A stretch of DNA of 64,000 nucleotides, taken from the NCBI GenBank assembly GCA_964035015.1, contig OZ036006.1:1745269-1809268 (forward strand), in the 5' to 3' direction. How positions within the stretch are numbered: the stretch's first letter is position 1; each line of letters starts with the position of its first letter. The DNA is from Corallium rubrum (lineage: Eukaryota > Cnidaria > Anthozoa > Scleralcyonacea > Coralliidae). The notes beneath the pieces are model-generated. The model was not told the DNA's origin. It did not search any database and saw only the letters and a list, made by a program, of their open reading frames with translations. Below are positions 1-64,000 of this stretch, piece by piece. The translations under genes and the position numbers were made by a program.

Positions 1-194
1 CAACAAATTGATGTTTGATATTTAAAGTGACTTGAATTTAGCATAGAACTGATATACATGCACTGACTAGCGTCTGCTTAAATTTAGTGATGAGTTGTTA
101 TCAAAGAAGAGCTTGCTATAACGTCGTTCGTCTTCGTAAATGTAGTCGGTTCGACTCGTTCGAGCAGTACAATATACGATATACAATATACGAT

Positions 195-335
195 AGCAAG
201 GTTGGATATATTGCCAAAACATGGAATGTAGAAGTCTAACGTTTCGACATTTCTCTCTGACGAAGGGCTTTCGCTGGAAACGTTAGATTCCTACGTTCCC
301 TGGTTCAGCAGTATATCCATATTTCAATTCGATTT
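195..335. repeat. Imperfect inverted repeat around a ctgacga...gaaacg core
   Basis: The arm ggaatgtagaagtctaacg is matched in reverse by cgttagattcctacgttcc, with ctgacgaagggctttcgctggaaacg (257-282) in the loop region. Such ctganga...gaaacgtt cores are frequent in terminal repeats of Penelope-like retroelements; that family assignment is from memory. No coding part of such an element is adjacent. Confidence 0.4.
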
Positions 336-1736
336 GTGTTTCAACATTGCCTACGCAGGACACTACTTTGATCTCACCGTTTGACTCAATTAAGTGTGTT
401 AATTTTAGCATGTTACTGAGATGTTGTGTGGTAAAGTATATCGGTTTCAATGTTTATTAAACCTAAGAGAACTAAAGTGTGTGATATTGTTGTTTATGAG
501 TTAATTAAATTATGTTTGCAAGTACTCTGGTCTTAAAGAGTCAATTACAATTCGTTTATATACCTAGTAGTTCTTAGATGCATGCTCAATTAGTGTATTT
601 TAGCGGTCGTTGAGATGTTGTGTGGTTAGGAGAACTAGTGTATAATATTCTAGTTTATAAAGATGATAACTTTCTCCATCAACTCTGCAAAATATAGAGA
701 TATTTATTTCATAGATAGTGTGTCAAATGTGAAAGTGAATAAGAGATTATCCCATGATAACAAAAACACAGACTATATTTCACATCAACATGCAGTAAAT
801 CCTATGGAGATATTTATTTCATGGACACTATGTGAAAAAAGTGAAAGTGAATCACATGTTTTAGGAGTTTTTTTGAATGCTTGCATGGTGAAAATTGTAA
901 TAAAAGAAGAATCTGTGGTAACACCAGGTGACACCACACCAGAGCAAATGCCAACATCGTGCTGGCTCACGTCATGTAAACAAAAACAACTAAACAATCA
1001 GAATCGCGTAAGAACACAATGACGAAGTTACTTGCCTACGTTTATTCTAAAATTAAATATTAAAAGAGAATTTTACGGCGCGTAACATTCAAAACTGCAC
1101 TATAGTGATCGTAGCAACATTAATTCATAACAAGACGCCCGGGTCAGCCGTTCACATGGGTTACTGGCAAAGCGCGGAGGTCTCCTCCATATAATTTGAT
1201 ATATTTCTCAACGTCTAAATGCATTTAAAAGGTATGATGAATGTCCAAACTAGACAAAAATGCTAAAATATAAAGGTCTTGAGTAGGGGACCAAAACAAA
1301 AATGTTGTTTGAATCTGAGAAAATTTTGCTTTGAGTAGTGTAAATATGGCGGAGTATCGTATCTACAGTGTACATTTATAATCACAGAAAATTTGTACCT
1401 TTGAATTTGTTTCTCAATCTCCAAATGCAGTTAAAAAGCATGTTGACTGATTAAGTTCGACAATAAAGCTAAAATAAAGAAGTATTGAGTAGGGAACTAA
1501 AACGAAACATTTTTGAACGCTTTTTACAAAAAAAATGTGACATCGAAAAAAATCTCCCCTTAATAAATAAAATAAAATTTTCTTTTAGGAGAAACAATGG
1601 GAAGAACGAGCAAAAAAACTACAAAAGTAAAAGGTACAAAAGCAAAAGGTACCAAGTCTGGCAAAAGGTACAGTACTACATTTTGGAAGAACAAGCAACA
1701 AGTGCAGACATACACAATATATATATATTACATACA

Positions 1737-1864
1737 CATATAATTTCAAGAGGGACTTTTATTTAAACTTTTTTCTATAACGTTTCTTCAGGTGGAAGAA
1801 GGGGCTAGCCCCCCAAACGTTGATATAGAAAAGTTTAAATAAAAGTTCCTCTTGAAATTATATA
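1737..1864. repeat. Hairpin element, about 50 bp arms
   Basis: The left arm (about 1739-1783) and right arm (about 1813-1863) are near-perfect reverse complements: tttcaagagggacttttat on the left answers ataaaagttcctcttgaaa on the right. Both end in aacgttt or aaacgtt next to the GC-rich loop. It is a small fold-back or MITE-type repeat without coding capacity. Confidence 0.6.
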
Positions 1865-1901
1865 CGTTTGCTGGAACAAATTGCTGAATGCTGGCTCTTA
1901 T

Positions 1902-1906
<5 letters not shown>

Positions 1907-1951
<45 letters not shown>
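1907..1951. repeat. (TA)n microsatellite
   Basis: An uninterrupted alternating TA run of about 45 bases. Confidence 0.95.
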
Positions 1952-1953
<2 letters not shown>

Positions 1954-2239
1954 GCAGCGTCACGTGCTAGGTATAAATATCGTAAACGACCTCGGTCTTC
2001 CATCTGAGTTCTAGTCGGTCAATAGTGACCAAATCGCAGTTTCATTTACGCCCACATGCAAATTAGTTTCCAATTCAATTTGGGCCCCTGTGCAAATTAC
2101 ATCTTGTCCATTAAAGCATAACGGGGAAGATAACATAGCCTGGGACTGTTTTTTCATGTTTGGAATACATTACTTTTAGGTACCACTTTTGGGATTATTA
2201 GTCGTTTGCATCCCGACTCAGATCGTATGTCCAGTCGAA

Positions 2240-2330
2240 ACTCCGATTTGGTCTATATGGTTAGAACGTCTGGCTAGTTTCTCGGAAGGTTGTGGGTTCG
2301 AGTTCCGTCTGGGAATCAGAGTTTTCTGAG
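2240..2330 (+). repeat. tRNA-like segment, probable SINE head
   Basis: The segment contains tatatggttagaacg, like an A box, and gggttcgagttccg, a good RNA polymerase III B box with a T-loop; the T stem gtggg/tccgt pairs with wobbles. I could not fold a convincing anticodon arm or acceptor stem, so it is more likely a tRNA-derived SINE or relic than a working tRNA gene. Confidence 0.35.
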
Positions 2331-2423
2331 TTTAAACATATATATAATAACAGCTAGTTCTAGTGTACAACAAAAACTAACAAACTGCCTATTAAAAATT
2401 ATATTCTCTCTATGTTTTAAGGC

Positions 2424-2764
2424 CGGGTAACTACAAATTACAGACGGGCGATATAATAAGAAACATTCCAGGAACAAGTGAATGTACTCCTAAAGGAGCA
2501 CGCTCTTGGAAAGATTTCAAGAATAAAGAGACAAAAGAAGAAAATAAGACGTGCCAGAAATATAGATGTATGGAAACAAACGTCCTAGGAGCGCATGTAG
2601 AAGTTGAAGGGAAAGAAGGCGACGTTTATATTTCCTACCTATGCCCAACTCATAACTCTGCCTCCAACGAAGAAGGGATGAGAGCAACATCCGGCACAAC
2701 ATTAGCAAAAGTTACGAAGCGGGATACTAAAGGAGGGAAACAGTGTTCCTCAAAATGCCGTTGA
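2424..2764 (+). CDS. Probable terminal exon of a small C/H metal-site domain protein
   Basis: An open frame runs from about 2424 to a stop at 2762-2764, well upstream of the only in-frame ATG (2570), so it reads as a 3' exon. A pyrimidine-rich tract ending ttttaag at about 2423 could be the splice acceptor (phase 2). The product contains RSWKDF, then C-x4-C, GAHV, a VYISYLCPTHN segment and SNEEGM, and ends in a basic tail with two cysteines. The spacing C-x4-C ... H ... C-x2-H suggests a treble-clef or zinc-ribbon-like fold. I recall GAHV plus YI-x-P-x-C-x2-HN in small uncharacterised proteins of many organisms, but I know no function for it. Upstream exons are not identified. It could also be a pseudo-exon; no frame lesion is visible. 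Confidence 0.45.
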
Positions 2765-2959
2765 TATTCTTTACGTATATATTGTGTTAAAGTTACAAAA
2801 ATGAACAAAGTTCTTTCATTGCGTGTAATGCCATAATATATCATGGACTAAATAAATTTAATTTAATTTCACTTGTATAGAGTAGATTTTTTTTACAACT
2901 TGTCGTTTCCTCTGTCGTGTGAAATTTGTTATTAATGCGAAGTAACTGCATACTAATAA

Positions 2960-3160
2960 TAATAGTTCTTATTATATGCATGACAAAATTACTGCAATCT
3001 GATTGGCTAAGAGGAGTGCAATTATATCGTTAATTATATATCCTTCTGTAATCAGGCCCAAATACTGCAATTTCATTGGTTTAGAGAAGTGCGATTTGAG
3101 CATTAATTGCACTCTCCGGAGTGCAAATTAATGTTACCATGGTAACAGTGGTAAAAAATA
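2960..3160. repeat. MITE-like repeat (tgcaatt family)
   Basis: The phrase atatgcatgacaaaattactg followed by tctgattggctaagaggagtgcaatt recurs in this window at about 11888-11945 and, inverted, at about 22630-22700. A near-perfect palindrome attaattgcactc/gagtgcaaattaat lies near 3102-3133. Non-coding. Confidence 0.5.
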
Positions 3161-3439
3161 AAATTAGAAATGGCGGCGTATTTTCAAATTGAAAGATTTT
3201 GACTTTTCCAACGACTGGTGGAACACTTTCAACTGAAAATTTCATGTAAATATTTGAAGATCAATACAGGTAACATCTGCTCACCATAAGTGAAACTGTT
3301 TGTTGTCCAGTTGTACCGGAACAAGATGTTTTCAAACGCGCAAATTACTACGAAGTGTACGACAAGGATTGACACTTCAGGTAATTGTAAATTGTCAGGA
3401 ATATTATTCATTTCCTGTTACTGTAAATATATTAGCATA

Positions 3440-3640
3440 TAAGTCGAGATAACCTTGTAAATAATTATTCACTCTGAAGATGTTGCAGGATTAGCAACGA
3501 AACGTTAGTTTTAATAAAAATTTGAAATAACTCATGTCTCTTTCAATATGGGGCTTTTTAAAATTATATGCTGGGCTTTAATATTCCTGACAAGATTACG
3601 CTTTCCGCCTGGTTCGTCTATTGCTACAATTGTAAATTGG
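3440..3640 (+). repeat. Retroelement terminal fragment with hammerhead-like core
   Basis: At 3474-3506 the sequence reads ctgaaga, t, gttgc, a 7-base loop, gcaac, gaaa, cgtt, i.e. a small stem flanked by the invariant halves of a hammerhead-type core. Downstream ttccgcctggttcgtct is shared with related fragments at 15220-15360, 21170-21300 and 51640-51770. The element type (Penelope-like) is inferred from these cores; no reverse transcriptase is attached. Confidence 0.4.
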
Positions 3641-3819
3641 TTTTGAAGTTTGTGATTACTTATAGTTAGTTGCCAGAAAGAAAAATTAATTCACTGCTTT
3701 GAATAACGTTTTAAGATTGTCTGTGGTTGTACGGCCAATAAACATTCAAATTAAGACAAAAATTTTTGACTGTAATTAAGATAGATATCGTAATTTTGTC
3801 ATGCATATAATAAACAAGT

Positions 3820-4935
3820 AACTAGAAATACATAAATGCAACAACCCCTCGCCTGCTTTTATATGCTTTTTGAAATACACCCCACACACCCCACCTTCCA
3901 ATTAAAATAAGCACTCCTGATATAATTCCTCAGGATAATTACAGAATTTGTGATTATGATGACTAAAATGAAAGTTGAACATATCAAAGGAAAACTTACA
4001 GATTTCATATTAAACTCTGGTTGTAAAAATATATTGTTTTTAGCCATTTAGAAGGTTTCCAAACCATAACTTTTATGTTTTGCAATGGCAGGATTAAAAG
4101 TTAACAGCTCAAAAACTACATTTATAATAGGAGATAAAAACAACAGACAACCTATAAATTTCAGTGTGTATAATACAGGACAAAAGAAAATGGACAAACA
4201 AAGCCTATGAGTATTTATGATAAGTGCTTGCAATTAAGTCAATGAAAAACATCACGTCCACAGTAGCAAAGGGGAAGCACGAAAACGTGAAGCTGTATAC
4301 TGCTTAATGGGTAAAGCAAAAACTTGAAAACAACATATTAAAGGACAAGGTATAAAACTTTATATGATAGTTGCTAGATTATAAAGTTTACAGTAACTGA
4401 CGAGTGCCTAAAAGGGTTCCATTTAAAAGTCTTGCCGTTCTTGGCGTTTACAGAATATATTAATGAATAAATGCCGATTACAATCAGCAAAATAAATAAA
4501 AACAAATGCCCTACCGTCAACTTTAACATGATATTGAGACCACTGAGTGACCTGTGACCACAAACACTACAATTGAGATCGAGTTTTTGTTTACCATACG
4601 TTTGGTTTCTTCAGGTTTTCTGGTTTCTCTTCAAGATATATTAAACCGGCTGTTTGTATCCTTCTTTTATTCGTTGTTCTGCTTCTTTTCGTTTAAAACG
4701 AAACCATCTGAAACTATTTTGTTTCGCAAAATATGGAAATAACTATAAGTTTGCTTCAAAGCTAGTCACCAGTGCCCAATTATTTTTACCGCGTGACACC
4801 CTACGACGTATATATATAAACCATTTCCAGATTTTGTCTCCCTTGCTTTTTCTACACGCGTGTAAAGTGGACTCCACGCATGTCGAGATTAGCACCCTCA
4901 CCCGGGCTCCGGGTCTTTGGCCCTACGCCCGGGCT
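3820..4935 (+). repeat. Diverged repeat, inverted partner at 46.5-47.8 kb
   Basis: Its left end (actagaaatacat then caacaacccctcgcc) reappears in reverse at about 47740-47820. Its interior (ttcaagatatattaaaccgg) reappears near 46840. Its right end (gcaccctcacccgggctcc) reappears near 46510-46545. The two copies are clearly diverged and the second has gained a 28 bp minisatellite. Short open frames inside carry no recognisable motif, so I treat the whole as a non-coding repeat or decayed element. Confidence 0.45.
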
Positions 4936-4940
4936 CGGGG

Positions 4941-5099
4941 ATCATATGATTTTGCTCATGCAATTAATGATTTTACACTACTCGTGATATTTGAAAATTG
5001 AGCCAAATTGCACTCGCCTACGGCTCGTGCAATTTTGGATCAATTTTCAAATATCACTCGTAGTGTAAAATCATTAATTGCACTCGCTATCATATGATT
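4941..5099. repeat. Fold-back MITE, about 159 bp
   Basis: Both ends carry tcatatgat, and long arms answer each other: tgcaattaatgattttacac on the left and gtgtaaaatcattaattgca on the right, continuing through atatttgaaaattga/tcaattttcaaatat. The loop carries cgcctacggc. Non-coding. Confidence 0.7.
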
Positions 5100-5507
5100 A
5101 CCTATCCTAATCGAGAATTAAGTTTACAAGCAAGACTCGAGTTTGTTAAATATCTTTAACTCTTTCCGGGCGGCATCCGATTCTCAAGTTTTATATAAAT
5201 TACTCTAACGCCAGACGATTTTACTCGTCATAGGGAAAACCACTGATTTCTACATTCTACATTCTATATAACTGGATTGCTCATCTGGCTCCAAAAATGA
5301 AGTACCAAGATGGGCACCACGAAAACTTTGTATGTTTTCGTAGCACGAAAAGAGACGAAAAGAGCTACATTAAGACATTTTTTGTCAGCCAGAGTAGTCA
5401 GTCACACAATATTTCGTGAAGTGTCCGCTACTGTTAATAAACAGCATTTTTTATGTATACTCAATTTAATACTTAATGGAAACTTAGAAAACAGTAGTTG
5501 TTTTTAT

Positions 5508-5650
5508 GTTGCAGTTGTTCTTGTCGTTGCTGTTGTCGTTGTTGTCGCCGCTGGTGTTGATGTTGGTTTTGTTGGTGTTGGTGTTAGTGTTGTTGTTGCT
5601 GCTGCTGTTTTTGTTGTTGCTATGGATGTTATCATGGTCGTCGTTGTCAT
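5508..5650 (+). repeat. Degenerate GTT/GTC triplet repeat
   Basis: Imperfect trinucleotide repeat gttgttgtcgttgctg and variants. The open frame it creates translates to valine/alanine-rich low-complexity sequence and is not called as a gene. Confidence 0.85.
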
Positions 5651-5679
5651 TTTCCTGGTTTATGTGACGATCGTCAACT

Positions 5680-6430
5680 AGAAGAAAAATTCACAAACTT
5701 ACATTATATTATAAGATTGTAAATAACCTTAGTCCAAGTTATCTTAAGGAATTACTCTCTCCTCAAGTTTGTGAAAGGTCACAATATTTTCTAAGAACCT
5801 CCTTAAACTTTTCTTTTTTTCCTAGTCGAACTGAATGTTTTAAAAAATCTTTTTTCCCTTCTGCAACTAGATTGTGGAATAGTATTAGCACTGAGACACG
5901 TTTTTTAGATTCAATTGGTTGTTTTAAGAAATCTTTAATGTCCATTTTTGATATACCAAATTCAAATGTTATTTACAATTTTGCTAACGATAGGTTTTCT
6001 TCCGTTCTCTATACTCGTTTGCGCTTGGGTGTATGTGCACTCAATTATTACTTATTTAGAATAGGTTGCAAAGTATCCTCTGCGTGTATATGTGGGCTTC
6101 ACATGCACCGAGACTATAAAGCATTATTTTCTTCACTGTCCAATTTTTGCTGTCCAAAGACGGAAACTGCTCTCCTCTGCTGCCCAGATACTTGCTGATG
6201 AGTGGTCAAAAATGACTGAAGATCAAATTGTGCAAATATTCTTATTTGGTTCACCTTCATTATCATTGGAATCAAATAATGAAATTTTTCTCATGTTCAG
6301 TTATATATCATTGAATCGAATCGTTTTTGTTCTAGTGATTCTTGACAGCCATCGGTATTTTCTCATTTTTCTTTCCTTCTTCCTTACTTTTTTTTATACA
6401 TTCACATATAGCCGTGAAACAAATATATAG
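5680..6430 (+). pseudogene. LINE ORF2 C-terminal remnant (CR1/L2-like)
   Basis: The translated frame from about 5680 reads KIVNNLSPSYLKELL, later FFPSATRLWNSI, RFSSVLYTRLRLG and then, after a frameshift near 6100, ETIKHYFLHCPIF. This order is typical of the extreme C-terminus of non-LTR retrotransposon polyproteins, with a Cys/His knuckle just before the end. The reverse transcriptase and endonuclease domains are absent: the copy is 5'-truncated, as is usual for LINEs. The frame break makes it non-functional. It lies directly after the GTT repeat and ends around 6430 in AT-rich sequence. Exact clade is uncertain. Confidence 0.7.
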
Positions 6431-6883
6431 CAATGTATAACTAGAAGTTTTTATCAAAAGTGAAGTGTTGCGAGTTGCTAGTAAAATACTTGTTATCGTC
6501 CGAAGCATTTTCAATTAAAGAGCTTAAGCATGCGACGTTTTCCTCAACATGGACGTCACACTTACTTCTCTTTAATAAATCAATATCTTCCAGCGCCAAA
6601 CAATGCCAACTTGCCAAGAAAAATCCTCGAGGAAGAAAGACAACGCGGTGTAGCGTAGCGCACAATTTAATAATGCCTGCCGCTGATCGGTAGACATTGC
6701 GTACCATACCGAAGATCATCGCCCACGAAATCCTAAGAATCGAGTTTGTGAACGCATATAAACTCGGTCCAGACCTCGTCAAGATTAGTGAGCTGCGAGC
6801 CGTAGCGCGTGCGTTCTTGGGGCAAACTTTAATTTATTAAATAAAATATGTTTAAATAAAAATTCTCTTTCTCTCCAGGACCA
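6431..6883. other. Unassigned stretch, higher GC
   Basis: It is richer in GC than its surroundings and open on both strands for short distances (minus 6441-6782, plus 6460-6693). Neither translation shows a motif I recognise. It lies 3' of the GPCR at 6884-7882 and could be 3' UTR, an isolated exon or an old insertion. Confidence 0.3.
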
Positions 6884-7882
6884 TCATATATTTCGTTTTG
6901 GCGTTTTGCAGCATACAATCTTCAACTTCTTTATGAGTCCACGAAACAATGATTTGTCGCAAAGGACATAAATAAAAGGATTGACACAAGACGAACCAAA
7001 GTAGAAAACCGCTGTAATCCAGAATCCATGAATAACGTTATATTTTTTTGTGAACAATGAAATAAATCTTTGAACTTGTATGGGAACGTTGGACACTGCA
7101 AACACAATAACAATAATCATGCTCGTAACAACGGCCTTGGTGTTTCGTGCTTGCTTTACTTTAGCCATTGAGGCGGTTGTGAAGTCTTCACGGCTATTAC
7201 TGAGAGACAATGTACATGACTGTTGAATATCTTTAGAATGTATGAACAGGGAACGGCACAACTTGGCATAGAGCAGAGCCAGCGACACGATTGGAATAAC
7301 GTATTGAACAAACGGAAGGGAATAACCGTATAGATCGTAAAGAAAAATACCATACCAACTTTCTAGGCAAAAATCACCTACATGTTGCAAAGAAAGGAAA
7401 TACGGGACTTGCAGAAGTAATGCAAAGGAGTATATTAATAGAACAATACAGAAAAGACGTTTGCGGCTCATGGGATGATTGAAAGGCTTGACGACTGTTT
7501 TGTAACGAAGAACGCCAATCAAAGCTAAGAAGTATATCTCTGATGTGTAAAACCAATAGTGCAACGTCAACCATACTTTGCAAACAGTTTCCCAATGTGT
7601 CGCGAGAAAATCGTATCCCCAAGGAATCATTTGCCATTCTATGATGGAACTAAGAAGAAGAGCAATGTCACACAGCGCCAGTTGGGAGACAACGAGATAA
7701 TAGTTGTTACGAAGACGTCGCTCGCTGAGAACAGCGAAGATAACAAGGCCATTTCCTGCTAAGCCAAAAATCTCAATGACAGCATAAGCGATGGATATTG
7801 CCAAATCCACGGTGAAAGAAAAATAATCTTTTTCAGTACCAGACGCGGCAACCTCGTCCACGATGCTACTATTATTTTTCAT
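6884..7882 (-). CDS. Rhodopsin-class (class A) orphan GPCR, intact
   Basis: Uninterrupted 332-residue frame, a normal length for a compact class A receptor, with seven hydrophobic segments. Landmarks: GN at residues 43-44 (TM1), LALCD ending at D72 (TM2), C101 before TM3 and C172 in extracellular loop 2 (expected disulphide), a proline in TM5 (P197), SNVP at 264-267 where most relatives have CWxP, and NPFIY at 301-305 (TM7). The DRY motif is replaced by LRY (125-127), so the acidic residue is missing. N-terminal N-x-S/T sites and a Lys/Cys-rich tail are visible. It should act in the plasma membrane and signal through G proteins; the ligand cannot be read. It is intronless and clearly distinct from the other GPCRs in this window. 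The first ATG was used because the hydrophilic N-terminus precedes TM1. Confidence 0.9.
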   Translation of the reverse strand: MKNNSSIVDEVAASGTEKDYFSFTVDLAISIAYAVIEIFGLAGNGLVIFAVLSERRLRNNYYLVVSQLALCDIALLLSSIIEWQMIPWGYDFLATHWETVCKVWLTLHYWFYTSEIYFLALIGVLRYKTVVKPFNHPMSRKRLFCIVLLIYSFALLLQVPYFLSLQHVGDFCLESWYGIFLYDLYGYSLPFVQYVIPIVSLALLYAKLCRSLFIHSKDIQQSCTLSLSNSREDFTTASMAKVKQARNTKAVVTSMIIVIVFAVSNVPIQVQRFISLFTKKYNVIHGFWITAVFYFGSSCVNPFIYVLCDKSLFRGLIKKLKIVCCKTPKRNI

Positions 7883-8146
7883 TTTAAAAGTGACTTAAAT
7901 ATGCTACAATTTTCTTCCTTCAAATAATGTAAACAGTTCTCCTTAGATATAGAGTCGATGTTGTCAAAGTTTCTCGTTATAATAAAGGTCAGTAGTGCCT
8001 GACACGTTTTTCATTAAGAGTTTAATTTAAGTATTTACTCATGGATTTCATTACATGGTTATTCAAATCAAAAAATATTTTGGCATTCAGCTATTCACTA
8101 TACATAGACTCATATCCGTAATATCGTATTTGGGGTTAAAGGCAGT
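7883..8146. other. Upstream region of the 6.9-7.9 kb GPCR
   Basis: AT-rich non-coding sequence 5' of the minus-strand GPCR. I see no clear TATA box and no other feature. Confidence 0.4.
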
Positions 8147-8730
8147 TTAAGGTCTTCGTTTAAGGTTGCAAGTTCATTTCGGTAAAGCGCTCTTAATTCG
8201 TCAGAATTTATGCCACAAATATGAAAGACATCGTTAGAAAGCTATTAATTTGTAGAATATACAATGTTGTCTTTGATTTTGCGGTAAACACAAACCAATA
8301 ATAGTTGTGAATTTTTTAATTAAAACCAGAGGGCTTCAATCGGGGTGACTCAAGTAAAAATCGTTTTATTTTGTTCAAAGTTTAATTCCAATAAATTGCC
8401 AGCAAAACGGTGTCAGCGTTTTTTTATGTCGAGTTTTGCTTATTTTATTCATGACCAAAGTTGAAAATGCTGTTTTTCGACCAACATTCGAACAAAATAA
8501 GTCAAAAAATCGAAACCAGGCAATAAATAAAAAACGCTGACACCGTTTTGCTTGGAAATTTATCTGGGAATCAAACTGCGAAAAAGAAATTTGAAATTTG
8601 TTAAGTCGCCCCGAGTGAAGCCCTCTGTTACATTATTGGTTTGTGTTTATCGCCAAATGAAATACAACATTGTATTCTACAAATTAATAGATTTCTAACG
8701 ATATCTACGGAAACCTTAATGAGACCTTAA
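8147..8730. mobile_element. Fold-back element FB1, dispersed older copy
   Basis: A long inverted repeat flanked by TTAA (8147-8150 and 8727-8730), starting ggtcttcg and ending gagacc. Its arms contain aagcgctcttaattcgtcag and the answering sequences around acaaaccaataatagttgtg. The middle carries aacggtgtcagcg and its complement. It is a diverged relative of the three FB1 copies at 40501-41197, 42259-42952 and 44905-45595. No coding capacity. Confidence 0.75.
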
Positions 8731-9202
8731 GTAACCCGTTGTTATTTTGCTCCGTGTTATATGTCTGTGAGATATAAAGTCTACCAAACTAAATATATAA
8801 AATATATATGTCAAATATAGTAGCACATTGAAATATTTGTCAAATATAGTGGCTGCTATCAATTGTTACACGATGTTAGTAATAGCGTTTAAATTTTGAC
8901 TTATTTCCGTGCTTTCGTGATTCTTTTTAGTATTTTTCTGGAGTTCTATATTTTTTTTAATATTTTGATATTTATTGTTTATTATGCCTATAAAACGAAA
9001 ATTAAGTCTCACTTATTTGAAGCAGCATTTAAAATAACAAAGTAACATCTTTTGCAGTTTTTCATTTCCTTGCTTCGTTGTTGACATATTTTAAAGTGCT
9101 TTACTTGTGGGGTTTTAACGTATGTAAATAGAGCCGAAATAATAAGTTATTTTGTCGTTTTTAATTTAGTCAAATAGGTCCTGACATACTGGCTTCTGAA
9201 CA
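8731..9202. other. AT-rich non-coding stretch
   Basis: No gene or clear repeat structure apart from short repeats of gtcaaatatag near 8810-8850. Confidence 0.4.
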
Positions 9203-9455
9203 TGCCAATTCTCAAAAATTTCCGTCGTTCATTTTAACACCGGAACGAGTCAAGCCAAAACAACTACGTTTCGGCTTATTGATTCACAAAAACACATACA
9301 TTTGACTGACAAATCGAAATGTCGAGCTCACCCCCGTTTTCCAGTACGCACGAGAGTTCCAACTAAGAAGACAGTTGGCTTAGGTTCCTGAGTCCCAGCC
9401 CCCCCCTGCTTAAAAATGAACGACGGAAATTTTTGGCGAAAAGCCGAAATTGGCA
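9203..9455. repeat. Fold-back MITE, about 253 bp
   Basis: The left end tgccaattctcaaaaatttc followed by cgtcgttcatttt is answered on the right by aaaatgaacgacggaaattt, then ttggcg, and ends in aattggca. The right arm is longer by about 10 bases. Non-coding. Confidence 0.7.
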
Positions 9456-10449
9456 CATTTAAAGGCTTAAATCTCAGAAACTATGAAAGTAAATCAACTA
9501 GATCCCAAGGATAGTGCAAAGTTTCTAGTCAAAGATAATAACAATTTTTGCTACATGCATGGACAGAGCTGCCAGTCCCACAACCTGCCAGCCCATTTTC
9601 TTGAGCAAAGCCCAAGTTAATTTAATACAAGCCTAAACTCAGACAAACAACCCAAAATACCCAAATTACGATCGTGTGATGATTATGTTGCTAGATTCAC
9701 GTTATTGTAGCCTCGCGAATCGTCTGCCCAATCACGCGCTAAGTTCACGCAGGTACAGATACACGTAGAAGTTGAACATTCATGTTTATGGCCAGGGTTC
9801 TTCGTGCAGTAGTTTATTGAACGCCAAATCAAAATGCGAAGACAGTCTACAATCTCCAGTCTTCAGAATCTGTTGTTACTGAGCTGACGTGCAAAACTGC
9901 TCGAGCGCCACTCGTGTAAAATATAACAGACACGAACCAACAACTCTACAAACGTGAAACCGACTTCACAACATCGTCATTCGTCAACATGCCAGACCAT
10001 ATTAAAGTTTTTAATATTTATTCGCACCTTCCGCTAGACAGACAATAAATCCTTTCGTCCCGACCATATTTAATTAGCCATGCAGCTAAGCCTAGAAAGT
10101 CGTTGTTTTGAGAAGAAAATTGATCGCTCCTTTACGTTTCTCCGCCATTGCTGTATTCGCCAGTCGTAAACAAAACCACGCGTGCGCAGTGCTATTATAA
10201 TATATTCCGGGGGGAAACTTCTTCCATTCTTGGTATATTAAGATATCCACGTCTTTCAAGAAATATCCATAGATAAGGTACAAACCTGTCTGTTATCGCT
10301 CTTTAGGGCTTACGAGCTTTAAGCGACATAAATATTTGTCGTCTATGAAAGACTGATGCTAGTGTTTCACATTTTCACTGGTTTTAGCCTTTCAACTACG
10401 AGTAGGTATGTCGTTAAACTTGGTAAGTTTACCCCCCGGAAAGTTTACA
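9456..10449. other. Non-coding stretch
   Basis: No open frame above background length with recognisable motifs. GC is somewhat higher between 9690 and 10060, but I could not identify an exon. Confidence 0.35.
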
Positions 10450-10450
10450 C

Positions 10451-10582
10451 TATCTATGTATCCATGTATCTATGTATCTATGTATCTATGTATCTATGTA
10501 TCTATGTATCTATGTATCTATGTATCTATGTATCTATGTATCTATGTATCTATGTATCTATGTATCTATGTATCTATGTATC
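10451..10582 (+). repeat. Octamer microsatellite (tatctatg)n
   Basis: About 16 nearly perfect copies of the 8 bp unit tatctatg. Since 8 is not a multiple of 3, two frames show repeating MYLCIYVS-type peptides that are artefacts. Confidence 0.95.
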
Positions 10583-10699
10583 GTGTGAATTTTCGCCCCT
10601 CATCACAATACTGCAAAGTTTCTGTGAAACTTTGCACTAAAAACGGCAAAACAACTTATTAACTAACTTTTTTTGCTCTATTCAAATCCGTTAAAACCC

Positions 10700-10797
10700 A
10701 ACAAGTGATATAAGCACTTTAAGTTGTCTGCATGATATGTAAACTAAACATCTTGACGTCGCGTGTGCATAACGAGTTATCGGAGAAGATTATGTAT

Positions 10798-10882
<85 letters not shown>

Positions 10883-11110
10883 CGAGTTGCACGCATAATT
10901 TTGGCGGGCCACAGGCATCATTTTGGCGGGCTACATGCATAACAAATGTGGTAAATAAAAGGAATTCGACAACTTCTGAAGATATTAGTATCAGGAATTA
11001 TTTCTATCTTTAAAAATCAGTTAAATTTCGTTTATTATTGGCCACGTTTTAATGCATGTGACCCGCCAAAATGATGCGCGCGCAACATCGTGCAATTGGC
11101 CTATAAACAG
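10700..11110. repeat. Half element related to the 22.7-23.3 kb fold-back, with (TA)n inside
   Basis: The phrase catcttgacgtcgcgtgtgc followed by ataacgagttatcgg at about 10750-10785 matches the right arm of the fold-back at 22700-23300. It runs into a (TA)n tract (10803-10881). Beyond it ggcgggccacaggcatcatt is loosely mirrored by gacccgccaaaatgatg near 11060. Non-coding. Confidence 0.45.
10803..10881. repeat. (TA)n microsatellite
   Basis: About 79 bases of alternating TA. Confidence 0.95.
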
Positions 11111-11884
11111 TTCACAACTTGATTTAATTTATAATCCCCCCACCTCGGAGAGCTGCTAAATCTGGGTCAATGTCGTACCCAGAGCCTTCGCCGGCACACA
11201 AACGAAGGCTCTGGGATAATCCATCGCCGAAAACCGAAAAACCGGTTGCCGATTGAGAACTAGAGCATGCGCCGCCAGAAATAGACGTGACATGACTTAT
11301 ATCGAGATTATTCTGTGATGAGATGTTGAATTTGGAACTGGTGTCATAGCTATGGAAGTCTGTATTAAAGTTCTAGTGGAAAGTGTGATTGAGTAGGTTA
11401 TTTGGGGACTTGTAAGTGAAAATAGCGCGATGTTCTGCTCTTCTTCGACATAAAGCAATATAAACATAATACATATTATGTATAATGTATTATGTATGGG
11501 ATCAAGCAGTGACTTAGTTAGGAATTATAACTTGGGTGTCAAATGTGTAAATTTAGCAATGTATATGTTTGTGGACGACCCCCTCTCAGGGAGCATGCTC
11601 CCCCAGAAAATGTTTCATTTCGTAAACTCCAGAAACGCATAAGATTATATCCAAGTAGTCAAATTGCAAGGCAAGAATCATATTTGGAAAGCACTAAACG
11701 ACCGAGAATTTAGTTTAATTTATTCACTTCGCCACTATAGAAAATTACAAAATATATATTTAAAATCGTGGCACAACAGCAAGTTAAGACACCAATTACT
11801 GTGGACCCGAATAACCAAAGAATAATTAAAAACAACAAGTAATAGGAGCATGCAAGCTACGAGCTAGCTGTGTTACACTGTAAA
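11111..11884. other. Non-coding stretch with a short perfect hairpin
   Basis: At 11178-11216 cccagagccttcg is answered by cgaaggctctggg across a short loop. Near 11465-11505 tataatgtattatgta and its neighbours form AT-rich palindromes. No gene seen. Confidence 0.45.
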
Positions 11885-12005
11885 TAATATACATGACAAA
11901 ATTACTGCATCCTGATTATTGGTCGACAGGAGTGCAATTTTAATGTAATACAGGGTCGAAAAAGTGTAATACAGTGCGGGAAAATGAAATTTCAAATTGA
12001 AAGTG
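11885..12005. repeat. MITE-like repeat (tgcaatt family)
   Basis: Shares aatatacatgacaaaattac and aggagtgcaatttta with the repeats at 2960-3160 and 22450-22705. Ends are not well defined here. Confidence 0.4.
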
Positions 12006-12364
12006 CAAATTTCATGTTATTATTAAGCATATTCTGATTCGCCAATAAACAATCGAAAACTACCGGAAAACCAATGTGGATTTTGAAGGATGGCCTTACC
12101 TTCAGGAGAAAATCCAATATGGCGACCAAAACGTAGAGTTGTCGAAGAACATTCAATGAAAATACAAAGTGGAATTTTGCTTTAATATTGCCATTAAAGT
12201 TCTTGCAAGAAGGCTGGAAGAGGTTAGATCCTATGAGTAAAACGTTTTACGTATTTGGTGAACAAAGCGGAGCAAGCTTTAAACCACTGAAGCTTCGAAA
12301 AGTGGTATGTCAGATCGTAGTTGAAAGAACATTTGTCTAACATTTGCATGTATATTATTAATAA
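12006..12364. other. Non-coding stretch
   Basis: No gene, no clear repeat boundaries. Confidence 0.3.
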
Positions 12365-12534
12365 GTAATAGCATGTTTTTTCGTGCAACTTTGAAAAAAC
12401 ATGCACTCGTGTGAGTTTTTCAAAGACAGCAAATAGTACTCGTCCTTCGGACTCGTGCCATTTTAATAACCTTTAAAACACTCATGCAACTCGTGCATGT
12501 TTTTTCCAAATTGCACTCGGAACCATGCTATTAC
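12365..12534. repeat. Fold-back MITE, cgtgca family
   Basis: Ends taatagcatg and catgctatta. The arms contain aaaaaacatgcactcgtg and its answer acgagtgcatgttttttcc-like sequence, and the centre carries actcgtccttcggactcgtg. The same element is at 22288-22450 and, in copy B, 52790-52955. Confidence 0.7.
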
Positions 12535-12889
12535 CGATACAAACACACCGTTTTCCATGTATCGTATCGTAACAATTAGATAAAGCGGTAGCACAATATT
12601 TCTACAAGTTAGCTTTAAAGGATGATAGAAAAATTGATTTTTTACTAAGGTTACTGGGTAAGATGTTCTAAATTCTAGTTACTCTATTCATATACAAAGT
12701 CTGGTAAGTTTTTGATCGACAAAAATGTTGTTCAAAATTTATTTCATCAGCAAGAGCTGAAGACCCGTGTTGACCTACTAAATAATTTGGGCTTTGCGTG
12801 ATAACACTTTAGGATGGATGTCAACTAAACCATTTACTGCCTTGAAAAGCAGAATCAGGTCCAAGAATTCAGAGCAATAACAAATTGGA
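12535..12889. other. Non-coding stretch
   Basis: No supported feature. It lies between a MITE and the satellite 3' of the next GPCR. Confidence 0.3.
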
Positions 12890-13512
12890 AGCGGGACAAA
12901 ACCAACTCTTTATGTACAATTGTTTAGCTTAAAAGATATAATTTTCTTTGAGATGGGCCATGTAAATTTTTTTCGACATTAAAAACCACTCTTTATGTAC
13001 AATTGTTCAGCTTGAAGAAGTCTAATTTTCTTTTTGAGTTGTGCAATGTAGTATTTTCCGACGACAAAAACAACTCTTTATGTACAATTGTTTAATTTGA
13101 AGAGGTATAATTTTCTTTGAATTTTGCAATGCAGTCTTTTTCGACGACCAAAACAACTCTTTATTTTATGTACAATTGTTTAGAATGAAGAAGTATAATT
13201 TTCATTGACATAACCTTGCGCAATGTAGTCCTTTTCGACGACCAAATCTATTCTTTATGTACAATTATTTAATATGAAGAAGTATAATTTTCTTTGAGTT
13301 GTGCAATGTTGTCCTTTTCGACGACCAAAATAACTCGTTATGTACAATTGTTTAGCTTAAAAGATATAATTTTCTTTGAGATGGGCAATGTAGTTTTTTT
13401 CGACATTAAAAACCAATTGTTTAGCTTCAAGAAGTATAATTTTCTTTTTTGAGTTGAGCAATGTAGTCTATTTCGACGACCAAAACAACTTTTTATCAGC
13501 AATTGTTTAGCT
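12890..13512 (-). repeat. GPCR-tail satellite, subfamily B
   Basis: About seven tandem units of roughly 80-90 bp. Read on the minus strand each contains ctaaacaattgtacataaag, gttttggtcgtcgaaaagg, attgcacaactcaaag and tatacttcttcaag. The order and many positions match the main satellite of the window (caattgttgataatgaact, ttttggttgtcaaagaagag, tacacaacttcatga, attgcttcttcaag). The array starts immediately at the stop codon of the GPCR frame at 13513. Confidence 0.85.
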
Positions 13513-14492
13513 TCATGAAGAAGCACCAATTTCTTGGTTAAAACGGTGTGCAACTTTTCTCCCACGCCAAAAACGTTTCTTGATGTACAACATAATAATT
13601 CGTGAAAGACGAGAATGACGCAGACAGTAGATGAACGGATTAGCTGAAGATAAAATATATAGAAATGACCTCATCCATGGTTGGACATAAGAATTGAGAA
13701 TGCCATCTTTATCTAACCCTATATTTATTACCATACCCACAGTAGTAGAAGGAACGTAACACAACAGAAAAATCATCAATACCAGAAAAAATGTTATAAA
13801 CAACTTTTTCTGGCGAGCAATGTTTGCCAAGTTTTCAACACCTGCGGTACGTGTGGATATTCTGAGTTTGTAGTGGATCCTTATGTAGGCATACAGGCAA
13901 AATGTGTACGTGGAAATTACATATAAGACGCCCATGACGACAAAAAACCCTTGAAACACCATGCCTAACACTACACTGGTACAAAAAAGAAATAGAATTG
14001 TAATTATTTTCAATAGAAGTTTCTTAAATTTCTTGGTCTTGTGGTACATCGGATGAAGGACGGCAATATACCTATCAATCGTGATGCCAAATATGGCGGT
14101 AACGGAGACTGCGACTGAGAATGATGCCATACGAATCCCACCCTGAAAGAGGCTACAATACAAGCTCGTTTTAACATTCTCGGCGCTATAGGCGGTGTAG
14201 GCGTAGAGAACGACAAAAAGTAATGAAGAAAACGCGGTTAGCATATCTCCGGTCGAAAGCACGACAACTAGGATGGAGAAGATGTCTCGAAGATTCTTGT
14301 TTTTGTAAGTACATACAGCAAAAAGCTATTGAAACCGATCGAGAACAGAGCTGCCAGAGAATTGACCAAAGCCGCGAAGAATCCGTTCCAACGGTATGTC
14401 GAAATTGAGATGATTTTGCCACGCACGTCTTTGGAACAAAACCAGTTTAAATACGTCGCGTTGAGTGTGTCAGAACTGTTGATGTTCTCCAT
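13513..14492 (-). pseudogene. Class A GPCR with a 1-base frameshift after TM1
   Basis: The gene is the tandem partner of the intact receptor at 15803-16795, with near-identical protein except for a break. The N-terminal frame (14492 down to about 14300) contains NATYLNW, STYRWNGFF and the TM1 asparagine in GFNSFLLYV. The remainder (14262 down to 13513) has STGDM (TM2), YCSLFQ (TM3 cysteine), IDRYIAV, CYVP (TM6) and NPFIY (TM7). At about 14302-14308 the sequence is 7 bases shorter than its partner and, compared with the 38 kb receptor, 1 base short, so the two parts are in different frames. An in-frame ATG in TM2 could start a truncated product without TM1, unlikely to be functional. No other lesion is seen, so the break may be young, or a sequencing error. 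Confidence 0.85.
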
Positions 14493-15505
14493 AGGATCTA
14501 CTCTGAAAACACTATATCCCTACGATGGAATTACCTGTTATCTTTTAGAAGGATATCTTTTTAAATTACGATAGCTATATAATGCATACGGATCCACTAT
14601 GATCAACCCACGGGACTTAAGATCTACAATCAACCCAAGAAACTTATAAGCTTTACTCAGATAATTATAATGGTCCAGGTGCCGTTACAAAAGATTTGCC
14701 GTCACTTATAAGATGAAGGCGATATGCATATTCGGTTTTTCTTATAACCTTTTTTAAGTGGCCCTGAATTTGCACATCAACAGATAATGGTAAAATTACA
14801 CGACAAAAACTCAGTTAATTGATTAAATTAATGACCATTGCCTGGCAACGCATGCATGCATGCAATGCAGTTACGAGCGGACTAAATGAACACTTAAAAT
14901 AAAAAAGTAACATTAACAGTTTTTCGTTTCCTTGCTTCATTATCAGCTCTTTTACTTCTACAGTCGACTTTTGTTATTATACTCTGGCTACGCAAACCGA
15001 TTTTACTTCGTCAAAAAGAGAGATCTGGCAGTGAAACCGTTATAAAATCTTTAGTACTAACGTTTCGGTTACCTAATCAGTAACATTTTCAGAGTGAATA
15101 TTTACGAACATCGATGAATCGGCTGAATTAAATAGCTAAACTGTTACAAAAATAGAGAATGATGAGTTTAACATTACAGTTTAGCTATTTAATTAAGCCG
15201 ATTCATCGTTGTAAATCATTCTGAAGATGTTACTAACGAAAAACGAAATGTTAGTACTAAAGATTTTATAGATATATGATGTGTTCATTGTGGCTGGGCT
15301 ACCATATTTTAACAAGGGTTCGTTTTCCGCCTGGCTCCTCAATCGCAACAGTTATAACCCATCTTAACCTATCTCAACGCTTTCACTAACGAAGTTGACT
15401 TATATTATTATACTCTGGCTAACGGAAAATAATTTTACTTTGTCAAAGGGAGAAATCTGGCATCGGAGAAGGTTATATATCTTTCAAACAACTGATCCGA
15501 CGGTT
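14493..15505. repeat. 5' flank of the GPCR unit plus inverted retroelement ends
   Basis: About 14493-14990 is nearly the same as 16796-17290, the 5' flank of the next GPCR, showing a tandem duplication of gene plus flank. Within 15030-15275 two related ends face each other: aacgtttcggttacctaatc on one side and gattcatcgttgtaaatcat then ctgaagatgttac on the other. They are the same type as 3440-3640. No gene. Confidence 0.55.
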
Positions 15506-15802
15506 CGGATTGTACAATTGTTTGATTTGAAGAAGTATAATTTTCTTTGAGTTGTAGAATGTAGTCCTTTTCAACGAACAAAACAACTCTTTATGTACCA
15601 TTGTTTAATTTGAAGAAGTATAATGTTCTCTGAGTTGCGCAATGTAGTCTTTTTCGACGACCAAAACGATTCTTTATATACAATTGTTTAGCTTAAAAGA
15701 TATAATTTTCTTTGAGATGGGCAATGTATTTTTTTTTTGACATTAAAAACCACACTTTGTACTCTTTTTCTACGACCAAAACAACTTTTTATCAGCAATT
15801 GT
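15506..15802 (-). repeat. GPCR-tail satellite, subfamily B, short array
   Basis: Three to four units of the same 80-90 bp satellite as 12890-13512, again directly 3' of a GPCR stop codon. Confidence 0.8.
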
Positions 15803-16795
15803 TTAGCTTGATGAAGAAGCAACAATTTCTTCGTTAAAACAGTGTGCAACATTTCTCCCACGCCAAAAACGTTTCTTGACGTGCAACATAATAATTCGTG
15901 AAAGACGAGAATGACGCAGGCAGTAGATGAACGGATTAGCTGAAGATAAAATATATAGAAATGACCTCATCCATGGCTGGACATAAGAATTGAGAATGCC
16001 ATCTTTATCTAACCCTAGATTTATTACCATACCCACAGTAGTAGAAGGAACGTAACACAACAGAAAAATCATCAATACCAGAAAAAATGTTATAAATAAC
16101 TTTTTCTGACGAGCAATGTTTGCCATGTTTTCAACATCTGCGATACGTGTGGACATTCTGAGTTTGTAATGGATCCTTATGTAGGCAAAAAGGCAAAATA
16201 AAAACGTGGAAATTATACATAAGACGTACGGTACAGCAAAAAACCCTTGAAACACCGCGACTAACGCTAGACTGGCACAAAAAAGAAATAGAATTGCAAT
16301 TATCTTGACGAGAAGTTTCTTAAATTTCTTGGTCTTGTGGTACATCGGATGTAGGACGGCAATATACCTATCAATCGTGATGCCAAATATGGCGGTAACG
16401 GAGACTGCGATTGAGAGTGATGCCATACGAATCCCACCTTGAAAGAGGCTACAATACAAGCCCGTTTTAACATTCTCGGCGCTATAGGCGGTGTAGGCGT
16501 AGAGAACGACAAAAAGTAATGAAGAAAACGCGGTTAGCATGTCTCCGGTCGAAAGTACGACAACTAGGATGGAGAAGATGTCTCGAAGATTCTTGTTTTT
16601 GTAAAGTAGGCCTACATACAGCAAAAAGCTATTGAAACCGATCGAAAACAGAGCTGCCAGAGAATTGACCAAAGCCACGAAGAATCCGTTCCAACGGTAT
16701 GTCGAAATTGAGATGATTTTGCCACGCACGTCTTCGGAACAAAACCAGTTTAAATACGTCGCGTTGAGTGTGTCAGAACTGTCGATGTTCTCCAT
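15803..16795 (-). CDS. Rhodopsin-class GPCR, intact (subfamily B)
   Basis: 330-residue uninterrupted frame, intronless. N-glycosylation site NAT at 11-13; conserved STYRWNGFF before TM1; N55 in TM1; D85 in LSTGD (TM2); C115 before TM3; DRY at 142-144; CYVP at 247-250 (in place of CWxP); NPFIY at 287-291 followed by CLRHSRL. TM4 lacks the usual tryptophan and TM5 its proline, as in the related receptor at 38136-39122. Relative to that receptor it has two extra residues after TM1 (LYVGLLYKNKN versus LYVFFKNKN), an in-frame 6-base insertion. It is predicted to be a plasma membrane receptor coupling to G proteins; ligand unknown. Its tandem neighbour at 13513-14492 is frameshifted, so this is probably the working member of the pair. 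Confidence 0.92.
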   Translation of the reverse strand: MENIDSSDTLNATYLNWFCSEDVRGKIISISTYRWNGFFVALVNSLAALFSIGFNSFLLYVGLLYKNKNLRDIFSILVVVLSTGDMLTAFSSLLFVVLYAYTAYSAENVKTGLYCSLFQGGIRMASLSIAVSVTAIFGITIDRYIAVLHPMYHKTKKFKKLLVKIIAILFLFCASLALVAVFQGFFAVPYVLCIISTFLFCLFAYIRIHYKLRMSTRIADVENMANIARQKKLFITFFLVLMIFLLCYVPSTTVGMVINLGLDKDGILNSYVQPWMRSFLYILSSANPFIYCLRHSRLSRIIMLHVKKRFWRGRNVAHCFNEEIVASSSS

Positions 16796-17885
16796 AGGAT
16801 CTACTCTGAAAACACTATATCCCTACGATGGAACTACCTGTTATCTTTTAGAAGGATATCTTTTTAAATTACGACAGCTATATAATGCATACGGATCCAC
16901 TATGATCAAACCACGGGACTTAAGATCTACAATCATGCAACCCAAGAAACTTATAAGCTTTACTCAGATAATTATAATGGTCCAGGTGCCGTTACAAAAG
17001 ATTTGCCGTCATTTATAAGATGAAGGCGATATGCATATTCGGGTTTTCTTATAACCTTTTTTAAGTGGCCTGAATTTGCACATCAGCAGATAATGGTAAA
17101 ATTACACGACAAAAACTCAGTTAATTGATTAAATTAATGACCATTGCCTGGCAACGCATGCATGCAATGCAGTTACGAGCGCACTTAATGAACACTTAAA
17201 ATAAAAAAAAGTAACATTAACAGTTTTTCGTTTCCTTGCTTCATTATTAACTATTTTACTTCTACAGTCGACTTTTGTTATTATACTCTGGCTAACGCAA
17301 ACCGATTTTACTTCGTCAAAAGGAGAGATCTGGCAGTGAAACAGTTATAAAGTCTTTAGTACTAACGTTTCGGTTACCTAATCAGTAACATTTTCAGAGT
17401 GAATATTTACAAACATCGATGAATCGGCTTAATTAAAACTGTTACAAAAATAGAGAATGATGAGTTTACGAATGCAGAAATCCTGTAATTTTATTGGTTC
17501 ATAAGCTGTCGGATGTTTTCCGTACCCCCCCTCCCCGCTCAGTACTAAAAAAAAACATCGGTCCGATATTTCACTAGTACAGACCTCACGCTCGGTCAAT
17601 AAGTAGTTACTAATTCATTACTAATTCATGAGTTTTGCAGCCAATCCAATTTCAGAAATTACGTCACATGTTACCCCTGTAAACCCCATACAAACTAAAA
17701 CCAATGATGCTAATTAGTTACAACCACTAGTGGATGTATACTCTTCTGATACAACCACTAGTGCTTCTAACTGATTAGCATCTCAATATCCCAAAGGGAT
17801 TTTTACTATTCATTCATTTCACAAGTTGTTTATTCGGCTCGTGATTGTATATTCAATACAACACGGCCGCTCGTGTTGTAAACAT

Positions 17886-17887
<2 letters not shown>
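16796..17887. other. 5' flank of the GPCR, then unassigned
   Basis: 16796-17460 is the duplicate of 14493-15180 and includes the same inverted retroelement end (about 17364-17397). 17460-17887 is a different AT-rich segment with a partial duplication of acaaccactagtg near 17724 and 17751. No gene. Confidence 0.45.

Positions 17888-17951
<64 letters not shown>
17888..17951. repeat. (TA)n microsatellite
   Basis: Alternating TA run of about 64 bases at the 3' edge of the DIRS-like element. Confidence 0.95.
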
Positions 17952-17952
<1 letters not shown>

Positions 17953-17961
17953 TATTGAGTG

Positions 17962-18920
17962 CTAAATATAGATGATTACATGGTTGTATCTCTTTTTTTC
18001 CCTTCTTTTTCCTTTTTTTTCTTCAACTAAAGAAAGAAGGAAAGATGGCTGTTGTACATGTAACCACAATGCATTTTTGCTAGATGGAGTGTTAATGTAT
18101 CTTTCATAACAGTCTGAGGACCATCGTCCTAAAACTTTAATAAGCCAGGCGGGTATCCCTGTAGCCGCGGCTGTCGTAGCTGCGCCAATGCGGAAGCTGT
18201 GTGTGGCATAGACGTTAGGATTCAGGCCAGCTGTTGCTAAGAGGCGATTGAGTTCTCTGGACATCAAGTAACGACTCAGAGGTCGACCATTAGTGTAACA
18301 GAATAGCGAATAATTACAGGCGATAGCTTTTACTGCGCAAATTGGACTCGGCAATTGTCAAGGTGCAACCTTGGCGAAAATGGTCAGTTTTTGATTTCTT
18401 TATATTTACTCTGAAATGGTCTGCTGTTACAATATCTGGGTGAAATTGGATATCCGATATAGTGAGGTGACTGTCAGGATCAAAGTTGGAGTTACATGTG
18501 AACTCGCTGCACCGAAAAAAAAAGGCTAGTGCAAACGCAGCCCAGAGCATAACCGAGTCTAACTGCCCAGTGTGATCAGGTCTTAAGCTAGCATAAAAAG
18601 CTGACAGGATATCAACAGTGATAGGACGTCGTACCCGAACGCCACTGCCCTAACACGTTTAATACCTCTTAACACTTGGGTGAGTAGTGGCATCCCTTGA
18701 GGTGCGTAAGGGATGTTAAGCCTACCCCAGAAAGATATGTCTTAATTGTTTTTAGAGAGACATGACCACTGAGAACGTAAGTGCACCAGCTGAGAGGAGG
18801 GGAGAACCAGACGTGACAATATCCAGTTGCAGACAGAACTTAACAAACTGGTTAATACCCACTTGGTAAGTCTTGAGGGTCGTCGGAGCCCACGAGCTTG
18901 TAAACAAAAAAACTGACCCT
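17962..18920 (-). pseudogene. DIRS-like element: tyrosine recombinase (YR)
   Basis: Read on the minus strand, pieces of one protein appear in order: TSSWAPTTLKTYQVGINQF, HVSLKTIKTYLSGVGL (N-terminal DNA-binding domain), VRRPITVDILSAFYASL, then FFFRCSEFT with the first catalytic arginine, KKSKTD, THSFRIGAATTAA with the H-x-x-R pair, and LGRWSSDCYERYI with the presumed nucleophilic tyrosine. In DIRS-type retroelements this enzyme integrates circular cDNA without making target duplications. The frame is broken at several places (about 18350, 18640, 18680 and 18780), so it is dead. It follows RNase H in the usual DIRS order. Confidence 0.85.
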
Positions 18921-18925
18921 GGAAC

Positions 18926-19680
18926 TTAGAGCCTCATCATGTATTCGGGTATGATGCAAGGTACTAGACTGGCGGTTGGTGCCAACTGATGGAAACGATC
19001 CATCTGGAAACGAGAAAGAGCATCGGCAATGCCATTGTCAATGCGCGGAATGTGTTCAGTGGTAAAAGTGAAATTATATTTTAAGGTCATAATTCGCGTG
19101 GACTTTGAAGATTGTTTGTTAAGAATGGTAACTACAGCCTCATTATCGCAGCGAAAAATTAGCCGTTTGTTCGACCATAAGTGTGCCCAAATTTCGCAAG
19201 CGGTAACTATAGGAAAACGTTCTTGCCAAGCAATCGATATATCGCAGGTCTTGCTTATTAGCGGGTGGGATTTCCATTTGCCTTGGAACCAAGCACCGTT
19301 CAAGAAACCGCCGTAGCAAATTGAACCGGAAGCATCGGTAAATAACTGAATGGCATCGGAAAAAAGGGTGTTTTGATCGAGGAATAGCCTCACTCCATTC
19401 CACGATTGCGAAACAACTTCCACATTTCTAGATCTTTGTGGAACTCGGTATTTAGACGGATGTGGTGGTATGACTGTTTAACACCACGAGTTAGTTGAAT
19501 CATACGCTGTAGAAAGGCGCGTCCTGGGGCAACAACGCGACACGCAAACTGTAATGTGCCAATAAGTGACTGAAGATCAGAAAGCTTACATTTCTTTCGC
19601 TTGCCCCAATCCGATAAGGCCTGACGAGCGCGAAGCAGCTTATCAATGGGCAGTTTTGCTTTCATTTCAGAGGAATCCAG
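18926..19680 (-). pseudogene. DIRS-like element: RNase H domain
   Basis: Two overlapping minus-strand frames (19390-19665 and 18926-19423) hold the segment after the RT: LGITLDSSEMKAKLP, LSDLQSLIGTLQFACRVVAPG, then LFTDASGSICYGG, a CEIWAHLW segment, FRCDNEAVVTIL and NGIADALSRF. The acidic residues expected for RNase H (D, E, D, D) are all visible in these motifs. The protein switches frame near 19400 and is therefore not expressed as one piece. Confidence 0.85.
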
Positions 19681-19764
19681 AGTTATCCCGAGGTGGAGGG
19701 TTTGAAGGTTTGGTTATAGGTGCTAAAGGAACGTCTAGCTCAGTGAAAAGACGGAGTAGTTTAC

Positions 19765-19950
19765 ACAAAGATTTTTTTTGTATAAACATATTTATTAAAG
19801 CATTTACCCCAAGAGCAGACCTGCTCATCTAGGGGGTTCACGCGATTTACAATTTTTATCAAAAAAAAAAAGTACAAGAAAACAACAACAAATAGATACA
19901 TAAATATAAATATAAGATCCAGTTGATGGTTTATATCCAGTTGATATAAG
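19765..19950 (-). mobile_element. LINE 3'-end insertion inside the RT
   Basis: It interrupts the RT between the DDFFLADPPP motif and the following LLRLFTELDVPLAP segment. On the minus strand it reads an AT-rich stretch, a T-rich run, cgcgtgaaccccctagatga, gcaggtctgctcttggggta, aatgctttaataaa and a short A run. This layout is like the 3' end of a CR1/L2-type LINE; family assignment is inferred. Exact target duplications could not be fixed. Confidence 0.5.
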
Positions 19951-20338
19951 ATGTTGAGCATGTACAGGACGGAGGGGGGTCAGCCAAAAAGAAGTCGTCT
20001 AAAATATGTAGGACCCTGGGGATATCAAAATGGGTTTTTAGAATCCACTCTAAAGCATCCAAAAGAAGATTAAACAAAAAAGGAGCACTACGTAGACCAA
20101 AAGGGAGGACCATGTCAAAGAAAAACATATATATTCTTCCATTTCATTCCCAGTAGTTCCCAATCGTCGGCGTGCTCCGGGATGTTGCGAAAGGCAGATT
20201 TTATATCTGTCCGAGCTCTTGAATAATTTTTATCGCGTCATCTAAGCGGAGCCTTTGGGGTACGAGAGATGAAAAATTGTGCGACAGGGTAAATTTGGAA
20301 ATTGTCGAAAGGGGGATGGTTGAAAGGCCCCGCGGTAT
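19951..20338 (-). pseudogene. DIRS-like element: reverse transcriptase
   Basis: Motifs on the minus strand, in order: NHPPFDNFQIYPVAQ, FHLSYPKGSA, DDAIKIIQELG, TDIKSAFRNIPEHADDWELL, MVLPFGLRSAPFLFNLLLDA and LHILDDFFLADPPP, the last with the catalytic DD pair. The frame changes at least three times, and short deletions are evident between IYPVAQ and FHLSYP and between IIQELG and TDIKS. A LINE tail then interrupts the domain. At 20339 the RT side is joined directly to the gag N-terminus, so the gag C-terminus is missing from this copy. Confidence 0.8.
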
Positions 20339-20661
20339 GTCGTGTTCGGACAGTGAGTTGTTCGGGCAGTAGCTCCGGCGGTGGTATTCGTTTCAGTAGC
20401 GAAAATAGTGACGGAACTTTGGTGGTGTTGCCGCCTCAACCTTGCAAGAGAGTTGAACGTGGACCAGTGTGCGGAAGGTGTCGCTCTTGAAGGAGAAGTT
20501 GCAAAACTTCTGTGGGCGTCTCGTTGTCAAACGTCAAGTTGGTGGTGGAAGAAAGGCCCGATGTGGTTGGGCCATTCACGAGGCGACCTACGGCTGTAGG
20601 GCGTAGCGGTTGTACGTGTCCATGTAGAAGGCGTTCTTGGTGAACAAGTTTGCCTTGGCAT
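20339..20661 (-). pseudogene. DIRS-like element: gag N-terminal piece (copy A)
   Basis: Homologous, base for base, to the N-terminal part of the gag frame at 50828-51151 in the other copy of the large duplication, including an ATG at 20659-20661 on the minus strand. The homology stops sharply at 20339, where RT sequence begins; in copy B the gag simply continues. A deletion inside the element in copy A explains this. Not translatable as one frame. Confidence 0.7.
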
Positions 20662-21512
20662 AATGCGGAAGGAGATGATGATATTTCTACTGACTGACTA
20701 GCAAATGTCGATTGTAATTGAACTACTCAGGTGGGGTTAAAGCTTTTTATAGTTGCAAAAATGGCCTTTGTACTTTGAATTGAAATACTACATGGACTTT
20801 GCTTAAGATACATGGTTGGTCATGCAGTTGTGCTCGTGATAGTCTATAGGTGATTGGGTTAGGGATAAGTGGTCTGTCATTTTGGTGCGTGTAAAGCACG
20901 TTTTTACCGAAAATGGAAGTAACCTTCACTGCATGGTCTTGGCGTTCCTTTGTAGATAAGTGTGAGAGATAGATAGACTGCTAGAATTTGTGTTATTCAG
21001 CTATTATTAGATCAGAATTAACCTACAAAAACCTGGATTATGTCTTACTTTGACGCACGTTTCTTAATCCTTGATCGGTTATGCCAAACATAGTTTACGT
21101 CTGGACATTAACCTTAATTTATTCAAGCATAAATTATTATTTTAGTTATTTAAGCCGATTCATCGTTGTAAATCACTCTGAAGATGTTACTGATTAGGTA
21201 ACGAAAGAAACGTTAGTATTAAAGATTTTATATATATTATGTGTTCATTATGGCTGGGCTATCATATTTTAACAAGACTTCGTTTTCAGCCTGGCTCCTC
21301 AATCGCAAAAGTTATAACCCATCGTACAACCTAGCTATCTCAAAACTTTCACTACCGAAGTTGACTTATATTATTATATTCTGGCTAACGAAAACAATTT
21401 TACTTTGTCAAAGGGAGAAATCTGGCATCGGAGAAGGTTATATATCTTTGCTATTATTATAGTCAAACCGGATGTTCTCTTGCGTACGATTTTGAAATAT
21501 TGATACGCGGCT
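20662..21512. other. Non-coding: DIRS 5' side and retroelement fragment
   Basis: 20662-21130 is unassigned sequence upstream of gag, probably leader or terminal repeat of the DIRS-like element. 21130-21480 matches 15180-15480 (gattcatcgttgtaaatcac, ctgaagatgttac, ttcagcctggctcctcaatc). It has an extra gaaa in the hammerhead-like core (21178-21216). No gene. Confidence 0.45.
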
Positions 21513-21644
21513 AATCCGTTCATCTATTGCCTGCGTAATTATCGTCTCTCTCCATTGATCATGTTGCACGTGAAGGGATGTTTAGATCTCGGAGACGAAT
21601 TGCAAAACCGTAATGGCCCAGAAACTATTCCTACTTCAAGCTAG
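21513..21644 (+). pseudogene. GPCR 3' end fragment (TM7 and tail)
   Basis: An open piece starting NPFIYCLRNYRLSPLIM and ending PETIPTSS before a stop, clearly the last 43 codons of a receptor like the one at 38136-39122. The rest of the gene is absent: unrelated repeat sequence precedes it. The satellite begins right at its stop codon. Confidence 0.85.
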
Positions 21645-22085
21645 ACAATTAATCATAATTCATACAAGGTGTTTTCCATGGTTGTTCGAGAAGAACTACA
21701 CAAAGTTCATGAGAAAAAATATTGCTTCTTTAAGCCAAACAATTGTTGATAATGAACTATATTGGTTATCAAAGAAGAGCTGCACAACTTCAGGATAAAA
21801 AATATTGCTTCTTCAAGCAAAACAATTGTTGATAATGAACTATTTTGGTTGTCAAAGAAGAGCTACACAACTTCATGATAAAAAATATTGCTTCTTCAAG
21901 CCAAACAATTGTTGATAATGAACTATTTTGGTTATCAAAGAAGAGCTACACAACTTCATGATAAAAAAATTTTGCTTCTTCAAGCCAAACAATTGTTGAT
22001 AATGAACTATTTTGGTTGTCAAAGAAGAGCTACACAACTTCATGATAAAAAAATATTGCTTTCTATGAGCAGAACAGTTGTACAT
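21645..22085 (+). repeat. GPCR-tail satellite, about 5 monomers
   Basis: Begins in the tail of the GPCR fragment with a diverged first unit (ggttgttcgagaagaactac), then regular units of about 84 bp: caattgttgataatgaact, ttttggttgtcaaagaagag, tacacaacttcatga, attgcttcttcaag. Copy B is at 52111-52545. Confidence 0.9.
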
Positions 22086-22287
22086 ATATAGAGTTAGGAG
22101 CTGTTCTGGACAAGAAAATATAGGTTTTGTTAGTTTTCTCACTTTAACTACTTATACGACAGTATATCAGCAAAAACAACGGAAACTATAACAAGGGTTT
22201 TTTCAGTTTAAAACTTATCTTGAATACACTATTATCGCAATGCAAACTTTCAAAGAATTAAGTATTTGAGTTTGTTTGATATGTATA
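22086..22287. other. Non-coding linker
   Basis: AT-rich sequence with no supported feature. Confidence 0.3.
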
Positions 22288-22450
22288 GGTAATAGCATGG
22301 TTTCGAGTGCAATTTGGAAAAAACATGCACGAGTGAGTTTTTCAGATTATCAAAACTGCACGAGTCCGAAGGACGAGTGCTATTTGAGGTCTTTGAAAAA
22401 CTCACGAGTGCGTGTTTTCTTCAAATTGCACGAGAAATCATGCTATTACT
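22288..22450. repeat. Fold-back MITE, cgtgca family
   Basis: Same family as 12365-12534. Ends ggtaatagcatgg and catgctattac, centre cacgagtccgaaggacgag. Copy B at 52790-52955. Confidence 0.7.
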
Positions 22451-22705
22451 TATTAATAATATACATGAAAAAATTTATCATAAAGAGAATCTTTCTAATC
22501 AAAATGCTTTGTTCAAATAACATACGTGAAAAAAAATAATAAACGGGAAGATCTTTTTTTCTATTAAAAAATGATTTTTGTGCAAATTTAAAAAATTACA
22601 AAATTTGCAATATTTCATTTTTCTGCACTGCATTACACTAAAATTGCACTCTTCTCAGCCAATCAGAATTGAGAAATTTTTTCATATATATTATTAGCAA
22701 ATGAA
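22450..22705. repeat. MITE with aatatacatgaaaaaattt ends
   Basis: Left end taataatatacatgaaaaaa is answered by ttttttcatatatattatta on the right. The inner right side carries attgcactcttctcagccaa, shared with 2960-3160 and 11885-12005. Confidence 0.6.
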
Positions 22706-23300
22706 ACATCTTGACCTGACATATACATCATGAGTTACCGGAGAAAGTTACATATCGTTCCTATTATCAAACCAAATTAATTCGAAGGAAGTATGTAGGT
22801 GTATTTTTCTCACAACACCAAGCATCTATATATTTTCAAGTAATTATGTAATGATAATAGCAAAGATACTGCGATTTTCGGTTGAGCATGGACCCGGAAA
22901 ATTTTGAAAACTTTGAATATTGAAACGCATACGTCACCAGGGACAATTTAAAATGTTATCAAGGGCAAATTTAAAGTTTGGGTAACGCCTTAATTTCTAT
23001 TGGTCAAAGTGCTCAAACATTCAAATTTCCCATGGGCACCCTGTAAAAATTGTGAAACGATCAAACTTTTCAATAAAATTCCGGTCATTAAGCACAACTG
23101 AAAATCGCAGTACATAACTTTCTCCAATAACTCATTATGCACTTGCGACGTCAAGATATTTAATTAGCATATTAAACGAACTGAAATATCACAACAACAC
23201 AGCAAGGAAATAAGAAACTCTAAAAGAGGTTACTCTGTCGTTTAAGGAGTTCTTACAAATAAGACCGACTGAATTTTCGCCTCATAGACACTTGTGGATG
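22700..23300. repeat. Fold-back element, about 0.6 kb
   Basis: The left arm catcttgacctgacatataca, then gagttaccggagaaag, is answered by ctttctccaataactcatta and cttgcgacgtcaagatattt on the right (about 23130-23165). A half copy lies at 10700-10800. The outer right part resembles one end of FB2 (gagttct..caaataagac). Non-coding. Confidence 0.55.
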
Positions 23301-23329
23301 ATAGATGTATAGGTTATGAAATGAAAATG

Positions 23330-23570
23330 ATGTGCAATTGGGGGAGGCTTCATCGCTTGGGGACGATATCATAATTGTCATGCATGAGTGAGCGGAGCAA
23401 ATGAGGGATAATTATAATATCCTTCTGAAACTGATAAAACTAATATCACTTGTGCTTTTATCAAGACAGCGGGTGATAAAAACAATACGTCCCAAAGTCC
23501 TGGGATATATCGTTTTTATCATCCGCTGTTATCACCCTGATAAAGGAATAAGTATGTAATAAATATAGTT
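23330..23570. repeat. MITE, tatcac/gataaa family
   Basis: Contains gatgataaaaac-type arms around gtcccaaagtcctgggata, and cattcatgcatgac-like ends. A relative lies inverted at 39355-39590. Copy B at 53840-54065. Confidence 0.55.
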
Positions 23571-23599
23571 AACGATATGCAGGACTTGTTAAGTAATAT

Positions 23600-24590
23600 T
23601 TCATAAACGAGTGGGAGTGTTTTACCAGGGGTTACAAAGAGGAGAAGACAATGAAAATCACGAGGCCGTTAACCGAGTAATTTTCATTGTTCTTGAGTGT
23701 TTAGATAGATACGTTTAATAGAAGAACACCTTGCAGCTAAAAGCTGAATTGCGTGTACAGATATATCAAAATTTCATATCAAAATTTTTTAAAGCTAACT
23801 AAAATAAACTAAACTAAACTAAACTGCAGACTACCTTTAAAAGCTAAATAACATTTAAAAGGAATTTAAAAATCTGATGCACATGCAGGTAAAAATGATT
23901 GTTTAAATCTATTTGTTTTACACTTTGGGATAATAAAATCCCTTTGGTTCCTAAGTGAATAAATAGATGAATTAACGCTAGGAAGAATATCATATAATTT
24001 GTGATCTCGATTTTCCACTATAGCCTACTGTTAAAAGTTTTCTGGGTCAGATGATATCGACGGTGATGAAGGCTATCCAGGTTTGTAATTGATAATCTTT
24101 CAGAGTAGGATTTTCCAGGAAGAATAATTGATAATATACGCTTTTGAAATCGTTCAATGTTATCACTCAGATATTTTGGTAAAGAGAAATGGAATACTTC
24201 ACAACTATATTCTAGAATCGGACGAACGCACGTGCAATAAAAGCTAGTGATGGCGTTGATAGGAACATGCGCGCGTTTCAATTGAATTATGAAGTATATA
24301 TACGTTTGTTAGCTTTCTTAATAATATTTTGAATGTGTTCATTCCATCGGAGGTCACTGCTGACTGTGAGTCCTAAAATTCTTGCGTGATTTACAAGTTC
24401 TACTTGGCCAGACTCTAACATAATCGGGGGAAAGATGTTAGCATTTTTTTTAAACATTTTTTTTGTAAAACATGAGAAAATAATGAAAATCACGAGGCTG
24501 CAGGCTGAGTGGCTTTTGTTGTTTTCGAGTGTTTGTAACCCCCTGATAAAACACCATACACGAGTATATGAAATAGCTTCTCAATTCTCT
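23600..24590. repeat. Inverted-repeat MITE split by a LINE insertion
   Basis: Left half: gagtgttttaccaggggtta and aatgaaaatcacgaggcc near 23612-23665. Right half: aatgaaaatcacgaggctg and tgtttgtaaccccctgataa then aacac near 24480-24552. The halves are reverse complements apart from the LINE remnant between them. The same arrangement is in copy B (54110-55085), so the LINE insertion predates the duplication. Confidence 0.6.
23690..24470 (-). pseudogene. LINE ORF2 C-terminal remnant (CR1-like)
   Basis: Minus-strand motifs: NHARILGLTVSSDLRWNEHI, then, after a frameshift near 24285, LKRAHVPINAITSFYCTCVR, PILEYSCEVFHFSLPKYLSD, YSERLSITNLDSL, YDILPSVNSSIYSLRNQ and SFLPACASDF before the stop (about 23870). 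This is the RT thumb and C-terminus of a CR1-type non-LTR element. A short (tttag)n tail follows at about 23803-23826, typical of the 3' end of such LINEs. Endonuclease and RT core are absent. It is dead and is shared with copy B, where the tail has one fewer repeat unit. Confidence 0.8.
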
Positions 24591-24649
24591 GTTATAGTAA
24601 AATTCACGAGGGACTTGGTGATATTGGTCAGAATAGACAATGGTGTATA

Positions 24650-24745
24650 TTAGTATGTAATATCTCATGTTTATAATTAAGGAATGTAGCAATAAACGGT
24701 TCTTTGTTTGTGCCGTTTATTATCTGATTTCTTAATTATGAATTC
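24650..24745. repeat. Short fold-back MITE upstream of the GPCR
   Basis: Arms aattaaggaatgtagcaata / attatctgatttcttaatt around ttctttgtttgtg, with aaacgg and ccgttt at the loop edge. The same element precedes the second GPCR (26270-26345) and both copy B genes, so it belongs to the duplicated GPCR unit. Confidence 0.65.
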
Positions 24746-24964
24746 AATTTGCGCGACCTTCACCGGGTTTCAAAACTCATGCACATGACCAAATATTTTT
24801 CTCTGATAGGCTAATTAGTTCATGAATTATTAAGAAGTTTGAGAAGTTAACTTAATGAAGTGTATATGTAACTCTGTCTTAATTAACATTGATTCATGAT
24901 GTACATTATATTGAAAGTCATCAGCACATATATCAATGGTTGTTCATTAGGATCGCCATTATTC

Positions 24965-24972
24965 TATAAAAG
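24965..24972 (+). promoter_or_regulatory. TATA box of the 25.1 kb GPCR
   Basis: TATAAAAG, 134 bases before the start codon, within a block (gatcgccattattctataaa, then tcactgttcactatag) conserved before all members of this subfamily, including the intact 38 kb gene. Inferred from sequence only. Confidence 0.55.
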
Positions 24973-25105
24973 ATTCTGGAAGCATCACTGTTCACTATAG
25001 TAGTAAAGCAGAAGCTAGCCCGGATGAGTTAATCGAAAAGCGTTTAAAATAAACATTGGCGTTACGTAAAACGGTTTTCTCTAAAAGTTAAGAAAATATA
25101 GAGCT

Positions 25106-26098
25106 ATGGATTACATAAATACTTCGCACACACTCGAGAAGACGTACTTAAATTGGTATTGTTCCGATGAGATACGTGACAAAATCATCTCAACTTCGTC
25201 GTACCGTTGGAACGGATTCTTCGTGGCTTTGGTCACCTTTCTGGCAGCTTCGTTTTCGATCGGTTTCAACAGCCTGGTGCTGTACGTGTTTTTCAAAAAC
25301 AAGAACCTTCGCAATGTTTCTCACATCCTAGCTGTAATGCTATCGACTGGGGACATGCTCACCGCTTTTAATTCGGTGCTTTCGGTGGCTCTACTCGGCT
25401 ACAGCGCTTACAGTGTGGAGAACCTAAAAGGGGGCTTGTATTGTCGTCTCTTACAGACTTGGATAATCATATCATTAATTTCAGTCTCAGTCTCCGTGAC
25501 AACCATATTTGGAATTGCTCTCGACAGATACATCCCCGTCGTTTATCTAGCGTACTACAAGACCAAGCAGTCAAAAAAAGTTATCTTTACGGCAATGAGC
25601 GGAATTCTATTTCTTTTTGCTCTCAACATGGTGCTAGGAAAATCAGTTCATGAGGTTTTTATAGCAACTTATTTGTTAATTATGTTTTCATCTTACATCT
25701 TACATCTTTTGCCTTTTTGCATACATAAAGATCCACTACAGACTCAGAAAGTCCACGCGTATTGCAGGTGTTGAACATTTAGCAACCATTGCTCGCCAAA
25801 AAAAGATGTTTGTGACGTCTGTCTTGGTATTGGTGGTATTTCTATTCTGTTACTTTCCCGCCAGTGTTATGGGTGCAGTATTAAGAATGCGAAAGGTAGG
25901 AATGAAATTATCCAGAACTATATCCGGCCGTGGCTACGCTCATTTTTCTATATTTCATCTTCAGCTAATCCGTTCATCTATTGCCTGCGTAATTCTCGTC
26001 TTTCTCCATTGATCATGCTGCACGTGAAGAGATGTTTTACATCTCAGAGAAGAATTACACACCGTTATGACCCAGAAACCGTGCCTAATTCAAGCTAG
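25106..26098 (+). pseudogene. Class A GPCR pseudogene (subfamily A, copy A first gene)
   Basis: Starts MDYINTSHTL and reads through TM1 (FNSLVLYVFFKNKNLRN), TM2 (LSTGD), the TM3 cysteine, an intact DRY (followed by P instead of A) and TM5. A 7-base tandem duplication of ttacatc near 25693 then shifts the frame. A second lesion, a 1-base deletion near 25893 after CYFP-type TM6, shifts it again, so TM7 (NPFIY) lies in another frame. The second lesion is also in the copy B gene at 55608, the first is not; thus the deletion is older than the duplication and the 7-base repeat is younger. Its original stop is at 26096-26098, in the same PETVPNSS context as its relatives. Confidence 0.9.
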
Positions 26099-26528
26099 AC
26101 GATTACTCATAATTCACAAAATGTGTTTTTCATGGTTGTTCGAGAAGTACTACGCAAATTAAAATATATTTCTACTTCAAGCAAAACAATTGTTGATAAT
26201 GAACTGTATTTTTTTATATTGGTAATAGACAATGGTGTATATTAGTATCTAATGTCTCATGTTGAATTTATAATTAAGGAATGTAGTAATAAACGGTTCT
26301 TTGTTTGTGCCGTTTATTATCTGATTTCTTAATTATGAATTCAGTTTGCGCGAACTTCAACGGGTTTTAAAACCCATACACATGACTACATATTTTTCTC
26401 TGAGAAGTTAAATTAATGAAGTGTATATGTAACGCTGTCTTAATTAACATTGATTGATGATGATGTACATTATATTGAAAGTCATAAGCACATATATCAA
26501 TGGTTGTTCATTAGGATCGCCAGTATTC
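26099..26528. other. GPCR unit linker with one satellite monomer
   Basis: After the stop codon comes a single diverged satellite unit (26098-26210: ggttgttcgagaagtactac, caattgttgataatgaactg). It is followed by the upstream block of the next GPCR with its short MITE (26270-26345). Confidence 0.6.
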
Positions 26529-26536
26529 TATAAAAG
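26529..26536 (+). promoter_or_regulatory. TATA box of the 26.7 kb GPCR pseudogene
   Basis: TATAAAAG in the same conserved upstream block as 24965-24972. Confidence 0.5.
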
Positions 26537-26670
26537 ATTCGGCAAGCATCACTGTTCAATATAGTATAGTAAAGCTAGCCCGGATGAGTTAATCGAAAAG
26601 CGTTTATTATAAAATAAACAGTCGCGTTACGTAAAACATTTTCTCTAAAAGTTAAGAAAATACAAAATAC

Positions 26671-27648
26671 ATAAAGTACATAAATAGTTCGCACACACTC
26701 GACAAGACGTACTGAAACTGGTATTGTTCCGATGAGATACGTGACAAAATCATCTCAACTTCGACGTACCGTTGGAACGGATTCTTCGTGGCTTTGGTCA
26801 ACTTTTTGGCAGCTTCGTTTTCAATCGGTTTCAACAGCCTGGTGCTGTATGTGTTTTTCAAAAACAAGAACCTTCGCAATATTTCTCACATCCTAGCCAT
26901 AATGCTATCGACTGGGGACAAGCTCACCGCTTTTTCTTCGCTGGTTTCGGTGGCTATACACGGCTACAGCGCTTACAGTGTGGAGAACCTAAAAGGGGGC
27001 TTGTATTATCGCCTCTTACAGACTTGGATAATCATGTCATTAACTTCGGTCGCAGTCTCCGTCACAACCATATTTGGAATTGCTCTCGACAGATACATCG
27101 CCGTCGTTTATCTAGCGTACTACAAGACCAAGCAGTCGAAAAAAGTTATCTTTACGGCAATGAGCGGAATTCTATTGCTCTCAACATGGCGCTACGGGGA
27201 AAATCAGTTCATGAGGTTTTTATAGCAACTTATTTGTTAGTTAAGTTTTCATCTTATATCTTTTGCCTTTTTGCGTACATAAAGATCCACTACAGATTCA
27301 GAATGTCCACGCGTGTCGCAAGTGTTGAACATTTAGCAACCATTGCTCGCCAAAAAAAGATGTTTGTGACGTCTGTCATGGTATTGGTGGTATTTCTGTT
27401 CTGTTATTTTCCCGCCAGTGTTGTGGGTGCAGTAATAACAATGCGAAAAGATAGGAATAATATTATCCAGAACTATATCCAGCCGTGGCTACGCTCGTTT
27501 TTCTATGTTTCATCTTCGGCTAAATCCGCTCATCTATTGCCTGCGTAATTCTCGTCTTTCTCCATTGATCATGCTGCACGTGAGGAGATGTTTTAGATGT
27601 CAGAGAAGAATTGCACACCGTGATGACCCAGAAACTGTTCCTATTTAA
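26671..27648 (+). pseudogene. Class A GPCR pseudogene (subfamily A, copy A second gene)
   Basis: The start codon is ATA instead of ATG (26671-26673) and codon 15 is TGA (26713-26715). The body is recognisable: STYRWNGFF, TM1 FNSLVLYVFF, LSTGDK, IALDRYIAVVYL, then a net frame change near 27180-27200 (7 bases lost, 3 gained), FCYFPASVVG in TM6, and a 1-base insertion just before NPFIY (aaatcc for aatcc near 27520). The final codons are cut by insertion of a short repeat at 27646, which supplies a TAA. At least five lesions, most shared with 57166-58145. An internal ATG at 26788 would give only a 145-residue fragment. Confidence 0.9.
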
Positions 27649-27726
27649 CAAATAGATTCCATTTTGCCGTTGTCTGTTCAGTTATAGATGCACAGATGAC
27701 GTCACAACGTGGTAAGAACAAAAAAG
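27648..27726 (+). mobile_element. Short repeat inserted in the GPCR tail (left part)
   Basis: Begins aacaaatagattccattttg and runs to the Harbinger insertion point; it resumes at 31819 and ends about 32004, where the GPCR tail sequence caagctagacgattactc continues. Uninterrupted in copy B (58145-58408). The left end is one I recall as a very common repeat in stony coral genomes (memory, not checked). Confidence 0.6.
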
Positions 27727-27768
27727 TAGACAGATTTAGCAAACAGGACGTGGACGTCAAGAGGACGT
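27727..27768 (+). repeat. Harbinger left terminal inverted repeat
   Basis: 42 bases, exact reverse complement of 31777-31818. Contains the repeated ggacgt motif that also recurs inside at about 27840-27875. Confidence 0.95.
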
Positions 27769-28456
27769 GAGATGGCGTGAGCTGGCGTGGATTTTAGTCA
27801 ATTTCACTTCCGGCGCTAAAGACGACGTCGTCTCAGCGATTTTTAGGACGTGAATTGTGAGATTTCACGTCCTGTCTACGACGCGAGTTGTTTTGGTTTG
27901 TTTTCCTATGTAAAAGGTAAGTACAAATAAAACATTTATTAGAAGTAGTAGTTCTGTATAACTTTGTTTTATTTATGATACTTAGTACGTATGTGTAAAC
28001 TCGTATTAAATAGTTCCTCTGGCTCTGTGTCATGAATGATTCATAACAAAACACAAATTATCCGCCAAAGACTATTGTATCCATTCTTTGTTTTATTTCT
28101 TAAATTAAATTAAATTGTTTTCTTATGCTCAATTTTAATAGGCTTACACTTTTAATGCAGTGTTTTTCCTTCGTCTAGTTTACAAATATTTGCCATCTTC
28201 GTATATATTTTTCATAAACACTGTTTATTTTGTTTAAATAAACATATAATTCCCCACCCACAATAAATTAAATTTTGTTCATTTATTTGTTCTTTATATA
28301 GCTTTATATACTATCGCTAAATGGAAGTGAACGAAGACAACTTAAAGAAAAAGTATTATATACATTATATTATTAAAATAAATAATGATAGCAATGATAT
28401 ACCTGTTCAATACAGTATTAAATCTTATGTTTAATATGTTTTAATTTAGATCAGTT

Positions 28457-29247
28457 ATGGTGTGGTCTGATGAGAAGGACCTTACTTTACTAAAAGAAGT
28501 GACTGTAGAGGGTGTTTTAAATCACAAGCAAAAATCAAGGGAACGAGGGGCAAGATGGCAAAAAGTGGCAGATAATTTAAACACTCAAGGTTTTGAGATA
28601 ACTGCTCGTTCTGCCAGGGATCACTTTGGTACATTGTCAAAAAAATACAAGGCAAAGATGGCCCAAGAAAAGAGAGCAACAGGTGAAGGTGGCCAAGAAT
28701 TGACAGAGAGAGAAAGCTTACTGGAGGAATTAATAGAAATTGGTGAAGAGACTGACCTGATGATGGAAAACGAAGATATATTGAAGAAACAGAAGAATGA
28801 AAAAGAAAAGGCACAAGCAAAAGACATGAGACAGAGGGCAATGGAGAGGTTTAGTGAGACAAAAAAGAGAACAACTGGAAGTGATGAGAGTCAAGAACAA
28901 GTAAAAAAGAGAAGGAGATCAGGAGATATGTTTACATGGTTGAATGAAAAGATTGAATTAGACAAAGAAGCAAAGGAACAGGAAAGAAAGGAAAAAAGGA
29001 AGAGAGAGAAGCCCAGAATACCCAGAAAATGGAATTTATGGAGCTGGTTCGTACAACCCAACAGCAATGCTCTACACAAATGAAGCTGTCGGAGCAGTAT
29101 TTACAGCACCAGATGCAGCAGCAACAACAGCAACAACAACAGCAGCAGCAACAATTTGCCATGTTGCAGCAGCAAATGATGACATTTATGCAACAACAAC
29201 AGCAGCAAACACAATTGCTTGCCAATATAATTAAAGAAAAAGATTAA
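28457..29247 (+). pseudogene. Harbinger Myb/SANT-like DNA-binding protein, one frameshift
   Basis: The first 70 residues have the trihelix Myb/SANT-like pattern used by the accessory protein of Harbinger elements: W3, LLKEV, a second tryptophan in GARWQKVADNLN, then SARDHFGTLSKKYK. A long acidic/basic coiled-coil-like region with a KKRRR stretch (possible nuclear signal) follows. The frame is lost near 29000 in an A-rich run, and the C-terminus, KMEFMELVRTTQQQ and a glutamine-rich tail (29110-29220) ending at 29247, is in the +2 frame. In active elements this protein carries the nuclease to the nucleus and to subterminal DNA. A one-base slip would restore it, so it could be recent decay, a sequencing error or a missed intron. 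Confidence 0.75.
29110..29220 (+). repeat. CAG/CAA repeat (polyglutamine)
   Basis: Imperfect run of cag and caa codons, interrupted once, encoding the glutamine-rich tail of the Harbinger Myb-like protein. Confidence 0.85.
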
Positions 29248-29904
29248 ATGTTTTGTTACATCAGGTGGCACTGTATAAATTTTTGATATAGATATATAAA
29301 CACAGACATACTGACAACCACTATATATGAAGTCAATGTAATGAGAGAAAAAAAATCATGATTATATTATAAGTAATATTGGGCATTTCACTCGATTACA
29401 TAGCATGTTCTATTATATTAGGCAGCTTCAATACTGGGTGGATTTGGTAAAGTGAATGCAAAAAATAATTTCATTTAAATTATGTAATTATAGTGGTTGT
29501 CTACATAAAAACAATTATACTATTTGCCACTAGGCTGGATATGAAGTCTTATTATACAACTGCATTAAAAACTGTCCAAATAACGCTAAAAATGAGTGCA
29601 AATATACAGCGATATTTGGAGCCAAACAAATTTATCACACAGGAGACTACTTCATGTATGCTTATTATTTTGTCTTGGTACAACTAGTCACACTACTTCT
29701 CTGGCCTTTTTATAGTTTTCTTTTTCCATAAAAATTTGTAGATCAGAGCAGTTGTATAATAAATCTCTTATAAGATGTTTTGGAGTGTAGCATCGCTGTA
29801 CATTTTTACTTGTTATTTGTATTTTGACTCACCCTGTGGGCTCATCAAAATAAAGCACAACTCATAAAAATATACAGCGATACTACACACCAAAACATCC
29901 AATA

Positions 29905-29938
<34 letters not shown>

Positions 29939-30256
29939 CTTAAGCTCATGGTATAATTGTTGATTATGTATGTAAATTATATATCTATATTCATATTATA
30001 ATACAAATTATTATTATAACATGTTAATTTGCTTATAAATTTTAATTATTATAAAAAATGTTAATTGAATATAAATTGTTAATTAAATATAAATTGTTAC
30101 TTACTATAAGAAATGTTAATTGAATGTTAATTATCATCTTAATAAATTATTACATTTTTGTCTTCTAATGTTCAAAACAATATGTTCAACATTGCAATTA
30201 AATTAACAGTTTTGTAATAATTAAGAATACAAAATAAGAAAGAAGTGCATAATTAA
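29248..30256. other. Harbinger internal spacer with an embedded hairpin and (AT)n
   Basis: Non-coding AT-rich space between the two convergent genes. It contains a 147-base hairpin (29762-29908), an AT run (29907-29936) and, at about 30045-30130, repeats of gttaattgaatataaattg. Another copy of the hairpin end (atatacagcgatatttggag) is at about 29606. Confidence 0.6.
29762..29908. repeat. Hairpin MITE nested in the Harbinger element
   Basis: Arms of about 35 bases: cttataagatgttttggagt followed by gtagcatcgctgta, answered by tacagcgatactacacacca and aaacatccaataag. Length and arms suit a small non-autonomous DNA element. Confidence 0.65.
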
Positions 30257-31369
30257 TTACCAGAAATATTGCTGTAGTGAAGGTGGTTCAAGCTGAAATG
30301 CTTGTGAAACAATGTTTCCATAAAGGCAGGTGTGGGCATTCTCAAGTAATGCAGAAACAAAATACATCTTACCAACAGGACTCAAGTTCACTTTCATTTG
30401 CCTTTTAAAATCAACAAAACTAAAATACTTTGTGATGTTTCCAAACATCCATTCCACTGAAACTCGTACTTCACTCATAGCTTTGTTGTAAGCTTGCATT
30501 TCGGGGGTACGTTGTCTTTCTTTAAAGGGTCCTTGAAGGTGGACTCCCAAAGGGTATGCTGGGTCACCATATAAACAAAGTGGCTGGTTGTTGTAAAAAG
30601 CAACACGTCTCAGGTTAGGCAGCACACCAGACTCGTACAGCATAGTGCTGTCATGTCGCTTGCCTTCAAATGGACCAGCAAGATTCACAATAAGACCATT
30701 TGGTACAACAATGCTTTGAAACTTTATGGAATGGACTCGCTTATGACCATTATACATCACTCTTTGGTTGTATTTTGGTTTAGGAATTGGACGTACTGTA
30801 CCATCCACAAATCCAAAGCAATTCTGAAGAGGGGCACCACGGTTGTGAATGGCAAGGGCATAGCTGTGGAGTTGTTCTGGCAAAAGAAATGGTTGGTCCC
30901 AGCTTTCAAGGCGATGGTGGTGAATATCATAGATATTATCCAGTACTGTATTGTAGATAAGGCACATTTCGGTTGGGTTCCTTCCAAATCGAGTTGCCAT
31001 GTCAGTGTATCTACAAGGGTATGCCAGTCTTTTCAAGAGAATACACAACCCTTCCATTCCACTACAGGTTGTTCGTTGTTGGCAGACAATTTTTTCAGGA
31101 ATTTGCAAACACTGCATCAATAATGGGAGATCATGTTTGCCAAACCGTAGCTCTGTCCGACACTCCTCGTCATCCCAAGTCTCCAAATTAAAAGCATTGA
31201 ATTTCCAGTAAGGAAAAACGGGTTTTGAACGGTTGTACTCATACAGCAACACAAACTCAGCATCACTGATATAGTTTTCAGCATAGGCAAGGGTTAAAGC
31301 ATCACGAACAGATTGCAAACCACACCGCGCCATAAATTTCAACCACAGGTAAACAAAAAAAAGCATCAC
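30257..31369 (-). CDS. Harbinger transposase nuclease (DDE_Tnp_4, HARBI1-like)
   Basis: Intact 370-residue frame with the family architecture. An N-terminal helical region is followed by RLAYPCRYTDMATRFGRNPT (a helix-turn-helix-like segment) and the catalytic core. The likely triad is D189 in FGFVDGT, D269 in YGDPAYPL and E306 in VSVEWMFG, with HKRVHSIKFQ and KRHDSTM between the first two acids as in HARBI1 relatives. It should cut the element at its inverted repeats and rejoin it at short AT-rich targets, working with the Myb-like partner encoded at 28457-29247. The first ATG gives a hydrophobic leader; M13 is an alternative start. No lesion is visible, which together with the perfect inverted repeats points to recent activity. 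Length is slightly above the roughly 350 residues typical for HARBI1. Confidence 0.92.
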   Translation of the reverse strand: MMLFFVYLWLKFMARCGLQSVRDALTLAYAENYISDAEFVLLYEYNRSKPVFPYWKFNAFNLETWDDEECRTELRFGKHDLPLLMQCLQIPEKIVCQQRTTCSGMEGLCILLKRLAYPCRYTDMATRFGRNPTEMCLIYNTVLDNIYDIHHHRLESWDQPFLLPEQLHSYALAIHNRGAPLQNCFGFVDGTVRPIPKPKYNQRVMYNGHKRVHSIKFQSIVVPNGLIVNLAGPFEGKRHDSTMLYESGVLPNLRRVAFYNNQPLCLYGDPAYPLGVHLQGPFKERQRTPEMQAYNKAMSEVRVSVEWMFGNITKYFSFVDFKRQMKVNLSPVGKMYFVSALLENAHTCLYGNIVSQAFQLEPPSLQQYFW

Positions 31370-31776
31370 GACAACATGACGACAGCAGAAAATAGAAATC
31401 GTGGATTTATTTAAATAAAAACATAAGTAATAATCACACTAAGCTAATGGACAAAAGAGAAGTTCTGTCGATAATGTGGTAAATGATATTTCGAGAACAT
31501 CTGAATTAATACAGACACACTCAAAATAGTAGCGACCTGACAATTATCTCTCCTACTGATATCTGCGTTAGAAAATTTGTCTTACATGTAATACTGGGCA
31601 AATCAATGGCAGAAAAACATCTACAAAGCTTCTTTCTACATAGTCCATGGATTATTAGATAAAGAGTGTTCTAGAACAAAAAACAACGTTGTCTAGCAGC
31701 GTCCCAGATATTTTGCTAAATCTGATTTTATTCACAACACGACGGCGTCCTCGACCCAGTCTTCACCGGTCAAGTG

Positions 31777-31818
31777 ACGTCCTCTTGACGTCCACGTCCT
31801 GTTTGCTAAATCTGTCTA
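31777..31818 (-). repeat. Harbinger right terminal inverted repeat
   Basis: 42 bases, exact reverse complement of 27727-27768. Confidence 0.95.
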
Positions 31819-32004
31819 GTGGCCCACGAGACGCAGTCGAGAACAATATAAAAATTACACACTACTTCTTGCCGGATTTTGGGGCATGAAGAAAGAAAAA
31901 AGCAAGTCAGCCGACATGATCTGACGTGATCCATGTGTCTGTCCTCTAACAGACCATGGGCAACAACCAATGAAAACACGCATAGCAACCAGGGTATTGT
32001 ATAA
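31819..32004 (+). mobile_element. Short repeat inserted in the GPCR tail (right part)
   Basis: Continuation of 27648-27726 after the Harbinger element: tggcccacgagacgcagtcg to caaccagggtattgtataaa. The GPCR-tail sequence resumes at about 32005. Confidence 0.6.
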
Positions 32005-35000
32005 ATCAAGCTAGACGATTACTCATAATTCACAAAATGTGTTTTCATGGTTGTTCGAGAAGTACCACACAAATTAAAATATATTGCTTCTTTAAGCAAA
32101 ACAATTGTTGATAATGAACTATTTGGTTGTCAAAAACGAGGTATACAAGTTCATGGCCAAATCGCTTCTTCAAGCAAAACAATTGTTGATAATAAACTAT
32201 TTTGGTTGTCAAAGAGGAGCTACACAGCTTCAAGATCAAAAAATATTGCTTCTCAAGCAAAACAATTGTTGATTATGAACTATACTTCGGTTGTCTAAGA
32301 AGAGCTATACAACTTCATGATAAAAAAATATTGGTTCTCAAGCAAAACAATTGTTGATAATGAACTATTTTGGATGTCAAAGAAGAGCTATACAAGTTCA
32401 TGGTCAAAAAATATTGGTTCTCAAGCAAAACAATTGTTGATAATGAACGATTTTGGATGTCAAAGAAGAGCTACACAACTTAATTCATGATAAAAAATAT
32501 AGCTTCTTCAAGCAAAACAATGGTTGATAATGAAATATACTATTTGGTTCTCAAAGAAGAGCTATACAATGCATGATCAAAAATATTGCTTCTTCAGGCA
32601 AAAAAATTGTTAATAATGAACTATTTTGGTTGTCAAAGAAGAGCTACACAACTTCATGATTAAAAAATATTGCTTCTTCAAGCAAAACAATTGTCAAAAA
32701 AGAGGTATACAAGTTCATGGCCAAAAAATTATTGCTTCTTCAAGCAAAACAATTGTTGCAACGAACTATTTTGGTTGTCAAAGAAGAGTTACACAACTTC
32801 ATGAAAAAAAATATAGCTTCTTCAAGCAAAAAAATGGTTGATAATGAACTACACTATTTGGTTGTCAAAGAAGAGCTATACAATTCATGATCAAAAATAT
32901 TGTTTCTTCACGCAAAACAATTGTTGATAATGAACTATTTTGGTTGTCACAGAAGAGTTACACAACTTCATGATAAAAAAATATTGCTTCTCAAGCAAAA
33001 CAATTGTTGATTATGAACTACTTTGGTTGTCAAAGAATTAAGAGCTACACAACTTCATGATAAAAAATATAGATTCTTCAAGCAAAACAATTGTTGATAA
33101 TAAACTATTTTGGTTGTCAAAGAAGAGCTATACAATTTCATGATCATAAAATATTGCTTCTCAAGCAAAACAATTGTTGATTATGAACTACTTCGGTTGT
33201 CAAAGAAGAGCTATACAAGTTCATGGTCAAAAAATATTGGTTCTCAAGCAAAACAATTGTTGATAATGAACTATTTTGGATGTCAAAGAAGAGCTATACA
33301 AGTTCATGGTCAAAAAATATTGGTTCTCAAGCAAAACAATTGTTGATAATGAACTATACTGTTTGGTTGTCAAAGAAGAGCTATTCAATTCATGATCAAA
33401 AATATTGCTTCTTCAGGCAAAACAATTGTTGATAATGAACTATTTTGGTTGTCACAGAAGAGTTACACAACTTCATGATAAAAAAATATTGCTTCTCAAG
33501 CAAAACAATTGTTGATTATGAACTACTTTGGTTGTCAAAGAATTAAGAGCTACACAACTTCATGATAAAAAATATAGATTCTTCAAGCAAAACAATTGTT
33601 GATAATAAACTATTTTGGTTGTCAAAGAAGAGCTATACAATTTCATGATCAAAAAATATTGCTTCTCAAGCAAAACAATTGTTGATTATGAACTACTTCG
33701 GTTGTCAAAGAAGAGCTATACAAGTTCATGGTCAAAAAATATTGGTTCTCAAGCAAAACAATTGTTGATAATGAACTATTTTGGATGTCAAAGAAGAGCT
33801 ATACAAGTTCATGGTCAAAAAATATTGGTTCTCAAGCAAAACAATTGTTGATAATGAACGATTTTGGATGTCAAAGAAGAGCTACACAACTTAATTCATG
33901 ATAAAAAATATATCTTCTTCAAGCAAAACAATGGTTGATAATGAACTATACTGTTTGGTTGTCAAAGAAGAGCTATTCAATTCATGATCAAAAATATTGC
34001 TTCTTCAGGCAAAACAATTGTTGATAATGAACTATTTTGGTTGTCACAGAAGAGTTACACAACTTCATGATAAAAAAATATTGCTTCTCAAGCAAAACAA
34101 TTGTTGATTATGAACTACTTTGGTTGTCAAAGAATTAAGAGCTACACAACTTCATGATAAAAAATATAGATTCTTCAAGCAAAACAACTGTTGATAATAA
34201 ACTATTTTGGTTGTCAAAGAAGAGCTATACAATTTCATGATCAAAAAATATTGCTTCTCAAGCAAAACAATTGTTGATTATGAACTATACTTCGGTTGTC
34301 AAAGAAGAGCTATACAAGTTCATGGTCAAAAAATATTGGTTCTCAAGCAAAACAATTGTTGATAATGAACTATTTTGGATGTCAAAGAAGAGCTATACAA
34401 GTTCATGGTCAAAAAATATTGGTTCTCAAGCAAAACAATTGTTGATAATGAACGATTTTGGATGTCAAAGAAGAGCTACACAACTTAATTCATGATAAAA
34501 AATATATCTTCTTCAAGCAAAACAATGGTTGATAATGAACTATACTGTTTGGTTGTCAAAGAAGAGCTATTCAATTCATGATCAAAAATATTGCTTCTTC
34601 AGGCAAAACAATTGTTAATAATGAACTATTTTGGTTGTCAAAGAAGAGCTACACAACTTCACGATTAAAAAATATTGCTTCTTCAAGCAAAACAATTGTC
34701 AAAAAAGAGGTATACAAGTTCATGGCCAAAAAATTATTGCTTCTTCAAGCAAAACAATTGTTGCAACGAACTATTTTGGTTGACAAAGAAGAGCTACACA
34801 ACTTCATGATAAAAAATATAGCTTCTTGCAAGCAAAACAATGTTTGATAATGAACTACACTATTTGGTTGTCAAAGAAGAGCTATACAATTCATGATCAA
34901 AAATATTCTTTCTTCAAGCAAAACAATTGTTGATAATGAACTATTTTGGTTGTGACAGAAGAGTTACACAACTTCATGATAAAAAAATATTGCTTCTCAA

Positions 35001-35245
35001 GCAAAACAATTGTTGATTATGAACTACTTTGGTTGTCAAATAATTAAGAGCTACACAATTTCATGATCAAAAAATATTGCAATTCTTCAAGCAAAACAAT
35101 TGTTGATTATGAACTATTTTGGATGTCAAAAAGAGCTACACAACTTCATGATAAAAAAATATAGCTTCTTCAAACAAAACAATGGTTGATTATGAACTAT
35201 ACTATTTGGTTGTCAAAGAAGAACTATACAATTCATGATCAACAA
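32005..35245 (+). repeat. GPCR-tail satellite, main array, about 38 monomers
   Basis: Starts with the GPCR stop region (tcaagctagacgattactca) and a diverged first unit, then units of 80-88 bp: caattgttgataatgaact, ttttggttgtcaaagaagag, tacacaacttcatga, attgcttcttcaag. Variant monomers recur in order, giving higher-order repeats: the variant aaaatatagattcttcaag appears at about 33065, 33570 and 34162, i.e. 505 and 592 bases apart. A variant with four extra bases, cacaacttaattcatg, occurs near 32476, 33890 and 34485. Open frames in the array are by-products of the 84 bp period. Confidence 0.95.
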
Positions 35246-35560
35246 GAAACTATTTCTAAAGAGAAATAGCTGTTGCGTTCCCGTTAGCCTCTTATAAGAG
35301 GCTGTTGCATGCCGATTGGGGGCAATGACGAATTTTAGCTCGGCCAATTCCCGCCAGTGGTCTGACGCGACAAGGCCTACAGTTTCGGAAACAACATTTT
35401 TTGATGGTTACGCTGTCGCGGAGAGGTAAAGTTCTGCGTATCAGTACAATTGGTTTTTGGCCTACGGGGGAACTGAATTTGAACAAATTGAATTTGAACT
35501 TGATATCATTCAATGGAGTCGTTTTCTTGAAAATCATCAACAAAACATACAGCGGGACAG
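35246..35560. repeat. Right-boundary module of the satellite arrays
   Basis: Begins caacaagaaactatttctaa and includes gcatgccgattgggggcaat, gtctgacgcgacaaggccta and ggttacgctgtcgcggagag. The same module ends the arrays at 46095-46397 and 60894-61091. A minus-strand open frame of up to 95 codons is partly conserved among the copies, but no motif is recognisable and the copies are repeats, so I do not call a gene. Confidence 0.7.
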
Positions 35561-35672
35561 TCACACTTCCTGTTTCTTTTAGGCCTAGTTTATTCGTCGG
35601 ACGATCGTCGCATTTCGGATGAATTTACAGTAATTTAATCAATTAAATGGGGAGTAAATTCGTCTAAGACGT

Positions 35673-37690
35673 TGTGGAATTGGTCAAGAAATATTTGGAA
35701 CTGAAATACTCAAAATCGGTTCTGCTTCAACAAAACGTCCGTCTTGAAAAATGTATACAGTGGACATAGTAAAGGTAAGCACAATAAAAATATATTAAAG
35801 TAAGTATATAAAATTTCTAGAACGCCGAAATTATGAATATCACACCGCTCATTATTTTGTTTTATTTTTTTATTTGTTTATTATCGAATGATGAAATTCT
35901 GAATAGAAGAACATCTTTGTGCTGAATATAGACAAAGTCAACATAAAATCATCGCAGCAATATTTGACCTGGTGAATCACTTGGTATCATTCTACTAACA
36001 TGAATTTAAAGTTGATCATCTTTAGACAAGTATTTCATTACAAATTTGTTCATTTACTCTAGGTGTATTTGCTTTAAATTGTCAATTGGACCACAATTCT
36101 ACGTTATATTATAGTACTTTCAGCTTGAAGTTGGTAAAGTTTCGTTTGCTTTTGCTGTACAAGCTGTCCTAAGTTGTTAAAGCCTGGTTCTCATTTGGCA
36201 TAAGAATTGGGGATTTTTCCTTGTAAACATGACGTCTCCGCATTTACTTCACTCGCATTTTTCGATCCGATTATATACACTGTCAATCCGCTTCATGTAA
36301 ATAGGGCCTTAGTCGTTGAAGGCGCAGGTATAGATTCGAATATAGTCATTTAATTAAAGTTGCCCACCCTTCAGAAAACATCAAATTCAAGAACTTTTCC
36401 AGAGCTTTCGAAAACCTCTCCGATAAATTCAAGGACAGAGATCGGAAAATAATGAGTTTAAGCCTAGTTCTCACTTGTCGTAAGATTAACGGGGACAGTT
36501 CTATACAGTGGCTCCGTTGAGAAACTTGTAGGCGGTGGGAGGTGGGTGTTACATTGTTTTAAGGCCAAGTGAGTAGACAAGTAATGTGTTATATATATTG
36601 CAGGCATGCATATGCTATACTCGACTTGTTTATAAATAAATCTAAAGATATTCTGACGTCGTATTCTACGTTCTGGTTTGATTTCAACAAAATTATGCAA
36701 TTTAAGGCTTTCAGATTACCCTTAAATACTTGCCTCAAAATGCAGGAAATAGTGTTTCAGAGACGCTAGAAATCCAAAATTTTCCGGGGACATGCCCCCA
36801 GACCCCCCTAGGAGATCGATGTTCTTGCCCCCCTCCCCCCCACCCCCCCCCCCCCCCCAAACTCAAGACCCTGGCTACGCCACTGGTTCTATACCCGATT
36901 GTCGGCGATTCTCACGACAGCCAGCTCACGTTCACACTTGTTGTGACTTGTCGTAAGAATCGTAAGAATTGGGGATTTTTCCTGTCCCCGATTGTCCCAG
37001 ACGAATAGTTTCAGTGTTTTTTTAGTGTTCACACATTTCGTATAACTAGTCGTAAGAATCTCACATCGTCGGCGAGTGTCGATGATGCGTTTTCGAAATA
37101 GAAATAATTCCGATTCTTGCGATGCTTCCGATCATTAAGACGATCGGGCACACGAAGAATCCAATATGCTTGGAACTTTGTTTTCTGTTTTGTAACACTA
37201 TTTTCTGGGCTTTCCTCAATGTCTGCCGTTTAGCACGACACGCACTAACATCACTCATGCGTATCAAGTCACTTTCAAGTCAAACCGTGTTTAGATGAAT
37301 CAGATTGGAGACATTCAAGCCCATTCTTGCTTGAATCTCAAGTCAATCCACTCCACTTCAGCCATGCATCCGTTTCCATCAAATCGAAAACTTTCAATCT
37401 TCTTCATGTAAACACAAGGAGAAACAACATGCGATATTTGACCTGAACACTCAATCCGCTTCATGTAAACAGGGCCTTAGTTACTGAAACTGTGTCTGAG
37501 AGCTTGGCCATGCATGCGCAAGTTCCATATACAAACTAAAACACCTTTTTATGTACAATTGTTTATTTTGAAGAAGCAATAACTTCTTGGACATATAACA
37601 TTTGTAACTTTTCACCTGAGACCCCAAACTTTTCTTTATCTACCACCTACTTATATACAATAATTTGTTTATCTCAAAGAATTAAACAAC
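35673..37690 (+). repeat. Inverted 2 kb duplication, left arm
   Basis: Matches the reverse complement of 47811-49908, from gtggaattggtcaagaaata to cttatatacaa and aaagaattaaac. It is made of smaller non-coding repeats: agcctggttctcatttggca, acaggggacaatcgg-type pieces, cttcatgtaaacagggcctt, and a poly-C run at about 36827-36857 inside a tggctacgccactgg context. The right arm has about 110 extra bases near 48375-48490. No gene. Confidence 0.85.
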
Positions 37691-38110
37691 AATTTCTAAC
37701 TCTTCCAGACCTCAAATATCCTTTTTTTCTTTTTTTTGTGTATTTGTACAATTGTTTCTTTTTCTGTGTATTTGTACAATTGTTTTGCTTGAAGAAGCAA
37801 TATTTTTTTTATCATGAAGTTGTATAGCTCTTCTTTGACAACCAAAGTAGTTCATAATCAACAATTGTATTGCTTAAGAAGCAATATTTTTTATCATGAA
37901 CTTGTGTAGCTCTTCTTTGACAACCAAAATAGTTTATTATCAATAATCGTTTTGCTTGAAGAAGCAATTGTACTTTTTTGGCCATGAGCTTGTATACCTC
38001 TTTTTTGACAACCAAATATAGTTCATTATCAACAATCGTTTTGCTTGAAGAAGCAATATATTATAATTTGTGTAATTTGTGTAGTACTTCTCCAACAACC
38101 ATGAAAAACA
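37691..38110 (-). repeat. GPCR-tail satellite 3' of the 38 kb GPCR
   Basis: About five units on the minus strand, running from the tail of the intact GPCR (stop near 38136) to about 37740, where both subfamily A units and tgtatttgtacaattgtttc-type units occur. The first unit carries ggttgttggagaagtactac. Confidence 0.85.
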
Positions 38111-38135
38111 CATTTTGTGAATTATGAGTAATCGT

Positions 38136-39122
38136 CTAGCTTGAAGTAGGAACAGTTTCTTGTCCATAACGGTGTGCAATTCTTCTCTGAGTTCTAAAAC
38201 ATCTCTTCATGTGCAGCATGATCAATGGAGAAAGACGAGAATTACGCAGGCAATAGATGAACGGATTAGCTGAAGATGTAATATAGAAAAACGAGCGTAG
38301 CCACGGCTGGATATAGTTCTGGATAATATCATTCCTATCTTTTCGCATACTTAATACTGCACCCATAACATTGCCGGGAAAGTAACAGAACAGAAATATC
38401 ACCAATACCAAGACAGACGTCACAAACATCTTTTTTTGGCGAGCAATGGTTGCTAAATGTTCAACACCTGCAGTACGCGTGGACTTTCTGAGTCTGTAGT
38501 GGATCTTTATGTATGCAAAAAGGCAAAAGATGTAAGATGAAAACATAATTAACATATAAGGTGCCATAAAAATCTCATGAACTGATTTTCCTAGCACCAG
38601 GTTGAGAGCAAAAAGAAATAGAATTCCGCTCATTGCCGTAAAGATAACTTTTTTCGACTGCTTGGTCTTGTAATACGCTAGATAAACGACGGCGATGTAT
38701 CTGTCGAGAGCAATTCCAAATATGGTTGTCACGGAGACTGAGACTGAAATTAATGACATGATTATCCAAGCCTGTAAGAGGCGACAATACAAGCCCCCTT
38801 TTAGGTTCTCCACACTGTAAGCGCTGTAGCCGTGTAGAGCCACAGAAAGTAGCGAAGTAAAAGCGGTGAGCATGTCCCCAGTCGATAGCATTACAGCTAG
38901 GATGTGAGAAACATTGCGAAGGTTCTTATTTTTGAAAAACACGTACAGCACAAGGCTGTTGAAAGCGATCGAAAACGAAGCTGTCAAAAAGTTGACCAAA
39001 GCCAAGAAGAATCCGTTCCAACGGTAGGTCGAAGTTGAGATGATTTCGCCACGCATCTCATCGGAACAATACCAGTTTACGTACATCTCCTCGAGTGTGT
39101 GCGAACTATTTATGTACTCCAT
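38136..39122 (-). CDS. Rhodopsin-class GPCR, intact (subfamily A)
   Basis: 328-residue uninterrupted, intronless frame. Landmarks: N-x-S glycosylation site at N5, NWYCSDEMRGEI and STYRWNGFF before TM1, N55 (TM1), D83 in LSTGD (TM2), C113 before TM3, DRY at 140-142, a basic third loop with IARQKK, CYFP at 246-249 (TM6, in place of CWxP), NPFIY at 286-290 and CLRNSRL. TM4 lacks tryptophan and TM5 lacks the usual proline, as in the receptor at 15803-16795, about half identical by eye. It is the only open member of subfamily A in the window; the four full-length relatives at 25-27 kb and 55-58 kb are broken. Ligand unknown. The start codon is preceded by the conserved upstream block with an ataaaag box about 100 bases away. 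Confidence 0.93.
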   Translation of the reverse strand: MEYINSSHTLEEMYVNWYCSDEMRGEIISTSTYRWNGFFLALVNFLTASFSIAFNSLVLYVFFKNKNLRNVSHILAVMLSTGDMLTAFTSLLSVALHGYSAYSVENLKGGLYCRLLQAWIIMSLISVSVSVTTIFGIALDRYIAVVYLAYYKTKQSKKVIFTAMSGILFLFALNLVLGKSVHEIFMAPYMLIMFSSYIFCLFAYIKIHYRLRKSTRTAGVEHLATIARQKKMFVTSVLVLVIFLFCYFPGNVMGAVLSMRKDRNDIIQNYIQPWLRSFFYITSSANPFIYCLRNSRLSPLIMLHMKRCFRTQRRIAHRYGQETVPTSS

Positions 39123-39354
39123 AACTCAATATTTTTTTGACTTTTACAGAAAACCGTTTTTCGATTAACTCATCCCGGCTAGCTTTACTGCTATATAGTG
39201 AACAATGCGTTGCGCATCTTTTATGTGCTCATGACTTCATTAATATAATGTACATATTAATAGTCAATGCTAATTAAGACAGGGTTACATATATACCTGA
39301 TCAATTAACTTAACAGGTTCTGCATATCGTTATCTATATTGACCACATATACTT
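39123..39354. other. Upstream region of the 38 kb GPCR
   Basis: Homologous to the upstream blocks at 24965-25105 and 26529-26670 (cggttttctgtaaaagt, gatgagttaatcgaaaa, agctagcc on the minus strand). Beyond the TATA-like box the similarity fades. Confidence 0.5.
39218..39224 (-). promoter_or_regulatory. TATA-like box of the 38 kb GPCR
   Basis: Minus-strand ataaaag in the same relative position as the TATA boxes of the related pseudogenes, about 100 bases before the ATG. Confidence 0.45.
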
Positions 39355-39590
39355 ATGCCTTTGTCAGGGTGATAAAAGCGTATGATAAACACGACGTATC
39401 GCAAGACAGCAGGACATACTGTTTTTATCATCTGCTGTCCTGATGAAAGCACAAGTACGTGATAAACATGCAGGTTATCATATGCGTAACTCGGTGATAT
39501 TAGTTTTTATCACTTTCAGAGTGATGTATATATATTATTCCTCGTTTGCTGCGCTCACTCATGACAATAGGCCATTTGCACGATGGCGTT
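39355..39590. repeat. MITE, tatcac/gataaa family
   Basis: Inverted relative of 23330-23570: tcagggtgataaaagc, gtttttatcatctgctgtcc, tgataaacatgcaggttatc. Confidence 0.5.
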
Positions 39591-39624
39591 GCGTGACTAC
39601 AACTACCAGAATGCTTTGCCGATA

Positions 39625-40014
39625 AAAAAATATTGGTTCTCAAGCAAAACAATTGTTGATAATGAACTATTTTGGATGTCAAAGAAGAGCGACACAACTT
39701 CATGATAAAAAAATATTGCTTCTTCAAGCAAAACAATTGTCAACAAAAACGAGGTATACAAGTTCATGGCCAAAAAAGTATTCCTTCTTCAAGTAAAACA
39801 ATTGTTGATTATGAACTACTTTGGTTGTCAAAGAAGAGCTACAAAACTTCATGATAAAAAAATATTGGCTCTCAAGCAAAACAATTGTTGATTATGAACT
39901 ACTTTGGGTGTCAAAGAAGAGCTATACAACTTCATGATCAAAAAATATTGCTTCTTCAAGCAAAACAATTGTTGATAATGAACTATTTTGGATGTCAAAG
40001 AAGAGCCACACAAC
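39625..40014 (+). repeat. GPCR-tail satellite, start of the second field
   Basis: About 4.5 units. It ends at a TTAA (40015-40018) where fold-back FB2 is inserted. The field continues at 41202, 42957, 44830 and 45600 between inserted elements. Confidence 0.9.
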
Positions 40015-40500
40015 TTAAAGTGTATATGAAACGAAAATTAAGTTTGTCTTATTTGATTGAACTCTTCAAATAATGGGAAATATCAATTTACAGCTTTTTC
40101 ATATTTTACTTAGTTCTTGAGATATTTAGACTTATGTGATATTCAAATGAGATAACTTATGGCACGTTTTTTCACTAATTAACATATTCGAAAATCGCGA
40201 ATGTTTTTAAGATTATTGAACAAAACCACTTGAAACTTTGCATATTGTTACAGTTCATGCAACTGAACATGAAAGACAAGTTACAAGTGATTTTGATCAA
40301 TAATCGTAAAAATATTCACGATTTTCGAATATGTTAATTAGAAAAAAACGAACCATAAGTTATCTCATTTGAATATCACATAAGTCTAAATATCTCAAGA
40401 ACAAAGTAAAATATGAAAAAGTTGTAAATTGATATTCCCCATTATTTTAAGAGTTCTTTCAAATAAGACAAGCTTAATTTTCGTTTCATATACACTTTAA
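40015..40500. mobile_element. Fold-back element FB2 at TTAA
   Basis: Flanked by TTAA on both sides (40015-40018, 40497-40500). Terminal inverted repeats start agtgtatatgaaacgaaaat and extend through tcaaataatgggaaatatca to at least 150 bases per arm, including agataacttatgg and acatattcgaaaatcgcga in mirrored form. 478 bases, no coding capacity. Its right TTAA is also the left TTAA of FB1. Confidence 0.85.
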
Positions 40501-41201
40501 GGTCTTCGTTAAGGTTTGCAGGGTCATTTCTGTAAAGCGCTCTCAATTTGTCAGAATTGATGCCACAAAAATAAATAGATATCGTTAGAAAGCTATAAAT
40601 TCGTAGAATACAATGGTGTCTTTTGGCTTCGCGATAAACACAAACCGTTAATAGTTGTGAATTTTTCAATTAAGACCAGAGGGCTTCACTCGGGGAGACT
40701 TAAAAACAAAGCGTTTCATTTTGTTCAAAAAAAATTTTTGTAGTTCGATTCCGAGATAAATGTTCAGCAAAACGGTGTCACCTCTTTTTTAATATGTCGA
40801 GTTTTGCCGATTTTATTGACGACAAAAGTTAAAAATGCTGTTTTTCGACCAACATTCGGACAAAATAAGCCATAAATTCGAAGCCAGGCCATAAATAGAA
40901 AAAAACGCTGACACCGTTTTGCTGAACATTTATCTCGGAATCGAACTTCGAAAAATTTTTTTGAACAAAATGAAACGCTTTGTTCTTAAGTACTAGTCGC
41001 CCTGAGTGAAGCCCTCTGGTTTTAATTAAAAACTTCACAACTATTAACGGTTTGTGTTCAGCGCGAAACCAAAGACACCATTGTATTCTACAAATTCATA
41101 CCTTTCTAACGATATGTATTTTATTTTTTCTGGAATAAATTCAGACGGATTGAGAACGCTCTACAGAAATGACCCTGCAAACCTTAACGAAGACCTTAAT
41201 T
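40497..41201. mobile_element. Fold-back element FB1, copy 1
   Basis: Flanked by TTAA (40497-40500 and 41198-41201). Starts ggtcttcgttaaggtttgca and ends in its complement. Arms of over 200 bases include tttctgtaaagcgctctcaa and acaaaccgttaatagttgtg. The middle holds a second inverted pair around aacggtgtca and tgacaccgtttt. Non-coding, 697 bases. Probably a non-autonomous element moved by a TTAA-specific (piggyBac-type) enzyme; this is inference from the target site. Confidence 0.85.
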
Positions 41202-42254
41202 CATGATAAAAAATATAACTTCTTCAAGCAAAACAATGGTTGATAATGAACTATACTATTTGGTTGTCAAAGAAGAGTTATTCAATTCATGAACAAAAAT
41301 ATTGGTTCTTCAAGCAAAACAATTGTTGATAATGAACTATTTTGGTTGTCAAAGAAGAGCTACACAACTTCATGATAAAAAAATATTGCTTCTTCAAGAA
41401 AACCAATTGTCAAAAAAGAGGTATACAAGTTCATGGCCAAAAAAGTATTGCTTCTTCAAGCAAAACAATTGTTGATAATAAACTATTTTGGTTGTCAAAG
41501 AAAACCTATACAAGTTCATGATGAAAAAATATTACTTCTCAAGCAAAACAATTCTTGATAATGAACTATTTTGGTTGTCAAAGAAGAACTACACAACTTC
41601 ATGATAAAAAAATATCGCTTCTTCAAGCAAAACAATTGTTGATTATGAACTACTTTGGTTGTCAAGGAAGAGCTACACAACTTCATGATAAAAAAATATT
41701 GGTTCTCAAGCAAAACAATTGATAATGAACTATTTTGGTTGTCAAAGAAGAGCTACACAACTTCATGATAAAAAAATATCGCTTCTTCAAGCAAAACAAT
41801 TGTTGATTATGAACTACTTTGGTTGTCAAGGAAGAGCTACACAACTTCATGATAAAAAAATATTGGTTCTCAAGCAAAACAATTGATAATGAACTATTTT
41901 GGTTGTCAAAGAAGAGCTACACAACTTCATGATAAAAAAATATCGCTTCTTCAAGCAAAACAATTGTTGATTATGAACTACTTTGGTTGTCAAGGAAGAG
42001 CTACACAACTTCATGATAAAAAAATATTGGTTCTCAAGCAAAACAATTGATTATGAACTACTTTGGTTGTCAAAGAAGAGCTATACAACTTCATGATAAA
42101 AAAATATTGCTTCTTGAAGCAAAACAATTGTTGATAATGAACTATTCTTTTGTCAAAGAAGAGCTACACAACTTCATGATAAAAAAATATTGGTTCTCAA
42201 GCAAAACAATTGTTGATAATGAACTATTTTGGATGTCAAAGAAGAGCTACACAA
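41202..42254 (+). repeat. GPCR-tail satellite with a 164 bp dimer repeat
   Basis: About 12.5 units. From about 41540 to 42050 a two-monomer unit of 164 bases is repeated three times with virtually no differences (a short monomer aaaacaattgataatgaac alternates with one carrying ggttgtcaaggaagag), implying very recent local amplification. Confidence 0.9.
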
Positions 42255-42956
42255 CTTAAGGTCTTCGTTAAGGTTTGCAGGGTCATTTCTGTAAAGCGCT
42301 CTCAATTTGTCAGAATTGATGCCACAAAAATAAAATAGATATCGTTAGAAAGCTATGAATTTGTAGAATGCAATGGTGTCTTTGGTTTCGCGATAAACAC
42401 AAACCGTTAATAGTTGTGAATTTTTTAATTAAAACCAGAGGCTTCACTCGGGGCGACTTAAGAACAAAGCGTTTCATTTTGTTCAAAAAAATTTTTCGTA
42501 GTTCGATTCCGAGATAAATGTTCAGCCAAACGGTGTCAGCCTTTTTTAATATGTCGAGTTTTGCCGATTTTATTGACGACAAAAGTTAAAAATGCTGTTT
42601 TTCGACCAACATTCGGACAAAATAAGTCATAAATTCGAAACCAGGCAATAAATAAAAAAACGCTGACACCGTTTTGCTGAACATTTGTCTCGGAATCAAA
42701 CTGCGAAAAAATTTTTTCAACAAAATGAAACGCTTTGTTCTTAAGTACTAGTCGCCCTGAGTGAAGAAGCACTCTGGTTTTAATTAAAAACTTCACAACT
42801 ATTAACGGTTTGTGTTCATCGCGAAACCAAAGACACCATTGTATTCTGCAAATTCATTGCTTTCTAACAATATGTATTTTATTTTTGTGGAATAAATTCA
42901 GACGAATTGAGAGCGCTTTACAGAAATGACCCTGCAAACCTTAACGAAGACCTCAA
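42255..42956. mobile_element. Fold-back element FB1, copy 2
   Basis: Left TTAA 42255-42258, right TCAA 42953-42956 (one base changed). 694 bases, same arms as copy 1. Its satellite flanks are the same as those of copy 3, including private variants, so copies 2 and 3 were duplicated together with their flanks. Confidence 0.85.
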
Positions 42957-43217
42957 TTCATGATAAAAAATATAGCTTCTTCAAGCAAAACAATGGTTGA
43001 TAATGAACTATACTATTTGGTTGTCAAAGAAAAGTTATACAATTCATGATCAAAAATATTGCTTCTTCAAGCAAAACAATTGTTGATAATGAATTATTTT
43101 GTTTGTCGAAGAAGAGCTACACAACTTCATGATAAAAAAATATTGCTTCTTGAAGCAAAACAATTGTTGATAATGAACTATTCTGTTGTCAAAGAAGAGC
43201 TACACAACTTCATGATA
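42957..43217 (+). repeat. GPCR-tail satellite
   Basis: About three units, with the private variants aaagaaaagttatac and gaattattttgtttgtc that recur at 45600-45760. Confidence 0.9.
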
Positions 43218-43584
43218 AAACAAAAGGTCCGCTATGCGTACATGTATCTGCGCAAACCCACCACTGTGAGAATCATGTCAAGATCTTGTGTGATCTTGGA
43301 AAATCTTGTAAGATCTTAAGAAAAATCTTATAAGATTTTAGCGATATCTTATAAGATAATTAAAGAGAAAGTACACGTTCTCTGACCTTAATAATTTTTT
43401 ATCATGACTCATCATTACTCACAAAAACTGTGGTAGATCACACTCACAAGTTTACTATAAGTCACGTTAAAAATACTTAACCAGTTTATCAGCAATATCC
43501 CCTGTCTCCGAAATGTTTTTGTGCAAAACTTTGTCGGAAATATAGAATTTAACGGCTAACTGCTGGAAGATATATCCAAATGGC
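43218..43584. other. Non-coding, AGATCTT-rich
   Basis: 43270-43365 has clustered palindromes agatctt, gatcttgt, atcttataagat. The rest is unassigned. Confidence 0.4.
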
Positions 43585-44590
43585 CAATAATACGGCTACC
43601 GCGGATCTAAATACCCCTGAATCGTCTGTAGGTTTGTGCCATGTATGTAGGTACGGAGAAAAGGCTATTTGAACTGACATGAGCGCAAATATCAAATTGC
43701 ATTATTTACGCTATTTACTTGGCCTACGGTCAAACGCGGTCATATTTAAAGTAAATCAATCGTCTGAAGGTTTGTGCCATTTGGGAAACTTGCACGGTTA
43801 GATAGAGCGTTAAATTCTGTACAACATATGTGAATTAGAACAAATCGTATAGAATAGCAACGGAGAAAAATATATCAGTTGAACTGAGATGAGCGCAAGT
43901 ATCAAATTGCATTATTACGCTATTTACTTGGCGTACGGTCAAACGCGGTCATATTTAAAGTAAATCAATCGTCTGCCATTTGGGAAACTTGCACGGTTAG
44001 ATAGAGCGTTAAATTCTGTACAACATATGTGAATTAGAGAACATGGTATAGAATAACAACGGAGAAAAGGCTATTTGAACTGACATGAGCGCAAATATCA
44101 AATTGCATTATTACGCTATTTACTTGGCGTACGGTCAAACGCGGTCATATTTAAAGTAAATATAAATCAATCGTCTGTAGGTTTGTGCCATTTGGGAAAC
44201 TTGCACGGTTAGATAGAGCGTTAAATTCTGTACAACATATGTGAATTAGAGAACATGGTATAGAATAACAACGGAGAAAAGGCTATTTGAACTGACATGA
44301 GCGCAAATATCAAATTGCATTATTACGCTATTTACTCGGCGTACGGTCAAACGCGGTCATATTTAAAGTAAATATAAATCAATCGTCTGTAGGTTTGTGC
44401 CATTTGGGAAACTTGCACGGTTAGATAGAGCGTTAAATTCTGTACAACATATGTGAATTAGAACAAATCGTATAGAATAGCAACGGAGAAAAATATATTT
44501 GAACTGAGATGAGCGCAAATATCAAATTGCATTATTACACTATTTACTTGGCGTACGGTCAGACGCAATCATTTTAAAGTATCCCTGAAT
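43585..44590 (+). repeat. Tandem repeat of about 196-212 bp, five units
   Basis: Units start with gagcgcaaatatcaaattgc at 43681, 43891, 44087, 44299 and 44511, and contain cttggcgtacggtcaaacgc, gtttgtgccatttgggaaac and gcgttaaattctgtacaac. It sits inside the satellite field but is unrelated in sequence to the 84 bp satellite. Confidence 0.9.
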
Positions 44591-44753
44591 CATACTACTC
44601 CAATCATACAGCATTGCAATTGACTTTCTTCGAAAATAATGTTGTTCTTCGTCTCGCTCCTTAGTTCATACAACACGGCGAGGAAATATAAACAGTCACA
44701 CTACTGCACATATTACAGGTCAGCGGTTACACCAAAAAGTTAACCCACGCCGG

Positions 44754-44754
<1 letters not shown>

Positions 44755-44792
<38 letters not shown>
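44755..44792. repeat. (CA)n microsatellite
   Basis: About 38 bases of alternating AC. Confidence 0.95.
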
Positions 44793-44829
44793 CACGATAG
44801 CAATATATCTGCGCGTTGCGCAGATACAA

Positions 44830-44900
44830 AAATATTGGTTCTCAAGCAAAACAATTGTTGATAATGAACTATTTTGGATGTCAAAGTAGAGCTACACAAC
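44830..44900 (+). repeat. GPCR-tail satellite, single unit
   Basis: One unit (ggttctcaagcaaaacaatt to gctacacaac) leading to the TTAA of FB1 copy 3. Confidence 0.85.
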
Positions 44901-45599
44901 TTAAGGTCTTCATTAAGGTTTGCAGGGTCATTTCTGTAAAGCGCTCTCAATTTGTCAGAATTGATGCCACAAAAATAAAATAGATATCGTTAGAAAGCTA
45001 TGAATTTGTAGGATGCAATGATGTCTTTGGTTTCGCGATAAACACACACCGTTAATAGTTGGGAATTTTTTTATTAAAACCAGAGGGCTTCACTCGGGGC
45101 GACTTAAGAACAAAGCGTTTCATTTTGTTCAAAAAAATTTTTCGTAGTTCGATTCCGAGATAAATGTTCAGCCAAACAGTGTCAGCGTTTTTTAATATGT
45201 CGAGTTTTGCCGATTTTATTGACGACAAAAGTTAAAAATGCTGTTTTTCGACCAACATTCGGACAAAATAAGTCATAAATTCGAAACCAGGCAATAAATA
45301 AAAAAACGCAGACACCGTTTTGCTGAACATTTGTCTCGGAATCAAACTGCGAAAAAAATTTTTCAACAAAATGAAACGCTTTGTTCTTAAGTACTAGTCG
45401 CCCTGAGTGAAGCACTCTGGTTTTAATTAAAAACTTCACAACTATTAACGGTTTGTGTTCATCGCGAAACCAAAGACACCATTGTATTCTGCAAATTCAT
45501 TGCTTTCTAACAATATGTATTTTATTTTTGTGGAATAAATTCAGACGAATTGAGAGCGCTTTACAGAAATGACCCTGCAAACCTTAACGAAGACCTCAA
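44901..45599. mobile_element. Fold-back element FB1, copy 3
   Basis: Left TTAA 44901-44904, right TCAA 45596-45599, the same altered base as copy 2. 691 bases. Confidence 0.85.
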
Positions 45600-46094
45600 T
45601 TCATGATAAAAAATATAGCTTCTTCAAGCAAAACAATGGTTGATAATGAACTATACTATTTGGTTGTCAAAGAAAAGTTATACAATTCATGATCAAAAAT
45701 ATTGCTTCTTCAAGCAAAACAATTGTTGATAATGAATTATTTTGTTTGTCAAAGAAGAGCTACACAACTTCATGATAAAAAAATATTGCTTCTTCAAGCA
45801 AAACAATTGTCAAAAAAGAGGTATACAAGTTCATGGCCAAAAAAGTATTGCTTCTTCAAGCAAAACAATTGTTGATAATAAAGTATTTTGGTTGTCAAAG
45901 AAGAGCTATACAAGTTCATGATCAAAAAATATTACTCTCAAGCAAAACAATTGTTGATAATGAAGTACATTGGTTGTCAAAGAAGAGCTACACAACTTCA
46001 TGATAAAAAAAAATATTGCTTCTTCAAGCAAAACAATGGTTGATTGTGAACTATACTATTTGGTTGTTAAAGAATAACTATACAGTTCGTGATC
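45600..46094 (+). repeat. GPCR-tail satellite
   Basis: About six units ending at the boundary module. The beginning matches 42957-43120. Confidence 0.9.
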
Positions 46095-46397
46095 AACAAG
46101 AAACTATTACTAAAAAGAAATAGCTGTTTCGTTCCCGTTAGGCTCTTGTAAGAGGCTGTTGCATGCCGATTGGGTGCAATAACGAATTTTAGCTTGGCCA
46201 ATTCCCGCCAGTGGTCTGACGCGACAAGGCCTACAATTTCGGAAGCAAAATTTTTTGATGGTTACGCTGTCGCGGAGAGGTAACGTTCTGCGTATAAGTA
46301 CAATTGGTTGTTGGCCTACGGGGGAACTGAATTTGAACAGATTGAATCTGAACTTGATGTCATTCAATGGAGTCGTTTTCTTGATAATCATAAACAA
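46095..46397. repeat. Right-boundary module, second copy
   Basis: Same as 35246-35560: caacaagaaactattactaa, gcatgccgattgggtgcaat, gtctgacgcgacaaggccta. It is followed by one more partial satellite unit at about 46419-46453. Confidence 0.7.
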
Positions 46398-46598
46398 TGT
46401 TAGACATATATATTATGACTAAAAAATATTGCTTCTTCAAGCAAAACAATTGTACAAATACACGATATTTGAGGTCTCGAAGAGTTAGAAATTGTTGTCC
46501 CACGGGCCAAAAACCCGGAGCCCGGTGAGGGTGCTAATCTCGACACGCGTGGAGTACACGCGAAATTACACGCAAGTGGGAAAGAAATTCTGCGAGAT

Positions 46599-46601
<3 letters not shown>

Positions 46602-46672
<71 letters not shown>
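46602..46672. repeat. (TA)n microsatellite
   Basis: About 71 bases of alternating TA. Confidence 0.95.
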
Positions 46673-46675
<3 letters not shown>

Positions 46676-47124
46676 AACAAATCCGCAACTTTCGCAGTTC
46701 GGAATTCGAATAGCAGGGTTACTGGTAGACCGAAAACGACACTGTCCTGAAACTGGCCGAAGCCTGTAAAGAAATCTGCTCTGGTGTATTCTACTTAACT
46801 CGAGGGAGAACGATGAAGAAATCAGTTTGAAACAAACGGCTTTTTAGATATTGAAGAGAACTGAATCACGCCTGGTCACGGAGAAACCGAAAGAAACCGA
46901 ACGAGAAAAACAATATGTATTCTGAAAAGAGTATAGACTGAATTGGCAGTGTTTGTGGTGACAAAAACAGAAGAAAGTTTAACGGTAGGAGATTCATATT
47001 TACCAGTTTAGCTGATAATATTCTTGTCTACAGTTGTCTTTGGACGCTAGGACGTGGCCTTGTGTCTTTTCTTGGCCACTATTATCTATTTTGAATGAAA
47101 ATTTGTTATTTGGTTCATCTCGTT

Positions 47125-47490
47125 GTTAGAACTATAGTCTCAGGACTATAATCTTAGGACTATAATCTTAGTCTTAGGACTATAATCTTAGTATTAGGAC
47201 TATAGTCTTAGGACAATAATCTTAGTCTTAGGACTATAATAGCCTTTGGACTATAGTCTTATAAATTTAGTCTTAGGACTATAGTCTCATAAATTTTATA
47301 GTCTTAGGACTATAGTCTTATAAATTTAGTCTTAGGACTATAGTCTTATAAATTTAGTCTTAGGACTATAGTCTTATAAATTTAGTCTTGGGACTATAGT
47401 CTTATAAATTTAGTTTTAGGACTATAGTCTTATAAATTTAGTCTTACGACTACAGTGTTAGACTTAGGACTATAGTCTTAGTTTAGGGCT
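47125..47490 (+). repeat. Minisatellite with core cttaggactatagt
   Basis: The core cttaggactatagt first recurs with short spacers (about 14-22 bases) and then as a regular 28 bp unit cttataaatttagtcttagg + actatagt for about six copies. The core taggactatagtccta-like sequence is partly self-complementary. Confidence 0.9.
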
Positions 47491-47810
47491 ATAGTTTCTT
47501 TTTTAATATTGACATTCTATGCTCTTTCGGTGTGTCAATACTTAATACTACAGTACATGACTACAGCCGGGTGAACTTTGCCAATGAATTTTCTTTGAAG
47601 TTATACTGGTTTGTTTCTCTCTTTCTATTCAAAATTTTTCAGGCTGTTAATTTTATTATTACATAGACTAAATATAAAAAATATAATACAGGTAGATTTA
47701 AATACAAAAAAAACCCAACCAAAACCAGAAAGTGTGTGTGTGGTGGTTGGGGTGGTTTACAAAAATGTATATATTAAAAGTGGGCGAGGGGTTGTTGCGA
47801 TCATGTATTT

Positions 47811-49908
47811 CTAGTTTAATTCTTTAAGATAAACAAATTTTTGTATATAAGTAGGTGGTACATAAAGAAAGGTTTGGGGCCTCAGGTGAAAAGTTACAAA
47901 TATTATATGGCCAAGAAGTTATTGCTTCATCAAAATAAACAATTGTACATAAAAAGGTGTTTTAGTTTGCATATGGAACTTGCGCATGCATGGCCAAGCT
48001 CTCAGATACAGTTGCCGTAACTAAGGCCGTGTTTACATGAAGCGGATTGAGTGTTCAGGTCAAATATCGCATATTGTTTCTCCTTGTGTTTACATGAAGA
48101 AGATTGAAAGCTTTCGATTTGATCGAAACGGATGGCTGAAGTGGAGTGGATTGACTTGAGATTCAAGCAAGAATGGGCTTGAATATCTCCAATCTGATTC
48201 ATCTAAACACGGTTTGACTTGAAAATGACTTGATACGCATGAGTGAAGTTAGTGCGTGTCGTGCTAAACGGCAGACATTGTGGCAAGCATAGAAAATAGT
48301 GTTACAAAACCGAAAACAAAGTTCCGAGCGTATCGGATTCTTCCTGTGCCCGACCATCTTAATGATCGGAAGCATAGCTTATGTCGTGCACTTTAATCAT
48401 GAGCCTCTGGCTCGGATGATTGGGCCACCACATCCTGTGTTTATCGACGTTAAATAAGTCATTACTCATTTACTCATTACTCATTACTCAAGAATCGGAA
48501 TTCTTTCTATTTCGAAAACGCATCATCGACGCTCGCCGACGATGTGGGATTCTTACGACTAGTTATACGATATGTGTGAACACTGAAAAACACTGAAACT
48601 ACTCTCTGGGACAATCGGGGACAGGAAAAATCCCCAATTCTTACGATTCTTACGGCAAGACACAACAAGTGTGAACGTGAGCTGGCTGTCGTGAGAATCG
48701 CCGACAATCGGGAATAGAACCAGTGGCGTAGCCAGGGTCTTGAATTTGGGGGGGGGGGGGGGGGCAAGAACAGCGATCACCTAGGGGGTCTGGGGGCATG
48801 TCCCCGGAAAATTTTGGATTTCTAGCGTCTCTGAAACACTATTTCCTGCATTTTGAGGCAAGTATTTAAGGGTAATCTGAAAGCCAGACATTTCGTCGAA
48901 ATCAAACCAGAACGTAGAATACGACGTCAGAATATCTTTAGATTTATTTATAAACAAGTCGAGTATAGCATATGCATGCCTGCAATATATATAACACATT
49001 ACTTGTCTACTCACTTGGCCTTAAAACAATGTAACACCCACCTCCCACCGCCTACAAGTTTCTCAACGGAGCCACTGTATAGAATTGTCCCCGTTAATCT
49101 TACGACAAGTGAGAACTAGGCTTAAACTCATTATTTTCCGATCTCTGTCCTTGAATTTATCGGAGAGGTTTTCGAAAGCTCTGGAAAACTTCTTGAATTT
49201 GATGTTTTCTGAAGGGTAGGCAACTTTAATTAAACGACTATATTCGAATCTATACCTGCGCCTTCAACGACTAAGGCCCTATTTACATGAAGCGGATTGA
49301 CAGTGTATATAATCGGATCGAAAAATGCGAGTGAAGTAAATCCGGGCACGTCATGTTTACAAGGAAAAATCCCCGATTCTTATGCCAAATGAGAACCAGG
49401 CTTTAACAACTTAGGACAGCTTGTACAGCAAAAGCAAACGAAACTTGACCAACTTCAAGCTGAAAGTACTATACTAGAACGTAGAATTGTGGTCCATTTG
49501 ACAATTTAAAGCAAATACACCTAGAGTAAATGAACAAATTTGTAATGAAATACCTGTCTAAAGATGATCAAATTTAAATTCATGTTAGTAGAATGATACC
49601 AAGTAATTCACCAGGTCAAATATTGCTGCGATGATTTTATGTTGACTTTGTCTATATTCAGCACAAAGATGTTCTTCTATTCAGAATTTCGACATTCGAT
49701 AATAAACAAATAAAAAAATAAAACAAAATAATGAGTGGTGTGATATTCATAATTTCGGCGTTCTAGAAATATTTAGATACATACTTTAATATATTTTTAT
49801 TTTGCTTACCTTTACTATGTCCAAGGAATACATTTTTCAAGATGGACGTTTTGTTGAAGCAGAACCGATTTTGAGTATTTCAGTTCCAAATATTTATTGA
49901 CCAATTCC
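47811..49908 (-). repeat. Inverted 2 kb duplication, right arm
   Basis: Reverse complement partner of 35673-37690, with about 110 extra bases at 48375-48490 (ending in repeated ctcattactcattac) and a poly-G run at about 48749-48764. No gene. Confidence 0.85.
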
Positions 49909-49949
49909 ACCCAAACACCTAATTTCCATAATTGTTGCATCTGCGCATG

Positions 49950-51151
49950 CTTTATATAATTGACTCTTTTACTGTCGTGGCAATAGAGGCGTTCCTAAAA
50001 TATTGTTGCAATATATTCTTCAAGTTGAACAATTCATTTGATTCGAGATACAATTGCATGTCGCGCTGTCCCCAGTTGACGCCTAGGTTTTTTGCTGCGC
50101 GTTTTCGAAACTCAGTGTCGTACGCACACCAAGCGAGGCCACGAAACCTGACAGCCGCGGTAAAGCGCGGTTAGGGAATTTCGCAACCACTACAGATGCA
50201 TAAACAGTAGAGGCAGATAACTACTTGTCGATCTTATGTATGCGCGTTTTATTACGCGTATTGGCTGAGTGAGGGAGGGGAATTGTCACGCTCTGGTTAT
50301 TTTAAGAGACCGTAAATTGGTCTTCGCCTAAACCCTTATCCGTATTCACGGGCAGTACAGAAGCAAAATCGACGTACTCACCGTTGATAAATGGCTTGCT
50401 CGGTTTTCTTTGAAATGTGGGCAGCTACCGGATTTTCCTGGTCTTCACTGAGAAGTTGCTGAACGGAAGCAGGGTCTTCTATGTTGAGGGTATAACACCA
50501 TCAGGGCGCACGGTCGGCATCTGGGTAAGGTGGAATTGGTCGTTAGGGTATCGTGGTGGTAGGCTGGCAGGGGAGACTTCGGTAGTAGTGGTGGAAGAGA
50601 ACTGCTAGGCGGAGGTTAGCGACACTTGAGAAGGCGAGGTGGTTTGTGTAGCGTTTGGGTTCAAACGCGCTTCGATGAGGGGAATCAAGTGAGAGGCGAG
50701 CTGGTCGAGGGTGTCTGAGTTCGGGAGTGAGGTAGATGGTGTTTGGATGGCAGTTTCGGCACCTTGATATGGTCCTTGCTGAGCGGTCAACTGTGGAGAA
50801 GGATTTTGTGGCGGCCTTGAGCGCGGTCGTGTTCGGACAGTGAGTTGTTCGGGCAGTAGCTCCGGCGGTGGTATTCGTTTCAGTAGCGGAATTAGTGACG
50901 GAACTTTGGTGGTGTTGCTCCCTCAACCTTGCAAGGAGAGTTGAACGCGGACTAGTGTGCGGTAGGTGTCGCTCTTGAAGGAGAAGTTGCAAAACTTCTG
51001 TGGGTGTCTCGTTGTCGAACGTCAAGTTGGTGGTGGAAGAAAGGCCCGATGTGGTTGGGTCATTCATGTGAGGCGACCTACGGCTGTAGGGCGTAGCGGT
51101 TGTACGCGTCCTTGTAGAAGGCGTTCTTGGTGAACGAGTTTGCCTTGGCAT
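49950..51151 (-). pseudogene. DIRS-like element: gag (copy B)
   Basis: The minus-strand frame from the ATG at 51151 has a basic/Thr-rich start, then ETPTEVLQLLLQERHLPHTS and LLARLRE, which resembles a SAP-type DNA-binding helix pair. After frame changes it contains LASHLIPLIEARL, KPFINGEYVDFASVLPV and, near the end, FRGLAWCAYDTEFRKRAAKN with LGVNWGQRDMQLYLE, a pattern usual in DIRS/Ngaro gag proteins. Several frameshifts and a stop after the FTVS segment make it dead. The rest of the element (RT, RNase H, recombinase) is absent here: at about 49950 it runs into the inverted 2 kb repeat. Confidence 0.75.
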
Positions 51152-51978
51152 AATGCGGAACGAGATGATGATTTGATTGTAATTGAACTACTCAGGTGGG
51201 GTAAAAGCTTTTTATAGTTGCAAAAATGGCCTTTGTGCTTTGAATTGAAATACTACATGGGCCTTTCTTAAGATACATGGTTGATCATGCAGTTGAGCTC
51301 GCGATAGTCTATAGGTGATTGGGTTAGGGATAAGTGTTCTGTCATTTTGGTGCGTGTAAAGCACGCTTTTACCGAAAATGAAAGTAACCTTCACTGCATG
51401 GTCTTGGCGTTCCTTTGTAGATAAGTGTGAGAGATAGATAGACTGCTGGAATTTGTGTTATTCAGCTATTATTAGATCAGAATTAACTTACAAAAACCTG
51501 GATTATGTCTTACTTTGACGCACGTTTCTTAATGCTTGATCGGTTATGCCAAACATAGTTTTACGTTTGGACAATAACCTTAATTTATTCAAGCATAAAT
51601 TATTATTTTAGCTATTTAAGCCGATTCATCGTTGTAAATCACTCTGAAGATGTTACTGATTAGGTAACGAAAGGAACGTTAGTATTAAAGATTTTATATA
51701 TATTATGTGTTCATTATGGCTGGGCTATCATATTTTACCAAGACTTCGTTTTCAGCCTGGCTCCTCAATCGCAAAAGTTATAACCCATCGTACAACCTAG
51801 CTATCTCAAAACTTTCACTACCGAAGTTGACTTATATTATTATATTCTGGCTAACGAAAACAATTTTACTTTGTCAAAGGGAGAAATCTGGCATCGGAGA
51901 AGGTTATATATCTTTGCTATTATTATAGTCAAACCGGATGTTCTCTTGCGTACGATTTTGAAATATTGATACGCGGCT
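51152..51978. other. Non-coding: DIRS 5' side and retroelement fragment (copy B)
   Basis: Equivalent of 20662-21512, including the ctgaagatgttac core at 51644. Confidence 0.45.
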
Positions 51979-52110
51979 AATCCGTTCATCTATTGCCTGC
52001 GTAATTATCGTCTCTCTCCATTGATCATGTTGCACGTGAAGGGATGTTTAGATCTCGGAGACGAATTGCAAAACCGTAATGGCCCAGAAACTATTCCTAC
52101 TTCAAACTAG
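51979..52110 (+). pseudogene. GPCR 3' end fragment (copy B)
   Basis: Equivalent of 21513-21644: NPFIYCLRNYRLSPLIM to PETIPTSN and stop. One substitution changes the final serine to asparagine. Confidence 0.85.
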
Positions 52111-52545
52111 ACAATTAATCATAATTCATACAAGGTGTTTTCCATGGTTGTTCGAGAAGAACTACACAAAGTTCATGAGAAAAAATATTGCTTCTTTAAG
52201 CCAAACAATTGTTGATAATGAACTATATTGGTTATCAAAGAAGAGCTGCACAACTTCAGGATAAAAAAATATTGCTTCTTCAAGCAAAACAATTGTTGAT
52301 AATGAACTATTTTGGTTGTCAAAGAAGAGCTACACAACTTCATGAGAAAAAATATTGCTTCTTCAAGCCAAACAATTGTTGATAATGAACTATTTTGGTT
52401 ATCAAAGAAGAGCTACACAACTTCATGATAAAAAAATATTGCTTCTTCAAGCCAAACAATTGTTGATAATGAACTATTTTGGTTGTCAAAGAAGAGCTAC
52501 ACAACTTCATGATAAAAAAATATTGCTTTCTATGAGCAGAACAGT
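52111..52545 (+). repeat. GPCR-tail satellite (copy B)
   Basis: About five units, equivalent of 21645-22085. Confidence 0.9.
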
Positions 52546-54109
52546 TGTACATATATAGAGTTAGGAGCTGTTCTGGACAAGAAAACATAGGTTTTGTTAG
52601 TTTTCTCACTTTAACTACTTATACGACAGTATATCAGCAAAAACAACGGAAACTATAACAAACTTCAGGCTAAAAACACTATACTAACGTATTTCAGGTT
52701 TTTTTCAGTTTAAAACTTATCTTGAATACACTATTATCGCAATGCAAACTTTCAAAGAATTAAGTATTTGAGTTTGTTTGATATGTATAGGTAATAGCAT
52801 GGTTTCGAGTGCAATTTGGAAAAAACATGCACGAGTGAGTTTTTCAGATTATCAAAATTGCACGAGTCCGAAGGACGAGTGCTATTTGAGGTCTTTGAAA
52901 AACTCACGAGTGCGTGTTTTCTTCAAATTGCACGAGAAATCATGCTATTACTTATTAATAATATACATGAAAAAATTTATCATAAAGAGAATCTTTCGAA
53001 TCAAAATGCTTTGTTCAAATAACATACATGAAAAAAAATAATTAACGGGAAGAGCTTTTTTTTCTATTAAAAAATGATTTTTGTGCAAATTTAAAAAATT
53101 ACAAAATTTGCACTATTTCATTTTTCTGCACTGCATTACACTAAAATTGCACTCCTCTCAGCCAATCAGAATTGAGAAATTTTTTCATATATATTATTAG
53201 CAAATGAAACATCTTGACCTGACATATACATCATGAGTTACCGGAGAAAGTTACATATCGTTCCTATTATCAAACCAAATTAATTCGAAGGAAGTATGTA
53301 GGTGTATTTTTCTCACAACACCAAGCATCTATATATTTTCAAGTAATTATGTAATGATAATAGCAAAGATACTGCAATTTTCGGTTGAGCATGGACCCGG
53401 AAAATTTTGAAAACTTTGAATATTGAAACGCATACGTCACCAGGGACAATTTAAGATGTTATCAAGGGCAAATTTAAAGTTTGGGTAACGCCTTAATTTC
53501 TATTGGTCAAAATGCTCAAACATTCAAATTTCCCATGGGCACCGTGTAAAAATTGTGAAACGATCAAACTTTTCAATAAAATTCCGGTCATTAAGCACAA
53601 CTGAAAATCGCAGTACATAACTTTCTCCAATAACTCATTATGCACTTGCGACGTCAAGATATTTAATTAGCATATTAAACAAACTGAAATATCACAACAA
53701 CAAAGCAAGGAAATAAGAAACTCTAAAAGATGTTACTCTGTCGTTTAAGGAGTTCTTACAAATAAGACCGACTGAATTTTCGCCTCATAGACACTTGTAG
53801 ATGATAGATGTATAGGTTATGAAATGAAAATGATGTGCAATTGGGGGACGCTTCATCGCTTGGGGACGACAACATAATTGTCATGCATGAGTGAGCGCAG
53901 CAAATGAGGGATAATTATGATATCGTTCTGAAAGTGATAAAACTAATATCACTTGTGCTTTTATCAAGACAGCGGGTGATAAAAATAATACGTCCCAAAG
54001 TCCTGGGATATACCGTTTTTATCATCCGCTGTTATCACCCTGATAAAGGAATAAGTATGTAATAAATATAGTTAACGATATGCAGGACTTGTTAAGTAAT
54101 ATTTCATAA
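52546..54109. repeat. MITE cluster (copy B)
   Basis: Equivalent of 22086-23600. cgtgca-family MITE at 52790-52955, aatatacatga MITE at 52955-53205, 0.6 kb fold-back at 53205-53810, tatcac MITE at 53840-54065. About 35 extra bases near 52665 (aacttcaggctaaaaacact...) are absent from copy A. No gene. Confidence 0.65.
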
Positions 54110-54189
54110 ACGAGTGGGAGTGTTTTACCAGGGGTTACAAAGAGGAGAAGACAATGAAAATCACGAGGCCGTTAACCGAGTAATTTTCT

Positions 54190-54975
54190 TTGTTCTTGAG
54201 TGTTTAGATAGATACGTTTAATAGAAGAACACCTTGCAGCTAAAAGCTGAATTGCGTGTACAGATATATCAAAATTTCATATCAAAATTTTTTAAAGCTA
54301 ACTAAAATAAACTAAACTAAACTGCAGACTACCTTTAAAAGCTAAATAACATTTAAAAGGAATTTAAAAATCTGATGCACATGCAGGTAAAAATGATTGT
54401 TTAAATCTATTTGTTTTACACTTTGGGATAATAAAATCCCTTTGGTTCCTAAGTGAATAAATAGATGAATTAACGCTAGGAAGAATATCATATAATTTGT
54501 GATCTCGATTTTCCATTATATCCTACTGTTAAAAGTTTTCTGGCTCAGATGATATCGACGGTGATGAAGGCCATGCATCGAGGTTTGTAATTGATAATCT
54601 TTCAGAGTAGGATTTTCCAGGAAGAATAATTGATAATATACGCTTTTGAAATCGTTCAATGTTATCACTCAGATATTTTGGTAAAGAGAAATGGAATACT
54701 TCACAACTGTATTCTAGAATCGGACGAACGCACGTGCAATAAAAGCTAATGATGGCGTTGATAGGAACATGCGCGCGTTTCAATTGAATTATGAAGTATA
54801 TATACGTTTGTTAGCTTTCTTAATAATATTTTGAATGTGTTCATTCCATCGGAGGTCACTGCTGACTGTGAGTCCTAAAATTCTTGCGTGATTTACAAGT
54901 TCTACTTGGCCAGACTCTAACATAATCGGGGGAAAGATGTTAGCATTTTTTTTAAACATTTTTTTTGTAAAACAT
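54190..54975 (-). pseudogene. LINE ORF2 C-terminal remnant (copy B)
   Basis: Equivalent of 23690-24470, including the same frameshift near 54787. A small insertion near 54575 (gatgcatgg for gatag) additionally breaks the segment after LSITNLD. The (tttag)n tail is one unit shorter than in copy A. It lies inside the same split MITE (54110-55085). Confidence 0.8.
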
Positions 54976-55466
54976 GAGAAAATAATGAAAATCACGAGGC
55001 TGCAGGCTGAGTGGCTTTTGCTGTTTTCGAGTGTTTGTAACCCCCTGATAAAACACCATACACGAGTATATGAAATAGCTTCTCAATTCTCTGTTATAGT
55101 AAAATTCACGAGGGACTTGGTGATATTGGTCAGAATAGACAATGGTGTATATTAGTATGTAATATCTCATGTTTATAATTAAGGAATGTAGCAATAAACG
55201 GTTCTTTGTTTGTGCCGTTTATTATCTGATTTCTTAATTATGAATTTAATTTGCGCGACCTTCACCGGGTTTCAAAACTCATGCACATGACCAAATATTT
55301 TTCTCTGATTGGCTAATTAGCTCATGAATTATTAAGAAGTTTGAGAAGTTAACTTATTGAAGTGTATATGTAACTCTGTCTTAATTAACATTGATTCATG
55401 ATGTACATTATATTGAAAGTCATCAGCAAATATATCAATGGTTGTTCATTAGGATCGCCATTATTC

Positions 55467-55474
55467 TATAAAAG
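55467..55474 (+). promoter_or_regulatory. TATA box of the 55.6 kb GPCR pseudogene
   Basis: TATAAAAG, equivalent of 24965-24972, 141 bases before the ATG. A fold-back MITE at 55180-55245 lies upstream. Confidence 0.5.
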
Positions 55475-55607
55475 ATTCTGGAAGCTTCACTGTTCACTAT
55501 AGTAGTAAAGCAGAAGCTAGCCCGGATGAGTTAATCGAAAACCGTTTAAAATAAACATTCGCGTTACGTAAAACGGTTTTCTCTAAAAGTTAAGAAAATA
55601 TAGAGCT

Positions 55608-56593
55608 ATGGATTACATAAATACTTCGCACACACTCGAGAAGACGTACTTAAATTGGTATTGTTCTGACGATATGCGTGGCGAAATCATCTCAACTTCG
55701 TCGTACCGTTGGAACGGATTCTTCGTGGCTTTGGTCACCTTTCTGGCAGCTTCGTTTTCGATCGGTTTCAACAGCCTGGTGCTGTACGTGTTTTTCAAAA
55801 ACAAGAACCTTCGCAATGTTTCTCACATCCTAGCTGTAATGCTATCGACTGGGGACATGCTCACCGCTTTTAATTCGGTGCTTTCGGTGGCTCTACTCGG
55901 CTACAGCGCTTACAGTGTGGAGAACCTAAAAGGGGGCTTGTATTGTCGTCTCTTACAGACTTGGATAATCATATCATTAATTTCAGTCTCAGTCTCCGTG
56001 ACAACCATATTTGGAATTGCTCTCGACAGATACATCCCCGTCGTTTATCTAGCGTACTACAAGACCAAGCAGTCAAAAAAAGTTATCTTTACGGCAATGA
56101 GCGGAATTCTATTTCTTTTTGCTCTCAACATGGTGCTAGGAAAATCAGTTCATGAGGTTTTTATAGCAACTTATTTGTTAATTATGTTTTCATCTTACAT
56201 CTTTTCCCTTTTTGCATACATAAAGATCCACTACAGACTCAGAAAGTCCACGCGTATTGCAGGTGTTGAACATTTAGCAACCATTGCTCGCCAAAAAAAG
56301 ATGTTTGTGACGTCTGTCTTGGTATTGGTGGTATTTCTATTCTGTTACTTTCCCCCCAGTGTTGTGGGTGCAGTATTAAGAATGCGAAAGGTAGGAATGA
56401 AATTATCCAGAACTATATCCGGCCGTGGCTACGCTCGTTTTTCTATATTTCATCTTCAGCTAATCCGTTCATCTATTGCCTGCGTAATTCTCGTCTTTCT
56501 CCATTGATCATGCTGCACGTGAAGAGATGTTTTACATCTCAGAGAAGAATTACACACCGTTATGACCCAGAAACCGTGCCTAATTCAAGCTAG
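55608..56593 (+). pseudogene. Class A GPCR pseudogene (copy B first gene)
   Basis: Open for 299 codons from ATG through TM6: FNSLVLYVFF, LSTGD, the TM3 cysteine, DRY, and FCYFPPSVVG. A 1-base deletion near 56390 (cgaaaggta where the intact 38 kb gene has cgaaaagata) shifts the frame, so the ORF ends without NPFIY and the original tail up to 56593 is out of frame. It lacks the 7-base duplication of its partner at 25106. The stretch encoding CSDDMRGEI differs from its partner (CSDEIRDKI) by six bases in 27, far above the surrounding divergence. A six-helix product could be made but would lack the TM7 activation motif. Confidence 0.9.
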
Positions 56594-57023
56594 ACGATTA
56601 CTCGTCATTCACAAAATGTGTTTTTCATGGTTGTTCGAGAAGTACTACGCAAATTAAAATATATTGCTACTTCAAGCAAAACAATTGTTGATAATGAACT
56701 ATATTTTTTTATATTGGTAATAGACAATGGTGTATATTAGTATCTAATGTCTCATGTTGAATTTATAATTAAGGAATGTAGTAATAAACGGTTCTTTGTT
56801 TGTGCCGTTTATTATCTGATTTCTTAATTATGAATTCAGTTTGCGCGAACTTCAACGGGTTTTAAAACCCATACACATGACTACATATTTTTCTCTGAGA
56901 AGTTAAATTAATGAAGTGTATATGTAACGCTGTCTTAATTAACATTGATTGATGATGATGTACATTATATTGAAAGTCATAAGCACATATATCAATGGTT
57001 GTTCATTAGGATCGCCAGTATTC

Positions 57024-57031
57024 TATAAAAG
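57024..57031 (+). promoter_or_regulatory. TATA box of the 57.2 kb GPCR pseudogene
   Basis: TATAAAAG, equivalent of 26529-26536. Confidence 0.45.
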
Positions 57032-57165
57032 ATTCGGCAAGCATCATTGTTCACTATAGTATAGTAAAGCTAGCCCGGATGAGTTAATCGAAAAGCGTTT
57101 ATTATAAAATAAACAGTCGCGTTACGTAAAACATTTTCTCTAAAAGTTAAGAAAATACAAAATAC

Positions 57166-58145
57166 ATAAAGTACATAAATAGTTCGCACACATTCGACAA
57201 GACGTATATTGAAACTGGTATTGTTCCGACGAGATACGTGACAAAATCATCTCAACTTCGACGTACCGTTGGAACGGATTCTTCGTGGCTTTGGTCAACT
57301 TTTTGGCAGCTTCGTTTTCAATCGGTTTCAACAGCCTGGTGCTGTATGTGTTTTTCAAAAACAAAAACCTTCGCAATATTTCTCACATCCTAGCCATAAT
57401 GCTATCGACTGGGGACAAGCTCACCGCTTTTTCTTCGCTGGTTTCGGTGGCTATACACGGCTACAGCGCTTACAGTGTGGAGAACCTAAAAGGGGGCTTG
57501 TATTATCGCCTCTTACAGACTTGGATAATCATGTCATTAACTTCGGTCGCAGTCTCCGTCACAACCATATTTGGAATTGCTCTCGACAGATACATCGCCG
57601 TCGTTTATCTAGCGTACTACAAGACCAAGCAGTCGAAAAAAGTTATCTTTACGGCAATGAGCGGAATTCTATTGCTCTCAACATGGCGCTACGGGGAAAA
57701 TCAGTTCATGAGGTTTTTATAGCAACTTATTTGTTAGTTAAGTTTTCATCTTATATCTTTTGCCTTTTTGCGTACATAAAGATCCACTACAGATTCAGAA
57801 TGTCCACGCGTGTCGCAAGTGTTGAACATTTAGCAACCATTGCTCGCCAAAAAAAGATGTTTGTGACATCTGTCTTGGTATTGGTGGTATTTCTGTTCTG
57901 TTATTTTCCCGCCAGTGTTGTGGGTGCAGTAATAACAATGCGAAAAGATAGGAATAATATTATCCAGAACTATATCCAGCCGTGGCTACGCTCGTTTTTC
58001 TATGTTTCATCTTCGGCTAAATCCGCTCATCTATTGCCTGCGTAATTCTCGTCTTTCTCCATTGATCATGCTGCACGTGAGGAGATGTTTTAGATCTCAG
58101 AGAAGAATTGCACACCGTGATGACCCAGAAACTGTTCCTATTTAA
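57166..58145 (+). pseudogene. Class A GPCR pseudogene (copy B second gene)
   Basis: Equivalent of 26671-27648. Start codon ATA (57166-57168), the same mid-gene frame lesions (near 57675-57695) and the same extra base before NPFIY (near 58017). Codon 15 is not TGA here; instead two extra bases (gtatattgaa for gtactgaa) shift the early frame. The tail is interrupted by the same short repeat at 58143. Shared lesions show that the gene was already dead before the duplication. Confidence 0.9.
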
Positions 58146-58408
58146 CAAATAGATTCCATTTTGCCGTTGTCTGTTCAGTTATAGATGCACAGATGACGTC
58201 ACAACGTGGTAAGAACAAAAAAGTGGCCCACGAGACGCAGTCGAGAACAATATAAAAATTACACACTACTTCTTGCCGGATTTGGGGGCATGAAGAAAGA
58301 AAAAAGCAAGTCAGCCGACATGATCTGACGTGATCCATGTGTCTGTCCTCTAACAGACCATGGGCAACAACCAATGAAAACACGCATAGCAACCAGGGTA
58401 TTGTATAA
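58146..58408 (+). mobile_element. Short repeat in the GPCR tail, uninterrupted (Harbinger empty site)
   Basis: Same as 27648-27726 joined to 31819-32004. The point corresponding to the Harbinger insertion is 58223/58224 (aaaaaag/tggccc). Confidence 0.75.
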
Positions 58409-60893
58409 ATCAAGCTAGACGATTACTCATAATTCACAAAATGTGTTTTCATGGTTGTTCGAGAAGTACCACACAAATTAAAATATATTGCTTCTTTAAG
58501 CAAAACAATTGTTGATAATGAACTATTTGGTTGTCAAAAACGAGGTATACAAGTTCATGGCCAAAAAAGTATCGCTTCTTCAAGCAAAACAATTGTTGAT
58601 AATAAACTATTTTGGTTGTCAAAGAGGAGCTACACAGCTTCAAGATCAAAAAATATTGCTTCTCAAGCAAAACAATTGTTGATTATGAACTATACTTCGG
58701 TTGTCAAAGAAGAGCTATACAACTTCATGATAAAAAAATATTGGTTCCCAAGCAAAACAATTGTTGATAATGAACTATTTTGGATGTCCAAGAAGAGCTA
58801 CACAACTTAATTCATGATAAAAAATATAGCTTCTTCAAGCAAAACAATGGTTGATAATGAAATATACTACTTGATTCTCAAAGAAGGGCTATACAATTCA
58901 TGATAAAAAATATTGCTTCTTCAGGCAAAACAATTGTTAATAATGAACTATTTTGGTTGTCAAAGAAGAGCTACACAACTTCATGATTAAAAAATATTGC
59001 TTCTTCAAGCAAAACAATTGTCAAAAAAGAGGTATACAAGTTCATGGCCAAAAAATTATTGCTTCTTCAAGCAAAACAATTGTTGCAACGAACTATTTTG
59101 GTTGTCAAAGAAGAGCTACACAACTTCATGAAAAAAAATATAGCTTCTTCAAGCAAAAAAATGGTTGATAATGAACTACACTATTTGGTTGTCAAAGAAG
59201 AGCTATACAATTCATGATCAAAAATATTGTTTCTTCACGCAAAACAATTGTTGATAATGAACTATTTTGGTTGTCACAGAAGAGTTACACAACTTCATGA
59301 TAAAAAATATAGACTCTTCAAGCAAAACAATTGTTGACAATAAACTATTTTGGTTGTCAAAGAAGAGCTATACAATTTCATGATCAAAAAATATTGCTTC
59401 TCAAGCAAAACAATTGTTGATTATGAACTACTTCGGTTGTCAAAGAAGAACTATACAAGTTCATGGTCAAAAAATATTGGTTCTCAAGCAAAACAATTGC
59501 TGATAATGAACGATTTTGGATGTCAAAGAAGAGCTACACAACTTAATTCATGATAAAAAATATAGCTTCTTCAAGAAAAACAATGGTTGACAATGAACTA
59601 TACTGTTTGGTTGTCAAAGAAGAGCTATTCAATTCATGATCAAAAATATTGCTTCTTCACGCAAAACAATTGTTGATAATGAACTATTTTGGTTGTCACA
59701 GAAGAGTTACACAACTTCATGATAAAAAAATATTGCTTCTAAAGCAAAACAATTGTTGATTATGAACTACTTTGGTTGTCAAAGAATTAAGAGCTACACA
59801 ACTTCATGATAAAAAATATAGATTCTTCAAGCAAAACAATTGTTGATAATAAACTATTTTGGTTGTCAAAGAAGAGCTATACAATTTCATGATCAAAAAA
59901 TATTGCTTCTCAAGCAAAACAATTGTTGATTATGAACTATACTTCGGTTGTCAAAGAAGAGCTATACAAGTTCATGGTCAAAAAATATTGGTTCTCAAGC
60001 AAAACAATTGTTGATAATGAACTATTTTGGATGTCAAAGAAGAGCTATACAAGTTCATGGTCAAAAAATATTGGTTCTCAAGCAAAACAATTGTTGATAA
60101 TGAACGATTTTGGATGTCAAGAAGAGCTACACAACTTAATTCATGATAAAAAATATAGCTTCTTCAAGCAAAACAATGGTTGATAATGAACTATACTGTT
60201 TGGTTGTCAAAGAAGAGCTATTCAATTCATGATCAAAAATATTGCTTCTTCAGGCAAAACAATTGTTAATAATGAACTATTTTGGTTGTCAAAGAAGAGC
60301 TACACAACTTCACGATTAAAAAATATTGCTTCTTCAAGCAAAACAATTGTCAAAAAAGAGGTATACAAGTTCATGGCCAAAAAATTATTGCTTCTTCAAG
60401 CAAAACAATTGTTGCAACGAACTATTTTGGTTGACAAAGAAGAGCTACACAACTTCATGATAAAAAATATAGCTTCTTGCAAGCAAAACAATGTTTGATA
60501 ATGAACTACACTATTTGGTTGTCAAAGAAGAGCTATACAATTCATGATCAAAAATATTGTTTCTTCAAGCAAAACAATTGTTGATAATGAACTATTTTGG
60601 TTGTGACAGAAGAGTTACACAACTTCATGATAAAAAAATATTGCTTCTCAAGCAAAACAATTGTTGATTATGAACTACTTTGGTTGTCAAATAATTAAGA
60701 GCTACACAATTTCATGATCAAAAAATATTGCAATTCTTCAAGCAAAACAATTGTTGATTATGAACTATTTTGGATGTCAAAAAGAGCTACACAACTTCAT
60801 GATAAAAAAATATAGCTTCTTCAAACAAAACAATGGTTGATTATGAACTATACTATTTGGTTGTCAAAGAAGAACTATACAATTCATGATCAA
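58409..60893 (+). repeat. GPCR-tail satellite, main array (copy B), about 29 monomers
   Basis: Equivalent of 32005-35245 but about 755 bases shorter. The same variants appear (tatagactcttcaag near 59308, tatagattcttcaag near 59817; cacaacttaattcatg near 58802, 59537 and 60131). An open frame of 119 codons at 58451 is a by-product of the 84 bp period. Confidence 0.95.
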
Positions 60894-61091
60894 CAAGAAA
60901 CTATTTCTAAAGAGAAATAGCTGTTGCGTTCCCGTTAGCCTCTTATAAGAGGCTGTTGCATGCCGATTGGGGGCAATGACGAATTTTAGCTCGGCCAATT
61001 CCCGCCAGTGGTCTGACGCGACAAGGCCTACAGTTTCGGAAACAACATTTTTTGATGGTTACGCTGTCGCGGAGAGGTAAAGTTCTGCGTA
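60894..61091. repeat. Right-boundary module, truncated copy
   Basis: Equivalent of 35246-35440; cut at ttctgcgta, where the palindromic satellite begins. Confidence 0.7.
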
Positions 61092-61095
61092 CACT

Positions 61096-61728
61096 CTTAA
61101 AAAAAGGTGTGTTAAAACAACACACTTTCTTGTCCAGAATATAACACACCTTAAGATGTGTTAATATGACACACTAAGGTGTGTTATTACAACACACTAA
61201 AGTGTGTTAATATAACACACCTTAAGGTGTGTTTTTTGCTTGTCCAGAATATAACACACCTTAAGGTGTGTTTTATAAAAAGGTGTGTTATTTAACACAT
61301 CTTGGTGTGTTAACGAACACACCTTGGTGTGTTAATGTAACACACCTTCGTGTGTTAATGTAACACACCTTAAGATGTGTTAGTTTAACACACCTTAAGG
61401 TGTGTTAGCTTAACACACCTTAAGATGTGTTAGTTTAACACACCTTAAGATGTGTTAGTTTAACACACCTTAAGGTGTGTTAGCGTAACACACCTTAAGA
61501 TGTGTTAGTTTAACACACCTTAAGATGTGTTGATTTAACACACCTTAAAATGTGTTAGTTTAACACACCTTAAGATGTGTTAGTTTAACACACCTTAAGA
61601 TGTGTTAGTGTAACACACCTTAAGATGTGTTAATTTAACACACCTTAAGAGATGTGTTAGTGTAACACACCTTAAGATGTGTTAGTGTAACACACCTTAA
61701 GATGTGTTAGTGTAACACACCTTAAGAT
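61096..61728. repeat. Palindromic satellite, 25 bp unit
   Basis: About 25 units of aacacaccttaagatgtgtt + agttt and variants (agtgt, agctt). The 20-base core is an almost perfect palindrome, so every unit can fold on itself and with any other unit. The left end (61100-61270) is less regular, with 20-base palindromes separated by other spacers and a duplicated cttgtccagaat. Confidence 0.95.
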
Positions 61729-62234
61729 CTGATGAATAAATACATAAAGAGTTAAACTGAAAAATATATTAGAAAATATTTAATTAATTTCAAAAAATAT
61801 CTATACAATACTAAAACTATGAAGTATGTTATAAAAGCAATTTGTTTCCTAGTTCATATATTTTATTTAAATAGTATGGACATCATTTCGAAGTTCAGCC
61901 ATGAAAGTTGAGTATTTAGTTCCTCTAAATACATCAATGTATTTAATTTCTAAAGCAACATCTTGCAGGGAAAAAAATCCTGACATGCTGTAGCTCACAT
62001 CAAATACAAAGTAAGTTGATACTGTATGTTATCCACCATTTTCCCTGGAAAAGCATTTCTGTTTTGCAGGGATTGCTGATGCAGCAGGCTAGAAATTTAA
62101 GAGAAGATGTTTTCAGACTATTACTTCTAGCAGTGGGGATATTAACCCATTCCAGGCTAAGCCAGCTAAAAACAGCAGCTTTCCTATTTTGCTCTGTCTA
62201 CTGCAAGACAATTTAACTCATTAAATGGGGAGTC
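61729..62234. other. Non-coding stretch
   Basis: AT-rich; the short plus-strand open frame at 62016 has no motif. No feature supported. Confidence 0.35.
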
Positions 62235-63075
62235 CTCAGCAAGTCTGGATTGTCTGGAATTAGGTGTACGCACATATAAAATTCTTAAATTTCTGATCAC
62301 TCTTACAATAACACATGGTTAATATAGAAACAAATCACTGCATAATGCTGCTACCTGTATCAAATGTGCCATTTGTCCAGGGCGGCTAAGAGATGTGCCA
62401 TCTCACCTTAACATTGATTATGCAGAAATATGTTCTAAAGATTCACCCTAAATCCTTAGAACATGCTATGTAATCGAATGAAATGCCGAATATCATTTAT
62501 TATGCAGAAATATGTTATCTTATTTGCTCACCAAGTGAATTTGACAGATTTTACCCAGGTCTGGATTGTCTGGAATTAGGTCTTTGCACATTTAAAATTC
62601 TTAAATAGGTGTACGCACATTTAAAATTACTAAATTTCCGATCATTCTTACAATAACACATGGTTAAAATAGAAACAAAACACTGCATAATGCTGCTACC
62701 TGTATCAAATGTGCCATTTGTCCAGGGCGGCTAAGAGATGTGCCATCTCGCCTTAACATTGATTATGCAGAAATATGTTATCTTATTTGCTCACCAAGTG
62801 AATTTAACAAATTTTACCCAGGTCTGGATTGTCTGGAATTAGATAGATGTATGCACATTTAAAATTCTTAAATTTCTGATCACTCTTACAATAACACATG
62901 ATTAAAATAGAAAAAAATCAATGCATAATGCTGCTACCTGTATCAAATGTGCCATTTGTCCAGGGCGGCTAAGAGATGTGCCATCTCGCCTTAACATTGA
63001 TTATGCATTAGTTATCTTATTTGCTCACCAAGTGAATTTAACAAATTTTACCCAGGTCTGGATTGTCTGGAATTA
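62235..63075 (+). repeat. Tandem repeat of 234-316 bp, three units plus
   Basis: The phrase tctggattgtctggaatta occurs at 62244, 62560, 62823 and 63057. Each unit also contains ttacaataacacatgg, ctgcataatgctgctacctg and tgtgccatttgtccagggcg. Length differences come from partial internal duplications (for example around tatgcagaaatatgtt). Non-coding. Confidence 0.9.
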
Positions 63076-63135
63076 CATGTAAGTAGATAACCCCCCCCAT
63101 ATAGCGTACAAAGGGATGCCGCCTCATTAAATATT

Positions 63136-63182
63136 CGGTGTGACGCCCGGTGGTGTGACGCCCGGTGGTGTGACGCCCGAAG
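63136..63182 (+). repeat. 15 bp minisatellite, three copies
   Basis: ggtgtgacgcccggt three times, the last ending gaa. Confidence 0.9.
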
Positions 63183-64000
63183 GGTCTGAATTGGCAGAGA
63201 CAACTGCTCTGGTGAAACCTGAATATTATTTGAATAATATGGAGACTTTGAATATTATATTAGTTAGAACCTAAATGATCAAACAGTCTTATACACGTTT
63301 TGTGGCAATAAGTGTTTAGAGAGTTATCGTTTACTTTGGCCTAGTTTGTAGAGGAACGAAACAGAAATGGATAGAGACACTTTATATTTTTTATCTTAAA
63401 CCTGGAATTTAGCGGGTTTTTGGTTAAGTAATCTGAGTGTTATTTACGAAGAGATGAATGTTAACAGTTTTGGTCGAATTATCGCTTATCTAACCCTAGT
63501 GTATAGAGTATACGAATCCTTGGATGAAGAATCAATTCGAGAAGCCGTAAGAAGAACGATTTTAAGTGTGGAAATATAAACCCAAAGCGCTTTATTACTT
63601 TGAAAGCGTTGCTACGCTTTCTGTTGCTACGGCTGATATTTGCGTATTTATCCTGAGTGCACGTGCAGAGCACAAAAGGGAAAGCTCGTTAAAGTTACTA
63701 ATGACCTAAATATAACCGGATTTGCATATACTGTAGAATATGTAATTATTTATGGGGTGATCATGAGTTTTTTGGGGGATAATAAGGGGCATGAAGAGGT
63801 ATTAATGCTTGGGCAAGTCTAGGCGAGAAAGTCATTAACAACACGCGTACATGTAATACAGAATTTAAACTATTTTATTGAGAAATATATCTTTACACAA
63901 AAAACTCTTGATTATTTAGTGATCTATCGGTAACACTAGCATATGGGCATACAGTACATCTTATAATCCGAAGGCATGGATCATGAGTCTTGAATTCTGT
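63183..64000. other. No supported feature
   Basis: Short open frames only; no repeat or gene motif recognised up to the window end. Confidence 0.35.

What the first reader, a model, noticed from the sequence alone, without database searches (positions are those of the whole stretch)
12890..60893. A satellite that grows out of the 3' end of GPCR genes
Seen: the 84 bp satellite starts in the last codons of the GPCR genes. The CDS end cttcaagctagacgatt aligns with the monomer junction cttcaagcaaaacaatt, and the following tggttgttcgagaag aligns with tggttgtcaaagaag. It occurs 3' of the subfamily A members (21644, 26098, 32005, 38136, 52110, 56593, 58409) and, as a diverged version, 3' of both subfamily B members (13513, 15803). 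Inference: the terminal codons and 3' UTR of an ancestral GPCR are the founding monomer, carried along by gene duplication and amplified repeatedly. A satellite born from a receptor gene end is unusual and may affect 3' end formation or recombination in the cluster.
Basis: partly seen in the sequence, partly recalled or inferred. Interest (0 to 1): 0.75.

Follow-up and report, generated by a model that had tools for sequence, protein, structure and literature searches.

The report
Local satellite copied from receptor ends
In a cluster of duplicated receptor genes, the last 26 to 27 codons of the receptor seem to have been copied head to tail behind the gene until they formed a small satellite found only there, which gives a readable case of how a tandem repeat is born from a gene.

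Summary
An 83-84 bp tandem repeat follows the rhodopsin-type GPCR copies of this cluster, in subfamilies A and B. In searches of the 474 Mb assembly, every match to the A unit (101), the B unit (9) and a relic unit (6) lies in one 98.6 kb stretch of contig C25.

The monomer is not "terminal codons plus 3' UTR". Aligned back from the stop, similarity runs into the coding sequence for 61-81 nt in 13 of 14 comparisons, 72-81 nt in 10 of them, into helix 8. None of seven distant paralogs shows a clear unit at its 3' end, and four of them align ungapped into the founder's first codons, so gene to satellite is favoured.

Relic units near A arrays resemble the coding tail. Trees favour one founding before the A/B split but do not reject two. 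Some arrays changed length after segmental duplication. No function is shown. Only 4 of 11 near-full-length copies are open frames.

The parts
15806..15886 (-). Founder segment in the intact B receptor (B2): last 27 codons, helix 8 end and C-tail; stop codon at 15803-15805
   Evidence: anchored extension 81 nt into CDS vs B consensus, 68 nt vs A consensus
13510..13590 (-). Same segment in B1 (frame broken upstream); includes B1's own early stop at 13513-13515 and the three bases after it
   Evidence: 81 nt vs both A and B consensus
38139..38216 (-). Founder segment in intact A receptor A2 (26 codons)
   Evidence: 72 nt vs A, 77 nt vs B consensus
26018..26095 (+). Founder segment in A1 (internal stop in the CDS)
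   Evidence: 61 nt vs A, 77 nt vs B consensus
56513..56590 (+). Founder segment in A3 (frame broken)
21564..21641 (+). Founder segment in T1, a 3'-terminal receptor fragment
   Evidence: 80 nt vs A, 105 nt vs B consensus
52030..52107 (+). Founder segment in T2, segmental duplicate of T1
27574..27642 (+). Truncated founder segment in decayed copy P1 (last codons missing; bounds approximate)
58071..58139 (+). Truncated founder segment in decayed copy P2 (last codons missing; bounds approximate)
12897..13572 (-). B-type array behind B1 (includes part of the gene tail as unit 0)
15511..15864 (-). B-type array behind B2 (includes part of the gene tail)
21679..22084 (+). A-type array behind T1
26132..26204 (+). 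Single A-type unit behind A1
32047..35275 (+). Largest A-type array (37 units over 60 nt), belongs to P1, displaced by a transposon-sized insertion
37773..38199 (-). A-type array behind A2 (includes part of the gene tail)
37548..37624 (-). Relic unit about 150 bp beyond the distal edge of the A2 array, close to the coding tail
   Evidence: combined HMM (built partly from gene tails) E 3.3e-8; 72% over 82 nt to the B1 CDS end, E 0.005
47877..47953 (+). Relic unit about 1.4 kb 3' of the last orphan array piece
   Evidence: combined HMM E 1.4e-6
39617..40019 (+). Orphan A-type array, first piece (no receptor remnant found 5' of it)
41189..42261 (+). Orphan array, second piece, split from the first by two TTAA-flanked MITEs
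42946..43225 (+). Orphan array, third piece
44827..44906 (+). Orphan array fragment
45589..46050 (+). Orphan array, further piece
46420..46453 (+). Orphan array fragment
52145..52551 (+). A-type array behind T2
56627..56699 (+). Single A-type unit behind A3
58451..60926 (+). A-type array of P2 (28 units over 60 nt)

Best explanation
A tandem duplication copied the last 26-27 codons of an ancestral rhodopsin-type receptor (the end of helix 8 and the C-tail), its stop codon and a few following bases, and set the copy directly behind the gene. The gene still ends at its own stop, so the copies were free to drift. Unequal exchange inside the young repeat grew and shrank it into arrays of 83-84 bp units, and gene and segmental duplication carried gene plus array around the cluster. 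No copy was found outside the cluster. Shown: homology between coding tail and monomer, its approximate 5' limit in helix 8, restriction of detectable copies to the cluster, unit-number differences between segmental duplicates. Inferred: the direction gene to satellite, one founding before the A/B split (about 0.7 likely given the direction), and unequal exchange as the growth process. No function is shown; the most likely effect on the genes is simply a repetitive 3' flank. The stated confidence is for a coding receptor end as the source, whether founded once or twice.
For: A monomer HMM without any CDS-overlapping unit hits 14 of 14 CDS ends, 10 above the inclusion threshold; in the printed alignments (A4, A2, P1, A1, A3) the register agrees. 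Extension back from the stop reaches 61-81 nt in 13 of 14 comparisons (105 in T1 vs B), with 0-6 of 200 shuffles as good. Cross-family matches stop at nearly the same place: A1, A2, A4 and A6 vs B units 77 nt, B1 vs A units 81 nt (B2 vs A units 68). The founder's first codons align ungapped with helix 8 of four paralogs whose 3' flanks show no clear unit. Relic units resemble the coding tail and branch between gene tails and other units, UFBoot 90-91. Units were found only in the cluster: 101 + 9 + 6 matches. In 3 of 7 groups of duplicated arrays unit numbers differ: 37/28/23, 5/4, 12/5; identical units occur at lags 6, 7 and 13.
Against: The 5' limit is soft: in several extensions (B1 vs A or B, B2 vs A) the score dips after 80 nt and partly recovers near 100 nt before falling. 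Single founding is not forced: the AU test does not reject independent foundings (p 0.174; 0.124 and 0.371). B copies hit weakly with the A HMM (E 0.039, 0.15), and the B-unit HMM lists no B copy at E 1 and only weak A or P hits (best 0.13), those to A1, A3 and A5 out of register. Several free local alignments are weak: A6 vs A 37 of 300 shuffles, B2 vs B 19, P1 vs B 39, T1 vs B 14, B1 vs A 13; other windows of the same CDS do as well for B2 vs B (5 of 65), A6 vs B (5 of 64) and P1 vs B (15 of 63). Gene tails show no third-position excess. In 4 of 7 groups duplicated arrays kept equal unit numbers. No close outgroup, other species or RNA data.
Confidence: 0.85

Rival explanations
1. Reverse direction: the satellite came first, landed behind or inside the receptor gene, and the receptor took its C-tail from it.
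For: The C-tail beyond helix 8 has no clear counterpart in the paralogs, and gene tails show no third-position excess.
Against: The homology includes helix 8 codons that align ungapped with four receptors lacking a clear unit. Local matches ending within the first 40 nt (B1 vs B units) or 21 nt (A2, A4 vs B units) of the tail beat shuffles (0, 1 and 0 of 300 as good), though the synonymous-codon null is weaker (5, 22 and 14 of 200). No array was found outside the cluster.
Confidence: 0.07
2. Gene to satellite, but founded twice, once in A and once in B, from homologous ends. (Same direction and source as the best explanation, so the odds overlap.)
For: AU tests do not reject it (p 0.124-0.371); A units and B units form separate clades.
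Against: Nearly the same limit in helix 8 for A and B and across families; units of A and B group together against gene tails at UFBoot 93; B-like relic units in A loci.
Confidence: 0.25
3. One reading: terminal codons plus 3' UTR are the founding monomer.
For: The bases after the stop do match the monomer.
Against: Those bases are unit 1; nearly the whole monomer is already accounted for by the coding end.
Confidence: 0.05
4. The unit belongs to a transposon or is an unrelated minisatellite that only happens to lie there.
For: Transposons and MITEs occur in and around the arrays.
Against: No copy found outside the cluster in 474 Mb; coding homology at the gene ends.
Confidence: 0.03

Closest known systems
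rDNA-spacer-derived satellites, such as that of tomato (PMC2679016, abstract and outline seen)
   Same: A defined genomic sequence seeds a tandem repeat that is then amplified and homogenised by recombination.
   Different: There the seed is a non-coding spacer of an already tandem locus; here it is the coding end of a protein gene and it stayed in its cluster.
Satellites seeded by transposons, including LTR-retrotransposon 3' UTRs (review PMC5615363, passages seen; Macas et al. 2009 seen only in its reference list)
   Same: A part of a transcription unit as the source of a satellite.
   Different: The source here is a cellular receptor gene and the part is coding.
Beta satellites in the human KRAB zinc-finger cluster on 19p12 (recalled; only a search listing seen)
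   Same: Satellite arrays interspersed with a tandemly duplicated gene family.
   Different: As recalled, that satellite is not derived from the zinc-finger genes.
Macrosatellites that contain genes, such as D4Z4/DUX4 (recalled; only titles and abstract starts seen)
   Same: Tandem repeat containing coding-derived sequence.
   Different: As recalled, the unit there holds a whole ORF and is kilobases long; here it is an 83-84 bp fragment that cannot stay in frame.

Membership tests
Satellite / minisatellite DNA | Head-to-tail tandem units of a constant period | tested here: met
   83-84 bp, 26 arrays, 206 units
Satellite / minisatellite DNA | Homogenisation and copy number turnover | tested here: met
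   identical units at lags 6, 7 and 13; unit counts differ in 3 of 7 groups of duplicated arrays
Classical satellite DNA | Long arrays, many loci or heterochromatic blocks | tested here: not met
   15.1 kb in all, one 98.6 kb cluster; so a local, minisatellite-sized repeat. Heterochromatin not testable.
Gene-derived tandem repeat | Homology to coding sequence beyond chance | tested here: met
   free local alignments mixed
Gene-derived tandem repeat | Direction shown by a repeat-free close ortholog | not testable with these tools
   no relatives held; only distant paralogs
Rhodopsin-type (class A) GPCR | 7tm_1 profile match | tested here: met
   E 3e-16 (B2), 1e-22 (A2)
Transposon-borne satellite | Copies at dispersed sites | tested here: not met
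   0 matches outside the cluster in word-based DNA searches
Known structured RNA | Match to an Rfam family | tested here: not met
   0 matches in the window at gathering score

The most novel reading that the evidence does not exclude
A receptor gene seeded its own recombination and 3'-end substrate: the copied coding tail became an array that supplies poly(A) signals to the same genes and promotes unequal exchange between gene copies, so the cluster's growth feeds on a repeat made from its own genes. In A2, A4 and A6 the first AATAAA after the stop, at 189-200 nt, falls within the array behind the gene, but I tested this against no null and AT-rich DNA makes it likely by chance; and the outer edges of the large duplications do not lie in arrays.
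Probability: 0.08. Interest if true: 0.8.

Novelty: new variant of a known kind. Interest (0 to 1): 0.5.

Why it matters
Where a satellite came from is often hard to tell, because the seed is erased. Here seed, relic units and grown arrays sit side by side, and the seed is mostly coding sequence of a receptor, so its bounds can be read approximately (about 26-27 codons from helix 8 to the stop). With orthologs from related species this would date the founding duplication and test directly whether a tandem repeat behind a gene helps the gene family expand.

Tried and rejected
Founder in terminal codons plus UTR: rejected because the UTR part is unit 1. Segmental duplication edges as evidence that arrays drive duplication: (pieces of at least 1500 bp and 88% identity) 25 of 60 piece ends lie within 50 bp of an array, but ends inside arrays are expected wherever unit numbers differ; the outer edges (for example 95607, 126094, 163474, 102995, 133492 in region coordinates) lie outside arrays, and one edge of the 37 kb duplication (110706) lies 163 bp beyond an array. 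Poly(A) signals: AATAAA in 16 of 154 A units and 1 of 11 B units over 60 nt, no null run. Coding constraint by codon position: no third-position excess. A remnant receptor 5' of the orphan arrays: none among the listed best hits. The C25:4401237 fragment as an outgroup: it is an internal piece of a B-like CDS without the C-terminal end. Known RNA: none. A profile search of the genome with a model of the unit: not accepted for this genome. RNA-seq and other species: not available.

Dropped rows: one search left out every unit overlapping a CDS or stop and units not spanning consensus positions 5 to 70 (151 A units, 92 distinct, and 10 B units kept of 206). One search used 24 randomly drawn A units of 78-90 nt plus 4 first units, 8 B units of at least 78 nt plus 1 first unit, and 6 of the 11 gene tails cut. 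One search added 4 of 5 relics. One search tested 7 of 14 ends against 2 consensuses, one search tested 8 of 14. One search aligned 5 of 7 outgroups. P1-P3 were left out of the anchored extension because their last codons are missing; A3, A5, T2 and T3 as near copies of ends tested.
Full report
Setting. The window is C25:1745269-1809268 of a 474 Mb assembly in 312 contigs. I fetched the flanks and worked on C25:1670001-1925000. Receptors A2 and B2 match Pfam 7tm_1; A2's best matches among solved structures are peptide receptors at E about 1e-8, too weak to name a ligand.

The genes. The region has two B copies, six A copies, three decayed A-like copies (P1-P3) and three fragments with only the last ~54 codons (T1-T3), 14 ends in all. 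Eleven copies are full length or nearly so; by the stops reported and the split frames, four are open and unbroken: B2, A2, A4 and A6.

The repeat. TRF gives periods of 83-84 bp, with longer ones such as 422 bp. Wraparound alignment gives 206 units in 26 arrays, 15.1 kb, partial and some gene-tail units included, spanning C25:1758165-1856767. In the largest array mean identity between units is 0.82-0.88 at every lag from 1 to 15, highest at lags 7 and 13, with some identical pairs at lags 6, 7 and 13, so blocks of several units were copied together, though not as a regular higher-order repeat.

Where it occurs. The A unit gave 101 matches (24 of 24 first-look candidates scored), the B unit 9 (3 of 3), a relic unit 6 (6 of 6); every one lies in this cluster.

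Coding homology. Taking only coding sequence, stops removed, an HMM built from units that overlap no CDS hits the end of all 14 copies; in A4 the match covers model positions 3-62 and ends on the last codon. E-values run from 4.4e-5 to 0.15; 10 of 14 pass the inclusion threshold, and A6, T2, B2 and B1 do not. The B-unit HMM (10 units) lists no B copy at E 1 and five weak A or P hits (best 0.13), those to A1, A3 and A5 out of register. I therefore ran a second test: fix the alignment at the bases before the stop and extend upstream (in B1 at the bases after its early stop). The similarity continues for 61-81 nt in 13 of 14 comparisons, 72-81 nt in 10, and 105 in T1 against B units. In the 14 comparisons (7 ends, 2 consensuses) 0-6 of 200 dinucleotide shuffles did as well, and 0 of 24 overlapping stretches taken from just upstream in the same gene. 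Free local alignment is less uniform (8 ends, 2 consensuses): A2 and A4 against A units 0 of 300 shuffles and 0 of 200 synonymous recodings, B1 against B units 0 of 300 and 5 of 200, but A6 against A units 37 of 300, B2 against B units 19 of 300 and P1 against B units 39 of 300; in three comparisons against B units (B2, A6, P1) other windows of the same CDS did as well.

What was copied. The best extension stops near one codon 77-81 nt before the stop, also across families: A1, A2, A4 and A6 against B units 77 nt, B1 against A units 81 nt, though B2 against A units stops at 68. The limit is not sharp: in several cases the score partly recovers near 100 nt before it falls. So the founder held about 26-27 codons, the stop and a few bases, which with small later deletions gives 83-84 bp.

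Direction. Seven paralogs from elsewhere in the genome were fetched, at about 24-31% identity to A or B. Five were aligned: L033-L036 run without gaps from the NPxxY region to the end of helix 8, where the founder begins; L031 ends before it. L030 and L032 were left out because runs of asparagine, glutamine or threonine fill their C-termini. In the seven, with about 1 kb or more of 3' flank each, the unit HMMs gave two hits below E 1, both weak: L035 (E 0.42, opposite strand) and L033 (E 0.84, about 110 nt past the stop, 21 nt long). So the founder's first codons existed as receptor coding sequence without a recognisable satellite. This makes gene to satellite much the likelier direction, but the rest of the C-tail has no clear counterpart, so the reverse is not excluded.

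One founding or two. A tree of 6 gene tails, 28 A units and 9 B units puts the units together against gene tails (UFBoot 93). Five relic units lie in the cluster (window 37548-37624 and 47877-47953; three more outside the window), three of them 107-153 bp beyond an array and two about 1.4-1.5 kb beyond. Three of the five match the B1 coding end at about 72% over 81-82 nt, E 0.005; the stronger HMM E-values (1.4e-6 to 1.8e-8) come from a model that includes gene tails. The relic query also matches a B array unit (90% over 40 nt). Four relics added to the tree fall between tails and other units (UFBoot 90-91). B-like relics in A loci favour one founding before A and B split. The AU test rejects neither view.

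Later history. Segmental duplications of about 95-99% identity copied genes and arrays together. Unit numbers then differ in 3 of 7 groups of corresponding arrays (37/28/23 in the P arrays, 5/4 in A2/A4, 12/5 in one orphan piece) and agree in 4. The 12/5 case is not clean, because the five-unit array corresponds to parts of two arrays in the other copy. Mobile elements broke arrays up: an insertion of about 4.09 kb spanning a Harbinger-type ORF separates P1 from its array, and its flanks overlap by 3 bases, as recalled for the target duplication of that group; two TTAA-flanked MITEs split the orphan array, and the joined flanks read as unit sequence.

How it works. Most likely it is a by-product: a duplication past the stop does no harm to the protein, so it could persist and grow. 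A period of 83-84 is not kept a multiple of three, so the array is unlikely to encode a repeated peptide. A role in 3' end formation or in recombination remains possible and is not supported by what I could test.

Literature. Satellites from rDNA spacers and from transposons are known (PMC5615363, passages; PMC2679016, abstract and outline). Seven searches that ran listed no title on a satellite seeded by the coding end of a receptor gene; two searches returned nothing, asked about something else, I opened three papers only, and the library lacks most subscription journals, so this is no proof of novelty. PMC8210747 was seen as abstract and outline and bears only on old, short satellite arrays.

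Wording and counts were mended (paralog alignment, inclusion threshold, array groups, relic distances, soft 5' limit, P1/P2 bounds).

Noticed in passing
window 28457-31369: Harbinger-type pair: a Myb/SANT-like ORF (+) and a DDE_Tnp_4 transposase ORF (-), within an insertion of about 4.09 kb present in P1 but not in P2 or P3.
   Followed up: partly
window 40016-41201: Two adjacent palindromic TTAA-flanked MITEs inserted into the orphan satellite array.
   Followed up: partly
L029 (C25:4399500-4403500), 1760-2045: A lone internal fragment of the B receptor, 95.5% identical to B1 over 289 aligned positions, 2.6 Mb from the cluster.
   Followed up: partly
window 6884-7882: A further, different rhodopsin-type receptor beside the cluster with an open frame and no satellite hit near it.
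   Followed up: no
window 41189-43225 and its duplicate at region 153591-154099: Two orphan array pieces with 685 bp between them correspond to a single array in the segmental duplicate, either by deletion between arrays or by an insertion.
   Followed up: no
window 43653-44582: A tandem repeat of 212 bp (also seen at period 424) among the orphan array pieces.
   Followed up: no
window 47126-47481 and 61138-61728: Short-period tandem repeats (14-34 bp periods reported in the first, 23-25 bp in the second) with partly palindromic units.
   Followed up: no
window 22263-22500: A dispersed repeat of about 220 bp, 93-97% identical at places on other contigs (query positions about 764-1001; 40 of 1779 candidates scored).
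   Followed up: no
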